This document shows, one piece after another, positions 1-64,000 of a stretch of 64,000 nt of DNA; position 1 is the stretch's first letter, and every line of letters begins with the position of its first letter. A model generated the notes under the pieces. It did not search any database and had not been told where the DNA came from. It saw only the letters and a list, made by a program, of their open reading frames with translations. The position numbers and the translations under genes are program-made. Source of the DNA: Chloranthus sessilifolius (lineage: Eukaryota; Streptophyta; Magnoliopsida; Chloranthales; Chloranthaceae); NCBI GenBank assembly GCA_021018995.1, contig CM037585.1, positions 68,760,646-68,824,645 on the forward strand, written 5' to 3'.

Positions 1-260
1 GTGGTGGGGCAATGAGTGTAGATAAAGCTGAGGGGGAGGGGGTATGTGCTGGCAATGCGATTGGGGGCTTGGCTGACCAAACAGAGGTTGCTGCCTCAAC
101 AGTAGCAGTAGCTTCGTAAATTGTGGGGGTTGCTTCTCTCAATAATTCCTTCCTCTTCTCCCTCTTACCCATCATTGTGCCATTGATACCCCATTATTTC
201 TTTCCACTATTTTTGGGGTTCAGGGCCACTATCTCCTCTTCCCTTTTGAAGGGGTATTTT

Positions 261-1217
261 TCAAACTGCAGAAAGGCCGTGATCAGCCTGCAGTATGGGA
301 GGGCCTGAGGTTTTTTCTTTTACCTTCACCTTCTCACACATATCTTTAATTCCCTCAAAAATTAACTTAGCTACATCCAAGTAGTGGTTTCTGTGAAATG
401 AGAGGAGGGCATCAGCTATGGGGTACTTCCTCTCCTGCTCATGACCAGAACAATACACATTTTTCCTCAACACTGCATCCATGAGCCTGAGTTTGGGATT
501 CAGGTCTCTCTTTCTAATTGAGTCTCCTGAGGCAGTGATTCCTCTAGTTAATTCTTTTATAATTCCAGTAATGGAGGCTGTCAAAGGGGGGCCAAAACTC
601 CACTCAGGGTTATACCCAGCTGGTATCTCTAGTATTGTTACAATGTCTGCCTGGTTGAACAGCATCTCAAAGTTATCAATTAAGACCAGCAGTGCTAGGT
701 TCCCATCATCACCCATTTTTAACTTCATATTCTGATAGAATAATCTCACAATCCTTAGGAAAATCAGTTGTATTGGGGGCCTCAACAGGGGCAGTAGAGA
801 TGTATTAGTTAGATACTCAATGGAGGCAGAGGTCTCTGGTAGCTCCTCAAAGTAGGCTTTATCAAAAATGGTTTCAGCCTCCAGCGGAATTGCTAACACA
901 AACTCAGAAGGGACCCTGAGGTATTCAGTATTCTCTTCCTCCACAACCTCAGGGGCCGCAGTCTTGCCCTTTATCTGTTTCTTCTTTGAAATTTTAGGGC
1001 TCTCAGCAGGTGGGTGCTCTCTGGCCCTCTTCTTTGGGGCAGATTTCTTCTCTTCCTTTAAAATTGTGGGGTTAGTACCAGGTGAGGGCACCACAGAGGT
1101 CTCCAATGTGGAGGCCTTTGCAATCCTTACAGATTTCCTAGTGGCCACAGGACTGCCACTAGGAGTAGGGTCTAGCATAGCCACCAATGTATAGATAAAT
1201 TTTGAACTCTTGGCCAT
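261..1217 (-). CDS. ORF2 of A1: putative plant transposon protein domain (318 codons open)
   Basis: The ATG at 1217 aligns with the ATG of the A2 copy (10106): both begin MAKS and continue with a similar FI.-L--- stretch. Residues about 55-85 are lysine-rich (KKRAREHPP, KISKKKQIKGK), like a nuclear-localisation signal. Residues about 100-300 match the plant transposon protein domain of B and A2, with conserved blocks RLVRLFYQN-like, LVLIDNFEML, RKNVYCSGHEQER and PIADALLSF. The reading frame stops at 261, but homology to the downstream part of A2 ORF2 continues to base 1 in another phase, so the original protein was longer. This is the longest undamaged ORF2 segment in the window and it sits in an element with no pol. 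Its molecular function is unknown. An env-like role has been suggested for ORFs in this position, but I see no signal peptide or membrane segment. Confidence 0.75.
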   Translation of the reverse strand: MAKSSKFIYTLVAMLDPTPSGSPVATRKSVRIAKASTLETSVVPSPGTNPTILKEEKKSAPKKRAREHPPAESPKISKKKQIKGKTAAPEVVEEENTEYLRVPSEFVLAIPLEAETIFDKAYFEELPETSASIEYLTNTSLLPLLRPPIQLIFLRIVRLFYQNMKLKMGDDGNLALLVLIDNFEMLFNQADIVTILEIPAGYNPEWSFGPPLTASITGIIKELTRGITASGDSIRKRDLNPKLRLMDAVLRKNVYCSGHEQERKYPIADALLSFHRNHYLDVAKLIFEGIKDMCEKVKVKEKTSGPPILQADHGLSAV

Positions 1218-2349
1218 GGGTGCTCAAAAATTTTAAAATGAGGGTTCACAAATCTCGAAAAATGCAGAACACAATGAGTAAACACCAAAATACTAAATTT
1301 TGGCCCTACTCTTCTCTGAAAATCAAATCAATCATAGCACAGAGAGGAAATAGAGATCGTACCATTTAAGAGCTAGGGTTCCATCTCAACGTGTTCACAG
1401 CGGCTCAAATCCCCTCAAACCTTGTTCAAAGAGACCGAAAGGTGCTAGGGAACAAAATGGTAAGAGGAAAAAGCTTAAGGTGTAGAGAAGAAAGAAAGAA
1501 CTGGGAGCTCTGGTTGAGTGCACCGAAAACTAGGGCAGACAAATGAAATGAAGAAAAGAGGGGTTTCTCTGAGTTTGTAGAGCAAATCTCGCGGTTCGCA
1601 CAGTTGGCAATAGGTGCTCGCGGAGTAGGATTTTTACGCAGTTGGCTTTTAGGTCCACGAGACGTTCTATGCATTGAAGGGAAAACTGCCTCACATTGAG
1701 AATTGCAAAGCTGACTCAGTGGTGCTAGTGTGCGAGGCTCTGTGCTGCTTCAGAAAGTGACCTCATGCAACTCTCGCGCAGAACAACACTAAAGCCATGC
1801 TTCACATACAGATTTGGTTCACGGAGCAGAAGCAGCTCTGCGAGGCATTTTTCACAGCCTTTGCTCATGCTTTTAGCACGCAAGGAAGCTCAGTGGTGGT
1901 TCATGCAACAAATTTAAGCTTTCTTCAGCTCAGCGAGATAACATTTCTTCTCAATCTTTACTCTATTAGCTCAGTGTAGCACATTGGTGAGTGCATCCAT
2001 GCTGTTGTGCACCCAACCACTGTGCATGGGCACTAAACCTCAGGCAGGTGATTCACTTCAATCATGAAACACATATGCCTATTTAAATCAATAAATTCAT
2101 CAACATTGCAGGATTCTAAAGATAGTTTTTCAGATCAAGTTTAATGCAATTATGATGAGAGCACCTCAACCAATCATCCATAATCATGAACAACAAATTC
2201 CAATGACAAAAATGCACAAGTATCCAACACAATTTAAAAACAAACAGAATAAAGTAAGATAAGCAAATCATCATAACACTAAAAACACCACTGACAAAAT
2301 TCTATAGAACACAAATCAAAATAGAATTTTCATACATATGGTACACTTA
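1218..2349 (-). promoter_or_regulatory. Spacer upstream of A1 ORF2 with CpG-rich CGCG words
   Basis: Noncoding. Bases 1218-1480 look like a plant 5' leader of ORF2 on the minus strand. Bases about 1585-1860 hold scattered TCGCG, GCTCGCGG, CTCGCGCAG and GCGAGG words like those in the A and B LTRs. I see no canonical TATA box here. Bases about 1980-2345 match the spacer after pol in A2 (for example the TGTGCA--GCACTAAA-like stretch near 2030). No other gene is supported. Confidence 0.5.
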
Positions 2350-3887
2350 TTACCAATGTTTGGATCATTGAGCACTAGCTTCCTCCTGAGTAGAGGATGC
2401 ATCACCAATCATATACTGACCTTTCGGATTTGTTAGAGGCTGACTAAACAATATTCCTTCTTCCATCCTATTCAGAGTATTACAAATCTGTCCCAGCTAG
2501 TCTCCAATCTTCTTGATGCTCTGTCCATGAGAATTGACAGTTTGCACCAAGCTCCCTAAATTCTGCATTGAAGCCAACATCTGCTCTTCAAATGAAGAGG
2601 ATCTGGGCTACTGTGGGGGTAGGGCCAACTGGTTAGACTATGGGATAGGTAACAAAAAATTTTACCTTGGTGGGTAACCTTGATTAGACTGGTGTTGGGG
2701 TCTATAAGGAGCAACCATTTACTGCTGTTGGGGCTAAGGATAAGAATCTTATCTCCACCTCAGATTTGGGTGGTTCCTCTAACAATACTCAGTAGGCTGC
2801 TGCCCAAAAGTTTGAGCAGCATTGGCATGCTCCATAACAAAATCAGGAAATTGGTTGGTAGATGGACAATCATGAATAGAATGTGTGAGAGATTGGCATA
2901 TCAAACATGCCTCCTCCACCTGTGCAACCATCCAGGGTTGCATTACATTCATCAATTTATCAAACTTCAAGTTCAGGTTGTCCACCTTCCTCTCCAGATC
3001 ACCTTGCACCTTCACTTCATATATTTCACCTCTAGGTGTGGCCTCTTTCACCATCTTAGCTAGAATTTGACTGTCATTGTGTGACAGAGACTCCTGCTGC
3101 ATGGAATTTGTTCCTATTATGTTAAACAGGACCCATGCTTTCTCAGCTGTCTTGTGGAGGTAGCCACCACCACAGGAAGCATCCACCATATCCCTGCTCT
3201 TGGCATTAATTCCTTGATAAAATACTTGAACAAGCTATCACATTGGGATTTGGTGGTGGGGGCATTGTTTTAACATCTCCTGGAATCTTTCTCAAGCTTT
3301 ATTAAAATTCTCAGTTGAGGACTGAGTGAATGACATAATATTTGTCCTCATTTGACTTGTTTTGTTCATGGGGAAAAATTTAGCCAAGAATTTGGTTTGA
3401 AGGTTACTCCATGACTGTATGTTATTGACTGGAAGCTTTGATAACCATGTGCTGGCTTTTTCCTTTAGTGAGAAAGGAAAAAGCCTCAATTTAGTGGCCT
3501 CAAGCCCCAAACCCCAAACCAGCAATGTTGGAGGTAGTGCAAAGTGCTAAAAACTGGCTTCTTTACTCAGCCCATGAAATGAAGGCAGCATACTAATGGT
3601 GGAGGATTTAATTTCATAGTTCCCCTCAACAGAGGGAAACTGAATGCAGAAGGGGGAGGTGTACTCCCCAGGTGTATTGTATTCTTTTAATGTCCTCTGC
3701 CTCTCAGCCATGACAGTTGGTTCAGTTTCAATAGCAGGGCCTGTGGTGTGTGTCTAGGTTTAAGGATCCCTTCAACCTCTGGATTTGGAAGTTCTAGCTC
3801 AGGGCTTAAAGACCTTCTACCATGCATATACCCACATCCATAGTAAGTACAGAAAATGCTCACAAGCACACACAAAGAATATTTCAA
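2350..3887 (-). pseudogene. gag of A1 (degenerate)
   Basis: Pieces 3687-3887, 3292-3525 and 2779-3189 align with A2 gag. They include the start MHGRRSLSPELELPNPE-like, a core with LRLFPFSLKEKASTWLSKLP (Retrotrans_gag fold), MVDASCGGGYLHKTAEKAW, and a CCHC knuckle CLICQSLTHSIHDC. The first and second pieces are in different frames, and several stops interrupt the rest. The carboxy end is cut near 2350 where the pol deletion begins. The product would be the particle protein, now broken. Confidence 0.8.
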
Positions 3888-4147
3888 ATAAAAATTAGTA
3901 GCTACACATATTTACACTAAAAAAACACAGGAAAGTAAACATAAATAGACTGAGATTTTGGGGGAAGAAAGTGCAAACAGAGCTAGCTACATTCCGGCTG
4001 TAACTTTAGCTTCTCCCTTCTTCTGCTGCCCATTTTTGTAAAATTTCACAAAGAATCAGTAGTACTTTTATTCTAGATTAGTCACAACTACAAAGAATTG
4101 GTTAGTCTAAATTATAATACAATTTAAGCCTACTAAAAAGATCAATG

Positions 4148-4165
4148 TCCTCGACAATGACGCCA
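4148..4165 (-). other. Primer binding site of A1 (tRNA-Asp type)
   Basis: Minus strand reads TGGCGTCATTGTCGAGGA, close to the complement of the plant tRNA-Asp 3' end. It lies six bases inside the LTR edge at 4172. tRNA-Asp priming is usual for the Athila lineage. Confidence 0.85.
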
Positions 4166-4171
4166 AAAATT

Positions 4172-6840
4172 TGTTGGTCGGATTTCAAACTGTTGCTATT
4201 TTATTAAGAACAGTGGAGAGAATAAATCCAGAGTGGAGATGTGGAGATGGGTCATTACAGCAAGTCTAAAACACACACAGTCCTGTAAGATACAGGGTCT
4301 ATTGTAGAAAGTTTTGATAAGTAAGAGTTTGTCTGACAGAGAAATTGATCAAGAACCCAAAATGAGCTATAATAGTAGACCTCCAGATCTGACAATCCTA
4401 AAGAAAGGGAGTTGGGTGTCTCGACTACATTAAATTAATCCTAAAAATAGAGAAATAAAATATAGCTCTATCCTAAAGAAAGGGTTAAGAGGAAGATGAC
4501 GGTAGTGTGTGCCAAAATAATATATAAAAATTATGAGAAGTAAGCAGGTCAAGCTAGAGTTAAATCAGTGATGTAACTTAGATTTAGTCTGTCTCTACAG
4601 TGTTTCTTGCTGAGACGCTATTAAAAGTCTCAACAAGGTAAAAATATCTGGTTTAACCCATACCATTTGGGGCGCTCTTAGGGCTATACTCTGTCCACTC
4701 TAATGGTCAGGGTATCTGATAGAGCCTGTCAAATCTCATTGGTTAAAACAATTGGTAATCTAACCCAGGGGAGTGGGCTGATCATTCCCCCAGCCACTGG
4801 GCCAGATCCAACCATGAATGCCATTGGAGCACTATGTAATGCTAGTGCTACAAGCTCCCCAGATTTGCCAACAGACCTGGCTGACATCCATAGGTATTCC
4901 AACCCATAAGATCCTAAGTGCTTTGCTAAGGCCAACTGCTTACTAGTGCCCACAAAAAGGACCATGCAACAGGTTGAATAAGACTTTAGATTTAGCTGGT
5001 CATTGCTACAAACGACCTGCAATGACTCAGCCTCAAGCTATAATTACTACAAAGAAATTAGATCTAACATCTGATGCCGGCTAGGTAAAACAGAGGGGAG
5101 CCAATTTCTATACAAACCTCCTCACAAGGCTCTAGAAGCTCATATGCAGGGGATAAGAATCTTTCTCAAACATGTGAATGGACATAACTTTAGGGCTATA
5201 CTCTTTCTACTTGAATAGTCACAGGATATCCCATTGGTCTGTCCATCCCACAGAGGCCTGAGAAAGAACATGAGAACTGCTGCAACCACCATGGTCCACA
5301 GGCCTCCGAGCTCTCTGGATCTCGCTACAGATCCAGCATTGCTTTCCATGGGGCTATTAAACCAAGAAAAATCAGATGGTAAATAATAGATCTACTAGAA
5401 ACTGAATGGGCTAGTCCCAAATAGATGGATCTTATAGACATCTAAAGAAACCATAAGATCTTTAGATTCAATTAGGCATTAAACGGCAATCCATTGATGA
5501 ATACAAAACTTATAATAAACTGTCTCCAGGCTGCAGCCTGTACACAACTGCTCATCCACAATCTCAATGTATACCAAAAACCTATTACAAGCTGAAATAA
5601 AACTAAACCTAGCTGCTTACAAGGGGTTAGCTAGCAAGTGCTGGGCTAAGAGAGAAGAAAAATAAGAAAAAGAGATGATCAAACCCTAACCCTAGCCTGC
5701 TGGAATTCTTCGCCGACAGAGGATGAAGGAAAGATAAAAATAATAAACTCTAAGTACACCTTATATACTCTGTCAAAATGGCCATGGCTCTAAGGAGATT
5801 AACCCTAATTTTTCTAGCAGACATGACACTTTTTCAACCCTTCGATGCCTGAAGATATGTGCCTCAAAATCTATGCCTCGAGAAGTGTGCCCTAGCCTTA
5901 GGAAATTCCTAAAAGGTCCTTGAGTTAAAACTGAGAAGTGGAGAGCCCAAGCTTCGCGGGGCTGGTATCTGCTTTTAGCTCATTCACGCAGCTGCTATGC
6001 CTTCGTGGAGTTGTCTTTGGCTGGTGAGAATTGCTTACTCACACAGTCATTCTTTAGTTCATCGCACAGTTCCTTTGCGCTGCCTTGCTATTGTGGAGAT
6101 GATCTGGAGTGCTAAGATTTCTCGCTTAGTTGAGCTTTCAGAAGCTCTCTCTCGCTAAGTACTTGCGTAGTTATACTCCTGCACTTGCGTAGTCAATGGT
6201 AAGGCTTCAGAGTGCATGAGATCTGCGCGAAGAGAATTCTGGGCGTCTCTCTCTTCTAGGGCTACGCGAGAACTTCGCAAGGTGACATTTTATTCAGTGT
6301 ACATATGGACTCGCTGTGTTCTTCGCGCGATTGCTTTGAGGCTTGATCTCCGTGAGAGCTTTGCAACCACAGATTCTAGGGACTTTAACCTGTGAGATCT
6401 TTGTGAGGTCATTTCAGCTGTCCTTCTGACTGTGTGATGTATTTGTACTAGGGCCTCTTCCTTTGCAACTTTAGCTTCGCGAGGAAGCTCCTCAACTCTA
6501 CAAGGTCTATCTTTTGCTGTTCTGATGCATTGCACTTCTTGTTGTCGCAGTCTCCTCTCTTCTCAGCTAACTTCATTCTTCTGCTAGACTTTGGTCAATG
6601 GTGATCAACAACAATGAGTCACCATGGTGAGCACTACCAAGGTGTTCCATTAGGCTTTGTCTGAGCTGTCATCTTTGAGTGTATTCTCTCTCTTTTGGGC
6701 CAAAAAGCAAGGAATTTATATTAAGCTGCACATTTTATTGTTAACTACAAAACACACTTAACAAATGATTATTAGTCTGCTTCAAGGTCCAGCAAAGGCT
6801 AAGTTAAGAGGTGAAAAGTGGTACCTTTCAGTGAATAACA
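4172..6840 (-). repeat. LTR shared by A1 (5' LTR) and A2 (3' LTR)
   Basis: Runs TGTTGGTC...AATAACA in plus-strand reading. A primer site lies directly left and a polypurine tract directly right, so it serves two internal regions. A minus-strand TATA box (GTATATAAGG, 5759-5768) is preceded on that strand by CpG-rich CGCG words at about 5950-6500. It is about 790 bases longer than the far A2 LTR (35016-36897), which lacks the part matching about 4240-4990. The terminal 60 bases of the two already differ by roughly one base in eight by eye, so they may not be sister copies of a single insertion. Confidence 0.8.
5759..5768 (-). promoter_or_regulatory. TATA box of the A1/A2 shared LTR
   Basis: Minus strand GTATATAAGG, followed by a leader and preceded (5950-6500) by the CGCG-word cluster. 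Confidence 0.6.
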
Positions 6841-6864
6841 CATACCCTACCACACCCCCAAACC
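6841..6864 (-). other. Polypurine tract of A2
   Basis: On the minus strand a GGTTTGGGGGTGTGG stretch abuts the LTR start TGTTATTC. This is the expected plus-strand primer site for the 3' LTR of A2. Confidence 0.75.
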
Positions 6865-7106
6865 TATGAGGAACAGTGTCGTCACTGTTTCAGAGAGAAA
6901 GAACATGGGTAGCAGGGTATATTTACAAAAAGAACACAATTAAAATAAAGACAGTACAACAGAATGAGAGTCAATCAAAACACAAATAAGAGATATAAAA
7001 AAGAAAATTTCATTCATAAAGCAGTAATATATATAATACAATTGACAAGGACAAAAGTTCCTAGAAATCAAAGAAATCCTAACTATCTACAATTACAAAT
7101 CTTCCT

Positions 7107-10106
7107 CAGCTGAATCTATATCTATGTGTTCTTGAACAACTTTTTCTTTTTTCCTTCTTGAGAGCAGCAGCTGTGGATCTTGATCTCTTAGCAGTGACCT
7201 TTCTTTGCTTTGTGCTGCTTCTTTTCTTGGGAGTGGGTGCAGGCTATGAAGAGGGTTCTTTGATTTTTACTCTAGGTGCTGATTTTTTGGGATGAGGAGC
7301 AGTTGCAGGGGGAGGAGTTGATGCAGTGTAGAGAGAGGCAGTTGTAGTTGCTAAGTCTCTGTCAACCATAGAAGATAGGGTCTGCTGTAATGCTGCAGTA
7401 GTCCTGACATAATCCTCAGCTCTCTCTTCTACCAGTCTAAGCACCTCATGAAGGTTCTTCACATTTTCTTCTAGCCCATCAGCTATGTACTTCTCCTATT
7501 GGTATAATTGCAAGGTCTTCCTCTAGCCCTGCTTCATCTTCTTTCTCTTCATCTTATGAGTCAATTTAAGCATCTTGATTTGATTGAGGAATGACTGCTT
7601 GATTGCTGTATTTATATCTGCCATCCCCTTGATCACATCCCTTCGGATGTATGGGTTCTCATCTATGGCTCTCTTAAGAGCTGCAAATGGTGGGGTGGAC
7701 AATGAGGAAGCATGAACCATTGCCCTCTTAGTTGGGTCCTCCATGCTGGGGTAGGGAATGGGTAAAGATGATGGAATGGGGAGGGTGGAGGTAGAGGGTA
7801 CTGACTGGGAGACTTCCTCTTCCTCAGGATCAGTTTGGGTGGCAATTGAAGAAGTAAAGGTCAACTCATCCACAGCTGTGGTAGCATCAACTTTAGTCAT
7901 TGCAGGTGAGGTAGGGAGCAGGACTAACAGTTCCTCTACTTCAGGTTGGATGGCCATCTCTCCTGTGGCTATGGCAGGCTCAGGTAGGGGTAAAATTGGA
8001 GGGGTAGGCTGTGGTAAGGGTAGTGATAAAGGTGGTTGAGTTATGGGGGCACGATTTTGGAGGGTTGAATGAATGGCTCGAAGGTTGGCCTCAATGGTTG
8101 TTTGGCTTTAGGTGTTGGCCATCATTTGGATTTAGAGGGAAAGAAGGAGGCTAAGGATTTGGGGTAGGGGGTCAGGTGTGGATTGAATGGCTTCTAGGCT
8201 GGTTTGAATGGTGGCCTGGTTTTAGGTGTTGGTTAAGAGTTGGGTTTGTAGGGCAGTGAGTAGGGTAAGGAGTTGAGGTAGGGAGTCTGAGATGATAGGT
8301 ACTGTGAGTTGAGTGGATTGGATTGCTTGAAATGGAGAAGTAGGTGCATGGTGGAAGATAGAAGGTTGAGGTGAAGTAGGGATTTGGGTGAATTTGGTTG
8401 GCTGGGGTGAATTAGGTAAAGGAGTAAACTCATACCTGATGTTCCCCAAAATGGAGTTCATCATAGTAGAGTACTCCTTAGTGGTGTATGGGTGGTGGTC
8501 ATGGGAATGGTCAAATGGTTCAAAGGTGGAGGGTTCTATGGGTTGAGTTGGATGGTCAGATTTGGGAATGTGGGGGATGTCAGTGAGTTGAGGCTCATTG
8601 TCATAATAGTGAAATGGAGAGGGTGGTGTTGGTGATGATGAGTGTAGATCAGTGGGTATGGGGTCTGGTATGGATGTTGTTTCTGGGATAGGAGTAGGCT
8701 GGGAGACTAGGATAGTTATGGTTTCAATGGGTATATATGTAGGTTGGGGTAAAGTAATGGGTATGGAGCTGGGGGTAAGCTCTCCTTTTGGTGTAGGTTA
8801 CTTTGACAGGTGGGCAGGGTATATGGGAAATGGTTGAGTAGGGGCTGCTGGTGTGAGGGTAGGCATGGACATAGGTATTGGTATAGGTATAGGGATGTAC
8901 ATAGCAGGGATGGTGGGCTGTGGGATAAGGAAGGGAGGTGTGGGCAAGGGTATGGTAGAGATATTAGCAGAGATGGTAGTAGCAGAGATATCAGCAGAGG
9001 TGGCAGCTGCAGAGGCTGAGGTAGCAGCTTTAGCTTCTTGGATGGTGGGGGCTGCTTGAGCCAACTACTCTTCCTTCTTTTTCTTCATCAGTTTATGGCT
9101 AATCCCCCATTGCTTCTTCCCACATTTACTAGGGGGCAAGTTCACTGTCTCCTCATTCATATGGAAATGGTATCCCCCTAGCTTCAGCAGAGTAGTGATA
9201 TGTCTGTAATAAGACAGGGCATGAGGCTTCTGCTTCTTCTTCACCTTCTCATGGATGCCCTTCATCCCCTCAAATATGATCCGGGCAGCATCAATGTAAT
9301 GGCCCAAGGAGAAGGAATAGAGGGCATCATCTATGGGAGCCCTTCTCTCTTGCTGGTGCCCAGAGTAGTAGACATTCTTCCTCAACACTCCATTCATAAA
9401 TCTTAGCTTGGATCCAAGTCCTTTTTTCTGATGGATATCCCAGATGCCGTAATCCCTCAAGTAATCTCCTTTACAATCTCTGGAATGGTGGCAGTCAATG
9501 GTGCTCCCAAGCCACACTTAGGGTTGTAGGTGGCTGGTATATCTAGGATTTCTGCTATCCCAGCTAGGTTTACTAGCATTTCAAAGATATCAATGAAGAC
9601 CAGCAGAGCAGGGTTTCCATCATCACCTGTCTTGACCCTGATGTTTTGATAGAACAGTTGCACTAGTCTAGGAATAATTAACTGCAAAGGGGGCTTGAGC
9701 AGGGGTAATAGAGAGGCCTTGGTTAGGAATTGAATGGATGCAATAGCTAAGGGTTCTTCCTCAAAGAATGCCTTATCAAAGGCAGTCTCACCCTCCAGTT
9801 TAATGGCAGTCACAAATTCAGAAGGAGTTGTCAGTGGATTGGGCTCCTCATCAACCTCCTTGCCCTTCTTCTGCTTTTTCTTAGATATCTTAGGGCTTTT
9901 GGAAACAGGGGGGTGGTCTTTGGCCCTCTTCTTAGGTGGTGATTTCTTCTTGTTAAAAGGGGCATCGGAGGCAGCAGCAGGCTCAATGGCCTCCACAGTG
10001 GCTGCCTCTGTAATCCTCACATACTTTCTTTTGGCCACAGATTGTCAGTTGGTTGAGGGTTCACCAAGGCTATTAGACTATCAATGAATTTGCAGCTCTT
10101 AGCCAT
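7107..10106 (-). pseudogene. ORF2 of A2: plant transposon protein domain plus Pro/Ser linker and basic tail
   Basis: The start ATG is at 10106 (MAKSCKFIDSL...). The domain lies at 10038-9065 in two frames, with PKKRAKDHPP, LVQLFYQNIRVK, LRKNVYYSGHQQERRAP and DALYSFSLGHY. Then comes a low-complexity Ala/Pro/Ser/Thr segment (about 9060-8000), a helical carboxy segment with YIRRDVIKGMADINTAIKQS (7670-7540), a coiled-coil-like stretch (7462-7350) and a lysine/arginine-rich end near 7110-7240. B ORF2 has the same order. Several frameshifts break it. The full protein would have been about 1000 residues, probably nuclear (inferred from the basic ends). The function is not known. Confidence 0.75.
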
Positions 10107-10732
10107 GGTTACACAGATTCTTAAAAAATTAGGTTTTGAAATTCAAATCTAAGGTAGCTCCCATTCCACTAAGGTTACACCACACAGACTCCTCGAAAAA
10201 CTCTAATCAAAGTAAAGGAACTACTAAAGGAAGATCACAGCTGGGGGAAAATAAAGTACTTACCCTTATAATCTAAGGTTTTAGTTGAAATGCTGCACAA
10301 TGAATCAAATCCCTCCACACCAAGTGCAAACTGGTTGGAAGCTGATGTGGAGAAAAGTGGTAGGAGTAGGGTGAATGTGTTTGAGTAGAATGAGCAATAA
10401 AGGGGAAAGAAGGTAAGGGAGAGCTCAGAGTGCGCACTGGAAGTTAGGGCAGAGAGATAGGATAATGAAAAATGAAAAAGTCACGGGGTATAAATGGGTG
10501 AAACCCGTGCCTCACGAGGTTCTCGCCAGGTAGTCGCTAAGCAGAGTACATCTCGCGCAACTGAAATGGAATCTCACGACAAGTATGTTTGCAGAGAAGA
10601 AAAGGCCTCGCGGGGTTCAATTTCAGTCACTCTTCAGGTGTTTCGCTCGTGAGGCTCTCGCGGAGATGCAAATATCATATCAGAGTCTTGCGAGCACACT
10701 GTATTTGCCTGAATTATGGCTCGTAGGGCTCA
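10107..10732 (-). promoter_or_regulatory. Spacer upstream of A2 ORF2, CGCG-word cluster (part 1)
   Basis: No gene. Bases 10107-10480 are an AT-rich leader. Bases about 10505-10700 hold many CpG words (CTCACGAGGTTCTCGCC, TCTCGCGCAACT, CCTCGCGGGG, CTCGCGGAG). The cluster continues after element B at about 28590-28650 (CGAGAAAG, ACTCGCGACGG). Elements A1 and B have the same kind of cluster in the same position. Confidence 0.55.
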
Positions 10733-10737
10733 GTTAG
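10733..10737. repeat. Target site duplication of element B, left copy (GTTAG)
   Basis: GTTAG directly precedes TGTTGGGC and is repeated exactly at 28577-28581 after the other LTR. Confidence 0.95.
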
Positions 10738-12203
10738 TGTTGGGCTATTTTAAGTGCTTGCTACTGACTTTATTGGAGACAGTGATAAGAATGGGGTTAG
10801 TAAAAATAAATCAAAGGTGGATTAAAAACTAAGAGCAGCAAGCCTAAAAACACACAGTCCTGCAAGATATAGGGCCTGTCATAGCAAGTTTTAATAAGTA
10901 AGAGTTTGTCCCACAGGGAAAGTTGATCTAAAGCTCCAAGGGAGCTATCTTTAGTAGGCCCTCCAGATCTGGCTACAGATCTAGTAATCCTAAATGGAAG
11001 GGGATTTAAGGTCACTATTATCTAAATCCTAAGGTAACCTAATGCCTAAACTACAGAAATGGTTGAGAAGAATGATGGAGTGTGAGAAAATAAATATAAA
11101 AGGGTGAGAAGTAAGCTATTAGGTACATATCTGATGGGTCTTATAACTCATACTCAGATCTGCTGCTATAGAAATCTTGTCCAATGGCTACATTATCACC
11201 AAAGAGGAGAAATGATCCAACTCATCCCTGTGCCATGATCCAATCCCTTATGGCTATAACTTGTCCACTTAAATGGTCACAGACTATCCAATAGGGGAAC
11301 CACAATTCAGAGATGGGTCAGAACAAGTTTATCATTGTAGGCAATACTTCTTCCAGGCTACCAGCTCAAGAGTCCATAGGAACCTCAACCTCTAAATTTC
11401 TGAGTGTGGGGCTAGGCCTGCAATGTGCACTAGCCTGGACACACAGAACCAACAAGAGTTTGAGTACTAGCTTTTAAGCTTAGCTAGTTCACTGCTTTAG
11501 AAAGACAGCAGTGATCCAGTCACAAGCCTACAATCTCTACAGCCAGATTAGATAAGCCATTTGATGGTGGGTCTATACAAATACAGGGGAGTCTGTCTCT
11601 GCACAATCTCTCACAAGGCTACAAGCACAAGTGTAGAGAAGAAGGATCTATCTTAGATCTGTGGATTGGCCTCACCCTAGGGCTATAACCTGTCCACTTG
11701 AATGGTCACAAACTATCCATAGAGGCTATCCTCTTCACAGAGGTCTAAGACAAAACAAGAACATTGCTGCCACCACCATGTTCACAAGGCTACCAGCTCA
11801 AGCTCCCATGGGGATTCAGATTTAGTGGATCCTGTGGTGGGGCTACGCCTGCAATGTGCCTAACTTGGATACACAGGTCACTTGGATCTAAATAAAACCT
11901 TTAAGAACAATCCTTCATTGCTTACAATACAACTTAGCAATGGAGAATCTCAAGGTAGCAGCCTTGTACAGAGCAACTCTCAAGACACCAATCCCATACA
12001 TGCACAAAATCCTATTATATAACTCTATTAAAACTATTCCAAATAGACATACAAAGGCATAGTCAGCAAGTGCTGGACTATGGAGGGAAGAAAAAAGAAA
12101 CAAAGAAACTGCCTAAACCCTAACCTTAGCCTACTGTAATTCTATAGTTGGTTCCAAGAAGGAGTACAGAAGTCAAGTCATTTAAACCTAAACTAGGCTT
12201 AGG

Positions 12204-12211
12204 CTTATATA
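12204..12211 (-). promoter_or_regulatory. TATA box in the 3' LTR of B
   Basis: Minus strand TATATAAG, at the same place as 27580-27587 in the 5' LTR, which is the copy that would start the genomic RNA. Confidence 0.6.
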
Positions 12212-12389
12212 GCAGTCAGCTCTGTGATAATTAGGGTTAGGAAAACCCTAATTTATCAATGCTAATGTGGCCTATTTCTGTTCCTTAAATGCCTCGGGGA
12301 GTGTGCACAGAGATTGGCGCATTGGAGTGCGTGCCCTAGTTGTTGGAAGTTCCTAGATTACCCCTACAGAAGTGGGGAGAAGCTAAGAG

Positions 12390-12925
12390 CCCGAGCCTCG
12401 CTAGGTAGAAGGGCTTTCAGGTCTTATCACGTGATAGAATTGGCATCGCGGGGTTGATTTGACTTGAAGCTCTTGCAGTCACGAGATTGATACTTTGGTC
12501 ATCGCGGGAATGCTCTGGTTGTCGTGGGATTGCTCTTTTCATTTGAATGACGCGGGAATTACGCGCGCGGCTTGTTCCTTGATGGATCCCATGGCGATCC
12601 TCGCGAAGAAACAATGTGCATGGGCTTTTGGATCGCGCGAACAGTTCCTTGAAAGTTTGTATCCTGCGGCCACTGCGCGTATGAATGCCTGGAGCTCTCT
12701 CTCCTCAGTGAATCGCGTGAAGATTAAGGGCTCCTCTTTTGAGCTGTGCGAGACTGCGCGAGTACATCGCGAGCGCTTATGACTGAGCCTCGCGAGAACT
12801 GCACGAAGTATGCTTTTTACTCCCTTCTGTCATCAATCTATGCGAGAACGATGCGACCAGTTGGTGTGCTGCCTTCAGAAGCCCGCGATAACTACGCGAA
12901 GCATTCTTTCTGGTTTAATTGAGCC
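12390..12925. repeat. CGCG/CGCGAG word cluster in the B 3' LTR
   Basis: Dense CpG words such as TCGCGAGCGC, CCTCGCGAG, GCGCGCGG, CATCGCGGG and CTGCGCGAGG in sequence that is otherwise CpG-poor. Mirrored in the 5' LTR (about 27750-28310), where several words have decayed to TG or CA forms. Confidence 0.65.
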
Positions 12926-13188
12926 CTACAACATCTGCGCGAGGCTCACTTCTTAACTTGTTTCTGCTTTGCTGTGCCTAAGCTGTAGCCAATTCTATCA
13001 GGGTCTAACTTTCTTTCTCCTGAGGCGCTTCTAGGGCAAAAAGGTAAGCTTCTTGGCATGGTTAGGGCCTTATTTACAGCTGCTGCTTATTACCTACAGG
13101 ATAGACTTAAAACATATTTATTAAATGATTAAGGGTCTAACAGAGATTAAGTTAAGGGGTGAAAAGTGATACTTTTCAGGTCTTAACA

Positions 13189-13200
13189 CACCCCCAAACC
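13189..13200 (-). other. Polypurine tract of B
   Basis: Minus strand GGTTTGGGGGTG directly before the 3' LTR start TGTTAAGA. Confidence 0.8.
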
Positions 13201-13240
13201 TAATCTTTGCTAGTCCCTTAGCAAAGTTGTAACTAATTAA

Positions 13241-13366
13241 ATGCCACTTTCGTAGGGATCACGGGTATATTTAGCATATGTACCAAGCCTTTTAAACCCC
13301 TAAGTGATCCCTAGTAGAGGAGTGAAGTCTCCTGAGGGTTTTCAGTGAAGACACCCACAAACTTCA
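13241..13366 (-). other. Noncoding block shared with element C
   Basis: Bases around TGCCACTTTCGTAGGGA, ACCAAGCCTTT, GTGATCCCTAGT, GGAGT and AGTCTCCTGA are nearly identical to C at 53084-53166 and 55334-55378, where solo LTR F splits the block. No open reading frame explains the conservation. It lies about 50 bases inside the polypurine tract in both elements. Confidence 0.7.
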
Positions 13367-15042
13367 CCATTAGAATAATTAAGTATAGTGTAGTTAATGA
13401 CAACACAAATTTCAATGTACAAAGCTTCATTCCATACCCATTTTTTAACATTTAAAGGGAACTGCAGCAGTAATGTAGGCCATTCAAAACTCAAAATTTA
13501 GCAAGTGTTTGCATCACCACCATTCATTTTACATTAGAAATTCAATGTGTAAAAATCAGTACCCAACTTACCTTAAATTCAAGATTCAGGTTGGATACAA
13601 CCCCAATGAGGTTTAAATTCAGACCCAATTCTTACCAGGGCTATCTCTCAACATTGACAATCTGAGGGTGTTCACATTCAAAATAGCTCAAGAGCAGTTA
13701 CAGACCCCAAATGGGCCTGCAAGCATGAGCATAGGCAAAGCTTCTAATTTCTGACATCCTCATGACTTTTCACCATAGATTGGACAGCTCCTCATCTCCA
13801 CATGACAACTCATTTCACTTTGGATTTATAAGGTCTTTTTGAATGGGTTGTAATGTGGCTTATGGGTGAGGGATGTAAAGAATCAAGGGGTAAAAAGGGA
13901 ATCAAAATTAAGAAATCAGCAAGGTAAGGAGTGATTCATGACTTCACAACCTTCATTTAAGCAAAACTTTATCTTGATATATTCTAAAATCAAAGTGGCC
14001 AGCTTCTCCTCTTCTTTTTAATTTTCAGATGATGTTCTTCTCTAGACTTCTCTTTCTTTTTCTCTTTTTATTTTTGTTCAATCTTTTTTATGATTTTTTA
14101 TGATGAACTGCCACACAAATACCATTGATACATTGCTGTTCATAAGTTACTTTTCTTCACCTTCCACAGAATGTTGGACCATTCTCACTATCTTTAACTC
14201 CTTCTCCTTTACCTTCTGAATTCTTAGAGTGAGGGTGAGGTTGAATCAGGTCATGAGGTTAAGGTGCAAGTGCTCTGGTGTTTGTCAAAGAAAAGTAGGA
14301 TTTTTGTAAGGCTCAACTAGTGTATGCAAAAGGGTAGATTTTAAAAGGTTGGATTTTCAGGCTCAAACTATCCAAATGAAGGCCTTGGATCATTTCCTTA
14401 GTATCATGAGTGTTGTCAATCAGTTTTGATTTGGAGGTGCCCAACTTCTAGTGAAAAAGTCTTGATTCAATCAGTCCTCAAAGCAAACATAATGCCAAAA
14501 ACACTCTTTAAAAGAAAATGATGGGCCCAAATCTCACTAGGTATGGCCCTCAAATTAACCCATGGGGTGTAGTTTCACCTGTTTCTCTCCTCTTAGGTTC
14601 ACTGAGTACTAGCTGAAATTTTTTTTGATGTTAGCTTCATGGTGGTGTCAAGATTTTAATATTTTCAGTTTCGAAAAGTCTACAAAAATATTTTAATTTT
14701 TTTTTACAAATTTCCTCATTGTATCAAGTTAGGTGGAAATTGACTTTATTCATCTTAGTTACACCATCATTACTGCACTAAAGTTAACTATTCTATTGGC
14801 AGACCTACCCTGCCACACCCCAAAACCATGAGGAGCAGTGTCCTCACTGGTTCAAAATGTGTGATGTGCAGGAAGCATAAAACCTAAAAATTAATCAAAC
14901 AGAAACTATAAAAGAGAAAAAGAACACACAAAAATGAATGAGGCTTTACGCACACATATAAGCAAAATAATGACAGATTTTATTATAGAGGCAGAAGCAA
15001 ACATAGTACAAAAAGATAAAAAATTGAAAACCTAAGAACAAT
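13367..15042. other. Noncoding 3' region of B with a second polypurine-like block
   Basis: No gene seen. Bases about 14804-14850 hold CCACACCCCAAAACCATGAGGA and GTGTCCTCACTG, matching the sequence at the true polypurine tract of A2 (6841-6895) and an internal block in C (56867-56912). The remainder is AT-rich with T-rich runs near 14040-14100 and 14690. Confidence 0.5.
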
Positions 15043-15151
15043 CTAAGCAAAGCTTCTTGTCAGACAAAATGTTTCTTCCTCCTGGCTCAGTGATATGCGC
15101 AGCCTCTTATGGAAGAGGAACTGTAAGCCGGGAGGAGGGGGAAGATGAGAA

Positions 15152-15400
15152 TCATGGAGATGAGTATTGAGCAGGTTGTGGGGGGTTTGAAGAAGATGGT
15201 GGGGGAGATGCAGGTGGTTTGATTTTTTGCTTCTTCTTCTCTCTCTTCTCCTTTTTCTTCTCCTCCTTTGACAGAATTCGCTGGACTTCTTCATACTCAT
15301 CCCAAAGAAATTGTAATGGGTCCGACTGCTTAGGCAGTGGGGGGTCCAACCACATAGGGTAGAATTTGTTTGGAAACTCAGTGGGTTTGTTGTTCGCCAT
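15152..15400 (-). CDS. Short accessory ORF of B (82 residues, Lys-rich then Pro-rich)
   Basis: I do not recognise this protein. The ATG at 15400 lies in the good context GCCATGGC, 68 bases after a canonical minus-strand TATAAATA. The first 45 residues are mixed and probably helical (MANNKPTEFPNKFYPMWLDP start, FLWDEYEEVQRILSKEE), followed by a run of Lys/Glu (KKKEKREKKKQK) and a Pro/Ser-rich end. A longer upstream in-frame extension to 15574 exists, but the TATA box favours 15400. It lies between ORF2 and the polypurine tract. Element C has a 70-residue ORF in the same place with the same promoter spacing and a proline-rich end. The role is unknown; a regulatory or nucleic-acid-binding function is only a guess. 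Confidence 0.55.
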   Translation of the reverse strand: MANNKPTEFPNKFYPMWLDPPLPKQSDPLQFLWDEYEEVQRILSKEEKKKEKREKKKQKIKPPASPPPSSSNPPQPAQYSSP

Positions 15401-15467
15401 GGTTATGGGTAGGGCTGGATTGCGAAGGTTAGAGGAGAAAGGATGAGATGAAGACGAACTAACTGCG

Positions 15468-15475
15468 TATTTATA
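15468..15475 (-). promoter_or_regulatory. TATA box of the B short ORF
   Basis: Minus strand TATAAATA, 68 bases before the ATG. On that strand it is preceded (about 15620-15750) by CpG words (GCGCCACC, CACGAGGATCCCCGCGCG, GCTCGCGAAG) like those of the B LTR. Confidence 0.6.
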
Positions 15476-16067
15476 ATACTTGGATGATGGAATATGAATC
15501 AACATATTAAAGTTTTGTCCCGTTCCAAGCATGGCAATAAATTGTGATTTCTCGGGGAGTGATAAATCGTGCAACTGAATATGGGAAAAGAGAGCTCACA
15601 CTAAATGATGGTCTTATTTTAGCCTTGGTAATTAAGGTGATCCCGTGTATCGCGCGGGGATCCTCGTGAAGAACAATATCTTGGGGTTGCAAGGTGGCGC
15701 ACACTAGGATATGGGGAATACTGCTTTGCTGGCTCTCATGACTTCGCGAGCAAATGATAAAACACTTTGATGCACACTGAGTCTAAAGAGCGGCAGTGCT
15801 AGTACTTTGCTCAAAATTCATCTCCCATGTGATGGACAAAGGTGAATAATATTAAGACTAATTAAAAAAATAAAAAATAAATAAACAAGCACACAAAACA
15901 GATATGGCACATAAATCAATATAAAAAAAAAAGAAAAATTCTATTAACTGAGAAGATATGTACAACTGTAATTACAATGAGAAGATAAGAAGGGAAAGGA
16001 AAGAAGAGCCTAAGTACAATCTATTCTAAGAGGAGGAGGAATCAGAATCTGAATTTGTAAACCAGTC
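15476..16067. promoter_or_regulatory. Spacer between B ORF2 and the short ORF
   Basis: Noncoding. It contains the CpG-word cluster at about 15620-15750 and AT-rich filler at 15850-15990. No ORF is supported. Confidence 0.5.
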
Positions 16068-19000
16068 CTAACCCATCTGTTTGGCATGTTTCCTCATTTC
16101 AGCTTTGCTCTCAGAACTGAGCTTGGACTTGGTTCTATCTGAGGGAGTTTTGATCTTTTTCTTCCTGGGGTTCTTCTCAGTTGGGCTCTTTTTCTTCTGC
16201 TGCCTTGGTTGCTTTGGCTGTGGGGGTTTATTAGTAGGAGGGATCATAGGAGATTTTCCTTTGTCTTCCTCAGTGGGGGCTACTGGGGACTTTCCTTTTG
16301 CTTTGGGCTCAGGCTGGCCAAGGGGTTTTGCCTCCTCAGACTGGGCAGCTGGCTCTTTACCAATTTTTATAGAGGCTGTTGTGTAAGCAGTCCTCTTAGC
16401 AGTAAATTTCCTCTATTTAGGATAAGATTGCTCAGTTGGAGGTGCAACAGGGGTTTGGGTAGGTGGGGGCTGCTTAGTAGGAGGTGAGGAAGGAGGGGCA
16501 CCCGGGGCCTTCCCTTTATCTGGTTGGGCAATTGGTTATGCCTCCTCAGACTGGGCAGCTGGGGTTGGGGTAGCTTTAGTCTCGAGTTACGGCATGCAGG
16601 ATAGAGTGGGGTGAAGGCTGTTGCGATTACAGCAACAACCAATGCAGCTTCCAATGAGGCTATCTGGATTTTGGCTTTGAGGAGGTCAATTTCATGGATT
16701 TCCTTTTGGAGTCCGAAGATCTCCTGGGCATTGTTGAGCCTCTTTTTAAAAAGTCTTGCTTTCATCTTTTCTGCAGCAGTGTTGGCTTTCTCCAGCTCCA
16801 GATTCAGATGATGATAAGCAGCTGTAGATTTGGCCTTCTCATAGGCCTCCAAGATGTTGGTCCACCCCAGGGAGATTCCTAGTAGTTGCTTTCTGTGGGC
16901 GTCCTTCATTTCATCAATCTGCTGTAGCAGGAGGGTCTCAATGGACTGTCGAAGTTGGGCCATGCCCCTCAGGACATCCTTCCTAAGGTAGAGATTGTCC
17001 CTCATGGCATGGAGGATGGTGAGGTAGGGAGGGATGTAAAAAAAATATTTGGTTGCATAGGCAGAGAGAAAGTGGAAGGAGCAAACTGTGATTGGTCCTG
17101 GGTGGGGGAAGTGGGGTGAACAGTGGGTAAGTCTAGTTGTTGGGGGAGATGTGAGTTCAGGTCTGCTTTGTCGTTGAATGTTGGAGGGTAGGATAAGAGG
17201 TGGGATGAAGGCATGGGGGAAAGAAAATGGGGTAGGCTCACTAGGAGTAGGGGGTGATGGGGAGGGAAAATGGAAATGGTGAAAGGTATGAAAGAAAATG
17301 GTGGGGTTGGTGGGATAAAAGGGAATGTGGGTGGTGAATGGGGTTGAGAGTTAGGGCTGGAGTCTTGGATGTGAGAGTCAGGGGAAAGGACCAGGGGGGT
17401 TGGAGTGGATTGTGGAGGGATGGGTGGGTTGGTTAATGTCTGTAGGGTGGATTTGATGGATGTGAGTTTAGTCTGCATCTGGTCTTGGGTGTGTGTAGTA
17501 GTGGATAGTTGGGATTGGATGTCTTGGATGAGGGAGAGGATGAGTGTCAGTGTGTATCGGCTGGGAGGTTGAGTTTGTGTAGAAGAGGGAACAAGTTGAA
17601 AAGGTGAGGAAGGGGCATGATGGAAAGTGGAGGGAGGAGGAGATTGAGGTTCTGGTGAGTGATGTGGTGATGTAATTGGAGAGTCTGGGAGGGGGGTGTA
17701 GTGGTTGGGCATTGTGTCAAGGAAACTAGCCATAAAGGCTTGGAATCCTGTGGTTGTGTTAAGGTTTAAGTCTAAGTCTGGGAATGGGGATGTAGTAGGC
17801 ATGGAAGGGGTGGTGTCTTCTTCAATGTGATGTGTGTCAGTGGGGATAAAATGGATTGTGGATGGTGTCTGGGAGATGGTGGGGGTTGTCTCAGTGGTTT
17901 TCCTTTTCTTGTAGGAAATGAGTGGAGGGCTGTCAAGTTTATGTGAAGATGATGGGGGTATTAGGGCTGTGTATTGAGGTAGGGTAGGGGATGGTGAGGA
18001 GCTGACATGGGGGGTGGTGTCCTCCCAGGTACCAATCATAGGTGAAGGGGGTGTGGGGATGGATAATGAAGACAAAGGAGTGTGGAGAGAGATAGAATAG
18101 GGGTAGGAGATGTTGGAGATGTGGTGGCTGCTGCAGTAGTGGTGGTGACAGGCTCTGGAATCTCCTCTGTGGCCTTGTAACAGCTGCCTCTTCAGATTGC
18201 TTGGAAAGGGCCTGAGTCTCAGCCTTCTTTTTCTTCTATGCTTCCATCAAGCTTCTGCTGATTCCCCATTGCCTCTTGGCAAAAGTAGTAGGGGCAAGGA
18301 TGGTAGTCTCCTTAGTTTTTGCTATCTTGTACCCCCCCTTATTAGCAACTTGGTGATGACTCTGGCATTGGGGAGTGTGTGTGGCTTCTTGTTCTACCCC
18401 AATTTCTCCATCAGATCCTTCATTGCTTCGGACATTAACTAGGCGACATGGAAGCCATGGCCCATAGAAAAAGAATAGACAGCATCAGCAATAGGAGCTC
18501 TCCTCTCATGCTGATGGCCTGAGCAATAGATGTTCTTTCTCAGGACCTGGTCAATGAAAAGGAGTCTAGGCTCCAACTTACTTCTTCTGATAGAATCCCC
18601 TGAGGCCTTTAATCCTCTAGTCAAAGCCCTTGCAATTGTATCAATTAAGACACTCAGTGGGGGCCATATCCACAGCTAGGGTCAAATGCGGCTGGGATGC
18701 CCAATACCTCTGCAATCACCTTGGGACTAACTAACATGTCGAAGTCATCAATCAACACCAGGAGTCCTTCCTGTCCATCATTATCCTTGGTGACCCTGAT
18801 GTGCTGGTAAAAGAGTTGCACTAGCCTAGGGTAGGCTAGTGCTGGTAATCCTTTCATCAATGGTGTCAGGCTAGCCTTGCTCATGAATTGAATGGCAGGA
18901 GCAGAGAGAGGCTCCTTCTCAAAGAAGGGCAGGTCGAAAGATGTCTCAGGCTCCAAGGGGATTGAAGCCATGATCTCGGAGGGTGTAGAAAACTCAGGGG

Positions 19001-19130
19001 TTGGATCCTCCACCACCTCAACCACTTCCTTCCTTTTTTTCTGTGCCTTTGAAGATTTGACCTTCTTAGCAGCGGGCTCAACAGGGGCCTTATCCTTGCC
19101 CCTTTTCTTTTGTGCACTCTTAGGGGCCAT
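16068..19130 (-). pseudogene. ORF2 of B: plant transposon protein domain, P/S/T linker, coiled coil, Lys-rich tail
   Basis: The ATG is at 19130 (MAPKSAQKKRGKDK). Residues about 10-50 are strongly basic. The domain runs from about 18960 to 18440, with YPRLVQLFYQHIRV, LLVLIDDFDMLVSP, VLRKNIYCSGHQHERRAP and DAVYSFSMGHG. A Pro/Ser/Thr-rich, likely disordered stretch follows (18075-17005). Next come YLRKDVLRGMAQLRQSIE and a long heptad-like coiled coil (16970-16640), and finally a Lys-rich end (KKKSPTEKNPRKKKIK) stopping at 16068. Frameshifts near 18640, 18100, 17000 and 16370 break it. About 1020 codons in total. There are no membrane helices, which argues against a simple envelope protein. Confidence 0.75.
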
Positions 19131-19440
19131 TCCAAACTCTACCTTTGAATATGAGAAATGGGGACTAAGATTTGAGTGCTTACCCTAAAATTGTAGGGTT
19201 TGGTTCGATCTGTCACATAGGGCACCGCAAGATCTCTAAGCAGAGAGCAATAGATGGGGGTGATGCTAGGAACAAATCTGTAGATTCCTGGTGTGAATGA
19301 TGGGTTGTAGGATCGATGCTGGAGGAGAGAGGGAGAAGAGTGCCGGAAGCTAGGGATTCACTTGATGAAGAAGGAAGCGAGAGTACTAGAAAGGGAGACA
19401 AGCGCGGGGTTAAAATACTTGTCTCTAAGCTTGGCGTGCT
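19131..19440 (-). promoter_or_regulatory. Putative 5' leader of B ORF2
   Basis: Pyrimidine-rich leader on the minus strand (TCTCCCTTTCTAGTACTCTCG, TTCTCCCTCTCTCC). A possible leader intron with GGTAAGCAC donor near 19188 and AAAGGTAG acceptor near 19141 would lie just before the ATG. A weak TATA-like GTATTTTAA sits near 19412. This is inferred from composition only. Confidence 0.35.
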
Positions 19441-19835
19441 GTGGAATATTTGGTCACGGGATTGGAAGTGAAACCTAGCGAAGTTGCTATTCAACTTGGA
19501 TTGTGCAACAATCTCCCAGGTTCACCTTGGACCGCGCGACAACATGTGAAGAATTCCATGTGAAATGCGCGAGAGGCTCTCAGGCCTCCTTTCGGATTGC
19601 GTGAAAGGCTCTGAGGTTCACTTTGAATCTCGCAACAGCTAATGAAGTATTCCTTTTGAATTGCGTGAGAGTCTCCCAGGCTTCCTGCTGAACCTCGCGA
19701 CAACTAGTGAAATGCTCTATTTAGATCGCGCGAGAGGTTCCCAGGTTTACTTCAATCTCACGATAGCTATTGAATGGTTCTATGTGAACTGCGCGAGAGT
19801 CTCTCATGCCTCCTTTTTAACCTAGCAACAACAAA
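19441..19835. repeat. Tandem CGCG-rich repeats upstream of B ORF2
   Basis: About five imperfect units, 60-90 bases apart, each with a GCGCGAGAG/GCGTGAGAG half and an AACCTCGCGACAAC/AATCTCGCAACAGC half (anchors near 19532, 19624, 19694, 19755 and 19820), separated by CCCAGG(T/C)TT-like text. The CpG words match those in the B LTR. Confidence 0.7.
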
Positions 19836-20171
19836 GTAGTAAACATAGAGCATGTGCTCTCTGTTCTACCATTTCCATTTGTGCTGTGGTTGGATCCTAG
19901 GCATGACTCTCACCACCAGGGGTACTCCCAGACACATTAAGATTAACCATTAAAGCATAGACAACAAAAATCACCATCCAACATTGTGCATTCAAGCAAA
20001 AACAATCAATCTAAGAGCAGTAATCATCAAACCAAGCATAAAAAATTCAAACCAGATAGGTCCAGATTCAAGTGGGGCCACTAAAATTTCCTTGAGAATT
20101 TGAACAAAAGGAAGTAAGACAAATCTAACAAAACCAAAGTACATATGATACAATATTGACACACCTGTGGA

Positions 20172-21275
20172 TCAGTTTAATGAAGGATCCCCTTGAAAGT
20201 GAATGGTGTCCATGGGTTCAGCAGGTTTTTCAAAATAAGGCTTAAGCCTCTGACCATTCACCTTCAAGGTTTTCCCAGACTTGGGATCCTTGATTTCCAC
20301 AGCACCAGATGGGGAAACACTCATGACAATGTAGGGACCTTCCCATCTGGATTTTAGTTTGCCAGGAAAAAATTTTAGTTTGGAGTTAAACAACCAAACT
20401 TTGTCACCAGCTATGAAGCTCTTTCTCTATAGACCCTTGTCAAAGAAAGCCTTGGACCTTTCCATGTAGATCCGGGCATTGGCATATGCATCCATCCTCA
20501 GCTCATCCAATTCTGACAGCTGCAGTAACCTGTGATGACCAGCAAAAGTTAGGTCTAGATTTAAATGTTTAATGGCCCAATAGGCCCTGTGTTCTAACTC
20601 TACTGGGAGATGGCAAGCCTTGCCATAAACCAGTCTGAAAGGGGACATCCCAATGGGAGTCTTATAGGCAGTCCTATAAGCCCACAGTGCATCATTAAGC
20701 TTTTCAGCCCAGTCCTTCCTGTCAGTCCTCACAGTCTTCTCAAGGATGTGCTTGATCTCCCTATTAGAAATTTCAACTTGCCCACTAGTTTGTGGGTGGT
20801 AGGGAGTAGCAATCCTATGGGTGACAACATATTTCTTGAACAAACTCTCGAAATTTCTGTTATAGAAATGGCTACCCCCATCACTGATAATGGCTATGGG
20901 GGTGCCAAATCTTGAGAAGATATTATGCTTTATAAACTTGAGGACAACCTAATTATCATTAGTTCTTATGGTAATGGCTTCTACCTATTTTGAAACATAA
21001 TCCACTGCCACTAAGATGAAATGCTAACCATTTGAAGGAGGAAAGGGGCCCATGAAGTCAATACCCCAGACATCAAACAGTTCCACAACAAGGATGAGTT
21101 GCAAAGGCATTGAGTTTCTTTTGGACAGCCCTCCTAATTTTTGACATCTTTCACAGGTCCTGCAGTGTGTATTGGCATCTCTGAATAAAGAAGGCCAATA
21201 GAACCCACACTGCAAGATTTTGTCAGCTATTTTTCTTCCACTAAAGTGGCCTCCACAGGCATTTTCATGGCACAT
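20172..21275 (-). pseudogene. Integrase of B
   Basis: Inserts element cDNA into host DNA. An H/C zinc-binding region (CRTCERCQKLGG) is followed by the first catalytic Asp in [10 protein letters not shown], the second in IISDGGSHF (about 20880) and the Glu in [17 protein letters not shown]. The carboxy end has a GPY-type motif (SRWEGPYIV) and stops at 20172 with no chromodomain, as expected for Athila. It is in the same frame as RT. Stops fall after SNG, VSK and NDN (between about 20950 and 21030) and after FFDKGL (about 20427). Confidence 0.85.
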
Positions 21276-21314
21276 GGTCAGAATACTGGGGACATCACTT
21301 TCTGGAACATATTT

Positions 21315-22883
21315 TCAGATGATTTGGTCTACGCAATACTTGTATAAGCAAGGTTCCTCCCAGAAAAAGAATTTAACCTGTGAAAAAAATAGGTCTTTGT
21401 CCATTTTGGTCCAATGGGCAGGAATCTTGCCTATAACTAGATAATTGATAATGTGTGCATACCAAGGAACTAAGGATTGGATGGCAAACAATTGCTCATC
21501 CAGGAAGACATCATTTGTAGGATCATCAATACATTTCTCTAACACAATTTTGGATAAGTGGGCAGCCACCATATTTTCTACACCCTTTTTGTCCTTGATT
21601 TCAATGTCAAACTCCTGCAATAGGAGTATCCATCTAATCAGCCTGGGCTTAGCATCCTTCTTGGACAGTAGGTACTTCAATGCTGAGTGGTCTGTGAAAA
21701 TTATAGTTTTAGACCCAAGTAGGTAAGGTCTAAATTTGTCAACAGCAAAAACCACTGTCAGAAGCTCCTTCTCAGTTGTTGTGTAATTCAGCTGAGCTTC
21801 AGCAAGTGATTTGCTGAGATAAGCAATGACCACTGGCAACTTATCTTTTCTCTGGCCCAAAACAACACCTATTGCCAAGTCGGATGCATCACACATCAAC
21901 TCAAAGGGCAGTGTATAGTCAGGTATTTAGAGTACAAGGGCAGAGGTGAGGCAAATCTTCAAAGTTTCAAAAGCCTTAGGACATTCAGCAGAAAAGTCCA
22001 AGGGCACATCCTGGCAGAGCCGGTGGAACAATGGTTTAGCAATTTTGCTGAAGTCTTTAATAAACCTCCTGTAGAATCCAACATATCCAAGGAAAGATTT
22101 GATTTGTTTGACTATTCTTGGAGGGGACAAATTTACAATGAGGTCAACTTTAGCCTTATCTACCTCAATCCCATCTTTAGAGACTACATGGCCCAACACA
22201 ATACCTTGTGTTACCATGAAGTGGCTCTTTTCCCAACTTAAGATCAAATTGGTCTCCTTACATCTTTGCAAGACCAGGTGGAGGTGTTGCAGACATTGGC
22301 CAAAACTGTCCCCATAAACAGAAAAATCATCCATAAAAATTTCGAAGAATTTATCAATCATATAAGAAAATATGGCATACATACACCTCTGAAAAGTGGC
22401 TGGGGCATTACACAGCCCAAAAGGCATCCTTTGGTAAGCAAAGGTACCAAAAGGACAAGTAAATATAGTTTTCTCTTGATCAAGAGGGTGCACAGGGATC
22501 TGGTTGTCCCCTGAGTACCCATGAAGAAAATAGTAAAAAGTTTTTCTAGCCAACTTATCCAGAATTTGATCAATGAATGGGACAGGGAAGTGGTCTTTTC
22601 TGATCTTAGAGTTGAGCTTTCGATAATCGATGCAAACTCTCCAGCCAGTGGTCTCCCTAGCTGGTCTCAGCTCTCCAAACTCAGTTGTGATAACTGTTAT
22701 GCCAGATTTCTTGGGCACCACTTGGATAGGTGCCACCCATTCAGAATCAGAAATAGGGTAGATTACCCCAGCATCTAGCAATTTGATTATTTCTTTGAGG
22801 ACCACTTCCTGCATGTAAGAATTCAATTTCCTTTGTATTTTCCTAGAGGGTGTTGAGCCCTCCTCTAGATGGATCTTGTGCAT
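21315..22883 (-). pseudogene. Reverse transcriptase and RNase H of B
   Basis: Copies the RNA to DNA and removes the RNA strand. RT blocks are ISDSEWVAPIQVVPKKSG, RVCIDYRKLN, MPFGLCNAPATFQRCM, the catalytic FMDDFSVYG and FLGYVGFYRRFI. RNase H begins at [15 protein letters not shown] and includes TTTEKELL and [11 protein letters not shown]. One stop separates them (LVL then stop then IPDYTLPFE) and another follows DQII, both in frame. YSGDNQI replaces the usual YSGYNQI. Otherwise this is the best-preserved pol in the window. Confidence 0.9.
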
Positions 22884-23366
22884 ACAGATTGATGCATCTA
22901 TCCCTCCTAGATCTGCAATGGTCCAGCCAATTGCCTTTTAATGCTTCCTCAAGACTGTTAGTAATTATTCCTCTTGCTCATTGGTAAGAGAGGAGGAGAT
23001 AATTACAGGAAGTTTTTCATCTTTCTCAAGGAAAGCATATTTCAATATTTTTGGAAGCTTCTTAAGATCCAGATCAGGGGCTTGTTGGATGGATAACAGG
23101 ATTGGTGCTTTGTTGGTTTGAGGAAGAGGTAGCAATGTAGGTTTTCAAATGGAATGCTGCACTAAGCCCACAGAAGACTTCAATGTGGTCATGTCTTCTG
23201 GCATTATAGCTGGGCTTCCTTCCTCTACCATGTTCCAAACTTCAGTTAAACTTGTGATAATGTTGTCCCACTCCAGCAGAGTGGGCAATTCCTCTTCAAC
23301 AACTTCTTCTAGTACATCCACTGTAAAGCTTTCCTCATTGTCCAGCTGAGTGTACTTTACACTGTT

Positions 23367-23782
23367 TTACACATTAAGCTCAACCTTCATATGTCTGAAA
23401 GTTACCTCCATGATCCCAGACTTACATTGAATGCATGCATTGGCAGTGGCCAAGAATGATCTGCCCAAAATAACAGGTATCGGGGATGTACTCTTGTTAC
23501 AGCCCATGTCCAAAACAAGGAAGTCTGCAGGGTAAAAGAACTTGTCCACCCCACTAAGACATCCTCTACCACTCCCATGGGTCTCCTTTCAGACCTGTCA
23601 GCTATTAACAGCACAATGGAGGTGGGTTTTAGCTCTCCCAAACCTAGCTGCTGATACACACTGTATGGTAGCAGGTTAACACTGGCTCCAAGGTCTAGAA
23701 GGGCTCTTCCAATTGTGTGGTCTCCAATTATGCAGGGAATAGTGGGTATCCCTGGGTCTTGCAACTTCTCTGGCATTGTCAT
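23367..23782 (-). pseudogene. Aspartic protease of B
   Basis: Processes Gag-Pol. PCIIGDHTIGRALLDLGASVNLLPY-type sequence holds the D-L-G-A active-site motif, followed by LADRSERRP-like text and VILGRSFLATANACI. A frameshift near 23540 separates the two halves; the second half is in the frame of RT. Confidence 0.85.
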
Positions 23783-24261
23783 GTTTAATACAGAATTAAC
23801 TGTATCAGTTGCAAAGACCTTTTTGGATAAATGACTTCTAGCTTTTCTTTTCTGAGTACAAAGGTCATTCAGAAATTTGGCATAGGCTGGGACCTATCGA
23901 ATTGCATCAAGCAGGGGCAAATTGATTTTTACCTGCTTAAAGGTCTCCATCATTTCCTTTATCTGTGCATTCCCCTTATCAAAAGGGGCAGGGCTACTCA
24001 AAGCTTGAGGAAATGACAACTGAGGTACTGCTGGTTCCTCAGTTGCAAGCCTATGACTAAACTTTTATTTTTTTCTTTTTTCATCTTTTATCTCCTACTG
24101 AGGCTCAACTACAGCCTCTTTAGTTTTCCCTTGTTGCAGGGTAGCAGGTAACTCTTGTCTCTGTGCTCTAACAAAGTCTCTTTCACTTTCACTCGACAGT
24201 TCTTTGGGAATAACCTCCCCTTGTTCCTTTCCCACCTGGTTGTCTACTAGCCAGCCAAACC

Positions 24262-25797
24262 TCAGGGTTGTGATGGCATTAGCTCCCTCAAAACATGAGG
24301 AACCTTCTCCAATTGAATATTGGCCCTTAGGTTGGCCACTGGCTGGCTTGGCAACCTGCTCTCTTCTCTTTTGGCTAAGGCATTGGATATTTGGCCTAGC
24401 TGCTCCTCTATTTTCTTTATGCTTTGACTGTAAGAAGTCATAGTCTGAGTCAAGACTCCAAGGCTTTGCAATGAGGTCAAAACCTGGTCCTTGAAAGAAG
24501 CATTTCGGGGCTGAGGTGGGGGAACTACCAACTAATTTTGTTGCTAGGGATGCTGCTGATGCTGGAAATTTGACCTTGGGGCATATCCGTGGTTAAATTA
24601 CTGCTGTGGCCTTTGAGGTAAGGCCAACATCTATTGTGGCTGCATATAATTGTCTTGTCTCCACCTCAAATTTGGGTGGTCTCTCCATTGGTAACCAGCA
24701 TTTTGGTGCTGGTATCCAAATGGCTATTTGTTATAGCCACCGGATTATTGTTGGCCAAATGATTGGGCAACAGCAGCTTGTTCCATCACATACTCAGGAT
24801 ATTGCCCTGTAGATGGGCACTCTTCCACTGTGTGTTGTGGAGATTGGCATATCAGACATGTCTCCATCACTTGTGCAGCCAATCTGGGCTGCACCACAGT
24901 TAATAGTTTATCAAACTTATCAGAAAGATTGGCCATCTGCATTCTCAGGTCATTATTTCCACTAACTTCATACATCTTTCCTTTGAAAGTTTCAGCAAGC
25001 CCCAGCTTAGGAGAAGGCTCTTGAACAGTTCTTGACAAGGGCACCTTTTGGAAAGCATTTTCACTGATGACCTCGAACAAGTCCCATGCCTCATCAGCTG
25101 TTTTATGCATGTAAGTTCTACCACAAGAGGCATCTACCATGTCTCTGCTTTTCTCATCAATCCCATTATAGAAGCTCTGGACAAGCTGCTAGTCAGGGAT
25201 CTTGTGGTGGGGACATTGCTTGAGCATCTCCTTAAATCTGTCCCATGATTGATTGAAATCTCGCTAGATTGGGCAAAGCAAGTATTGCTTTCTCAATCGG
25301 GTGGTTTTATCTCGGAAGAATTTGGTCAAAATCTTGTCCGAGGTCTTTCCAAGAAGTGATGTTGTTCGAGAGAGAAGCACCGTGTGATGGCCGGCTCGCC
25401 CTTTTAGGGACAAAGGAAAGAGCCTTAATCTTGTGGCTTCTGGTCCCAAACCAGCAATGGAGAATGTTGTGCACAGGGCCAAGAATTGGTTAATGTGTTT
25501 GTAGGGGTCTTCCTTGCTGAGCCCATGGAAAGAGGGAAGCATTTGGATGATGGAGGTTTTAATCTCATAGTTTCCCTGAACATCTAGAAATTGAATGCTG
25601 AATGAAGAATTATAATCATCAGGAGCATTCAATTCCTTCAATGTTCTGGGTTGCTCTTCACCCATGGCTGCTGTCTCAATTTCAGTAGGGGGCTCAACTG
25701 TGGTGTGTCTGGGCCTTCTTGGTCTTTTGCCCCTTTCTATCTCAGGGTTAGGAGGCTCTAATGTGGGACTGAGAGATCTCCTTCCTAACATGCACAC
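24262..25797 (-). pseudogene. gag of B
   Basis: Particle protein. The start MCMLGRRSLSPTLEPPNPE at 25797 is shared with A2. The Retrotrans_gag core lies at 25600-25270 (MLPSFHGLSKEDPYKHINQF, GLGPEATRLRLFPLSLK) and is frame-shifted near 25400. MVDASCGRTYMHKTADEAWDLF follows, then a CCHC knuckle CLICQSPQHTVEEC (about 24850) and a carboxy segment QPRNASFKDQVLTSLQSLG (24531-24262). Confidence 0.85.
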
Positions 25798-26091
25798 ACA
25801 TCAACAGCAGGGAAGACTACTTGCAGACACATTGCAATAAAAAAAAAAATTACAACTATCCTAATCAACTGCTATGGAATTTTCAAAGGAGAAATAGACT
25901 GAGTTTTTGAGGGTTAGAGAAGTGCAAACAGAGGTAGCTAGACTCCCAGTGCAGCTCTACTTTCCTTCTCTGCTGCTGTCTAGATCTGCAAGAAAAATTC
26001 TAAATGTAAATCAGCAGTATAAATTATTCACAAGTATAGCTACCAAAGAATAAAGAATACAAAAATCTAAGGTCTACTAATATATCAAGAT

Positions 26092-26109
26092 TTCCCGACA
26101 ACGGTGCCA
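26092..26109 (-). other. Primer binding site of B (tRNA-Asp type)
   Basis: Minus strand TGGCACCGTTGTCGGGAA, six bases inside the 5' LTR edge (26116). Close to the complement of the tRNA-Asp 3' end. Confidence 0.9.
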
Positions 26110-26115
26110 AAAACT

Positions 26116-28576
26116 TGTTGGGCTATTTTAAGTGCTTGCTACTAACTTTATTGGAGACAGTGATAAGAATGGGGTTAGTGAAAATAAATCAAAGGTGGAT
26201 TAAAAACTATAGAGCAGCAAGCCTAAAAATACACAATCCTACAAGATACAGGGCCTGTTGTAGCAAGTTTAATAAGTAAGAGTTTGTCCCAAGGGAAAGT
26301 TGATCTAAAGCTCCAAGGGAGCTATCTTTAGTAGGCCCTCCAGATCTGGCTAAAGATATGGCAATCCTAAATGGAAGGGGATTTAAGGTCACTATTATCT
26401 AAATCCTAAGGTAACCAAATGCCTAAACTACAGAAATGGTTGAGAAGAATAATGGAGTATGAGAAAATAAATATAAAAGGGTGAGAAGTAAGCTATTAGG
26501 TACAGATCTGATGGGTCTAATAACTCAGACTCAGATCTGCTGCTATAGAAATCCCGTCCAATGGCTAAATTATCACCAAAGAGGAGAAAGGATCCAACTC
26601 ATCCCTGTGCCATGATCCAATCCCTTATGGCTATAACCTGTCCACTTAAATGGTCACAGACTATCCAATAGGGGAACCACAATCTAGAGATGGGTCAGAA
26701 CAAGTTTATCATTGTAGGCACTACTTCTTCCAGGCTACCAGCTCAAGAATCCATAGGAACCTCAACCTTTAAAGTTCTGAGTGTGGGGCTAGGCCTGCAA
26801 TGTGCACTAGCCTAGACACACAGAACCAGCAAGAGTTTGAGTACTAGCTTTTAAGCTTAGCTGTTCACTGCTTTAAAAAGACAGCAGTGATCCAGTCACA
26901 AGCCTACAATCTCTACAGCCAGATCAGATTTACCATCTGATGGTGGGTCTATATAAATACAGGGGAGTCTGTCTCTGCACAATCTCTCACAAGGCTACAA
27001 GCACAAGTACAGAGAAGAAGGATCTGTCTTAGATCTGTGGATTAGCCTCACCCTAAGGCTATAACCTGTCCACTTGAATGGTCACAGACTATCCACAGAG
27101 GCTATCCTCCTCACAGGGGTCTAAGACAGAACAAGAACATTACTGCCACCACTATGTTCACAAGGCTACCAGCTCAAGCACCCATGGGGATTCAGATTTA
27201 GTGGATCCATTGGTGGGGCTAGGTCTGCAATGTGCCTAACCTGGATACACAGGTCACTTGGATCTAAATAAAATCTTTAAGAACAATCCTCCATTGCTTA
27301 TAATACAGCTCAGCAATGGAGAATCTCAAGGTAGCAGCCTTGTATAGAGCAACTCACAAAACACTAATCCCATACATGCATAAAATATTATTATAAAACT
27401 CCATTAAAATTATTTCAAATAGACATACAAAGGCATAGCCAGCAAGTGCTGAACTATGGAGAGAAGAAAAAGGAAAAAAAGAAACTGCCTAAACCCTAAC
27501 CTTAGCCTACTGCAATTCTACAGTTGGTTCCAAGAAGGAGTACAAAAGTCAAGTCATTTAAACCTAAACTAGGCTTAGGCTTATATAGCAGTCAGCTCTG
27601 TGATAATTAGAGTTAGGAAAACCCTAATTTATCAATGCTAACGTGGCCCATTTATGTTCCTTAGATGTCTCGAGGCGTGTGCACAAAGATTGGAGCATTA
27701 GAGTGTGTGCCCTAGTTGCTGGAAGTTCCCAGATTGCCACTGCAGAAGTGGGGAGAAGTTAAGAACCCGAGCCTCGCTAGGTAGAAGGGCTTTTCAGGTC
27801 TTATCACGTGATAGAATTGGTGTCGCAGGGTTGATTTGACTTGAAGCTCTTGCACTCGCGGGATTGATACTTTGGTCGTCGTGGGAATGCTCTGGTCGTT
27901 GCGGGATTGCTCTTTCCATTTGAATGGCACGGGAATTACGCGCGCGGCTCGTTCCTTGATGGATCCCGTGGCGATCCTCGCGAAGAAATAATGTGCATGG
28001 ACTTCTGGATCACGCGAATAGTTCCTTGAAAGTTTATATCCCGCGGCCACTGCGCGACAGCTGCGTGCAGGAATGCTTGAAACTCTCTCTCCTCAGTGAA
28101 TCATGCGAAGATTAAGGGCTCCTCTTTTGAGCTGCACGAGACTGCGTGAGTGCTTCGCGAGCCCTTATGACTGAGCCTCGTAAGAACTGTGCGAAGTATG
28201 CTTTTTACTCCTTTCTGTCATCAATCTACGCGAGAACGACGCGACCAATTGGTGTGCTGCCTTCAGAAGCTCGCGACAACTGCGCGAAGCATTCTTTCTG
28301 GTTTAATTGAGCCCTATGACATCTGTGTGAGGCTCACTTCTTGACTTGTTTCTATTTTGCTGTGCCTAAGCTGTAGCCAGTTCTGTCTGGGTCTAACTTT
28401 CTTTCTCCTGAGGCACTTCTGGGGCAAAAAGGTAAGCTTCTTGGCATGGTTAGGGCCTTATATGCAGCTACTGCTTATTACGTACAGGATAGACTTAAAA
28501 CACATTTATTAAATGATTAAGGGTCTAACAGAGATTAAGTTAAGGGGTGAAAAGTGGTACTTTTCAGGTCTTAACA
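26116..28576 (-). repeat. 5' LTR of element B
   Basis: 2461 bases, TGTTGGGC...TCTTAACA, nearly the same as 10738-13188. The TATA box is at 27580-27587 on the minus strand, with the CGCG-word cluster upstream at 27750-28310. Confidence 0.95.
27580..27587 (-). promoter_or_regulatory. TATA box of the B genomic RNA promoter
   Basis: Minus strand GCTATATAAGCC. The expected RNA start is about 30 bases further along the minus strand, giving a long R-U5 leader before the primer site. Confidence 0.65.
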
Positions 28577-28581
28577 GTTAG
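28577..28581. repeat. Target site duplication of element B, right copy (GTTAG)
   Basis: Exact match to 10733-10737. A2 sequence resumes after it. Confidence 0.95.
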
Positions 28582-29053
28582 CCATGCGAGAAAGCCAAAA
28601 ACTACTCGCGACGGTGAAATGCAAGCCACTGAGCTTCACGATAAAGTTAAATCCAATAATTCTCAGTGCTTGCACACTGGCCTGTGCATCTAAACTGTCA
28701 TGCACCCTGCCATTATGCATCAGCACCAAATTTCTTCACACATCATCTATTTCACCTCTAATGAACTCATGCCCATTGCATACATATGCACAGAGTACAA
28801 ATCCTAGAATTCAAATGACTTTAAATCATAGTATGTTCATGCAAAAACCACACTCAAAAGCATACTCATCATATTAGATTCAGATTTTCTAAACACTAAC
28901 ACAATCACACAGACTATTTCAGAACATAAAAAACAAACAAAGACAGTACATGACAGAATTGTAAAAGAAAACACACAAATTCAAACAACTATGGCACACA
29001 ATTTACAGAGCTGTGGATCACTTAACAGTGGGAGGTTCATGAAGGTGGATGGT
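28582..29053 (-). other. Spacer between A2 pol and ORF2
   Basis: AT-rich and without a gene. The first 70 bases carry the remaining CGCG words (ACTCGCGACGG). Bases 28650-29030 align with A1 at about 1990-2345, which locates the pol deletion of A1. Confidence 0.55.
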
Positions 29054-30255
29054 CTAAGGGGGCTCCATAGAGTTTTCAACATAAATCTTCAACCATTGAC
29101 CATTCACTTTCATGCTCTTCCCAAAAATGGGATCCATGATCTCCACAGCACCAGATGGGGAGACATGGATGACAGTATAAGGTCCATCCCACCTAGATTT
29201 TAGTTTCCCTGGAATTTTTTTTAACTTGGAGTTAAATAACCAAACCTTGGCACCATCCTTGAAATCCTTCCTCATCAGTCCCTTGTCAAATAAAGCTTTA
29301 GATTTTTCCTTGTAAATCCTTGAGTTGGCATATGCATCCAATCTCAGCTCCTCAAGTTCTGACAGCTGTAGCTTCTTGTGTGTACCAGCTGGTGTTAGGT
29401 CCAAATTCAAAGTTTTAATAGCCCAATAGGCTCTATGTTCCAACTCCACTGGCAGGTGACAAGCCTTGCCATAAACTGGTCTGAAAGGGGACATGCTAAT
29501 TGGGGTCTTATAGGCTCTATAAGCTCATAGTGCATCATTCAACTTCATGGCCCAGTCTTTCCTATCTGTCTTAACTGTCTTCTCTAGGATGTGCTTAATC
29601 TCCCTATTTGAAAATTTAACTTGCCCACTAGTCTGGGGGTGGTAGGGAGTTGTAATCCTATGGGTAACAGAATATTTCTTGAGCAAGCTCTCAAAATTTC
29701 TATTACAGAAGTGGCTACCCCTAGAGCCATCATCTGGGTGGTAGGGAGTTGCAATCCTATGGGTAACAGAATATTTCTTGAGCAAGCTCTCAAAATTTCT
29801 ATTACAGAAGTGGCTGCCCCTAGAGCCATCACTGATGATGGCTCTAGGGGTGCCAAATCTTGAGAAGATATTTTCTTTGATGAATTTCAGGATAACCTTG
29901 TGGTCATTAGTCCTTGTGGCAATGGCTTCAACCCATTTGGACAAAGTCTACTACCACAAGGATAAAACTATAACCATTTGAGGGAGGAAAGGGGCTCATA
30001 AAATCAATTCTTCAGATATCAAATAATTCTACAATAAGAATGGGCTGCAATGACATTGAATTTTTTCTTGACAGGCCACCCATTTTCTGACATCTGGCAC
30101 AGGCCTTGCAGTATGCATATGCATCCTTAAACAAGGAAGGCCAATAGAAGCCACACTGTAATACCTTAACTATTGTTTTTCTCCCATTGAAGTGACCCCC
30201 ACAGGCATTTTAATGGCACATGCTCAGAATACTGGGGATGTCACTATCAGGGGCA
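29054..30255 (-). pseudogene. Integrase of A2 with an in-frame 99-base duplication
   Basis: Same family as the B integrase. A PRAIISDGS segment carries the second catalytic Asp and [17 protein letters not shown] the place of the Glu, here changed to Lys-Phe (B has VEISNRE). The carboxy part [19 protein letters not shown] ends with SRWDGPYTV. Bases 29639-29737 and 29738-29836 are a direct duplication of 33 codons, kept in frame, which lengthens the spacing between the catalytic Asp and Glu region. Confidence 0.85.
29639..29836. repeat. 99-base tandem duplication in A2 integrase, next to a 15-bp-arm hairpin
   Basis: Two copies differ at about three bases. A hairpin directly after it has perfect 15-base arms at 29817-29831 and 29836-29850 with a four-base loop. 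Confidence 0.9.
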
Positions 30256-30262
30256 CATTTTC

Positions 30263-30890
30263 TTATGATTTGGTCTGCACAGTACTTGTATAAGCAAGGA
30301 TCCTCTCAGAAAAAAACTTGACTTGTGAAAAGAATAAGTCTTTATCCATTTTGGTCCAATGAGAAGGGATCCTGCCAATAACCAAGTAATTCACAATGTC
30401 AGCAATCCAAGGTATAATAGATTGAAGAGCAAACAATTGTTCATCCGGGAAGAAATCATTAACTGGTGTAGCATTTGACAAAATTCTAGAAATGTGGTCA
30501 GCCACCACATTCTCCACTCCCTTCTTATCCTTGATCTCAAGATCAAACTCCTATAGCAGAAGGATCCATCTGATCAGCTTAGGTTTAACATACTTTTGGC
30601 CAATAGGTATATAAGGGTTGAGTATCAGTAAAAACCATAATTTTAGACCCAAGTAGGTAAGGTCTAAACTTATCTACAACAAAAATAACAGCTAGCAACT
30701 CCTTCTCAATTGTGGTATAGTTGCGCTGAGCCTCTGCTAATATTTTACTGGCATAGAAAATCACTGTGGGCAGCTTGTTCTTCCTCTGTCCTTGGACAAC
30801 ACCTATTGCCAGATCTGATGCATCACACATTAGCTCAAATGAGAGAGAGAGTAATATGGGGCTTGGATTATAGGAGCAGATGTGAGACAT
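30263..30890 (-). pseudogene. RNase H and connection region of A2
   Basis: [35 protein letters not shown] and [11 protein letters not shown] mark RNase H. The part at 30585-30890 is in a different frame from RT and integrase, and the segment 30517-30263 (PWIADIVNYLVIGRIP) returns to it. Confidence 0.8.
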
Positions 30891-31039
30891 TTTTTTAAGA
30901 TCTCAAAGGCCTCAAGGCACTCAGCAAAAAATTCAAATGGCACATCCTGGCAGAGCAGGTGGCACAAAGGCTTTGCAATTCTACTGAAGTCCTTAATGAA
31001 CCTCCTATAGAATCATGCATGTCCTAAAAAAGGTTTGAT

Positions 31040-32278
31040 TTATTTGACAGTTTTGGGTGGGGGCAAGTGTGAGATCAAGTCAATCTTAGCTCTATCCACC
31101 TCAATGCCTTTGTGAAAAACCACATGGCCTAACACAATTCCTTGTATTACCATGAAGTGGCTCCTTTCCCAGCTTGAGACCAAATTGGTCTTTCCACATC
31201 TTTGCAATACTAGGCTGAGGTGGTTCAAGCGTTGACTAAAATTGTCTCCATATATAGAGAAATCATCCATGAAGATCTCCAAGAACTTGTCAATCATATC
31301 AGAGAAGATAGCATACATGTATCTCTGAAATGTGACTGGAGCATTACATAGACCAAAAGGCATTCTCCTATAGGCAAAAGTACCAAAGGGACATGTAAAG
31401 GTGGTCTTCTCCTGATCTTGAGGATACACAGGGATTAGGTAATACCCTAAGTATCCATCAAGAAAGCAATAAAATGTTTTCCTAGCTAATTTGTCTAGAA
31501 TTTGGTCAATGAAAGGGAGAGGGAAGTGATATTTTCTGGTCTTGGAGTTGAGGTTTTTGTAATCTATGCAAACTCTCCAACCAGTAGTCTCCTTGGTTGG
31601 CATCAACTCCCCAGACTTAGTAGTGACAACTGTTATGCCTGACTTTTTGGGCACCACCTGAATAGGTGACACCCACTCTGAATCGGAAATGGGATAAATT
31701 ACCCTTGCATCTAACAGTTTCACTATTTCTTTCAAGACCACCTCTTGTATGTGAGGATTTAATTTCCTCTGCATCTCCCTAGAGGGTTTGAAATACTCTT
31801 CTAGGTGTATTTTATGCATACACACTAAGGCATCAATCCCCCCAAGATCAGCAATTGTCCAGCCAATTGTCTTTTTGTGCTTTTTGAGAATACTCAACAA
31901 TTCCTCCTCCTGCTCACTAGTGAGAGAGGAAGAGATAATCACTTAAAGTTTTTTGTTCTGCCCCAAGAAGACATACTTTAATGTGTCTGGAAGCTGCTTA
32001 AGCTTCAAATTAGGGAGACTTTTAATGGAAGGCAACAAAGGTGCCTTGGTGGTTTGAGGAAGGGGCAACAATGTAGGTTTCCAGCTGGAATGCTGCACTA
32101 GGCCCACAGAAGACTCTACTGTGATGTTGTCTTTTGTCATGACAGCTTGGGCCTCCTCAACCTCACTCCAAATATTTTCCAGGTTCTCAAAAACATTATC
32201 CCAATCCAACAGATTGGATAATTCTTTTTCTACAAGGCTATCTAGTACTTCTATTACACAACAGTCCTCAATGTCCAT
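31040..32278 (-). pseudogene. Reverse transcriptase of A2
   Basis: KKHKKTIGWTIADLGGID, ISDSEWVSPIQVVPKKSG, MPFGLCNAPVTFQRYMY and the catalytic FMDDFSIYG are all present. The linker 32278-31943 is in the same frame, broken by one stop. RYHFP- and YLGYYLIPV-type changes replace the common forms of these blocks. Confidence 0.85.
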
Positions 32279-32319
32279 CTGAGGCTACTTGGCAGCATTA
32301 TACATATTTAACTGAGCCT

Positions 32320-32769
32320 TCATATTCCAAAGGTCTCCTCCATCACCCTCGACCTGCATTGAATACAGACATTGGCAGTGGCCAAGAATTGCCTGCCCAA
32401 GATGACATGAATGGGGGTTTTACTTTTGCAAGGGTCCATGTCTAAAACTAAGAAATCAACAGGGTAGTAGAATTGGTCTACCCCGACCAAAACATCCTCC
32501 ACCACACCCACAGGTCTTCTCTCAGACCTATCAGCCAGTTGGAGCACAATTGGAGTTAATTTTAGCTCCCCCAAACCTAGCTTCTCATATAATGAATATG
32601 GGAGCAGGTTGACATTGAACCCCAAGTCCAAGAGGGCTCTACCTATGGTGTGGTTTCCAATGATGCAGGGGATTGTAGGTACCCCTGGGTCATGTAATTT
32701 TTTAGGTGTGGCTATAGACAGCACTGATTTCACATATTCTACAACAATGACCTTTTTAGACAGCTGCAC
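32320..32769 (-). pseudogene. Aspartic protease of A2
   Basis: ALLDLGFNVNLLPYSLYEKLG carries the active-site D-L-G, with Phe where Ala is usual, followed by LADRSERRPVGVVEDVLVG and VILGRQFLATANVCIQC. It is in the same frame as A2 gag. Loss of the DLGA Ala may matter. Confidence 0.8.
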
Positions 32770-33078
32770 CCTTGCTTTCCTTTTTTGTGTACAAAAGTCC
32801 TTTAAGAATTTGGCATAGGCAGGGACTTGTTTAATGACATCAAGTAGGAGTAAATTAATCTTGACCTACTTGAAGGTCTCTATCATTTCCTCCATCTGAG
32901 CATTCTCCTTATCAAAAGAAGATGGGCTAACAAGTGCATAAGGAAATGGCAGTTGTGGTACTGCTGGTACCACAGCTGCATGCCTAGCAATATCATGATC
33001 AAATTTTTATTTTTTTCTCTTTTCTTCATTTATTTCTTGTTGTTGGGGATCAACCTCAGCCCCTTCATTTTGTCTCTG

Positions 33079-34686
33079 CTACTCCACAGCAGTGGATGAA
33101 TTCAAGTCTTCTTCAACACTCATATTTTTTTCTTTTTCATTCTCCATGGTCTCCTCAGCTGCCCTGCCCACTTGATTGTCAACCACCCTGCCACTCCTTA
33201 GGGTAGTGATTATATTAGCCTCATTATGAGTAGAGGAGCCTTCTCCAATCCTGTACTGCCCTATAGGGTTGGCTAAGGATTGACTAGGCAACCTGCCCTC
33301 CTCTCTCTTGTTCAAAGCATTATAGATTTGACCCAGCTGGTCCTCTATTTTTTTAATGCTTTGCCCATGAGAGTTCATAGTTTGTACTACATTTCCCAGA
33401 TTCTGCATTGATTTCAGTATTTGCTTGTCAAAAGAAGAGGATCTGGGCTGTGATGGGGGCAAAACTAACTGATTTGGCTGTGGGGCAGGCAGCTAAAAAT
33501 TCTGCCTAGGTGCATATCCCTATTTGAATTGGTGTTGTGGTCTGTATGGTGCTGTTAGTTGTTGCTACTGGGGTTGCTGATATGTATCCTGTCTCCACCT
33601 CAGATTGGGGTGATTTCTCCAAGTGTACCTAATAGGTTGCTGCCCATATGCTTGGGCAACATTGACATGTTCCATAACCAATTCAGGAAACTAATTGGTT
33701 GATGGACATTCTTAAAGTGAATGTGTGAGAGATTGGCATATCAGACATGCCTCTTCCACTTGTGCAACCAATTTAGGCTGCATCACATTTATTAACTTAT
33801 CAAATTTTAAGCTCAGGTTGTCCACCTTCCTCTCTAATTCACTCTGCACCTTAACCTCATACATGCCACCTCTAGAGGTGGATTCTTTCACCATTCTAGC
33901 TGAGGTCTAGCTGTCATTATAGGATAGTGACTCCTGCTGCATGGAATTCTCATCTATAATGTCAAACAAGTCCCATGCCTCATCAGCTGTCTTGTGGAGG
34001 TAACTACCCCCACAAGAGGCATCCACCATGTCCCTACTTTTAGGATCAATTCCTTGGTAGAAGACTTGTACAAGTTGCCACTGCGAAATTTGGTAGTGAG
34101 GAAATTGTTCTAACATTTCTTGAAACCTTTCCCATGCTTCATGAAAATTTTCAGTTGAGGATTGAGCCAATGAAAGTATGCTCGTCCTTATCTGACTAGT
34201 TTTGTTCATAGGGAAGAATTTTGGCAGAAATTGGCTTTGGAGGTCATTCCATGTCTGTATTCTGTTGGTTGGGAGCTTAGAGAGCCAAGTACTGGCTTTA
34301 TCCTTTAGGGAAAAAGGAAAAAGCCTAAGTTTGGTGGCTTCTGGTCCCAAGCCAGCAATGTTAAATGTGGTGTAAAGTACTAAGAATTGATCTATGTGCC
34401 TGTAAGGATCTTCCTTACTGAGCCCATAGAAAGATGGCAACATATTGATGATGGAGGACTTAATTTCATAATTTCCCTAAACTGAAGGAAATTGAATGTA
34501 GAAGGGGGACGTATACTCCCCAGGTGCATTATATTCCTTCAGTGTCCTCTGCCTTTCAAACATCACAACTGGCTCAGTTTTAATAACAAGGGCTGGTGTG
34601 GTGTTTCTCAGTCTAAGGACCCTTTCCACTTCAGGATTTGGAGGTTCTAATTCAGGGTTAAGGGACCTTCTACCAAGCATACACAC
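33079..34686 (-). pseudogene. gag of A2
   Basis: MCMLGRRSLNPELEPPNPEVE at the start, a core with MLPSFYGLSKEDPYRHIDQF and LRLFPFSLKDKASTWLSKLP, MVDASCGGSYLHKTADEAWDLF, then a partly decayed CCHC knuckle CLICQSLTHSL. The carboxy piece (33462-33079) ends in an acidic stretch. One frame is kept throughout, interrupted by stops near 34475, 33905 and 33712. Confidence 0.85.
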
Positions 34687-34991
34687 TTAGAACAACAGGT
34701 AGAGAAAATACTCATAGCACACTAAAAAAATTTGCAAACAAAATATAAAACTATACTACTGTCAGGGAATTCAATAGCAATGGAGCCAAGTTTTAGGGTA
34801 AAAGAAATGCAAACAGAAGCTAGCTAAACTCTAGCTGCAACTCTAGCTTTTTCCTTCTACTGCTGTCCAAATCTGTAAAAATTCCAACAAGAATCAGTAG
34901 TACTTTTTATTTAAAATCAGCCACTTCTACAAAGAATTTAGTAAACTAAAATACAATACAATACAACTCAGGGCTACTAAAAAGATCAAGA

Positions 34992-35009
34992 TCCCTAATA
35001 GCGACGCCA
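34992..35009 (-). other. Primer binding site of A2 (tRNA-Asp type)
   Basis: Minus strand TGGCGTCGCTATTAGGGA, six bases inside the LTR edge at 35016. Confidence 0.85.
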
Positions 35010-35015
35010 AAAACT

Positions 35016-36897
35016 TGTTGGGTTAATATTTTAAGTTGCTTGCTGCTATTTCATTTAAAAATAGTGGAGAAAAATAGTGGAACATAGATGCAACTGGTCA
35101 TTACTACCAAAGGCATGCAATGACTCAGCTCACAAGTCTGCAATCTCTACAGAGAATCAGATCTAACATCTGATGATTGTAATGTAAAATAGAGGGGAGC
35201 TAGTTCCTGCAACAATCTCTCACAAAGCTACAAGCTCAAGTGCAGAGGATAAAAACCCATCTCAGATCTGTGGATTAGAATCACCCTAGGGCTATAGTCT
35301 GTCCACTCAAATGGTCACAGGCTATCCACAGAGGCTATCCAAATCACAGAGGACTGAGATGAAATAAGGAAATTACTGCTACCACCATGGTCACAGGGCT
35401 ACAAGGTCAATCTTCCATGGGAGCTTCAAATCAGTAAAATCCTATGTGTATGGCATAAATCAAAGAATATTACAGACACATAGGAAAATAGCAGATTGAA
35501 TAAGCATTAAAATAAACATTTTATTGATTATACAATACTTACAATGAAAGCCCTCAATGTAGCAGCCTTGTGCAGAGCAACCCTCAACAGATTCCAAAGA
35601 TTACATAACCCATTACAAAACTGAATTAAACTATGCCTAATTGTTTACAGAGATCATAGCCAGTAAGTGATAGGCTAAGAAAGAAGAAAAAGGGAAAAAT
35701 ATGATGATCTAATCCTAACCCAACTCTGACCTAAGCTCTCAGCCGAAATTAGGTTGAGGAAGAGATGGGTTTCTAAAAATAGAATATAGCTAATGTACTT
35801 AGTCCTCTCTACCTTGGCCATTAAGAAAATAGAAGGGAAAAACCCTAATTTCTGCTTGAAGATGTGGCTCTCTTACAGCCCTTGGATGCCTTGGGATGTG
35901 TGCATAGAGATCAGAGCCTCGAGATGTGTGCCCTAAACCTGGGGAAATCCCTAAAGTATCACTGAGTATGGAAATAGAAAGTAGGAGACCGTGCTTCGCG
36001 AGGCTAGGTCTGCTTCTTTTGCTCCTTGCGAGGCTTGTTGCGTGCTTGAAGTAGCTGCAAAAGAGTGCTCGTGAGGATGAATTTGTAGTGAATGGTCTCA
36101 GCTCACGCAGTGGAGCTTCAGGTGATTCCTGTGGCGAGGGTCTCACATAGATGGGTTTGGAACTCATGAGGACCCCTATGTAGTGAGTAGCACAGCTTGC
36201 GTGGATGGTTTTAGGCTTTGACGCACGCGAGAGTTACACGAGAGATTTTCTAAAACTCTCTCTCCTCTTGAGCTATGTGAGAGCTGCGCGAGTGGCTAGA
36301 GTCTTTTGTATGAATGAGCCTTGCGAGAACTATGCGCATGACTATTTTGAGACTTTGATCCCTGCGAGAGCTTTGCAAGCTAGATTTCTGAAACTTCTAA
36401 TGCGTGAGTGCTTCACGAGCAGTTAGAGTGTGGGGAGCAAATGAACCTCGCAATGGCTGCACGAGGTAGCTCCCTGAGGCCATTTCTTTACTGAGCTATG
36501 CGAGTTCTACGCGAGTTTGCATATGTTGCAGGCCTATGAACCTCGCGACGTTTGTGTGAGGTATTTTTCTGTGTTCTGCTATTGTGTTCCTTCTCCTGCA
36601 GCAGTCTCCACAACTTGGGTCCACCAACCATTGAATCTCTAGACTTCTAGGGTCCACCTTGGTATGCAATATGTTCACCATGGTGTGTGCCACCAAGGTG
36701 TATTCTCCGTTCTTAGCTCAGCAGTCACCCTTGGCTTGAATTCTCTCTCTTTTTGGCTTCAAATGCATAGACTTTGTACTAAGCTGCAACTATTATTACT
36801 AACTACAAAACATACTAATAAAGGATTATTAGATAGCTCCAAGGTGTAGTGAAGGCTAGGTTAAGAGGTGAAAAGTAGTACTTTTCAGTGAATAACA
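35016..36897 (-). repeat. 5' LTR of A2
   Basis: 1882 bases, TGTTGGGT...GTGAATAACA. CpG words (TTCGCGAGGC, GCTCACGCAG, GAGCTGCGCGAG, CCTCGCGACG) cluster at about 35990-36560. The TATA region (near 35785) has decayed to GCTATATTC. An internal deletion of about 750 bases near 35100 separates it from the shared LTR at 4172-6840. Confidence 0.8.
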
Positions 36898-36902
36898 AAA
36901 AG

Positions 36903-37615
36903 AAGGTAGCAGAACTTAAGAGACTTCAATGGTCTCTAAACTACTCAAGTTGAATCTCGTTCCAAGTTTCTAAGACTTCTTGATGTCTTTCTTATCTTGG
37001 AATATAAGGGGGCTAGGCAAATGTAGCAAATGTGTAGTGGTTACATCATGACCAATATAAAAGCCGATATTGTAACGCTTCATGAAACCAAATGGCGTCA
37101 GGCTAATAGAGACAAAGTTCGAAAAATTTATCCCAACTTGGACTTGAGTTGGGTTCATAAAGATGCAAAGGTTCAAAATGGGGCATTCTCATCATGTGGA
37201 ACAATAAAAAATATGAGAACAAAGGTCAGTGGATCTGTCTTTTTAACATTTCTATTCTGTTCACTGATAAAAGAAATGATGTCTCTTTTCTTTTCACTGC
37301 TGTTTATGGGCCTTGCACTAGGGGAAGAGATGTCGAATTATGGGAGGATTTGTTTAGATGGAAAATTCTACATGATGGCCCCTGGGTTATCTGTGGGGAT
37401 TTTAAAGCCATATCCCATCCACATGAAAAATCAAACAATACCAAAATATCCTCCTCTATGCGAAATTTCAACAAATTCATCAACTCCGCAGAGCTTAGTG
37501 ATGTTTCTATGTTAGGTGTACAATTTACGTGGTCCAATGGGCGTCGTTCCCCCACACTTTGTCGCCTTCACTGATTCCTCATAAATGAGAAGTTTGATAA
37601 TCTTTTCACTACTGC
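36903..37615 (+). pseudogene. LINE (L1-type) ORF2 fragment: apurinic-like endonuclease domain
   Basis: Endonuclease that nicks target DNA for LINE insertion. LSWNIRGLGK (near 36985), ADIVTLHETKW with the catalytic Glu (near 37075), FTAVYGPCTRGRDVELWEDL (near 37300), WVICGDFKAI (near 37385; the usual GDFN Asn is Lys) and LDV.FTWSNGR-like text (near 37525) follow in order but in shifted frames. It begins at the A2 edge and is cut at 37616 by element E, so both inserted into or beside this LINE copy. No RT part is visible in the window. Confidence 0.8.
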
Positions 37616-38511
37616 TGTAACACCCTACAAATTCCTGAACCCGAATACGTCGGGTAAGTACTAGTGCTCGAGACCGGTAACAATTTGCGTTGTCTGTTTA
37701 GACCAAGTCATGTCAAAAATTTAAATAGGCACCTTTATAATAAAGGTTAAATAGTTAATTGGTTAATTACTACACAAGAGCACCCCGCTGGTAAAGAGCG
37801 TGGCTTGTAACTAAGAGGTCATGTTATCAAGTCATGTGAGGAGCATTAGGTTTCCTATTTTTGTTTTATTTTGGACACATACATAGTGTTGGGTGTACAG
37901 GCTACACACCATAACACTACTCTCATTTAAAAGAAAGACTCCCACGCTTAAGTTAGCATGCATTTGGGAGAATTGGATTGAGAGGAAAGGAACCACCTTC
38001 TTCCTTACGACTCTTGAAGAAGAAAACTGGCCATTTGATCTTTTCATCCAACCAGCTGTCTTCCATGAGAAAATCTGCACCCCTCCTATCCTCGCAAACA
38101 CTATTTTCGATCTTTGAATCTCTATGATTGAGCAATCGAACGGTAGAGCGCATCAACGTCGAAAATTTCTGACTCTGAAGACTGGAGACTTTGAATGCGA
38201 AGAATCTACGAAGGTATACGTCTTAACCAGATTCTGTAAACCTCGATTTCATAAGTTTAAGAGTCAAATTATTCGGTTTTGAATTTCATGCGAGAACTCT
38301 GAAAATTGGACGCGTGAGAGGCATAGTTGTCGATTTTCCTCAATTCTGATATTTTCGGGCGTTGCATGTGCATGAAATTAAGATAGAAAGTAGTGATCTA
38401 ACCTTATCACATGAAATTGGGTTGGATTAAATGTTAGGATGACAAATTGTTAAGGAAATTAGGATTTTCGGACTTAGAAGAAGCAGCTAGGGGTTTTCAA
38501 ATTCTAAACCC

Positions 38512-38664
38512 CTCGCTACAACGACCTTGCAAAGTCGTTGTAGCGAGCTCAATTTTGAACCCCTCACTACGAGCTGAAGGGGGTCACATGAGCTCGCTGT
38601 AGCGAGCTGATTTATGAAGGGCTTGCTGTAGCGAGCTGATTTCTGAAGGGCTCGCTGTAGCGAG
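38512..38664. repeat. CTCGCTGTAGCGAG palindrome cluster in the E LTR
   Basis: A hairpin with 14-base perfect arms (38512-38525 and 38534-38547, CTCGCTACAACGAC and its complement), then AGCTCGCTGTAGCGAGCT at 38591-38608, a variant GCTTGCTGTAGCGAGC near 38621, and CTCGCTGTAGCGAG at 38651-38664. Confidence 0.85.
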
Positions 38665-38935
38665 GTCCCCTACTCTTGAATGGGTAAACTTTAGGTCCGT
38701 TTAAGCTAAGAAGACCTGTTTCATGCAATGTTTTTGGCACTGACATTTAGGATACGAACATCTTGATCTAGGTAAATGCGGGAGACTGCAGATCAGACCT
38801 CCACTTTAATTTACACTATTATCTCAGCACGACTCCGATATTAAGGTAGGGAAAATCTTGAGGCTCAATTATATGCTTTCTCAAATAATGGCTAATGATG
38901 TGATTATTAAATGCTTTTATGTTTTCAGTATCATG

Positions 38936-38968
38936 ATATATATATATATATATAATATGTGTGTGTGA
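38936..38968. repeat. TA/TG microsatellite
   Basis: A run of TA dinucleotides followed by a short run of TG. Confidence 0.9.
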
Positions 38969-39122
38969 GTATATTGCAGCTCAATAAATGATTAAGATTT
39001 GACTTTTGCACATTATCATAGCATTAGAACTTTGGCACATTGATGCATATCAGTCGTTCAGCTCAAATTCTCAAAATTCGATTTGTGGTATGTGTTATAT
39101 GATTCCAAGATCATGTGCAAAG

Positions 39123-39350
39123 AGGAGTGGAGCCTCCATGAGAGGGGTGGAGTCCCTAGGGTTTGCGAACCTGTTCCCGCTACGGGATGCTCAGTTCCTG
39201 CTACGGGATGCTTTGCCATGAGACATGTACTCGATATTCTGAGGCCGTGTTAGTTGTAAGGGGAGTGGAGTCTCCAAGAGAGGGGTGGAGTCCCCGGGGT
39301 TTACGAACCTGTTCTCGCTACGGGATGCTCTGTTCCCGCTATGGGATACT
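39123..39350. repeat. Short tandem repeats within the E LTR
   Basis: GAGTGGAGYCTCC, GAGAGGGGTGGAGTCCC and CTRCGGGATGCTC units occur in two blocks (39123-39215 and 39260-39350), apparently a duplicated segment of about 135 bases with an inserted linker. Confidence 0.7.
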
Positions 39351-40346
39351 AACACTAATGTTTCTGAATTCTGAAGATATGACATGATCCGATATGTTTT
39401 GATTCTCTGACACATGTACTTCTGTTTCTCATACTCTTGTTTTCACAAATACATGCTTTGGTTCCCGTTTGGATTCCTTGCTTTGCTATGTGCTTGTTCC
39501 ACATATCATTTGCATCATGGCATAAGATATTATGAGATTCATGGGTTAGTTCATTTTTTTCTTTTGAGGTATTTGATATAATGTTAATTCGAACTATTTT
39601 TACTTATGCATCAACACCATGAAGTAGAATAATAAGATATGATTTAGCACAATTTTCTCCCTACTGAGCTTGGACTATAACTCATCCCTCGACTATACAT
39701 TGCAGCTGCAAGTGTTGACCTAGAAAAGGATCTAGAATGAGAAGAGGATCCTGATTACAACCCTGAAGAGGAGGAAGAACAACTCGAGGAGTTCTTTCCT
39801 TAACTTCTCTCTTTGGATCCCGCTGAGTGCGATTATTTTCTACTTTTGATACTTGGTATAGTTTGTTTTTATTAACAATTTTGTATAAATTTTGCATAAT
39901 TCTAAGCCACTGTTTAGGTGATGGTCGGCCATCACCGGTGGTCAGTATAGTTTTGGGCTATATTATAGAATGATAGAAATCTTTGGTTTAATGCCATATG
40001 CTTTTACTACTTTGCTTCCACATCAGCATAAACTTACCGCAAGCTTGATGGCTTGATCTTTCCAATTATCCTTTTAGGGGAAGGCCGAGCTATCACAAAG
40101 GTATCAAAGCACCCCGATACCAAGGAAAACTCTAAAATCGGATCGTGTTCTCCGATCCGATGGCATGGATTTTGGGGTAAGGAAATCCAAGCCGTCACAG
40201 AAGGTATCAGAGACTAGGCTATAAGTCTATTGGGAATCCAGAACTATAGCTTAGGTTCAAGGCAATGGCATTAAATTCCATCATACCTTAGGCCAGATTC
40301 TTACGATCACCCTGATTAAGCCATTCCTTGATCATGACAGGCTAGC

Positions 40347-41603
40347 ATGCCTCCATGAAGAGGAAGACCAAGGACCGTGCACACCAGAGGTGTAACAAAT
40401 GGAGAAGGGGTTGCCACCGGTTTGAATGCAACAACTGTAGGAAATAACAACCATGCCTCTGGTGTCGAAAACAATGTTGGCAATACATCCGGAGTAGGGA
40501 ACAATGCTGGGAATGACCAGTAGTTACTAGAAACCATGGTGAATACTATGGAAATACTTGCCAAGAGACGTCAACCATTGGGCTTCCAAGAGTTTAGGAG
40601 GATGAGGCCTCCGAACTTCTATGGGCAGACAGATTCGCTAGAGGCAAAGAAGTGTTTGAACCAAATGAAAAAGATTTTACAAAGAGTCTGGTGCATCGAG
40701 GAAGAGAAGGTGAGTTGGGCTTCTTTCCAACTCGAAGGAGAGGCGGACCCTTGGTGGAAATCGGTCGAGAGAACTAGGGTGCAAATGACACTGAATGCCC
40801 CATGGACATGGGCAGAATTTGTCGAGGTGTTTAACGAGTAGTACGTCCCTCGACAAGGTAGATATCAGATGGAGGTGAAGTTTACCACATTGGAACAAGG
40901 TCAGATGATGGTGCACAAGTACGAGGCTGAATTTACCAGGCTCCCTCATTTTGCACCATTGCATATAGCCACGGAATTGATGAAGGCCCAAAAGTTTGAA
41001 TGAGGCCTAAAACCTGCTATTAAGGAAAGGATCTCATTGTTCAGGGTGACGACCTACGCAGAGGTTATGGAGTTAGCCCATATTGCGGAAAGGGGCATTG
41101 AGACTATGTACACGCGAAGAGAAGAGCAAAACAGGAGTAGACAGAGTCGAGCACGGTCTTATGCCTCCGAGCAGGCTAACAAGATGCCGAGATTATTGAT
41201 TCCACCAGCCTCTCAACCTGCTCAAATTATGTCGTCGAGACCACTCATTCCTACACAATCAAGGCCCTTTCGCCCTTAAATTCTGACGACAACTAGGGTG
41301 TCAAGAGCCCAACCAACTTCTCGAACTGCATCATTAGCACTAGTAGACTCATGTGTGAAGTGTGGAAAGTCACATAAGACTGAGGAATGTAGGAGAACCA
41401 CTGGAGCCTATTTTCGTTGTGGGAAAATGGGACATAGGATCAGGGAATGTCCCAAAGTGAAGAAAGAAACTCCCGCAGCCATGACTCACACGAGACCTCC
41501 ATGGCCTACAACACAAGGTCAATCTTATGTTGTTTCGGTACAGGATGCCCAAACTAATAATGACGTAATCCAAGGTATACTTTCCTATGGATTATCAATC
41601 TAG
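40347..41603 (+). pseudogene. gag of element E
   Basis: Particle protein. The start near 40347 gives MPP then a stop, RGRPRTVHTRG, an Asn/Gly-rich stretch, then the Retrotrans_gag core (FYGQTDSLEAKKCLNQMKKIL, SWASFQLEGEADPWWKS, PWTWAEFVEVFNE). A first CCHC-like box is CVKCGKSHKTEEC. The second box YFRCGKMGHRIREC lacks its first Cys. One frame runs the whole length with five stop codons; most can be explained by C to T changes (CGA to TGA, CAG to TAG, CAA to TAA). Confidence 0.8.
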
Positions 41604-41765
41604 TTTCTTTTATTTTATTTTAGATGAAGAAGGTGCATAAAATAAAATAGTCTTTGAATTTACAACTTTTGAATGCCATGACACTTTATATGTACATCAA
41701 ATTAAACAATATGCATGAAACTTAGGTATCATTCACATGTACTAGAAAGGCGACATTTGTTTTCA
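41604..41765 (+). other. AT-rich insertion between gag and protease of E
   Basis: About 160 bases of noncoding AT-rich sequence interrupt the expected junction between VIQGIL and VLIVPGSTHSFV. It could be a small insertion or an intron-like segment: GTATACT near 41574 and ATAAAG near 41769 are GT/AG-compatible. Confidence 0.45.
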
Positions 41766-42129
41766 TAAAGCATGAGTGTTGATAGTCCCAGGGTCTACCC
41801 ACTCTTTTGTCACACCGCAATTCGCAACAGAATTAAGTGTTATGCCCGAGCCTCTTGACTTTATTCTAGCGGTGTCCATTATAACGGGAAATTCTATGAG
41901 CACGGATACAGTGTGTCGATTAGTCATTGTTGCTATTAAAGATCATGAAATAACGGCTGATCTGATTATGCTAGATATGCAAGGATTCTATGTGATCCTT
42001 GGCATGGACTGGGTATCCACCCATCAAGCTAGTGTCGATTGCCATAAGAAGATAGTCATGATTCGTCCCAAGATGGGGAGATTATTCAGATTCCATGGCA
42101 TTCGACCAAACACACACCATGTAGGGCAC
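41766..42129 (+). pseudogene. Aspartic protease of E
   Basis: VPGSTHSFVTPQFA is the active-site loop, but the catalytic Asp-Ser before Gly is Val-Pro here, so it is inactive. VILGMDWVSTHQASVDCHKK and a carboxy RFHGIRP follow, which is where pol would continue in a normal chromovirus-type element. Confidence 0.75.
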
Positions 42130-42141
42130 ACAAATTCTATA

Positions 42142-42275
42142 CAGCTCGATACAGCGAAGCCTAGGCTCGCTGTAGCGACAGTTTCAGAACTGTTAGCTTG
42201 CTACATCCTCGCTATAGTGACAGCTTCAGAAGTCCAAGCTCACTACAACGATCATTAAACCTCACTGTAGCGACT
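42142..42275. repeat. CTCGCTGTAGCGA palindrome cluster upstream of E ORF2
   Basis: GCTCGCTGTAGCGAC at 42164-42178, with degraded relatives CTCGATACAGCGAAG (42144), GCTTGCTAC (42196), CCTCGCTATAGTGAC (42207), GCTCACTACAACGA (42238) and CCTCACTGTAGCGAC (42260). The word is the same as in the E LTR. Confidence 0.8.
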
Positions 42276-42535
42276 ATCGGGTTTTGGGTTATTTCTTTTA
42301 AAGGGCTGAAACCCCCAATTTCTATCATTTTCAAGATTTCAAGCCTAAAGACCGTCCCTTTTCTCTCCTCTCCTGTGAAGAACAAGGTGCTTCTTCCTTT
42401 CAAAAACCTATGATTCTTCGTGTTTCATCCAACGAGACTCACGAATCGACGTGCATGCGCCTCCGTCAACTAGGGTTCCACGTTTTGATCTCCACGCCGC
42501 TCAAATTTCTTCTCGTTTCAAGTTAATTCCTATGT
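42276..42535 (+). promoter_or_regulatory. Putative leader of E ORF2
   Basis: CT-rich, leader-like sequence (CTTTTCTCTCCTCTCCTGTG near 42358) between the palindromes and the first plausible ATGs. TTCTTTTAAAG near 42293 is a weak TATA candidate. Confidence 0.35.
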
Positions 42536-43755
42536 TAATGGCTTCTAAGAAGAAACTCGCATCTAAATTCCCTCCTATTAGGGCAAAACCTTTTAAACAA
42601 TCAAAAGGCAAAGCCCCATCGGTCTCCGATACCCCACCGATTTTTGAGTCCCCACCTATTTAGGACCAACCCAGCTTGTGGTGGACCGTTAAAGCCTTTG
42701 AACCAGAGTGGTCTTTTGACCCAGAGGTATTTATCGACGATGATACGACCTTGTGGTCAATTGACTATATTAGGCCTGGTGAAATTATTTTTCCAAAATT
42801 TGAAAGTTGGGGTGGGTGGCCAGCAGATGACCACCGAGATTGATGGACGAACCTTCCATCTCGATGTCTGCAATATCGCCAAAGCAATGCGATGTCTCCC
42901 ACATTTTTTGGAAAATCAGTGCCTCCTAACCCCGCATCCCGAGGAGGTGCCTTTCAATCACATCATAGCTAAGATGACTAGCGGTGAGCAAGGTTCCGGC
43001 CAATCTGTTAGGAGAACCCAACTACTAGGTGAGATGTGGGCATTAGATGATGTGTTTAGAAACAACCTCAATCCCCTCCATCATGACCAAGAGAGACTAA
43101 AAACGCTTTTGTAGGCCTTTTTTGCCGTACACGAGGGTGGGTGGTTTAGCGAACCACAAGTTGTGTGGGAGGGCATCAATTACACCCACGAGCAAATGTT
43201 AAACACCACCCCTAAACCTTTGACTACTATCCTGACTTATCTCCCAACTCCTTGAAGGGCATGAACACACCGAAGAGGATGACCCTTATGTGGTACCGGC
43301 CAATGGAGAGGTATGAACCGATAATATCCAAAAAATTTCCAAGAGCATGTGGCGCATGAACTACAAAAGGTGCCAACGCAGTGTCCGAAATCGACCACTT
43401 CAGAAGTTAGCTGAGGGAGGTCATCAAGGAGAACTGGAACAACCCACACCTAGGGCTGCACCTCAAATGCCCCCACCACAATAAGTCCCAGCTCAGCCTC
43501 AGCAGTAGCCTGCCCCACTTGGTGACGTCCCCACACTGTCTGAGTTCAATTGGCAAATGGACGTGCTGCACCAACAAAATTTCACATTGCACCGTCGATT
43601 GGATTTCCATGAGGACATCCTATTGCGTCTGATAGAAAAGTCGTATCCTACCAGCTACACTCCATTCATAGCTCACGTAAGAGAGAATACCTCAAAGTAT
43701 ACAAGGGGTACGTCTAGACCTGGAGCAGGACGTGCATCTGGCTCCAAAACATGAC
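42536..43755 (+). pseudogene. ORF2-like gene of E: plant transposon protein domain in the place of pol
   Basis: The start region MLMASKKKLASKFPPIRAKPFKQ is basic. The domain follows, with GLVKLFFQNLKVGVG, LGEMWALDDVFRNNLNPLHHDQERLKTLL, then after one stop AFFAVHEGGWFSEPQVVWEGINY. It aligns in pattern with VRLFYQN, LDAVLRKNVYCSGHEQER and LLSFHRNHYLDVAKLIFEG of A1. A carboxy part at 43557-43754 (MDVLHQQNFTLHRRLDFHEDIL) resembles the helical end of other ORF2 copies. Frameshifts near 42780 and 43250 and stops break it. Unlike in A1, A2 and B it follows protease directly. Confidence 0.65.
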
Positions 43756-44600
43756 GCGATGACGAGTAGCCAGTAGAGCAGCCAGGTGAGCACGTGGATC
43801 GTTCATGCCGGGTATATAGCTGTCTTTTGGGTGTTCTTTAATGATGTTGGATGACTATAATGATAACATATTAAATTGTCTTTGGCAATCGAAAAACAAA
43901 TTTCATTTTAGGTTATAGCACTTAGATGCCTGAAACAATGGTTAACTAGTATATGTAAATATTTATTTCTAATTGCGGTGATGATAGAGAACTGAATGGA
44001 TTAGGTTGTTGGGATAAAATGCAAGCTTTTAGTTAAATTGTGAATTTTTGTGTTGCAACATTGCAATGCTTTCAATTATAGAACGATCGGTGCAATTAAT
44101 AATAGAACTTCGCTTTACAAATACTTGAACATGTTTACTCTATTCATGCTCATAAGTTGTAGTTATGAATGACACAGTAGAATCATGATGGCTTTGGAAT
44201 GTTCTCATTGGTGTCTAGTGCTACCAAGCAATGGGCTAAACTTTTTGATTTTGATGACGTTAGCTTTTGGAGAATGTGAACCATTTTGTAATAAGTGTAA
44301 ACCTTGTCGTCATGATAGGTTGAATGACATGACAATCAATAATTTAAAATTTCTAAGATACACCATCATTCATTAGCAGTCAACCATACTAACTAGTAAT
44401 TTTCGACGAAGTGCTTTATCCTCGCTTAAGTAATGGACACGTTACAAGGCTTAGTATGAATCTCCGAAAACACATCCGCGTGCTGAAATTTCTTAGATAG
44501 ATTTTAACCGCATGATGTAGATCATCAGTAGGACTACAACTCGATGACACGTCTTTCGTCCCCAATACCGTCGTCAATTTTCGAGGATGAAAATTCTCTT
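43756..44600. other. Noncoding 3' part of element E
   Basis: No integrase or chromodomain coding can be read in any frame. The last 80 bases (TCGTCAATTTTCGAGGATGAAAATTCTC) match the usual end of chromovirus-type internal regions, just before the polypurine tract. Confidence 0.55.
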
Positions 44601-44626
44601 AAGGTTGGGAGGATGTAACACCCTAC
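44601..44626 (+). other. Polypurine tract and first 13 bases of the 3' LTR of E
   Basis: AAGGTTGGGAGGA then TGTAACACCCTAC, identical to the first 13 bases of the 5' LTR at 37616. CCTAC (44622-44626) is then the predicted target duplication of element D. Confidence 0.75.
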
Positions 44627-45912
44627 TGTTGGTACGCGCTTTTTCTGGGTCCCTTTCGGTCCCTTGGAAGAGTGGCCCAATTCGGTCCAAGTGGACTATG
44701 GCAAAGGTGGTGTTTTTAGAGGTAATTAAATACTGAAAATGAAAAGGTAAATCTCAGGAAAATATCTGGTTCATTGCAATCGCCAGCTGTAGATGTTTAA
44801 CAATGCTACAACACGTCACTGATCAAGCCTTTCGAGGTGGAGATATGGGTTGTTCTCTTTACTGAAGCATAGGTCGGCCGATGTCAGCAGCACTGGGTCG
44901 CCTGTAAGTTTAGTTACGCTAGTTTTCCTAATTCTATTTTAACTACTTTTCCTTTTCTATTCTTGCTATGACTTGCTTAATTTACTTAATATTGTCAGGG
45001 ATTTAATTAATTTTAATCCTATCAGGAGTCTAACTAATTTAAATATTTTACTCCTATTAGAAATCTAATTAATTAAGCCTCCTAATCTCACTAGGAATGC
45101 AAATATGCTAATCCTAAGAAAATTAATTAGGAACATACTAATTCTATTGAAACTCTAATTAATTAAAATATACTAATTCTATTAAAATTCTAATTAAAGT
45201 AAATACACTAATTTTACTGAAAATCTTAAAAAAAGGGGTTTTGGCCCGCTATGCTAAGGAGGATCGGTCCTGTTCTCGGGTACCCTCCATAAGCTCCCTT
45301 GGGCAAATCGGTTGGCTAGGGATTATTTTAGTAATAGTGTGGATTGAAAAATTGATTTTTATTCTGAAATTATGGATTTACGGATCGAAAATTAAGGATT
45401 TTGAGAATCAAGTTAAAAATTAGAGCTAAAACTTTAGAACAAAAAATGGAAATTCTAAGGCTGATTTTAAGACTGAAATTAAGGATTGGTTCTAATAACT
45501 AGAATCAGAAAATTAGAAAATTAGAAATTTAGATTAAAACTTAAGATCTAAGATCTAGAATTAAAGAACTAGGAGGCTAGAACCTAAATCTAGAACTAAA
45601 ACTAAAAAAGGAAGAATTGGTTCTAGAACCAGAGAACTAGAACTAGGGAAAAAAGGTAAGAATTAAGGATTAAAGAGATTTAAAATCTAAGATTTAAAAC
45701 TAAAAGCTTAAGAACCTAAAGCCTAGAACTAATAATCTAGAACTAAGGACTAGAATTAAGAACTAGAACTAGAAGAATTAAAAACTAGAAGGAAAGTATA
45801 CCTGAGGCCAGGGCCGCAGAGAGAAATCGTGAAATCCTAAGCTTGAAAGTAAGGAACTCGAGAGAGAGAAATCTGGGTCAAAAATTGTGCGTTGAGTTGT
45901 GGTGGTGGGTCC

Positions 45913-45920
45913 TATTTATA
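45913..45920 (-). promoter_or_regulatory. TATA box of the D LTR
   Basis: TATAAATA on the minus strand. CTCTCGAGTT follows about 57 bases downstream, at nearly the same distance as in the antisense ORF promoter at 49369. Confidence 0.7.
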
Positions 45921-45924
45921 GATA

Positions 45925-46505
45925 TTTGGCCAATTGCACGCCCTATGGGGTGCGCTCAATTGGTCGGTGAATTTCAATTATGCTTTGTGTCTAGTGCGCA
46001 CAATTGAATTATGCGCCCTGTATCAGGCGCACAAACACTTCGAGTTGGTGACTGACTCAGTGAGTGACCAGCTGACTGGCTCAGTCGGGTACCATAGTGC
46101 TAGTCTAATTAGACTAATTGCATGTGTAGTTTAGTACGCACAATTAATTAAGCACCTGAATTCACGCGCTTAATAGGGAATTTTTGGCGGTCTAGGGAGT
46201 TAGAGGCGAGGTTTGCTTAGGAACCAATTATACGCCTGTGCGGAGGCACATAATATGATTGCATGCTCTAGGTAGGGTGTATAATCCTGTCTTAGGCAGT
46301 TTTAGAAGGGTAGAAGGCCAGTCCAAAATGGACTAATTGTGCACTGGGTATAAAGCGTGTAATATGATTATGCGCTCCTGAGAGGGCGCATAATCAAGGT
46401 CTTAGGCGGTCCTCAGGAAGTGAAATCTTGGTCCAAGAGGGACCAATTGTGCACCAGCCATGGGGTGTGCAATCGAGTTATCCATGCTGTACGGGGCACA
46501 TAATT
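45925..46505. repeat. ATTGYGC / GCRCAAT palindrome cluster in the D LTR
   Basis: Paired words such as CAATTGCACGCCC with GGGTGCGCTCAATTG, GTGCGCACAATTG with AATTATGCGCCC, CAGGCGCACAA, TTATGCGCTCC with GGGCGCATAATC, and CAATTGTGCACC with GGTGTGCAATCG. Each pair forms a small stem of about 10-13 bases. Confidence 0.75.
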
Positions 46506-46717
46506 CAGGACCAACCTGGATTTGAGCCTGGTCCGAGCCACAGAGCTATTGTTTCAGCCTGGGCCTCAACCATGTACTATTGTTTCAGTGTATGATCCCC
46601 GTATAGGGTTTTAAAGTCTTAAAAAAAGGTTAGTCCTTTTTCAGAGATCGTGGGCAAGGGAAAAGGTTGACTGAACAAGTTTGTATATCTCGAGAGGACA
46701 AAATGGGGGTGTCTACA

Positions 46718-46730
46718 GATGCCCCTCTTC
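46718..46730 (-). other. Polypurine tract of D
   Basis: Minus strand GAAGAGGGGCATC directly before the LTR start TGTAGACACC. Confidence 0.8.
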
Positions 46731-47330
46731 GGCACGTTCTTGCGGAGTAAGAATGCATCGAAGAAGTAGACACCCCTCATCCGAGGGACATTCTTGTTTT
46801 TTGTGAGAAATCATAAATGTGAACTGGGGATGCTGACATGAGATGCTTGGCTTTCTTATTTATTAGCATAAGCTAAAATGGAGTATTCGAAGGCCCAGTG
46901 GTAGGTGTCGAAAGGCGGATTCTATGCCGTGAATGCGAGTGACATCCCGCCGCATATTGCGATGCGCTGCTAGTTGCAGTCAATGGGGTAAAAAAGGCAT
47001 CATATAATCCGTGGGTGCAAGGGGCATCCCGTCGCATATCATGACTTGCTGAAGGGGCAGTCAAACGGTAAAATAGTCGATATCTTGATCTGCAGGTGCA
47101 AGGGGCAATCAAACAGAGGGATATTCAACACAATCGAGGTCATACGAATGTCCAGAGATAAGGTCTAGAGACCGATAATAAGATAAAATATCATGTAATG
47201 GCGAAGGCTTTCACAAGTCATGTCAGACCGGGTGCGTCATTGCTCACACCAATGGCACGTCAGGTGTCCCTTTTCCAGTGGACATTTATGATATCTCAGA
47301 GTTGAATATATTTAGTGTTTGGTTTCTCAG
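46731..47330. repeat. Degenerate repeats in the D 3' spacer
   Basis: Units of about 85 bases with GCATCCCGTCGCATAT, GCAGTCAA(A/T)(C/G)GG and GGTAAAA (anchors near 46940, 47020, 47100). No gene. Confidence 0.5.
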
Positions 47331-47734
47331 GGGAAGAACGGATTAGAGTGGTGAGAAGTGAAAGTTTGACAGATAGGAGTTCATTATTTTTTGTTGTTTT
47401 TATTATTATTTTTTTAAAATTTGGGAATTTAACTTAAGATCAATTCGGTTGTAAATCTTTAAAAAATGTGGCTTTCGAGATATCACTGAGCAGATCCACC
47501 AGTATGGGATTTGTGGACCCAACCGTTTATGTGGTTGTCAAGATGACACTTGATATGTTTGATGCTCCGTCTAACCTTCCTGTGATTACTGATGATTGTC
47601 ACTTATGGAAGGACTACAGTGATTCACGGATAGAGAGAGATGGGTTTTAAAGATATTTGACTTAATATTAACTAATTATATTTTATATAAATATCGAGTA
47701 TAAGGAGGGGGTGATAATACTTACCTGTTTTATT

Positions 47735-48870
47735 ACTTGTTGGGGCTTTTGTGTATGATGGGACTCGTTGGTTGTTGTAGTGGCGTCGCAATGGGACGTA
47801 AGAGGATTTCCTCTCTTTACTTCTACTACCACTGGACTTGAGGGTCACCAATGTGGTAGGAATGTCTTGGGGAGGTTAGGTTTGTGATGGGACATGGCGG
47901 TCCTCTCCTTATGGTCATGTGCTATAGTGAGACCCGTTGATTGTAAATGTGATGGGACCTAAGGGGAACTCTGATGATATGTTCGTGCTGGAACGTGGTA
48001 TTTGATGGGTGTGATGGCATGTTGGAGGGTTTCCTCTCTTCTCCTAATTTTTGTAATGGTAGGGGGTTCGCTGGTTATCACGCGATGGGACGGTGGAGGG
48101 TCTATCCTCCTCTACTGCCAGTGAGTGTATTTTTCGATTGAGGTGGAGTTTGATGAATGCTGCGTGACAAGGGATTTAGGAAGTGGGCTCTCTGGTTTTG
48201 CAATGAGACATGATCGAGCCTTCCCCTCTATTGGTTATGCAAAGTTATGCGATGGGATTTCGGGGAGGTATGATTTGTGATGGGGTCTGAAAGGTTCGAC
48301 TCTCTGCGATGGGGCATTGACTGAGTCTTCCCTTCTTGACGGGATGTGTCTGAGCGTCTTGGGTAGTAATGTCGCGATGAGACAGGTTTGTGATGGGATC
48401 AAGTAGTGGGTGCATCATGATGGGACATGTGTATGAGTGTGTATGGGGTCTGGTCTGATGATCCCTTTGTTACTTCGATGTTGTGATGGGATAGTGATGG
48501 TGTTTTCTTCTTTGGCGAATCTTGGTTATGCAATGGATTTAAGTTAGTTTGAATGGTGCCTAGGATCGTGACAGGATTTGATTTGGTCTTGGTGGTATAA
48601 TAGGATTTTCAGGAGGCTCATTCTTGATTCTTCATGATAGGACATTAGTCGAGCCTTCCTTAGGTTGTGTTGGCATGCTAGGTCGAGAGGTGAAGTTTTA
48701 GTGTCATGGTGGGGCATAGTTGACTTGTGCTGATATGTTTGAATGTTGCAAGTCTTGCTGCGGTGGGACGCATGTGTGGTCCACGACTATCTCTCTAGCG
48801 ACCTGTAGGCTACACGGTGGGATGGAGGAGAAAGAGGGATTCTGATCGAGATGGGACAAAGGGGTGTGAG
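47735..48870. repeat. GATGGGAC degenerate repeat region of D
   Basis: The word (C/T)GATGGGAC or a one-base variant occurs more than fifteen times in about 1.1 kb (for example near 47755, 47885, 47960, 48083, 48255, 48395, 48420, 48485, 48840), usually with TCCTCTC-like text between copies. It is not coding in a stable frame. Confidence 0.6.
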
Positions 48871-48944
48871 GGTGTGCGTTTTGTCTGAAATGTAGTCGTA
48901 GCCGAGTATTGCACGCAGGGTACCAGTCATTCAACTAAATTGTG

Positions 48945-49340
48945 CGATGGGTTGAGTGCGAGTGATTATGAGATTAGAGAGGTGATTGCGCGTTACTGTA
49001 AGCGTGTGCAATGTCATTATGCATGTTACAGACAGCGTGCAATTGAAGCATCACAGGGCGGCAGAGTGGAGGTGTTCGACTCGAATTCCATGCCTGAGTA
49101 TCAACGTGTAATCTTATTATGCACTATAGTCTTTGTGCATAATCGGAGCGTCGCTAGGTTACCCTGCGGGTGTCCCTTTGGATTCCGCACAGTAATAGGG
49201 ACGTAGAATTTCATTATGCGCAAGATTAGTTGCACGTAATATTTTTGTCGGGATTGTGTACTGGCGAAAGTTCAATTGCACGCCCCTTGTGATTGCATTT
49301 AAGCGTTGCTATATATGCACATAATTTTATTGCACATTTC
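48945..49340. repeat. ATTGYGC palindrome cluster upstream of the D antisense ORF
   Basis: ATTGCGCG, GTGTGCAATG, TTATGCATG, GCGTGCAATTG, TTATGCACT with TGTGCATAATC, TTATGCGCAAG, TTGCACG and CAATTGCACGCCCC: the same word set as in the D LTR. Confidence 0.7.
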
Positions 49341-49368
49341 ATTTCGGGTGTTTAATCAAGCGGGTGTC

Positions 49369-49376
49369 TATAAATA
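49369..49376 (+). promoter_or_regulatory. TATA box of the D antisense ORF
   Basis: TATAAATA on the plus strand, directly after the palindrome cluster, followed by a CT-rich leader with CTCTCGAGTT about 55 bases on, as in the D LTR promoter. The two promoters therefore look homologous but point in opposite directions. Confidence 0.65.
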
Positions 49377-50436
49377 CCCAAGTTCCTTTCATTTTTCTTC
49401 ATTCTTTCCTATTTTTCTCTAACTCTCGAGTTTTAATGATAACTTGTAATCCACCCATCGGATTTTGATGTCGTTTCTTCCTATATTTGTGGTTTCATGT
49501 AATCTTCAGTCTGAGGTGGCTTCAGACAGTGGTGTGATCTTGAGAATGAGCGGCATTGGGAAGGAGGAGGTCGGCCTTCACATCGGTTCATTTTAGGGAG
49601 CAGTGAAGGCAACATTGAGGGGATGAGTGGTGGAGGAGGAGAAGATGGTGGAAGGGGAGGTGTTATAAGTGGAGGGATGTGTTCCCCAACCAATCCTTCA
49701 TCTCACCTTCTGAAGCCTCCGATTGGGCACTCCGAGCTCGGGCCTTTGGGCTTTGTTTTCATTTTGGGTTGTAAATTAAGTATTTAGGTTTTCGTTTTGG
49801 GTTGTATATTCAGGAGGTATGCCTCCGGTGACATTTGTAAAAGGATTTGAATATGAATAAAATGTTTGTTGTGTTTATTTGGAGCATTTATTTTAGATTA
49901 AATTTTATTCTTTAATTCTGCAATTTGAGGGTTTTTTTATATTTAAGGTCCGAGGTATTTTGTTTTAGTCCTATATTTGATTTTGGATATGGTTTAACGT
50001 TTAACTTGAAAGGGTTCAAGATGGGTGTCAGGTGTCTTTATCCTATTGGTTTATCTCTTCTGGTGGACTTGAGTTTCTAAAAGAGGTGAGTGTTGTATGT
50101 TTATTGGTCTATATAACTTTGTGGTGGATTAGTGTTCCTAAAGGGGGTAAGTGTCTTGTTTTAATGAAGATAGATGGCTTATAAGCAAGACACTTGTCAT
50201 TTTGTGGTTCAGGGAGCATAAGTTATAAATGGGGGGTTAAGGGCTTGGTTTTTATTTGGAATTTTATTTCAAGTTGGGGAAAGACTTGGGGCATTTTTTT
50301 TTATCATTTAAGAGTTAGGGCATTTTTCATTATTATTCTAAGGCATTTTTTTGGTTTAATTTTCTTCTTTTCTTTGTATTTCGGGCGTTAAACCCTAAAT
50401 GGATTGTAATTTTTATTTATTTATTATTGTTGAGGA
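49377..50436 (+). other. Long leader or first-intron region of the D antisense ORF
   Basis: CT-rich, then GT/A-rich noncoding sequence with poly-adenylation-like AATAAA near 49857. I can identify no reliable exon here. Confidence 0.35.
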
Positions 50437-51514
50437 TGAGCGGTCCAAATTGAGGACTTTAGAGTTGGGGGGACCAGGGTTATCGGGGCACGCGATGAGG
50501 CGGATGCCCGAGAGTTCCTATGGTGGTTTCAAGATATAGGTGGTGGTCAACTCTTTATCTGCCCTTTTCATGGGAGTGATTCTTTTACAGTCAGTGGTCC
50601 TGATCAGCCTCCGCTATGAGGGAGAGACTGGTTGCATCAAAGCAGGGCAACTTGGGTGCGAGCGTTCGCGGAGCACTGGACGCGCTTCACAGGGCGATGG
50701 AGTAGACGGGATGTGCTCCTTGTCCAGACGAGGAAATGTTGCAATCCTTGACAGACTCGGTCTTCCAGGCAAGGACCTCAGAGGATGGGCTGAGGGTTTA
50801 GCTTGCAGAGATGCAATGATCTCTGGTGAGTATTTTTGTTTGCGAATTTGTTCACTTCCATCTCTAATCGTGCCTAGTTTTAGCCTTATTTGGTTCCTGT
50901 TTATCAAACTGAGAGGGAGAGCAAGGTCTCCAAGCATGCAGCATTGCTCGGGTCTTACTGTAGCTAGCAGCAGGTTGATCGGGCTGTGGCGGCTAGCCTA
51001 TGCTTTGAGATTGATCAACTGGTAAGTGCTTGTTTTGTTTTTCATTTGTTCTATTAGCATTTTATTGATGTCGTCAGGTCTGATGTGTTCGTTGATACTT
51101 GCAGAAAGTGGAGCTTTCCGCTGCTGGGGCTTCTGCTCCAACATTCGACCCGTCTTCAGTCGCTTCTTCCAATCAGGAGGATCCGGCGATGGCTCAGCTC
51201 CGAGCGGAGCTAGAGCGCTGGGTAAGTTTCCTTAGCTCTTTTGAGTGATCTGAACTTGCGTTGTTTAACAGTTTGTTAATGTTGAGTCATGTCTTTTCAG
51301 TGCCACCTTACTGAGGATCTTCAGGCGAGGGAGGTGACTGCTGCTTCCCTGCGCCCAGAGAGTCAGGTATTTTATGTGTAGTTTGTTTGGTTCTTATTTC
51401 GTTTGCTAATCAATTTTATCTGACGAGTTTTATGTTTATTTGGTTCATGTGCAAGTTATTCCTGACTCTGATCTCAAGGCTCCTCCTCAGGGGTCGACTC
51501 TCACTCCTTCCCAG
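50437..51514 (+). pseudogene. Antisense ORF of element D, exons before the C insertion
   Basis: Function unknown. Probable exons are about 50437-50825 (donor GTGAGT), about 50914-51021 (donor GTAAGT), 51105-51221 (39 codons, acceptor TTGCAG, donor GTAAGT), 51301-51366 (22 codons, acceptor TTTTCAG, donor GTATTT) and 51455-51514 (20 codons, acceptor now GCAAG, donor GTATAT). The last three are whole-codon, phase-0 exons. Encoded text includes QQVDRAVAASLCFEIDQL, DPAMAQLRAELERW and CHLTEDLQAREVTA, giving a helical, coiled-coil-like protein. A stop near 50959 and a shifted frame in the first exon show decay. Antisense ORFs between pol and 3' LTR are known for Tat elements. A decayed host gene is the alternative. 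Confidence 0.5.
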
Positions 51515-51528
51515 GTATATTTGATTAG

Positions 51529-51533
51529 AGTGG
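51529..51533. repeat. Target site duplication of element C, left copy (AGTGG)
   Basis: AGTGG here against TGTGG at 63643-63647: four of five bases match. Confidence 0.65.
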
Positions 51534-53011
51534 TGGTTGATCTTGTTATGTATATTAAAATTATGTTTAAACTCAAGTCTTAACCTATTGTAAGCACACA
51601 ATGGAAATCATAGTACTAGCATAGGATCGTTCCCACGAGGAGGTTTATTTAGCTAATTACTTCTTATCTATTTCTTCTATTTAAATTCTTATCTTAAAAA
51701 CTTCTATTTACCTTTAAGATCTAATCTACTAGAGAAATATGAATAAAAGAATGGTTTCTAATCTAAAGTGCATAAAATAAATCTAAAGTTTCCTTCTTCA
51801 GATTGGGTCGTCAATCCCAATCTTCAGCTATCGAATATTTATGAAAGTAAACGGTACCGTTACACCATATCTCTAGTTTCTTAGCATTAGTCGTCAATCA
51901 AGTCTAAGATCCTATCAATATAGATTTAATCTAATCAACAACTTCCTAAAATCTGGGCGTCAATCAAACCTTAGAAAACTGAAGATAGAAAAGTAAAAAC
52001 CGTTACACTAATCTGCAAATTCTAACCTGAGTTGTCAATTCAAATTAAAACTTGGAGATGTTTGCAAAGCTGTAAATAAAAGAAAATAAAATCCCAACTA
52101 GAAAGCAAATAAATATATCTTTCACCCCTCAACCGCAGTCGTCAATTGCTTCTGAGAAACTAGGATATCTACACTAATCTTCAGCATTCAATTGCAGTCG
52201 TCAATTGCTCTTAAGAAACTTTTGATATCTAATCTACTCTAACTATTATACACTACTTTGATTGGAAGAAAATCCAACCTTAGGCGTCAATTGATGCTGA
52301 AATTCTTCAATTTTTATTCCAATACCAAGCTCTCTTATTTATAGATCATAAGGATTCGGTTTACAAAGACTTCTAATTGTAATAAAAGAAACTACTAAAA
52401 ATAAAAGATTCCTAATTAAACTCTAATTCCTAAGTTTTCTTTCCTTGCTTAGATGGTAGATGTGCTTCTAGATTGTTCTCCTTTATTTAAGCAACCGAGA
52501 TTTCCTAAAGCTTATCTTCATCAATCTTCTCAGATCCGTGATTCACCAGACTTCTAATCTTATATATCTTCTAATTTTGTTTATGGCGGTATAATATGTA
52601 TGTGATCAACAACAACAACAACAACAGGAAAGCTTCTTTTCTGGGAAATCGCAAATCATAATTTCTCATTTTCTTCTTTTTTTTAGAAAATTGTTAAATA
52701 ACAATTTTCTATCTTTCATAGCTTCCTCAATTGATGATTCTCTGAATTACAATTTTTTGCTTTTCTTCTTTTTTATCTCTTTTTGTAGAATCGTAAATTA
52801 CGATTCTTTGACTTTTAGTAGGTGAAAAATGTCTTTTTTGTTCAATCGTATTTCTTATTGCCTTTTGAGTTTATTTTGATGAATATTAATACTTTTACTC
52901 TATTTCTTTGGTTATCTCTAATATCTGTATATCATCAACTTGTTAGTAACAAACTATGGCCTAGCATCACAATGTTAAGCATGATAAAATGGTAAATTAT
53001 GTGACTGATCA
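51534..53011 (-). repeat. 3' LTR of element C
   Basis: TGGTTGATC...ACTGATCA. TATAAATA on the minus strand at 52336-52343, with AATCG-type palindromes upstream (52640-52806), including the 19-base GAATCGTAAATTACGATTC (52788-52806) and AAATTGTTAAATAACAATTT near 52688. A CAA microsatellite is at 52607-52627. Confidence 0.9.
52336..52343 (-). promoter_or_regulatory. TATA box in the 3' LTR of C
   Basis: Minus strand TATAAATA; counterpart of 62967-62974. Confidence 0.65.
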
Positions 53012-53023
53012 CACCCCCAAACT
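53012..53023 (-). other. Polypurine tract of C
   Basis: Minus strand AGTTTGGGGGTG directly before the LTR start TGATCAGT. Confidence 0.8.
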
Positions 53024-53083
53024 TATGTTTTACTACTCCCTAGCAAACAAGGAAACATAAAATATCTAAACTATGAATTTAAC

Positions 53084-53166
53084 TGCCACTTTCGTAGGGA
53101 GTACGATTGCATTTAACGGATGCACCAAGCCTTTAAATCTCAGGTGATCCCTAGTGGAGGAGTTGT
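53084..53166 (-). other. Conserved noncoding block of C (part 1; continues at 55334)
   Basis: TGCCACTTTCGTAGGGA, ACCAAGCCTTT and GTGATCCCTAGTGGAGGAG match B at 13241-13325. F is inserted in the block. The matching continues at 55334-55378 (AGTCTCCTGA, CCTACAAACTT). Confidence 0.7.
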
Positions 53167-55333
53167 TGTGACAGCCCGAATTTCGGCGTCCCGAAATCCG
53201 TGCCATCAGCACGACTTTCAAGGCCGTGCCCTGGGTCCTTTGCAACACAAAGATATATGCAAGCCAAAACTGAAATTGAAGCACACTTAGCTACCCTAAA
53301 TCGAAATCTCAAAATAATATATTTGGTCTCGCAAGGCTGTCCTTGTCCCATGCCAATTCATGGACATAAGGACATACCCAAATTTTAAATGATAATTATT
53401 CATCCTAGATGTTTAATCAAGAGACAGAAATTAAAGCATTCGAAATAGAGAGGCTCGATATACCAAGCCATACATAATACTCTCTCAACTCACTCTCAGA
53501 GTATGCAGCGGGTTTCCTAGAAGAATTCCTCGGGAGGAGGTTCCGACTCTTCTGTGGCCACGAACACCGAGGCCCTTGGATTAACTTCTCCCGAAGTCTA
53601 TGCTGCCGCTAGTCCTGGACCTGCGATGTATAGTCTAAGGGGTGAGCTACATCCTAGCTCCGTAGGGAAAACAAAAGAACATATAGATCATCCTTCACAC
53701 ATATGTCAAGAATCTAACCAAAGATAGAATTTTCAAGAAATCACTTATGTACCACAATTTGAGTAACAGGAATAACCCAATGGTTCCGACCAATACTTAG
53801 CATATTTTTGTTTATTTTCCTTATAGGTTTGGTTGTGAATTTGGCCTAATCACTTAAATCTTAACTTAAGTAGTCCTCGAGCAATATAGCATCGAGCCCC
53901 GATGGAATACCCGCCATCGTCGTCTAACTAGACAGTTGTTGTGTGTATTCCCTGGGAATACTGCCCGAGCCCCTTTCTCATAGGCGGCGGGATCTATTCT
54001 CAATCTACATCCCTGGGATGTGTTATAAATGTACGGATTGGCCGCCGTACCGGTCACGGATATCCTGCCGAGTCAGTCGTGGGTATCCCGCCACGTCGGT
54101 GGGGTATTCTAATCAACCTTAAATAATAAAAATATCAATGTGCTTTACATATAGTTATTCACCGTGATTGTGCTAAATATATTACATTAGGCCTTATCAT
54201 GTTACCCTTGTTTCTCTTTTTGTTTTCTTACGCATCCCTGGGATGCCACTTGCTTCTATTGTATTTCTCGTCCCCTGGGGACCTCAGGATTTTCCACATT
54301 GTAACACACACACACACCCTTATCATGAGGGTTTATGGAATATACACTATTTACATAGACTATACTACGCATATGAGTTCACAGAATAATGCACATGTTT
54401 CGAGAATATTCCCTACCTCGACGAATCTCAAGGCACGCCTGCTCGTGGAGGGTTATAATGCATCAACCTACATTTAAAAAATAGTTTTAGAACGATCTAA
54501 GGTCATTGGGGTGTATGACTCCCAAGTTTCTTATATTAGAAAACCAAGATCTGAGTGGTCACCAGACCTCGCTCGCGCGGCCATTTATCCTCGCTCGAGC
54601 GGTCACTTGACCTCGCTCGAGCGGTCTCTTGACCTCGCTCGAGCGGTCAAATCGAGATCGCTCGAGCGGTTAAATCGAGCTTTCGAATTATACTGTGGAC
54701 CCTCGCTCGAGCGAGCTCCCCTTTAGTTTTAGGGACCGCTCGAGCGAGCCCAGAGTCATACTTTTCTCTGTTCATCCTCGCTCGAGCGAGCCTTTTTAGA
54801 CCGCTCGAGCGAGGAACAATGATTTGTCCCTCGATCCGATCGAGAACAGATTTCCATCCACTTTTTTTTTCTAATCTCATACAAGCAACATTTATCCAAC
54901 ATCTTTCCTACTATTCAAAACATTCCTAGGCATCTATCATGTTTTTAACGTACCTCTAACGATGAATCACGCACAGGTCCGATTTATGATTTGAATATCT
55001 ACTAGGCTATCCGGCCTCCCTGGTTCTTCCTCCCGTCATTTCCTCTGATCTCCTTTGCCGACCTAAGTCTCAACGAACCCTAGTTCTCTACCAGGCTCTT
55101 TTCTTCATTCTCTCTATATTCTCCTTCTCTCTATTTAGGTTAGAATAGAGTTACGTAAAGGTTTCTCTCTCTCTCTCTCTTTCACTTTTATATCTAAAAG
55201 TTAGGGATATACTAGTGTGTTTCCCATGTACACACTTAATGTGTTTTCGGTCGTTTTGGTCTCCTTGTGAAACACATATACCTATGTGTGTATGCGTGCC
55301 GTGCACTCATCTCAAAAATCTGCGGTTGTGACA
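53167..55333 (+). mobile_element. F: solo LTR of another gypsy family
   Basis: 2167 bases, TGTGACAGCCCG...GGTTGTGACA, flanked by exact GTTGT duplications (53162-53166 and 55334-55338). No internal region, so it arose by LTR-LTR recombination. The TGTGACAGCCC start and CT-rich, AACCCTAG-bearing leader-like text near 55080 suggest a plus orientation. A CT repeat lies at 55161-55182. It contains the GCTCGAGC palindrome array (54567-54814). Confidence 0.9.
54567..54814. repeat. GCTCGAGC palindrome array in solo LTR F
   Basis: Eight copies of the self-complementary core GCTCGAGC plus one variant (GCTCGCGCGG) in 250 bases, flanked as CTCGCTCGAGCGG in the left half and CTCGCTCGAGCGAG or CCGCTCGAGCGAG in the right half. 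Confidence 0.95.
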
Positions 55334-55338
55334 GTTGT

Positions 55339-57349
55339 AGTCTCCTGAAGGATTTTAGTAAAGTTACCTACAAACTTGAAATATTTTTAGATTTTTTAAA
55401 ATATCAATTTCTTTTCTATACTAAAATTTAGATTTTATATACTAATAATCATTATATGTTCATTATTTTTTCAAAAATCTTCCAATTTTTTACCTTTAAC
55501 TTTCCATCATTGTAATCATCTTTTATCAGAACTCAATAATTTCAATTCGGTATAGCGTGGAGTGCGTGCATATTAGTGAAAAGTTTATTCATCATAGATT
55601 TTTCTAAACTGTAATTTTGAGAAAATATTTTCATCAAAATTCTCACTTATTTGCTTACTCTCCAAAATAATCAAAAATTTTCAGGTTCTCATAATATTGT
55701 AGATATATATATATGAAAATTTCATAGGACAATTAACTAAGAAGATTAATCTTATGGAAAGAATAATTAATTCTGTTCATATAATTTCTTTATTTATTCA
55801 TATTATCTATTTTATACATCTCTATTAGACTCATATTTTTACAAATCGTAAATCACAAAGGTCTTTCCTTCAGCTTGTAATGGGGCTTTGGGTTTTCAGA
55901 AGGTTTCAAAGAAAAAGCTAAAGAGGATTCAAAATTATTTATGAGAATTTAGCTCTTCTTTCTCTTCTTCTTCTATATTGTTCAGCTTCAGTAAGTATCC
56001 TTATTTTGGATGACTTCTTCCTATTTCTTTTCTAGTATAAATCCTAATTTTTATTTTTTTTCATAGAATCGGCTTTTATGATTTCTTTTTCTTTTCCCAT
56101 AATTTCATACAATTATATTTCTTTTTACTTGTATCCTTTCTCAGCAGATCCTTTATCTGTTACGCATATGCTCTTTTCACTCCCTCTTCTTCCCTTCTTT
56201 TTAAGTTCTAAACTCTCAGAAATTATAAGGGTCAAAGGATAGAAAGCTTTGGATAGTACATATGGTTAAAGGTTTATAAAATTTTGATACAAAGAAATTC
56301 GGTTTCAGGCTTCTAATATGAGTTCAAAGGATGGAATGTTCTGGGATTTTGGGCTTTTTTGGCTCTGGTTTAACAAAAGATGGCCTTTGGTCATTTTCAC
56401 GATTTACTAATATGGATGTCTTAATGCTTTGATATATTCATTAGACAGTTCTAAACAAATAAATCATCATATTTACAAAATATCTTGATTCTAAGTTTAA
56501 CAATATGAGATTAATAGTAGAGAAGTTTAAGAAAATTTAGCATAAATAAAAATAGTCTCTCTTTCTCAGAAGAAAAAATAGGCTCTATAGCTCACTGGTT
56601 ATATTATTTTGAAACTATAATCTAAAATATATGCAATTTAGATCAATCATATAGTTTCAAACATTCTCCTGATACAGTGTTCTAGAGATGCTTCACTTTG
56701 AATTGTAACTATTTCTATTTTTATTTTAAACTACTACTATGATGGATTGCTAAGAATTTTGGATTGTCATATTTTCTTTATAAATCTCATATAATGATTA
56801 GCTAAAAACTCAAAAAAAAACAAAAACAATACTAATATATTATATTTTCAAAAATGGTATGTATATCCCCCCCAAACTTAAATAGGACAATGTCCTCATT
56901 GTGCATAATAGCGGACATACAAGAAAAATATTACCTATTACTGGGTTAGGCACCGGGTTTATAATATGCTAGAAGAATAACAAATCTTCCCCTCAAACTT
57001 AGGAGAAAAATGCTACTGGCTCGAAAAATGTTAGATGTTAGTAACATTGTTAGCAAAAATAGCAAAGATATCAAAGAAAGAAAACTATATATTTGTCATT
57101 ATATATATATATATATATATTTGTATATATATGAACTAATTACAGAAACATGGAAAGAAAATTAATTATATCAAAGAAATCCTAGAAAAAATCTAGACAC
57201 ATACTAAACTAAGACACTGACAGCAATGTCTAAGAGAAATCTTCAATGAAAATCGGTCCTCTGGCTTTTAAAATGTGGTCGCCCATAAAAAAAAGATAGG
57301 GACACACCCCAGAGGTGGGTGCATACAATAGAAAAGGGAAAAGGAAGGT
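55339..57349. other. Noncoding 3' region of C with a second polypurine-like block
   Basis: AT-rich and without a gene. Bases 56867-56912 (CCCCCCCAAACTTAAATAGGACA, TGTCCTCATTG) resemble 14804-14850 in B and the true polypurine tract region of A2. An AT microsatellite lies at 57098-57122. Confidence 0.5.
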
Positions 57350-57562
57350 TTAAGAAGATTTAGGAGGTGGGGGTGGAGGATGAGGAGTACGAGGTGTCGT
57401 CGCTTCCACCTGGGCTTGGATGGAGAAGGAGCCGAAGAGAGCTATGATTTCACTGATTAGCCAGCCTCGTTCTTCTAATATTGTCGTGATCTCGTCCTCG
57501 TGTTGTTGTATGAGGCAGGAAAAAGCCTCTGTGAATTCAGACCAATTTCGTGGATTTATCAT
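57350..57562 (-). CDS. Short accessory ORF of C (70 residues, proline-ended)
   Basis: Unrecognised. MINPRNWSEFTEAFSCLIQQHEDEI-type start, predicted helical with ILEERGWLISEIIALFGSF, then a TPRTPHPPPPPPKSS tail. The ATG at 57562 lies 70 bases after a minus-strand TATAAATA (57632-57639). Position, size, promoter spacing and proline-rich end parallel the 82-residue ORF of B, although sequence similarity is weak. It is undamaged, in contrast to every pol gene of C. Confidence 0.55.
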   Translation of the reverse strand: MINPRNWSEFTEAFSCLIQQHEDEITTILEERGWLISEIIALFGSFSIQAQVEATTPRTPHPPPPPPKSS

Positions 57563-57631
57563 TGTGAATATGTTGAAGATGAAGGGAGGGTGTAAATGGA
57601 ATGGAATGAAGGTACTGGAGATGTAAGATTG

Positions 57632-57639
57632 TATTTATA
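57632..57639 (-). promoter_or_regulatory. TATA box of the C short ORF
   Basis: Minus strand TATAAATA. Upstream on that strand (57813-57876) are AATCGTAATCACTACGATT and AATCGTACTTAGTACAATT, the palindrome type found in the C LTR. Confidence 0.6.
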
Positions 57640-57812
57640 AAGAATTCGGAATGGGAATAGTCACTATTAATGGAAGTTATGACTAGCGTTGAGGAGTGCA
57701 ACCAGTCGGTATAGCCATTAATGATGAAATACGTGTTTATGCAGCGTGGATTGTAGCGACGCCTTTTATATTGAAGGTCACACCGTTCATAGATGTGTAG
57801 GTATATTTCAAA

Positions 57813-57876
57813 AATCGTAATCACTACGATTATACGCTGGGGAGAGCTTCGTTCAAGAAATCGTACTTAGTACAAT
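57813..57876. repeat. AATCGTA-type palindromes upstream of the C short ORF
   Basis: Seven-base arms AATCGTA/TACGATT at 57813-57831 and an imperfect second stem at 57858-57876. Confidence 0.65.
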
Positions 57877-58019
57877 TGCTTGTGCTCATGCATTTAGTTC
57901 TAAAATTTTCTATACTTAGTATTACTATACACAAACTTACTACGGATCAGTCGGTAGTGCGACAGTTGGCCAAAAGCATATCAGACATACTCTGGGTCTT
58001 TTAGTGACATTGTGATAAC

Positions 58020-59260
58020 TATTTCTTTATCTTGTAAAGTCATCGTCAGTTTAAATCTCTACCCATTAACTTTAAATGTACGATTATCTCTGGGATTTTG
58101 AATAATAATAGCTTCGTGAGGGAATGCTTCTATTACATTATAGGGTCCGTCCCAATGACATTGTAGTTTTTCAGGGAACAATTTTAACCTTGAATTTTAT
58201 AATCAGACTTGTTGGCCTGGCTCAAAACTCTTTCTCAAAATATGTTTATCATGAAATGCTTTAGTTTTTGCCTTATATATTCAAGCATTCTAATAGGCAT
58301 CATTTCGAATTTCCTCTAACTCATTGAGTTCGAGTTTTCGTTGTTCACTAGATGCAGTCAGTTTGAAATTAAGTGTTTTAATAGTCCAGAAAGCTCTATG
58401 CTCTAATTCAATAGGTAAATGGCAAGCCTTCCATATAGCAGTCGAAAGGGGAACATACTGATAGGAGTTTTATAAGCCGTTCTATATGCCCATAGAGCAT
58501 CATGCAGTCTTAGGGACCAGTCCTTTCTATCAAGCCTAACAATTCTTTCTAATATTTTCTTTATTTCACGGTTGGAAACTTCTACTTGCCCACTGGTCTG
58601 GGGGTGATAGGGAGTTGCAATTTTATGAGTAACTCCATATTTCTTAAGTAAACTCTCAAAATACCGATTACAAAAATGACTGCTCTCGTCACCTATAATA
58701 GCTCATTGGGTTCCAAATCGTGCAAATATATTTTTTTTGATAAAAGAGCCTACCACCTTATGATCATTAGTCCTTGTGGCTGATGCTTTGATCCATTTGA
58801 ATACGTAGTCAACGGCGACAAGTATATACATGTATCCATACGAGGGTTGAAATGGGCCCATAAAGTCTATGCCCCATACATCAAATGATTATGCAACCAA
58901 AATTGGTTGTCAAGGCATCATATTCCTTCGGGACATAGCTCCTAATTTTTGGCATTGATCGCAGGGTTGACAAAAATTCTGAGCGTCCTTGAATAATCAT
59001 GGCCAATAAACCTTGGCAGCTATTTTCTTACCATCGAAGTGGCCCCCACAGGCATATGTGTGACAAAATTGTAGGATATTGTGGGTGGCACTGTTAGGCA
59101 CACATTTTTTGATTGTTTGGTTTGAGCATATTTTAAATAGGTCTGGGTCCTCCCAAATATAGTTATTAACATTAGCAAAAATATATATATTTATCTTGAT
59201 TGGTTCAGTTTGGAGGGGTCTTACCTATTGCCAAATAATTTATGATGTTGGCATACCATG
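58020..59260 (-). pseudogene. Integrase of C
   Basis: CQPCDQCQKLGAMSRRN zinc-binding text, [16 protein letters not shown] with the first Asp, and [23 protein letters not shown] with the Glu can be read. The second-Asp region shows stops (FGTQ then stop then AIIGDE). A GPY-type CHWDGPYNVIEA lies near 58140. Many stops and small frameshifts. Confidence 0.75.
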
Positions 59261-59329
59261 AAACTATTATTTGGATGGCGAAAAGCTGCTCGTCTAGAAA
59301 GATATCGTGGAGGGGTTCTATACTATGGT

Positions 59330-59727
59330 TTTAGGCTTCTCAATTCTGGACAGATGATCCGCCACTACATTTTCAACTCCTTTTTTGTCCTTTATCTCGA
59401 AGTTAAATTCCTGTAAAAGTAGGATCCATCGGATTAGTCTGGGTTTGACATCCTTTTTGTGAACAAATATTTTAGTGTCGAGTGATCCAAAAAAATGATA
59501 GTTTTTTATCCCAATAGATATGGTCGAAATTTGTCCAATGCAAATACGATGGTGAGAAGCTCCTTCTCAGTTGTGGTGTAGTTAACTTGCGATTCAATCA
59601 AAGTATGATTTGCGTAATAAACTACATGAGGAATCTTATCTTTCCGCTGCCCTAGGACCACACCTATTGCATAGTCAAAAGCATCGTACATTACTTCGAA
59701 AGGTAGGGAATAGTCCAGAGATTGAAT
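59330..59727 (-). pseudogene. RNase H of C
   Basis: [49 protein letters not shown]. The usual CDAS is YDAF. It is joined directly to the RT amino-terminal part, with the RT core missing. Confidence 0.75.
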
Positions 59728-60359
59728 GATTGGTGCAGATGAGAGGAGGTCTTTGAGTTCAGTTTTCGATAGTCAATCCATACACGCCATCCTGTGGTTT
59801 CACATAATGGTACTAGCTTGTCGAACGCATTTTCTTTTACGATAATCCCAGATTTTTTTGGAACTACCTGAATGGGGCTCACCCATTGGCTGTCAGAAAT
59901 CGGTTGAATAATACCTGCATCTAATAATTTTACGATTTCCTTTTGTACTACTTCCCTCATGTTTGGATTTAACCATCGCTGACTTTCACGTGATGTTTTG
60001 GCATTGTCCTCCAAATGAATTTGGTGCATACAAATTGACGGATCAAGCCCTATAAGGTTGGAGACAGTCCACCCTATTGCACGTTTATGCTTTATAAGTA
60101 TGGCCAACAGTTTACTCTCATGTTCCTTGCTAAGAGCAGATGAAATGATTGCTGGGAGAGTTTCATGAGGCTCATGAAATGTGTACTTGAGGGTGTTAGG
60201 AAGTGGTTTTAGGTGTAAGGATGGTACTTTTTCAATAGATGGTTGTAACAGCTCACTGGAAGTGATAGGTAGAGGTTCTATCCATGGTTTACATGTTTTG
60301 ACAGTGTCCAATACAAACATTACCTCTTTTAGTTGAAGGGTTGAATCTTCCAAATCCAT
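59691..60359 (-). pseudogene. Amino-terminal RT of C, catalytic core deleted
   Basis: Linker and fingers region: LIKHKRAIGWTVSNLIGLDPSICMHQIHLED, ISDSQWVSPIQVVPKKSG, ETTGWRVWIDYRKLNSKT. Immediately after this (near 59765) the sequence jumps to ELKDLLSSAPIIQSL, which belongs after the RT thumb. About 600 bases with the MPFGLCNAP and FMDDF blocks are gone. Confidence 0.85.
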
Positions 60360-60389
60360 TTACCATAGTGCGGCTTGAAACACATCTTT

Positions 60390-60989
60390 AGATAGGATGA
60401 GGGGCAATGCTTGTTCTACCAATTCATCGATTTCGTTAATGTTGAAGTATTCCTCATCATCAATTGAAGCAATTTGGTTGGCTGCTGATAAGATATTCAA
60501 CTGAATTCACATATCTCCAAAGAAAACTTCCATTACCTAGGTTTTACAGTTAATGCATGCGTTGGCCGTAGCCAAGAATGGTCTATCGAGTATAACGGGA
60601 ATTTATGTTGGAGATTTCAAACTTGGCTCCATGTCTAACACTAGGAAGTCGATCGAAAAAATGAATTTATCGACTCCAATCATAACATCTTTGATTACTC
60701 CTACTGGCCTTCTTTCTGATCTATCGACTAACTAAAGAGTCACTGAAGTAGGCCTCATTTCTCCAAGTCCTAGTTTTTCATAAACAAAGTATGGTAGCAA
60801 AGTTACGCTCGCTCCTAGATCCAGGAGTGCTTTGTTTATAGCATGGTTTCCTATGATACAAGGAATCCTGGGAACTCCAGGATATTTAAGCTTGGGAGGG
60901 GTCTTAGCTTGTAAAATTGAGCTTACTTGCTTAGTTAGGAAAACTTTTTGCGAGACGTTGTTTCGCCGTTTCCTTTTTTGCGTACACAT
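60390..60989 (-). pseudogene. Aspartic protease of C
   Basis: PCIIGNHAINKALLDLGASVTLLPY holds the D-L-G-A motif, followed by DRSERRPVGVIKDVMIGVDK and FLATANACINC. Same frame as the RT piece; stops after TSVTL and elsewhere. Confidence 0.8.
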
Positions 60990-61188
60990 CTATTTCAAGA
61001 ATTGTGCATAGGTAGGGACTTGCTTAATTGCTTCTAACAGAGGTAAATTAATCTTCACTTTCCTGAAGATTTCTGTGAGTTCCTCTAGTTTTTTGAGATT
61101 TTTATCGAAAGGTGATGGTGCACCAAAAGCGTTAGGGAAAGGTAACTTAGGTACATAGAGTGCTTCGGTTACAGATGTGGGTGTACCA

Positions 61189-61863
61189 TCATTCTTTAAT
61201 TTTTTTTGAGTTTTCTAGTAGTGGGGCTTCCTTTATGGCTTCGTTTTCCTTTTCCTGAGGCTCAGGGTTGACTACTGGTGTAGGCATATCTACTTTGTTA
61301 TCGACAACCTTACCACTTTGTAAAGTTTGAACGGCTTGGATGTGGGTTGTAGGATTGGGTATAGTTTCCTCACTCATCTTTCCTACCAAATTAATTTCTG
61401 GTAGTAATAACCATTTGATACTCCCTGTTTCCTCCCATTGTGTAGCAATTTGTTCAATTTTTGTTCCTAAGTTTGCAATGGTCTGAGAACAGGAATACAA
61501 GTTTTGGAAATTTTGGGAAAGTTGAGATAATTCCTTAGAACGTTGATGCGCATATTGTTGTAGATCTTGAAGAATCTGAACAATAGTGGCATCATCGTCA
61601 GTAATGGGTTGTTGATAGAAAAATTGATTTGTGGCATATATTGGCTGGGAATTATAGGGGTATTGCTGATACGCGTAAGAGTAGTCTTGTTGGGTCATAC
61701 GTGGAAAATCGTAATGGTTTCCCCTCTGAGGGTCATAAGAATTTTCTAAACTTCCCCATTGAGAAGCAAAGATTTACTCAACTTTTGTTAGATAGAAGGG
61801 GGTAGTTGAGTATTCGTACGGTAACTAGTAGCTTGGCCAAGATGGGTAATCATGGCCTTGCAT
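61189..61863 (-). pseudogene. gag remnant of C (no core, no zinc knuckle)
   Basis: Tyr/Gln-rich MTQQDYSYAYQQYPYNSQP at 61698 and a helical segment (ILQDLQQYAHQRSKELSQL) up to 61189 with TLQSGKVVDNKV near its end, corresponding to the carboxy part of B and A2 gag. A possible start at 61863 (MQGHDYPSWPSY) is followed by two stops. Between there and the primer site (62140) there is no room for the Retrotrans_gag core or CCHC box, so both were lost. Confidence 0.65.
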
Positions 61864-61903
61864 ATTTAAATTGAAAAGAAATATTTTTTATATATGTATT
61901 GTA

Positions 61904-61922
61904 TATATATATATATATTTCT
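61904..61922. repeat. TA microsatellite
   Basis: Short TA run in the C leader. Confidence 0.85.
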
Positions 61923-62139
61923 TTTAGAAAGCAGGGAGAGAACAAATCTGAGCCTCTAATCTCTTTGGCAAGCAAAAGTGTTGAACGTCTGTTCCGTTGC
62001 TCCGAATATACCTGCAAAAGCATAAGAAGTGATCAAAGAAAGTTAAAAATATAAAGAATTATAAAAAGAGAAAGATAAATATTAGTTTCTAAAAGCATAA
62101 AAATGTCAGATAAAAATAGAAATAAAGATAAATTCCACT

Positions 62140-62157
62140 TCCCCGACAACGACGCCA
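62140..62157 (-). other. Primer binding site of C (tRNA-Asp type)
   Basis: Minus strand TGGCGTCGTTGTCGGGGA, differing from the complement of the plant tRNA-Asp end at about two bases. Confidence 0.9.
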
Positions 62158-62163
62158 AAAACT

Positions 62164-63642
62164 TGGTCGATCTTGTTATGTATATTAAAATTATGTTTAA
62201 ACTCAAGTCTTAACCTATTACAAGTACACAATGGAAATCATAGTACTAGCATAGGATCGTTCCCACGAGGAAGTTTATTTATCTAATTACTTCTTATCTA
62301 TATCTTCTATTTAAATTCTTATCTTAAAAACTTCTATTTACCTTTAAGATCTAATCTACTGGAGAAATATGAATAAAAGAATGGTTTCTAATCTAAAGTG
62401 CATAAAATAAATCTAAATCTTTCTTCTTTATATTGAGGTTGTCAATTCCAATTTTCGGCTATCGGATATTTATGAAAATAAACAGTACCGTTACACCATA
62501 TCTCTAATTTCTTAGCATTGATCGTCAATCAAGTCTAAGATCCTATCAATACAGATTTAATCTAATCAACAACTTTCTAAAATCTGGGTGTCAATCAAAC
62601 CTTAGAAAACTAAAGATGGAAAAGTAAAAACTGTTACACTAATCTGTAAATTCTAACCTGAGTCGTCAATTTAAATTAAAACTTAGAGATGTTTACAAAG
62701 CTATAAATAAAAGAAAATAAAATCTAAACTAGAAAGCAAATAAATATATCTTTCACCCCTCAGCCGCAGTCATCAATTACTTCTGAGAAACTAGGATATC
62801 TACCCTAATCTTCAGCAGTCAATTACAGTTTTCAATTGCTCTTGAGAAACTTCTGATATCTAATCTACTCTAACTATTAGACACTATTTTGATCAGAAGA
62901 AAATCCAACCTCAAGTGTCAATTGATGCTGAAATTCTTCGATGCTTATTCCTATACCAAGCTCTCTTATTTATAGATCATAAGGAGTCAATTTACAAAGA
63001 CTTATAATTCTAATAAAAGAAACTACTAAAAGCAAAATATTCCTAATAAAACTCTAATTCCTAATTTTATCTTTCCTTGCTTAGACGGTAGATGTGCTTC
63101 TGGATTGTTCTCCTTTATTTCAGCAACCAAGATTTCCTAAAGCTTATCTTCATCAATCTTCTCAGATTCGTGATTCACCAGACTTCTAATCTCATATATC
63201 TTATAATTCTATTCATGGCGGTGTAATATGTACGTGATCAACAGCAACAACAACAGTAGGAAAGCTTCTTTTCTGGAAAATCGCAAAGCACAATTTCTCA
63301 TTGTCTTCTTTTACTTAGAAAATCGTTAATCATAATTTTGTATCTTTCATAGCTTCCTCAATTGACGATTCTCTAAATTATGATTTTTCTCTTTTCTTCT
63401 TTTTTATCTCTTTTTGTAGAATCGTAAATTACGATTCTCTGGCTTTCAGTAGGCGAAAAATGTCTTTTTCATTTAGTTGTCTTTTTTATTGCCTTTTGAG
63501 TTCATTTTGATGAATATTAACACTTTTACTCCATTTTGCTGGTTATCTCTAATATCTACACATCATCAACTTGTTAGTAACAAACTATGGCCTAGCATCA
63601 CTAAGTTAAGGGTGACAAAATGGTAAATTATATGATTGATCA
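62164..63642 (-). repeat. 5' LTR of element C
   Basis: 1479 bases, TGGTCGATC...ATTGATCA. TATAAATA on the minus strand at 62967-62974. GAATCGTAAATTACGATTC is conserved at 63419-63437, with related AATCG words from 63278. Confidence 0.9.
62967..62974 (-). promoter_or_regulatory. TATA box of the C genomic RNA promoter
   Basis: Minus strand TATAAATAAGAGAGC, about 300-460 bases downstream of the AATCG palindromes on that strand. Confidence 0.65.
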
Positions 63643-63647
63643 TGTGG
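63643..63647. repeat. Target site duplication of element C, right copy (TGTGG)
   Basis: Four of five bases match AGTGG at 51529-51533. Confidence 0.65.
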
Positions 63648-63711
63648 TTATTTTTCACTCTTGATTTTGTGGCACTATTGTATCCCTGATGTTCTTTGTT
63701 TCTTGTATACG

Positions 63712-64000
63712 CCTATGTCTGACCCTCCTCCAGTTGATCTAGCAACTACTACCACCGTGGAGCATCTTCTGCGGGAGCGTGCTGAGTTGGTATGTCTTCA
63801 TTGTCTACACTCTTTGTCTTGTTATGCATATGCGCTTGCATAGCCTTAGAATTGTACAGGTACGTGAGCTGGGGCAGTCGCGTGTAGAGACGCAGCACGT
63901 CTTAGCTCATCAGGAGATTCGTGAGATTCCTTCTGATGTCATGGAGCGCCATCTTCAGGAGGTGACTGTAGACTTGTTGGTCGAGTGGAGGACTCGGACA
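63712..64000 (+). pseudogene. Antisense ORF of element D, exons after the C insertion
   Basis: Exon about 63712-63789 (PMSDPPPVDLATTTTVEHLL then RERAEL, donor GTATGT) and exon 63860 to the window end (acceptor GTACAG, 47 open codons: VRELGQSRVETQHV, LAHQEIREIP, MERHLQEVTVDLL). They continue the helical, Arg/Glu/Gln-rich style of exons 51105-51514, which supports one split gene. It runs off the window. Confidence 0.5.

Follow-up and report, generated by a model that had tools for sequence, protein, structure and literature searches.

Matched arrays of short, mostly palindromic words in the LTRs and before the accessory genes of plant retroelements suggest a self-controlling switch

Several plant retroelement families each have a short, mostly mirror-image word of their own. 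It recurs close to the element's promoter region and also where an accessory gene begins, and these matched arrays suggest a self-controlling switch. Apart from G, the families were found in a window of 64,000 nt from Chloranthus sessilifolius (GCA_021018995.1, CM037585.1:68,760,646-68,824,645, forward strand). The architecture is already published for the Copia Sireviruses (PMC2829016); what is new here is its presence in Athila-like elements, in a chromovirus and in a further family, D. A preliminary description of the window had proposed that every family has its own palindromic word, placed in the LTR and before the accessory ORF. The proposal largely holds and extends to copies of families F and G outside the window, but fails for family C and for the words of A0's own LTR. 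The placement at both sites was recovered in six of eight families, including full copies of F and the copies of G outside the window, but not in C or A0. The claim that words differ between families needs qualification: a CTCGC half-site is common to A, B, E and F, whereas the words of D and G are unrelated to CTCGC.

In a blind scan for exact 7-mers (at least 6 per 500 bp), nothing stood out but F and, at 45.2-46.1 kb, a repeat of AGAACTA/TAGTTCT, and a blind 10-mer scan allowing 2 mismatches was too noisy for isolating words, so that a targeted test was needed in which words learned from an LTR are sought before the ORF of the same family. LTR-learned words recurred there beyond expectation in A, B, D, E, F and G (p<=0.004; in D and E the words were learned from a putative LTR, and the G segments were chosen after the G array had already been seen), but not in A0 and C. 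Outside the block of related families A, A0 and B, enrichment across families was limited to words of A before the F ORF (p=0.012) and words of E before the F ORF (p=0.002).

The Athila-like elements lie on the reverse strand. Element A, which is split by the insertion of B, has a 5' LTR at 35022..36900 (approximate boundaries; words at 35997-36549), an array preceding ORF2 at 10515..10690 and a first open piece of ORF2 at 9457..10044. The LTRs of B, at 10738..13188 (3'; word cluster at 12447-12943) and 26116..28576 (5'; words at 27857-28288), are 92.7% identical; the array before its ORF2 (19533..19830; first open piece of ORF2 at 18654..19184) has CTCGCG words about 32 bp apart, many in alternating orientation. 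A and B have profile matches to RVT_1, gag or rve. In A0, the LTR (4172..6842, with limits estimated from its resemblance to the LTRs of A and B) has a cluster of CGCG words at 5955-6483, and an array of CTCGCG words (1588..1855) precedes ORF2 (261..1223). The CGCG and CTCGCG/CGCGAG clusters of A and B are present where they had been described, but what recurs, in either orientation, is CTCGCG rather than a full palindrome: CTCGCGAG occurs once, at 12789. A further cluster claimed before the short ORF of B (15620-15750) did not hold up, with three CGCG and a single CTCGC/GCGAG in 1323 bp. Across A0, A and B, the density of CTCGC/GCGAG is 5.6-7.2 per kb before ORF2 and 2.2-5.9 per kb in the LTRs, against 0-0.3 per kb in gag, pol and ORF2 segments. 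Words learned from the LTR were found before ORF2 five times in A (1.0 expected, p=0.004) and seven times in B (0.9 expected, p=0.002). None of the words learned from A0's own LTR is found before its ORF2 (0 vs 0.8 expected); this segment is enriched for the words of A (p=0.004) and B (p=0.036).

Families E and F share the complete form of the CTCGC word. The array of E in its putative, unpaired LTR (38512..38664, forward strand; the LTR call is that of the preliminary description) contains two exact copies of CTCGC-TGTA-GCGAG (CTCGCTGTAGCGAG) and other, degraded ones. The exact 14-mer is absent from the array (42166..42273) that precedes ORF2 (42539..43114, both on the forward strand), but words learned from the putative LTR are enriched there (8 vs 0.6 expected, p=0.002). 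F is represented in the window by an LTR only, on the reverse strand within the internal region of the C element (53167..55333), whose array (54592..54811) has eight CGCTCGAGCG; the count given earlier proved exact, with eight GCTCGAGC at 54593-54803. Thirty fetched copies of F have 5-8 exact sites each, two of these counts including one site distant from the array. In each of the three full copies that were fetched, pol is followed by a second array, with a TATA box 9-10 bp further on and an intact accessory ORF of 418-432 aa. F copies match RVT_1 and Retrotrans_gag in profile searches, and in one copy a chromodomain (PF00385) lies at the C-terminus of the integrase (27.3 bits, cut-off 25.1).

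Family G was studied outside the window. It is a Copia element (RVT_2 E=2.1e-68 in one copy) whose word, with the core CGGACGTCCG, is found ahead of the ORF at 29 loci out of 30, and at 25 of these 30 also downstream. A TATA box comes after the downstream cluster in the one copy followed further; several GGGGGAG-type tracts, candidates for the multiple polypurine tracts that precede the 3' LTR in Sireviruses, were also seen by eye in one copy. A candidate rule drawn from A, B, E and F, by which CTCGC accompanies Transposase_32, is broken by G: none of its 30 loci has more than one CTCGC/GCGAG over the 1.5 kb upstream, and CGGACGTCCG takes its place; one locus has six CTCGC/GCGAG downstream.

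The word of D is sharper than had been claimed. It is a fixed 28-bp dyad, ATTATGCGC-N10-GCGCATAAT, found in six degenerate copies in a stretch that the preliminary description took for an LTR (45977..46394) and in three copies of identical geometry before the ORF (49116..49325, forward strand). At other offsets from 9 to 35 the numbers are 1 and 0, respectively, and at the 28-bp geometry there is none in positions 1-45800 of the window; no second copy of the putative LTR came to light. Genome-wide, the N10 spacing has 376 exact sites vs 30 across 40 other spacings (N0-9, 5; N11-40, 25), where mononucleotide composition predicts about 0.03 per spacing by chance and reversed-pattern controls gave 0, 1 and 4 sites. 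The length of the spacer is invariant at 10 bp while its sequences differ. In C, which is Athila-like and resembles A and B in DNA, the case for matched words is weak. There is one AATCGTA-N3-TACGATT dyad in each LTR, at 52789-52805 in the 3' LTR (51534..53011) and at the homologous 63420-63436 in the 5' LTR (62164..63642), all on the reverse strand, and these amount to one independent site because the LTRs are copies of one another. Similar internal AATCGTA..TACGATT dyads lie at 57813..57870 on the same strand, with ATATAAAAGG about 43 bp further on, but the LTR-learned word test gave 2 vs 0.9 expected (p=0.23).

A promoter role for the arrays has partial support. TATAWAW lies within 60 bp after the internal array in three of eight families, C, D and F (shuffle mean 0.15, p=0.001); the TATA box of D is at 49369..49375 (forward strand), within CTATAAATA. 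In A0, A, B, E and G no TATAWAW follows the internal array that closely. Among the LTR arrays examined, only that of G has TATAWAW within 60 bp; for A0, B 3' and C 3' the distance is 188-236 bp, and for A, B 5', D, E and F there is none within 260 bp. Words are also better preserved than comparable sequence in F and G. Site intactness is 0.92 in F (8 sites) vs 0.83 in control 10-mers containing two or more CpG (p=0.04), and 0.77 in G (5 sites) vs 0.58 (p=0.002). A comparison of pairwise rates in these families gives words a strong advantage, but the columns counted as motif there had been selected for intactness, and the CpG-matched version is the controlled one. Between the LTR pairs of three F insertions, CpG transitions stand at 4/81 in words vs 32/208 elsewhere (p=0.016), a difference that bears only indirectly on loss of methylation; the corresponding small samples are 6/21 vs 18/35 in B (13/34 vs 11/22 with a looser word) and 3/6 vs 15/23 in C.

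Among the accessory ORFs, PF20167 (Transposase_32) scores 65.1 bits in G, above the curated cut-off of 45, and below it in F (34.1; second copy 30.9), A0 (25.6) and a piece of B (12.5); the ORF2 pieces of A and E have no match to this profile. By BLASTP, the ORF2 of F is homologous to that of E (E 6e-28, 35% identity) and linked to that of A (E 8e-11, 30% identity), while a direct comparison of the accessory ORFs of G and F is not significant. The protein database holds no ORF2 homologue at E<=0.001, and the PDB returned nothing for A0 at E<=1 and only two chance-level tail matches for F (E 3.6 and 5.6). A structure predicted from four window sequences was too poor (pLDDT 41.5) to show a DNA-binding fold. 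The pieces of the D ORF that were scanned have no match to TRP28. In plant LTR retrotransposons generally, the function of env-like genes is called unproven in the consulted part of PMC2829016 and unknown in that of PMC11728184.

What could these arrays be for? On balance it is probable that they are sites for a dimeric factor that couples the LTR to an internal promoter. A dimeric, sequence-specific DNA-binding factor would occupy one array in the LTR and a second, with an identical word, directly upstream of the accessory gene's internal promoter, after pol; since both places carry identical sites, one such factor could switch genomic RNA and the accessory gene jointly. The most likely candidate would be the accessory protein itself, a Transposase_32-like ORF2 product in A, B, E, F and G and the product of the D ORF in D, and its action on its own sites may set up a self-reinforcing loop of activation or anti-silencing. 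The proposal of a dimer site, already made in the preliminary description, gains support from the invariant 10-bp spacer of differing sequence in D and from degraded sites that show no preference for RNA pairing. A bolder form of this reading is tentative and falls a little short of probable: env-like ORFs would encode dimeric DNA-binding self-regulators, made from an internal promoter with the family's LTR dyads, and would not be envelope genes, and gene and word would move between lineages as a module, the word changing as the protein diverges. Its basis is four families (A, E, F and G): E and F both have CTCGC-N4-GCGAG, A keeps the half-site relative to F, and the word of G is unrelated to that of F.

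Could host transcription factors read the words instead, as ordinary enhancer boxes recruited to both places, while the accessory proteins act otherwise? This is rather unlikely, although it has the CTCGC common to A, B, E and F in its favour, which persists despite the chromovirus pol of F and the Athila-like A and B. Moreover, repeated and at times palindromic boxes are common in the LTR cis-regions treated in the consulted part of PMC10760457, and core sites of stress factors are listed inside Sirevirus motifs in that of PMC2829016. A shared host factor should, however, mean shared words, and within this one genome D and G have words that bear no relation to CTCGC; Transposase_32-like ORFs, in turn, sit after the array whether the element is Athila-like, a chromovirus or a Copia. 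That the arrays work as RNA hairpins, as small-RNA precursors or packaging signals and not as DNA sites, is very improbable. Palindrome clusters of maize Sireviruses are reported to be small-RNA hotspots with predicted secondary structure (Bousios 2016, as quoted), but among degraded sites G-U mismatches do not clearly outnumber A-C ones (D 6:8, F 8:6, G 31:28), the words of A and B are mostly not dyads, D keeps its N10 geometry with differing spacers, and the internal arrays of C, D and F lie upstream of the TATA box and hence outside the presumed accessory transcript.

Least likely of all is an origin of the arrays in tandem duplication and template switching, without function, in which CpG-rich words are conspicuous by composition: repeats of about 64 bp within the B array, flanks common to the LTR and internal copies of F and G (stretches up to 41 and 22 bp, so that copying contributed to these arrays) and non-CpG changes between LTR pairs that are no rarer in words (F 2/108 vs 75/5695, B 3/25 vs 131/2292, C 12/85 vs 94/1328) speak for it, but the fixed geometry of D at 376 exact sites with differing spacers, the preservation of F and G sites beyond matched controls and the family-specific recurrence before the ORF in the LTR-learned word test speak against it. 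Homology between the LTR and the family's own pre-ORF array is only 13-15 bp in D and E, and a comparison in B gave 0 matches. Helical phasing (~10.5 bp) was considered and set aside: it fits F and the pre-ORF arrays of B and E, not G or the pre-ORF array of D, and is confounded by tandem duplication.

The preliminary description had drawn its parallel with the VANC proteins of VANDAL transposons; the repeated motif of Sireviruses, which it did not mention, is the closer precedent. As far as the consulted part of Bousios et al. (2010, PMC2829016) goes, these Ty1/copia elements have palindromic, CpG-rich, largely family-specific, high-copy boxes that lie ahead of the TATA box within the LTR, and again before the ENV ORF in nine ENV-bearing elements (Table 3). 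G looks like such an element, its core CGGACGTCCG being that of the published Usier box GTCGGACGTCCGAC. F and G have such boxes both in the LTR and ahead of an env-like ORF, as do A and B with a half-palindromic word, and D and E if their putative LTRs are right. In contrast to Sireviruses, among A, B, C, F and G only G has a Ty1/copia pol, A, B and C being Athila-like and F a Ty3/gypsy chromovirus. The cores published there are CGG-CCG except in Tnd-1, whereas here CTCGC, ATTATGCGC and AATCGTA occur, and only G (CGGACGTCCG) has a CGG-CCG core, A, B, C, D, E and F having others. D further differs in its rigid spaced dyad and in an ORF that the preliminary description calls antisense. With VANC, these elements share an accessory protein encoded by the element and short family-specific motifs clustered in its own noncoding DNA. 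The VANC motifs, YAGTATTAY and AGTTGTCC/AC, are not described as palindromic in the part of PMC5735166 consulted, where "palindrom" occurs 0 times. VANDALs, moreover, are DNA transposons of the MULE type, unlike the elements here, which have paired LTRs and match reverse transcriptase or gag profiles. In foamy viruses, one accessory transactivator, Tas, serves both the LTR and an internal promoter (PMC8670036, PMC4929722, in part); that is an animal retrovirus with a proven factor, where ours is inferred. Retand and Grande, with antisense accessory ORFs (PMC11963269; Gomez-Orte 2013), also rank among the closest systems, but the consulted part of PMC11963269 reports no LTR-matched palindromic word.

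A family-specific word common to the LTR and the accessory gene leads to a direct and cheap test, namely whether the accessory protein binds the word of its own family. Should it do so, a large class of plant mobile elements would have matched systems of regulator and site, with consequences for escape from silencing and possibly for the rewiring of neighbouring host genes.

Nested LTR retrotransposons are stacked throughout the window, which comes from a genome of 32 contigs (2.17 Gb). Element B, whose LTRs (10738-13188 and 26116-28576) are 92.7% identical to each other, is inserted in and splits element A, which has its 5' LTR at ~35022-36900 and an accessory ORF after pol (ORF2) running downward from 10044; pieces of both match RVT_1, Retrotrans_gag or rve. 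A third copy of this kind, A0 (LTR at 4172-6842), lacks much of pol. The ORF2s that follow pol in A0, A and B are mutually alignable, and from their layout we take all three to be Athila-like. Element C (LTRs at 51534-53011 and 62164-63642) has a pol that resembles those of A and B in DNA, and contains family F, which is present in the window as an LTR only (53167-55333). A second LTR was sought for D and E and not found, and their putative LTRs are those assigned in the preliminary description. A0 retains gag-like DNA and ORF2 at 261-4177, with most of pol absent, and E (41776-43114) has a protease directly adjoining the motif array and then ORF2, making both apparent deletion derivatives that retain array and accessory ORF. 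GC skew is strong over the ORF2 regions of B (0.46 at 16001-18000) and A (0.35 at 8001-10000), where long open frames overlap on one strand, and ~99 bp of the A pol region are duplicated in tandem (29637-29834, 97% identical).

The preliminary description held that every family has a short palindromic word of its own, found in clusters both in its LTR and ahead of its accessory ORF. In A0, A and B the density of CTCGC/GCGAG is 5.6-7.2 per kb ahead of ORF2 and 2.2-5.9 per kb in the LTRs, as against 0-0.3 in gag, pol and ORF2. So that no word was selected by eye, the top four 6-mers by enrichment over 200 dinucleotide shuffles were learned for each family using only its LTR stretch, then counted in the pre-ORF segments of all families (500 shuffles, 64 cells); segment limits for G, a Copia family outside the window, were fixed after its array had been seen. 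Words recur before the family's own ORF in A (5 vs 1.0 expected, p=0.004), B (7 vs 0.9), F (33 vs 1.6), G (42 vs 1.0) and, learned from putative LTRs, D (10 vs 2.0) and E (8 vs 0.6; all five p=0.002). The recurrence holds against shuffles for these six and fails for C (2 vs 0.9, p=0.23) and A0 (0 vs 0.8). The words of one family reach p<0.05 before the ORF of another only among the related A, A0 and B and, owing to a common CTCGC half-site, from A to F (p=0.012) and from E to F (p=0.002).

Copies outside the window show the same arrangement. Exact GCTCGAGC occurs 5-8 times per locus in 30 loci of F, and all three full-length copies fetched carry a second array directly after pol, with 5, 5 and 8 exact sites (L039 9248-9426, L041 9043-9220 and L043 9136-9334), spaced mostly by 22-bp steps. 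In these three copies CTATAAATA or CTATAAAAA follows 9-10 bp after the array, and then an intact ORF of 418-432 aa. A chromodomain in pol (PF00385, 27.3 bits) places F, on its sequence, among the chromoviruses, here with an added accessory ORF on the 3' side. This ORF is homologous to ORF2 of E (35%, E 6e-28) and of Athila-like A (30%, E 8e-11); its Transposase_32 match, at 34.1 bits, is under the curated cut-off of 45. G comes from a genome search with PF20167 (13,855 candidates, 150 scored, 30 loci returned in two groups of 27 and 3), and the pol of one copy places it in Copia (RVT_2, E 2e-68). CTCGC/GCGAG occurs 0 or 1 times per locus upstream of its ORF in the 30 loci; instead CGGACGTCCG, common to both groups, precedes the ORF in 29/30 and is repeated ~1 kb past the domain in 25/30. 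In one copy followed further, the second cluster lies in the apparent 3' LTR, past a purine tract noted by eye, and is followed by CATATAAATT.

The portion of PMC2829016 consulted describes palindromic repeated motifs in the LTRs of 13 Sirevirus elements, present again before ENV in the nine that bear it; most are distinct in sequence, with one common to OPIE-2 and PREM-2. The architecture is therefore already published for Copia. For gypsy elements, the open-licence literature searched, as far as its accessible text goes, yielded no other description. Excerpts of related work report 5' ORFs in Tekay and, in Athila, a Transposase_32-like ORF for which a nuclear signal is predicted (PMC11728184), and predict that the antisense protein of Retand binds DNA (PMC11963269).

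The cleanest word is that of D. The ATTGYGC and GCRCAAT of the preliminary description are present, not as separate words but as halves of one 28-bp dyad, ATTATGCGC-N10-GCGCATAAT. Offset 19 accounts for 6 dyads in the putative LTR and 3 before the ORF, against 1 and 0 at the remaining offsets from 9 to 35. Genome-wide, exact dyads number 376 at N10, 5 over N0-N9 and 25 over N11-N40, with ~0.03 expected per spacing from base composition and 0, 1 and 4 sites for reversed-pattern controls; several of the N40 matches shown are, by eye, an adjacent dyad pair read across. Among the sites listed, spacers differ widely, some being near-repeats of one another. Could the halves pair in RNA? G-U and A-C mismatches in degraded dyads are about equal (D 6:8, F 8:6, G 31:28), so nothing there points to it. 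A fixed spacing around differing spacers is instead how a rigid dimer site would look. At least 40 copies of the D pre-ORF region exist at 77-85% identity, and the pieces of its ORF tested against Pfam gave no match. Several listed dyads stand in back-to-back pairs ~30-31 bp apart (for example 46336/46367). Beside or within the putative D LTR lies an AGAACTA/TAGTTCT array absent from the preliminary description (45251-46125, up to 8 per 500 bp), with 17 TAGAACTAAA at up to 2 mismatches in 45401-45800; AATCTAATTA repeats are dense at 44801-45400 (11-13 per 400 bp, up to 2 mismatches).

The consulted part of PMC2829016 cites the hypothesis that ENV has an internal promoter, and that of PMC4977677 mentions such a promoter in Athila6A. 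C, D and F have a TATAWAW no more than 60 bp downstream of the internal array, and A0, A, B, E and G have none there (3/8; shuffle mean 0.148, p=0.001). Among LTR arrays only that of G has it so close; it stands at 188-236 bp in A0, B 3' and C 3', and is not found within 260 bp in A, B 5', D (both strands), E and F.

In F and G the words are also better preserved than control sequence. When motif windows and control 10-mers containing two or more CpG are judged by one intactness rule, F motif windows are intact at 0.92 (8 windows) vs 0.83 (p=0.04), and those of G at 0.77 (5 windows) vs 0.58 (p=0.002). Differences between the paired LTRs of one insertion arose after it inserted: CpG transitions in three F elements affect 4/81 positions in words vs 32/208 elsewhere (p=0.016). 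Raw counts are 6/21 vs 18/35 for B (13/34 vs 11/22 with a looser word) and 3/6 vs 15/23 for C. Non-CpG changes are no rarer in words (F 2/108 vs 75/5695, B 3/25 vs 131/2292, C 12/85 vs 94/1328). The difference is small but confined to CpG, a hint that the sites are less methylated, which is what anti-silencing would produce.

The matched LTR and pre-ORF arrays are real, and very probably they have a function. The preliminary description had them read by the accessory protein or another dimeric factor; binding by a dimer is predicted and likely, and that the putative dimer is the accessory protein itself is plausible but unproven.
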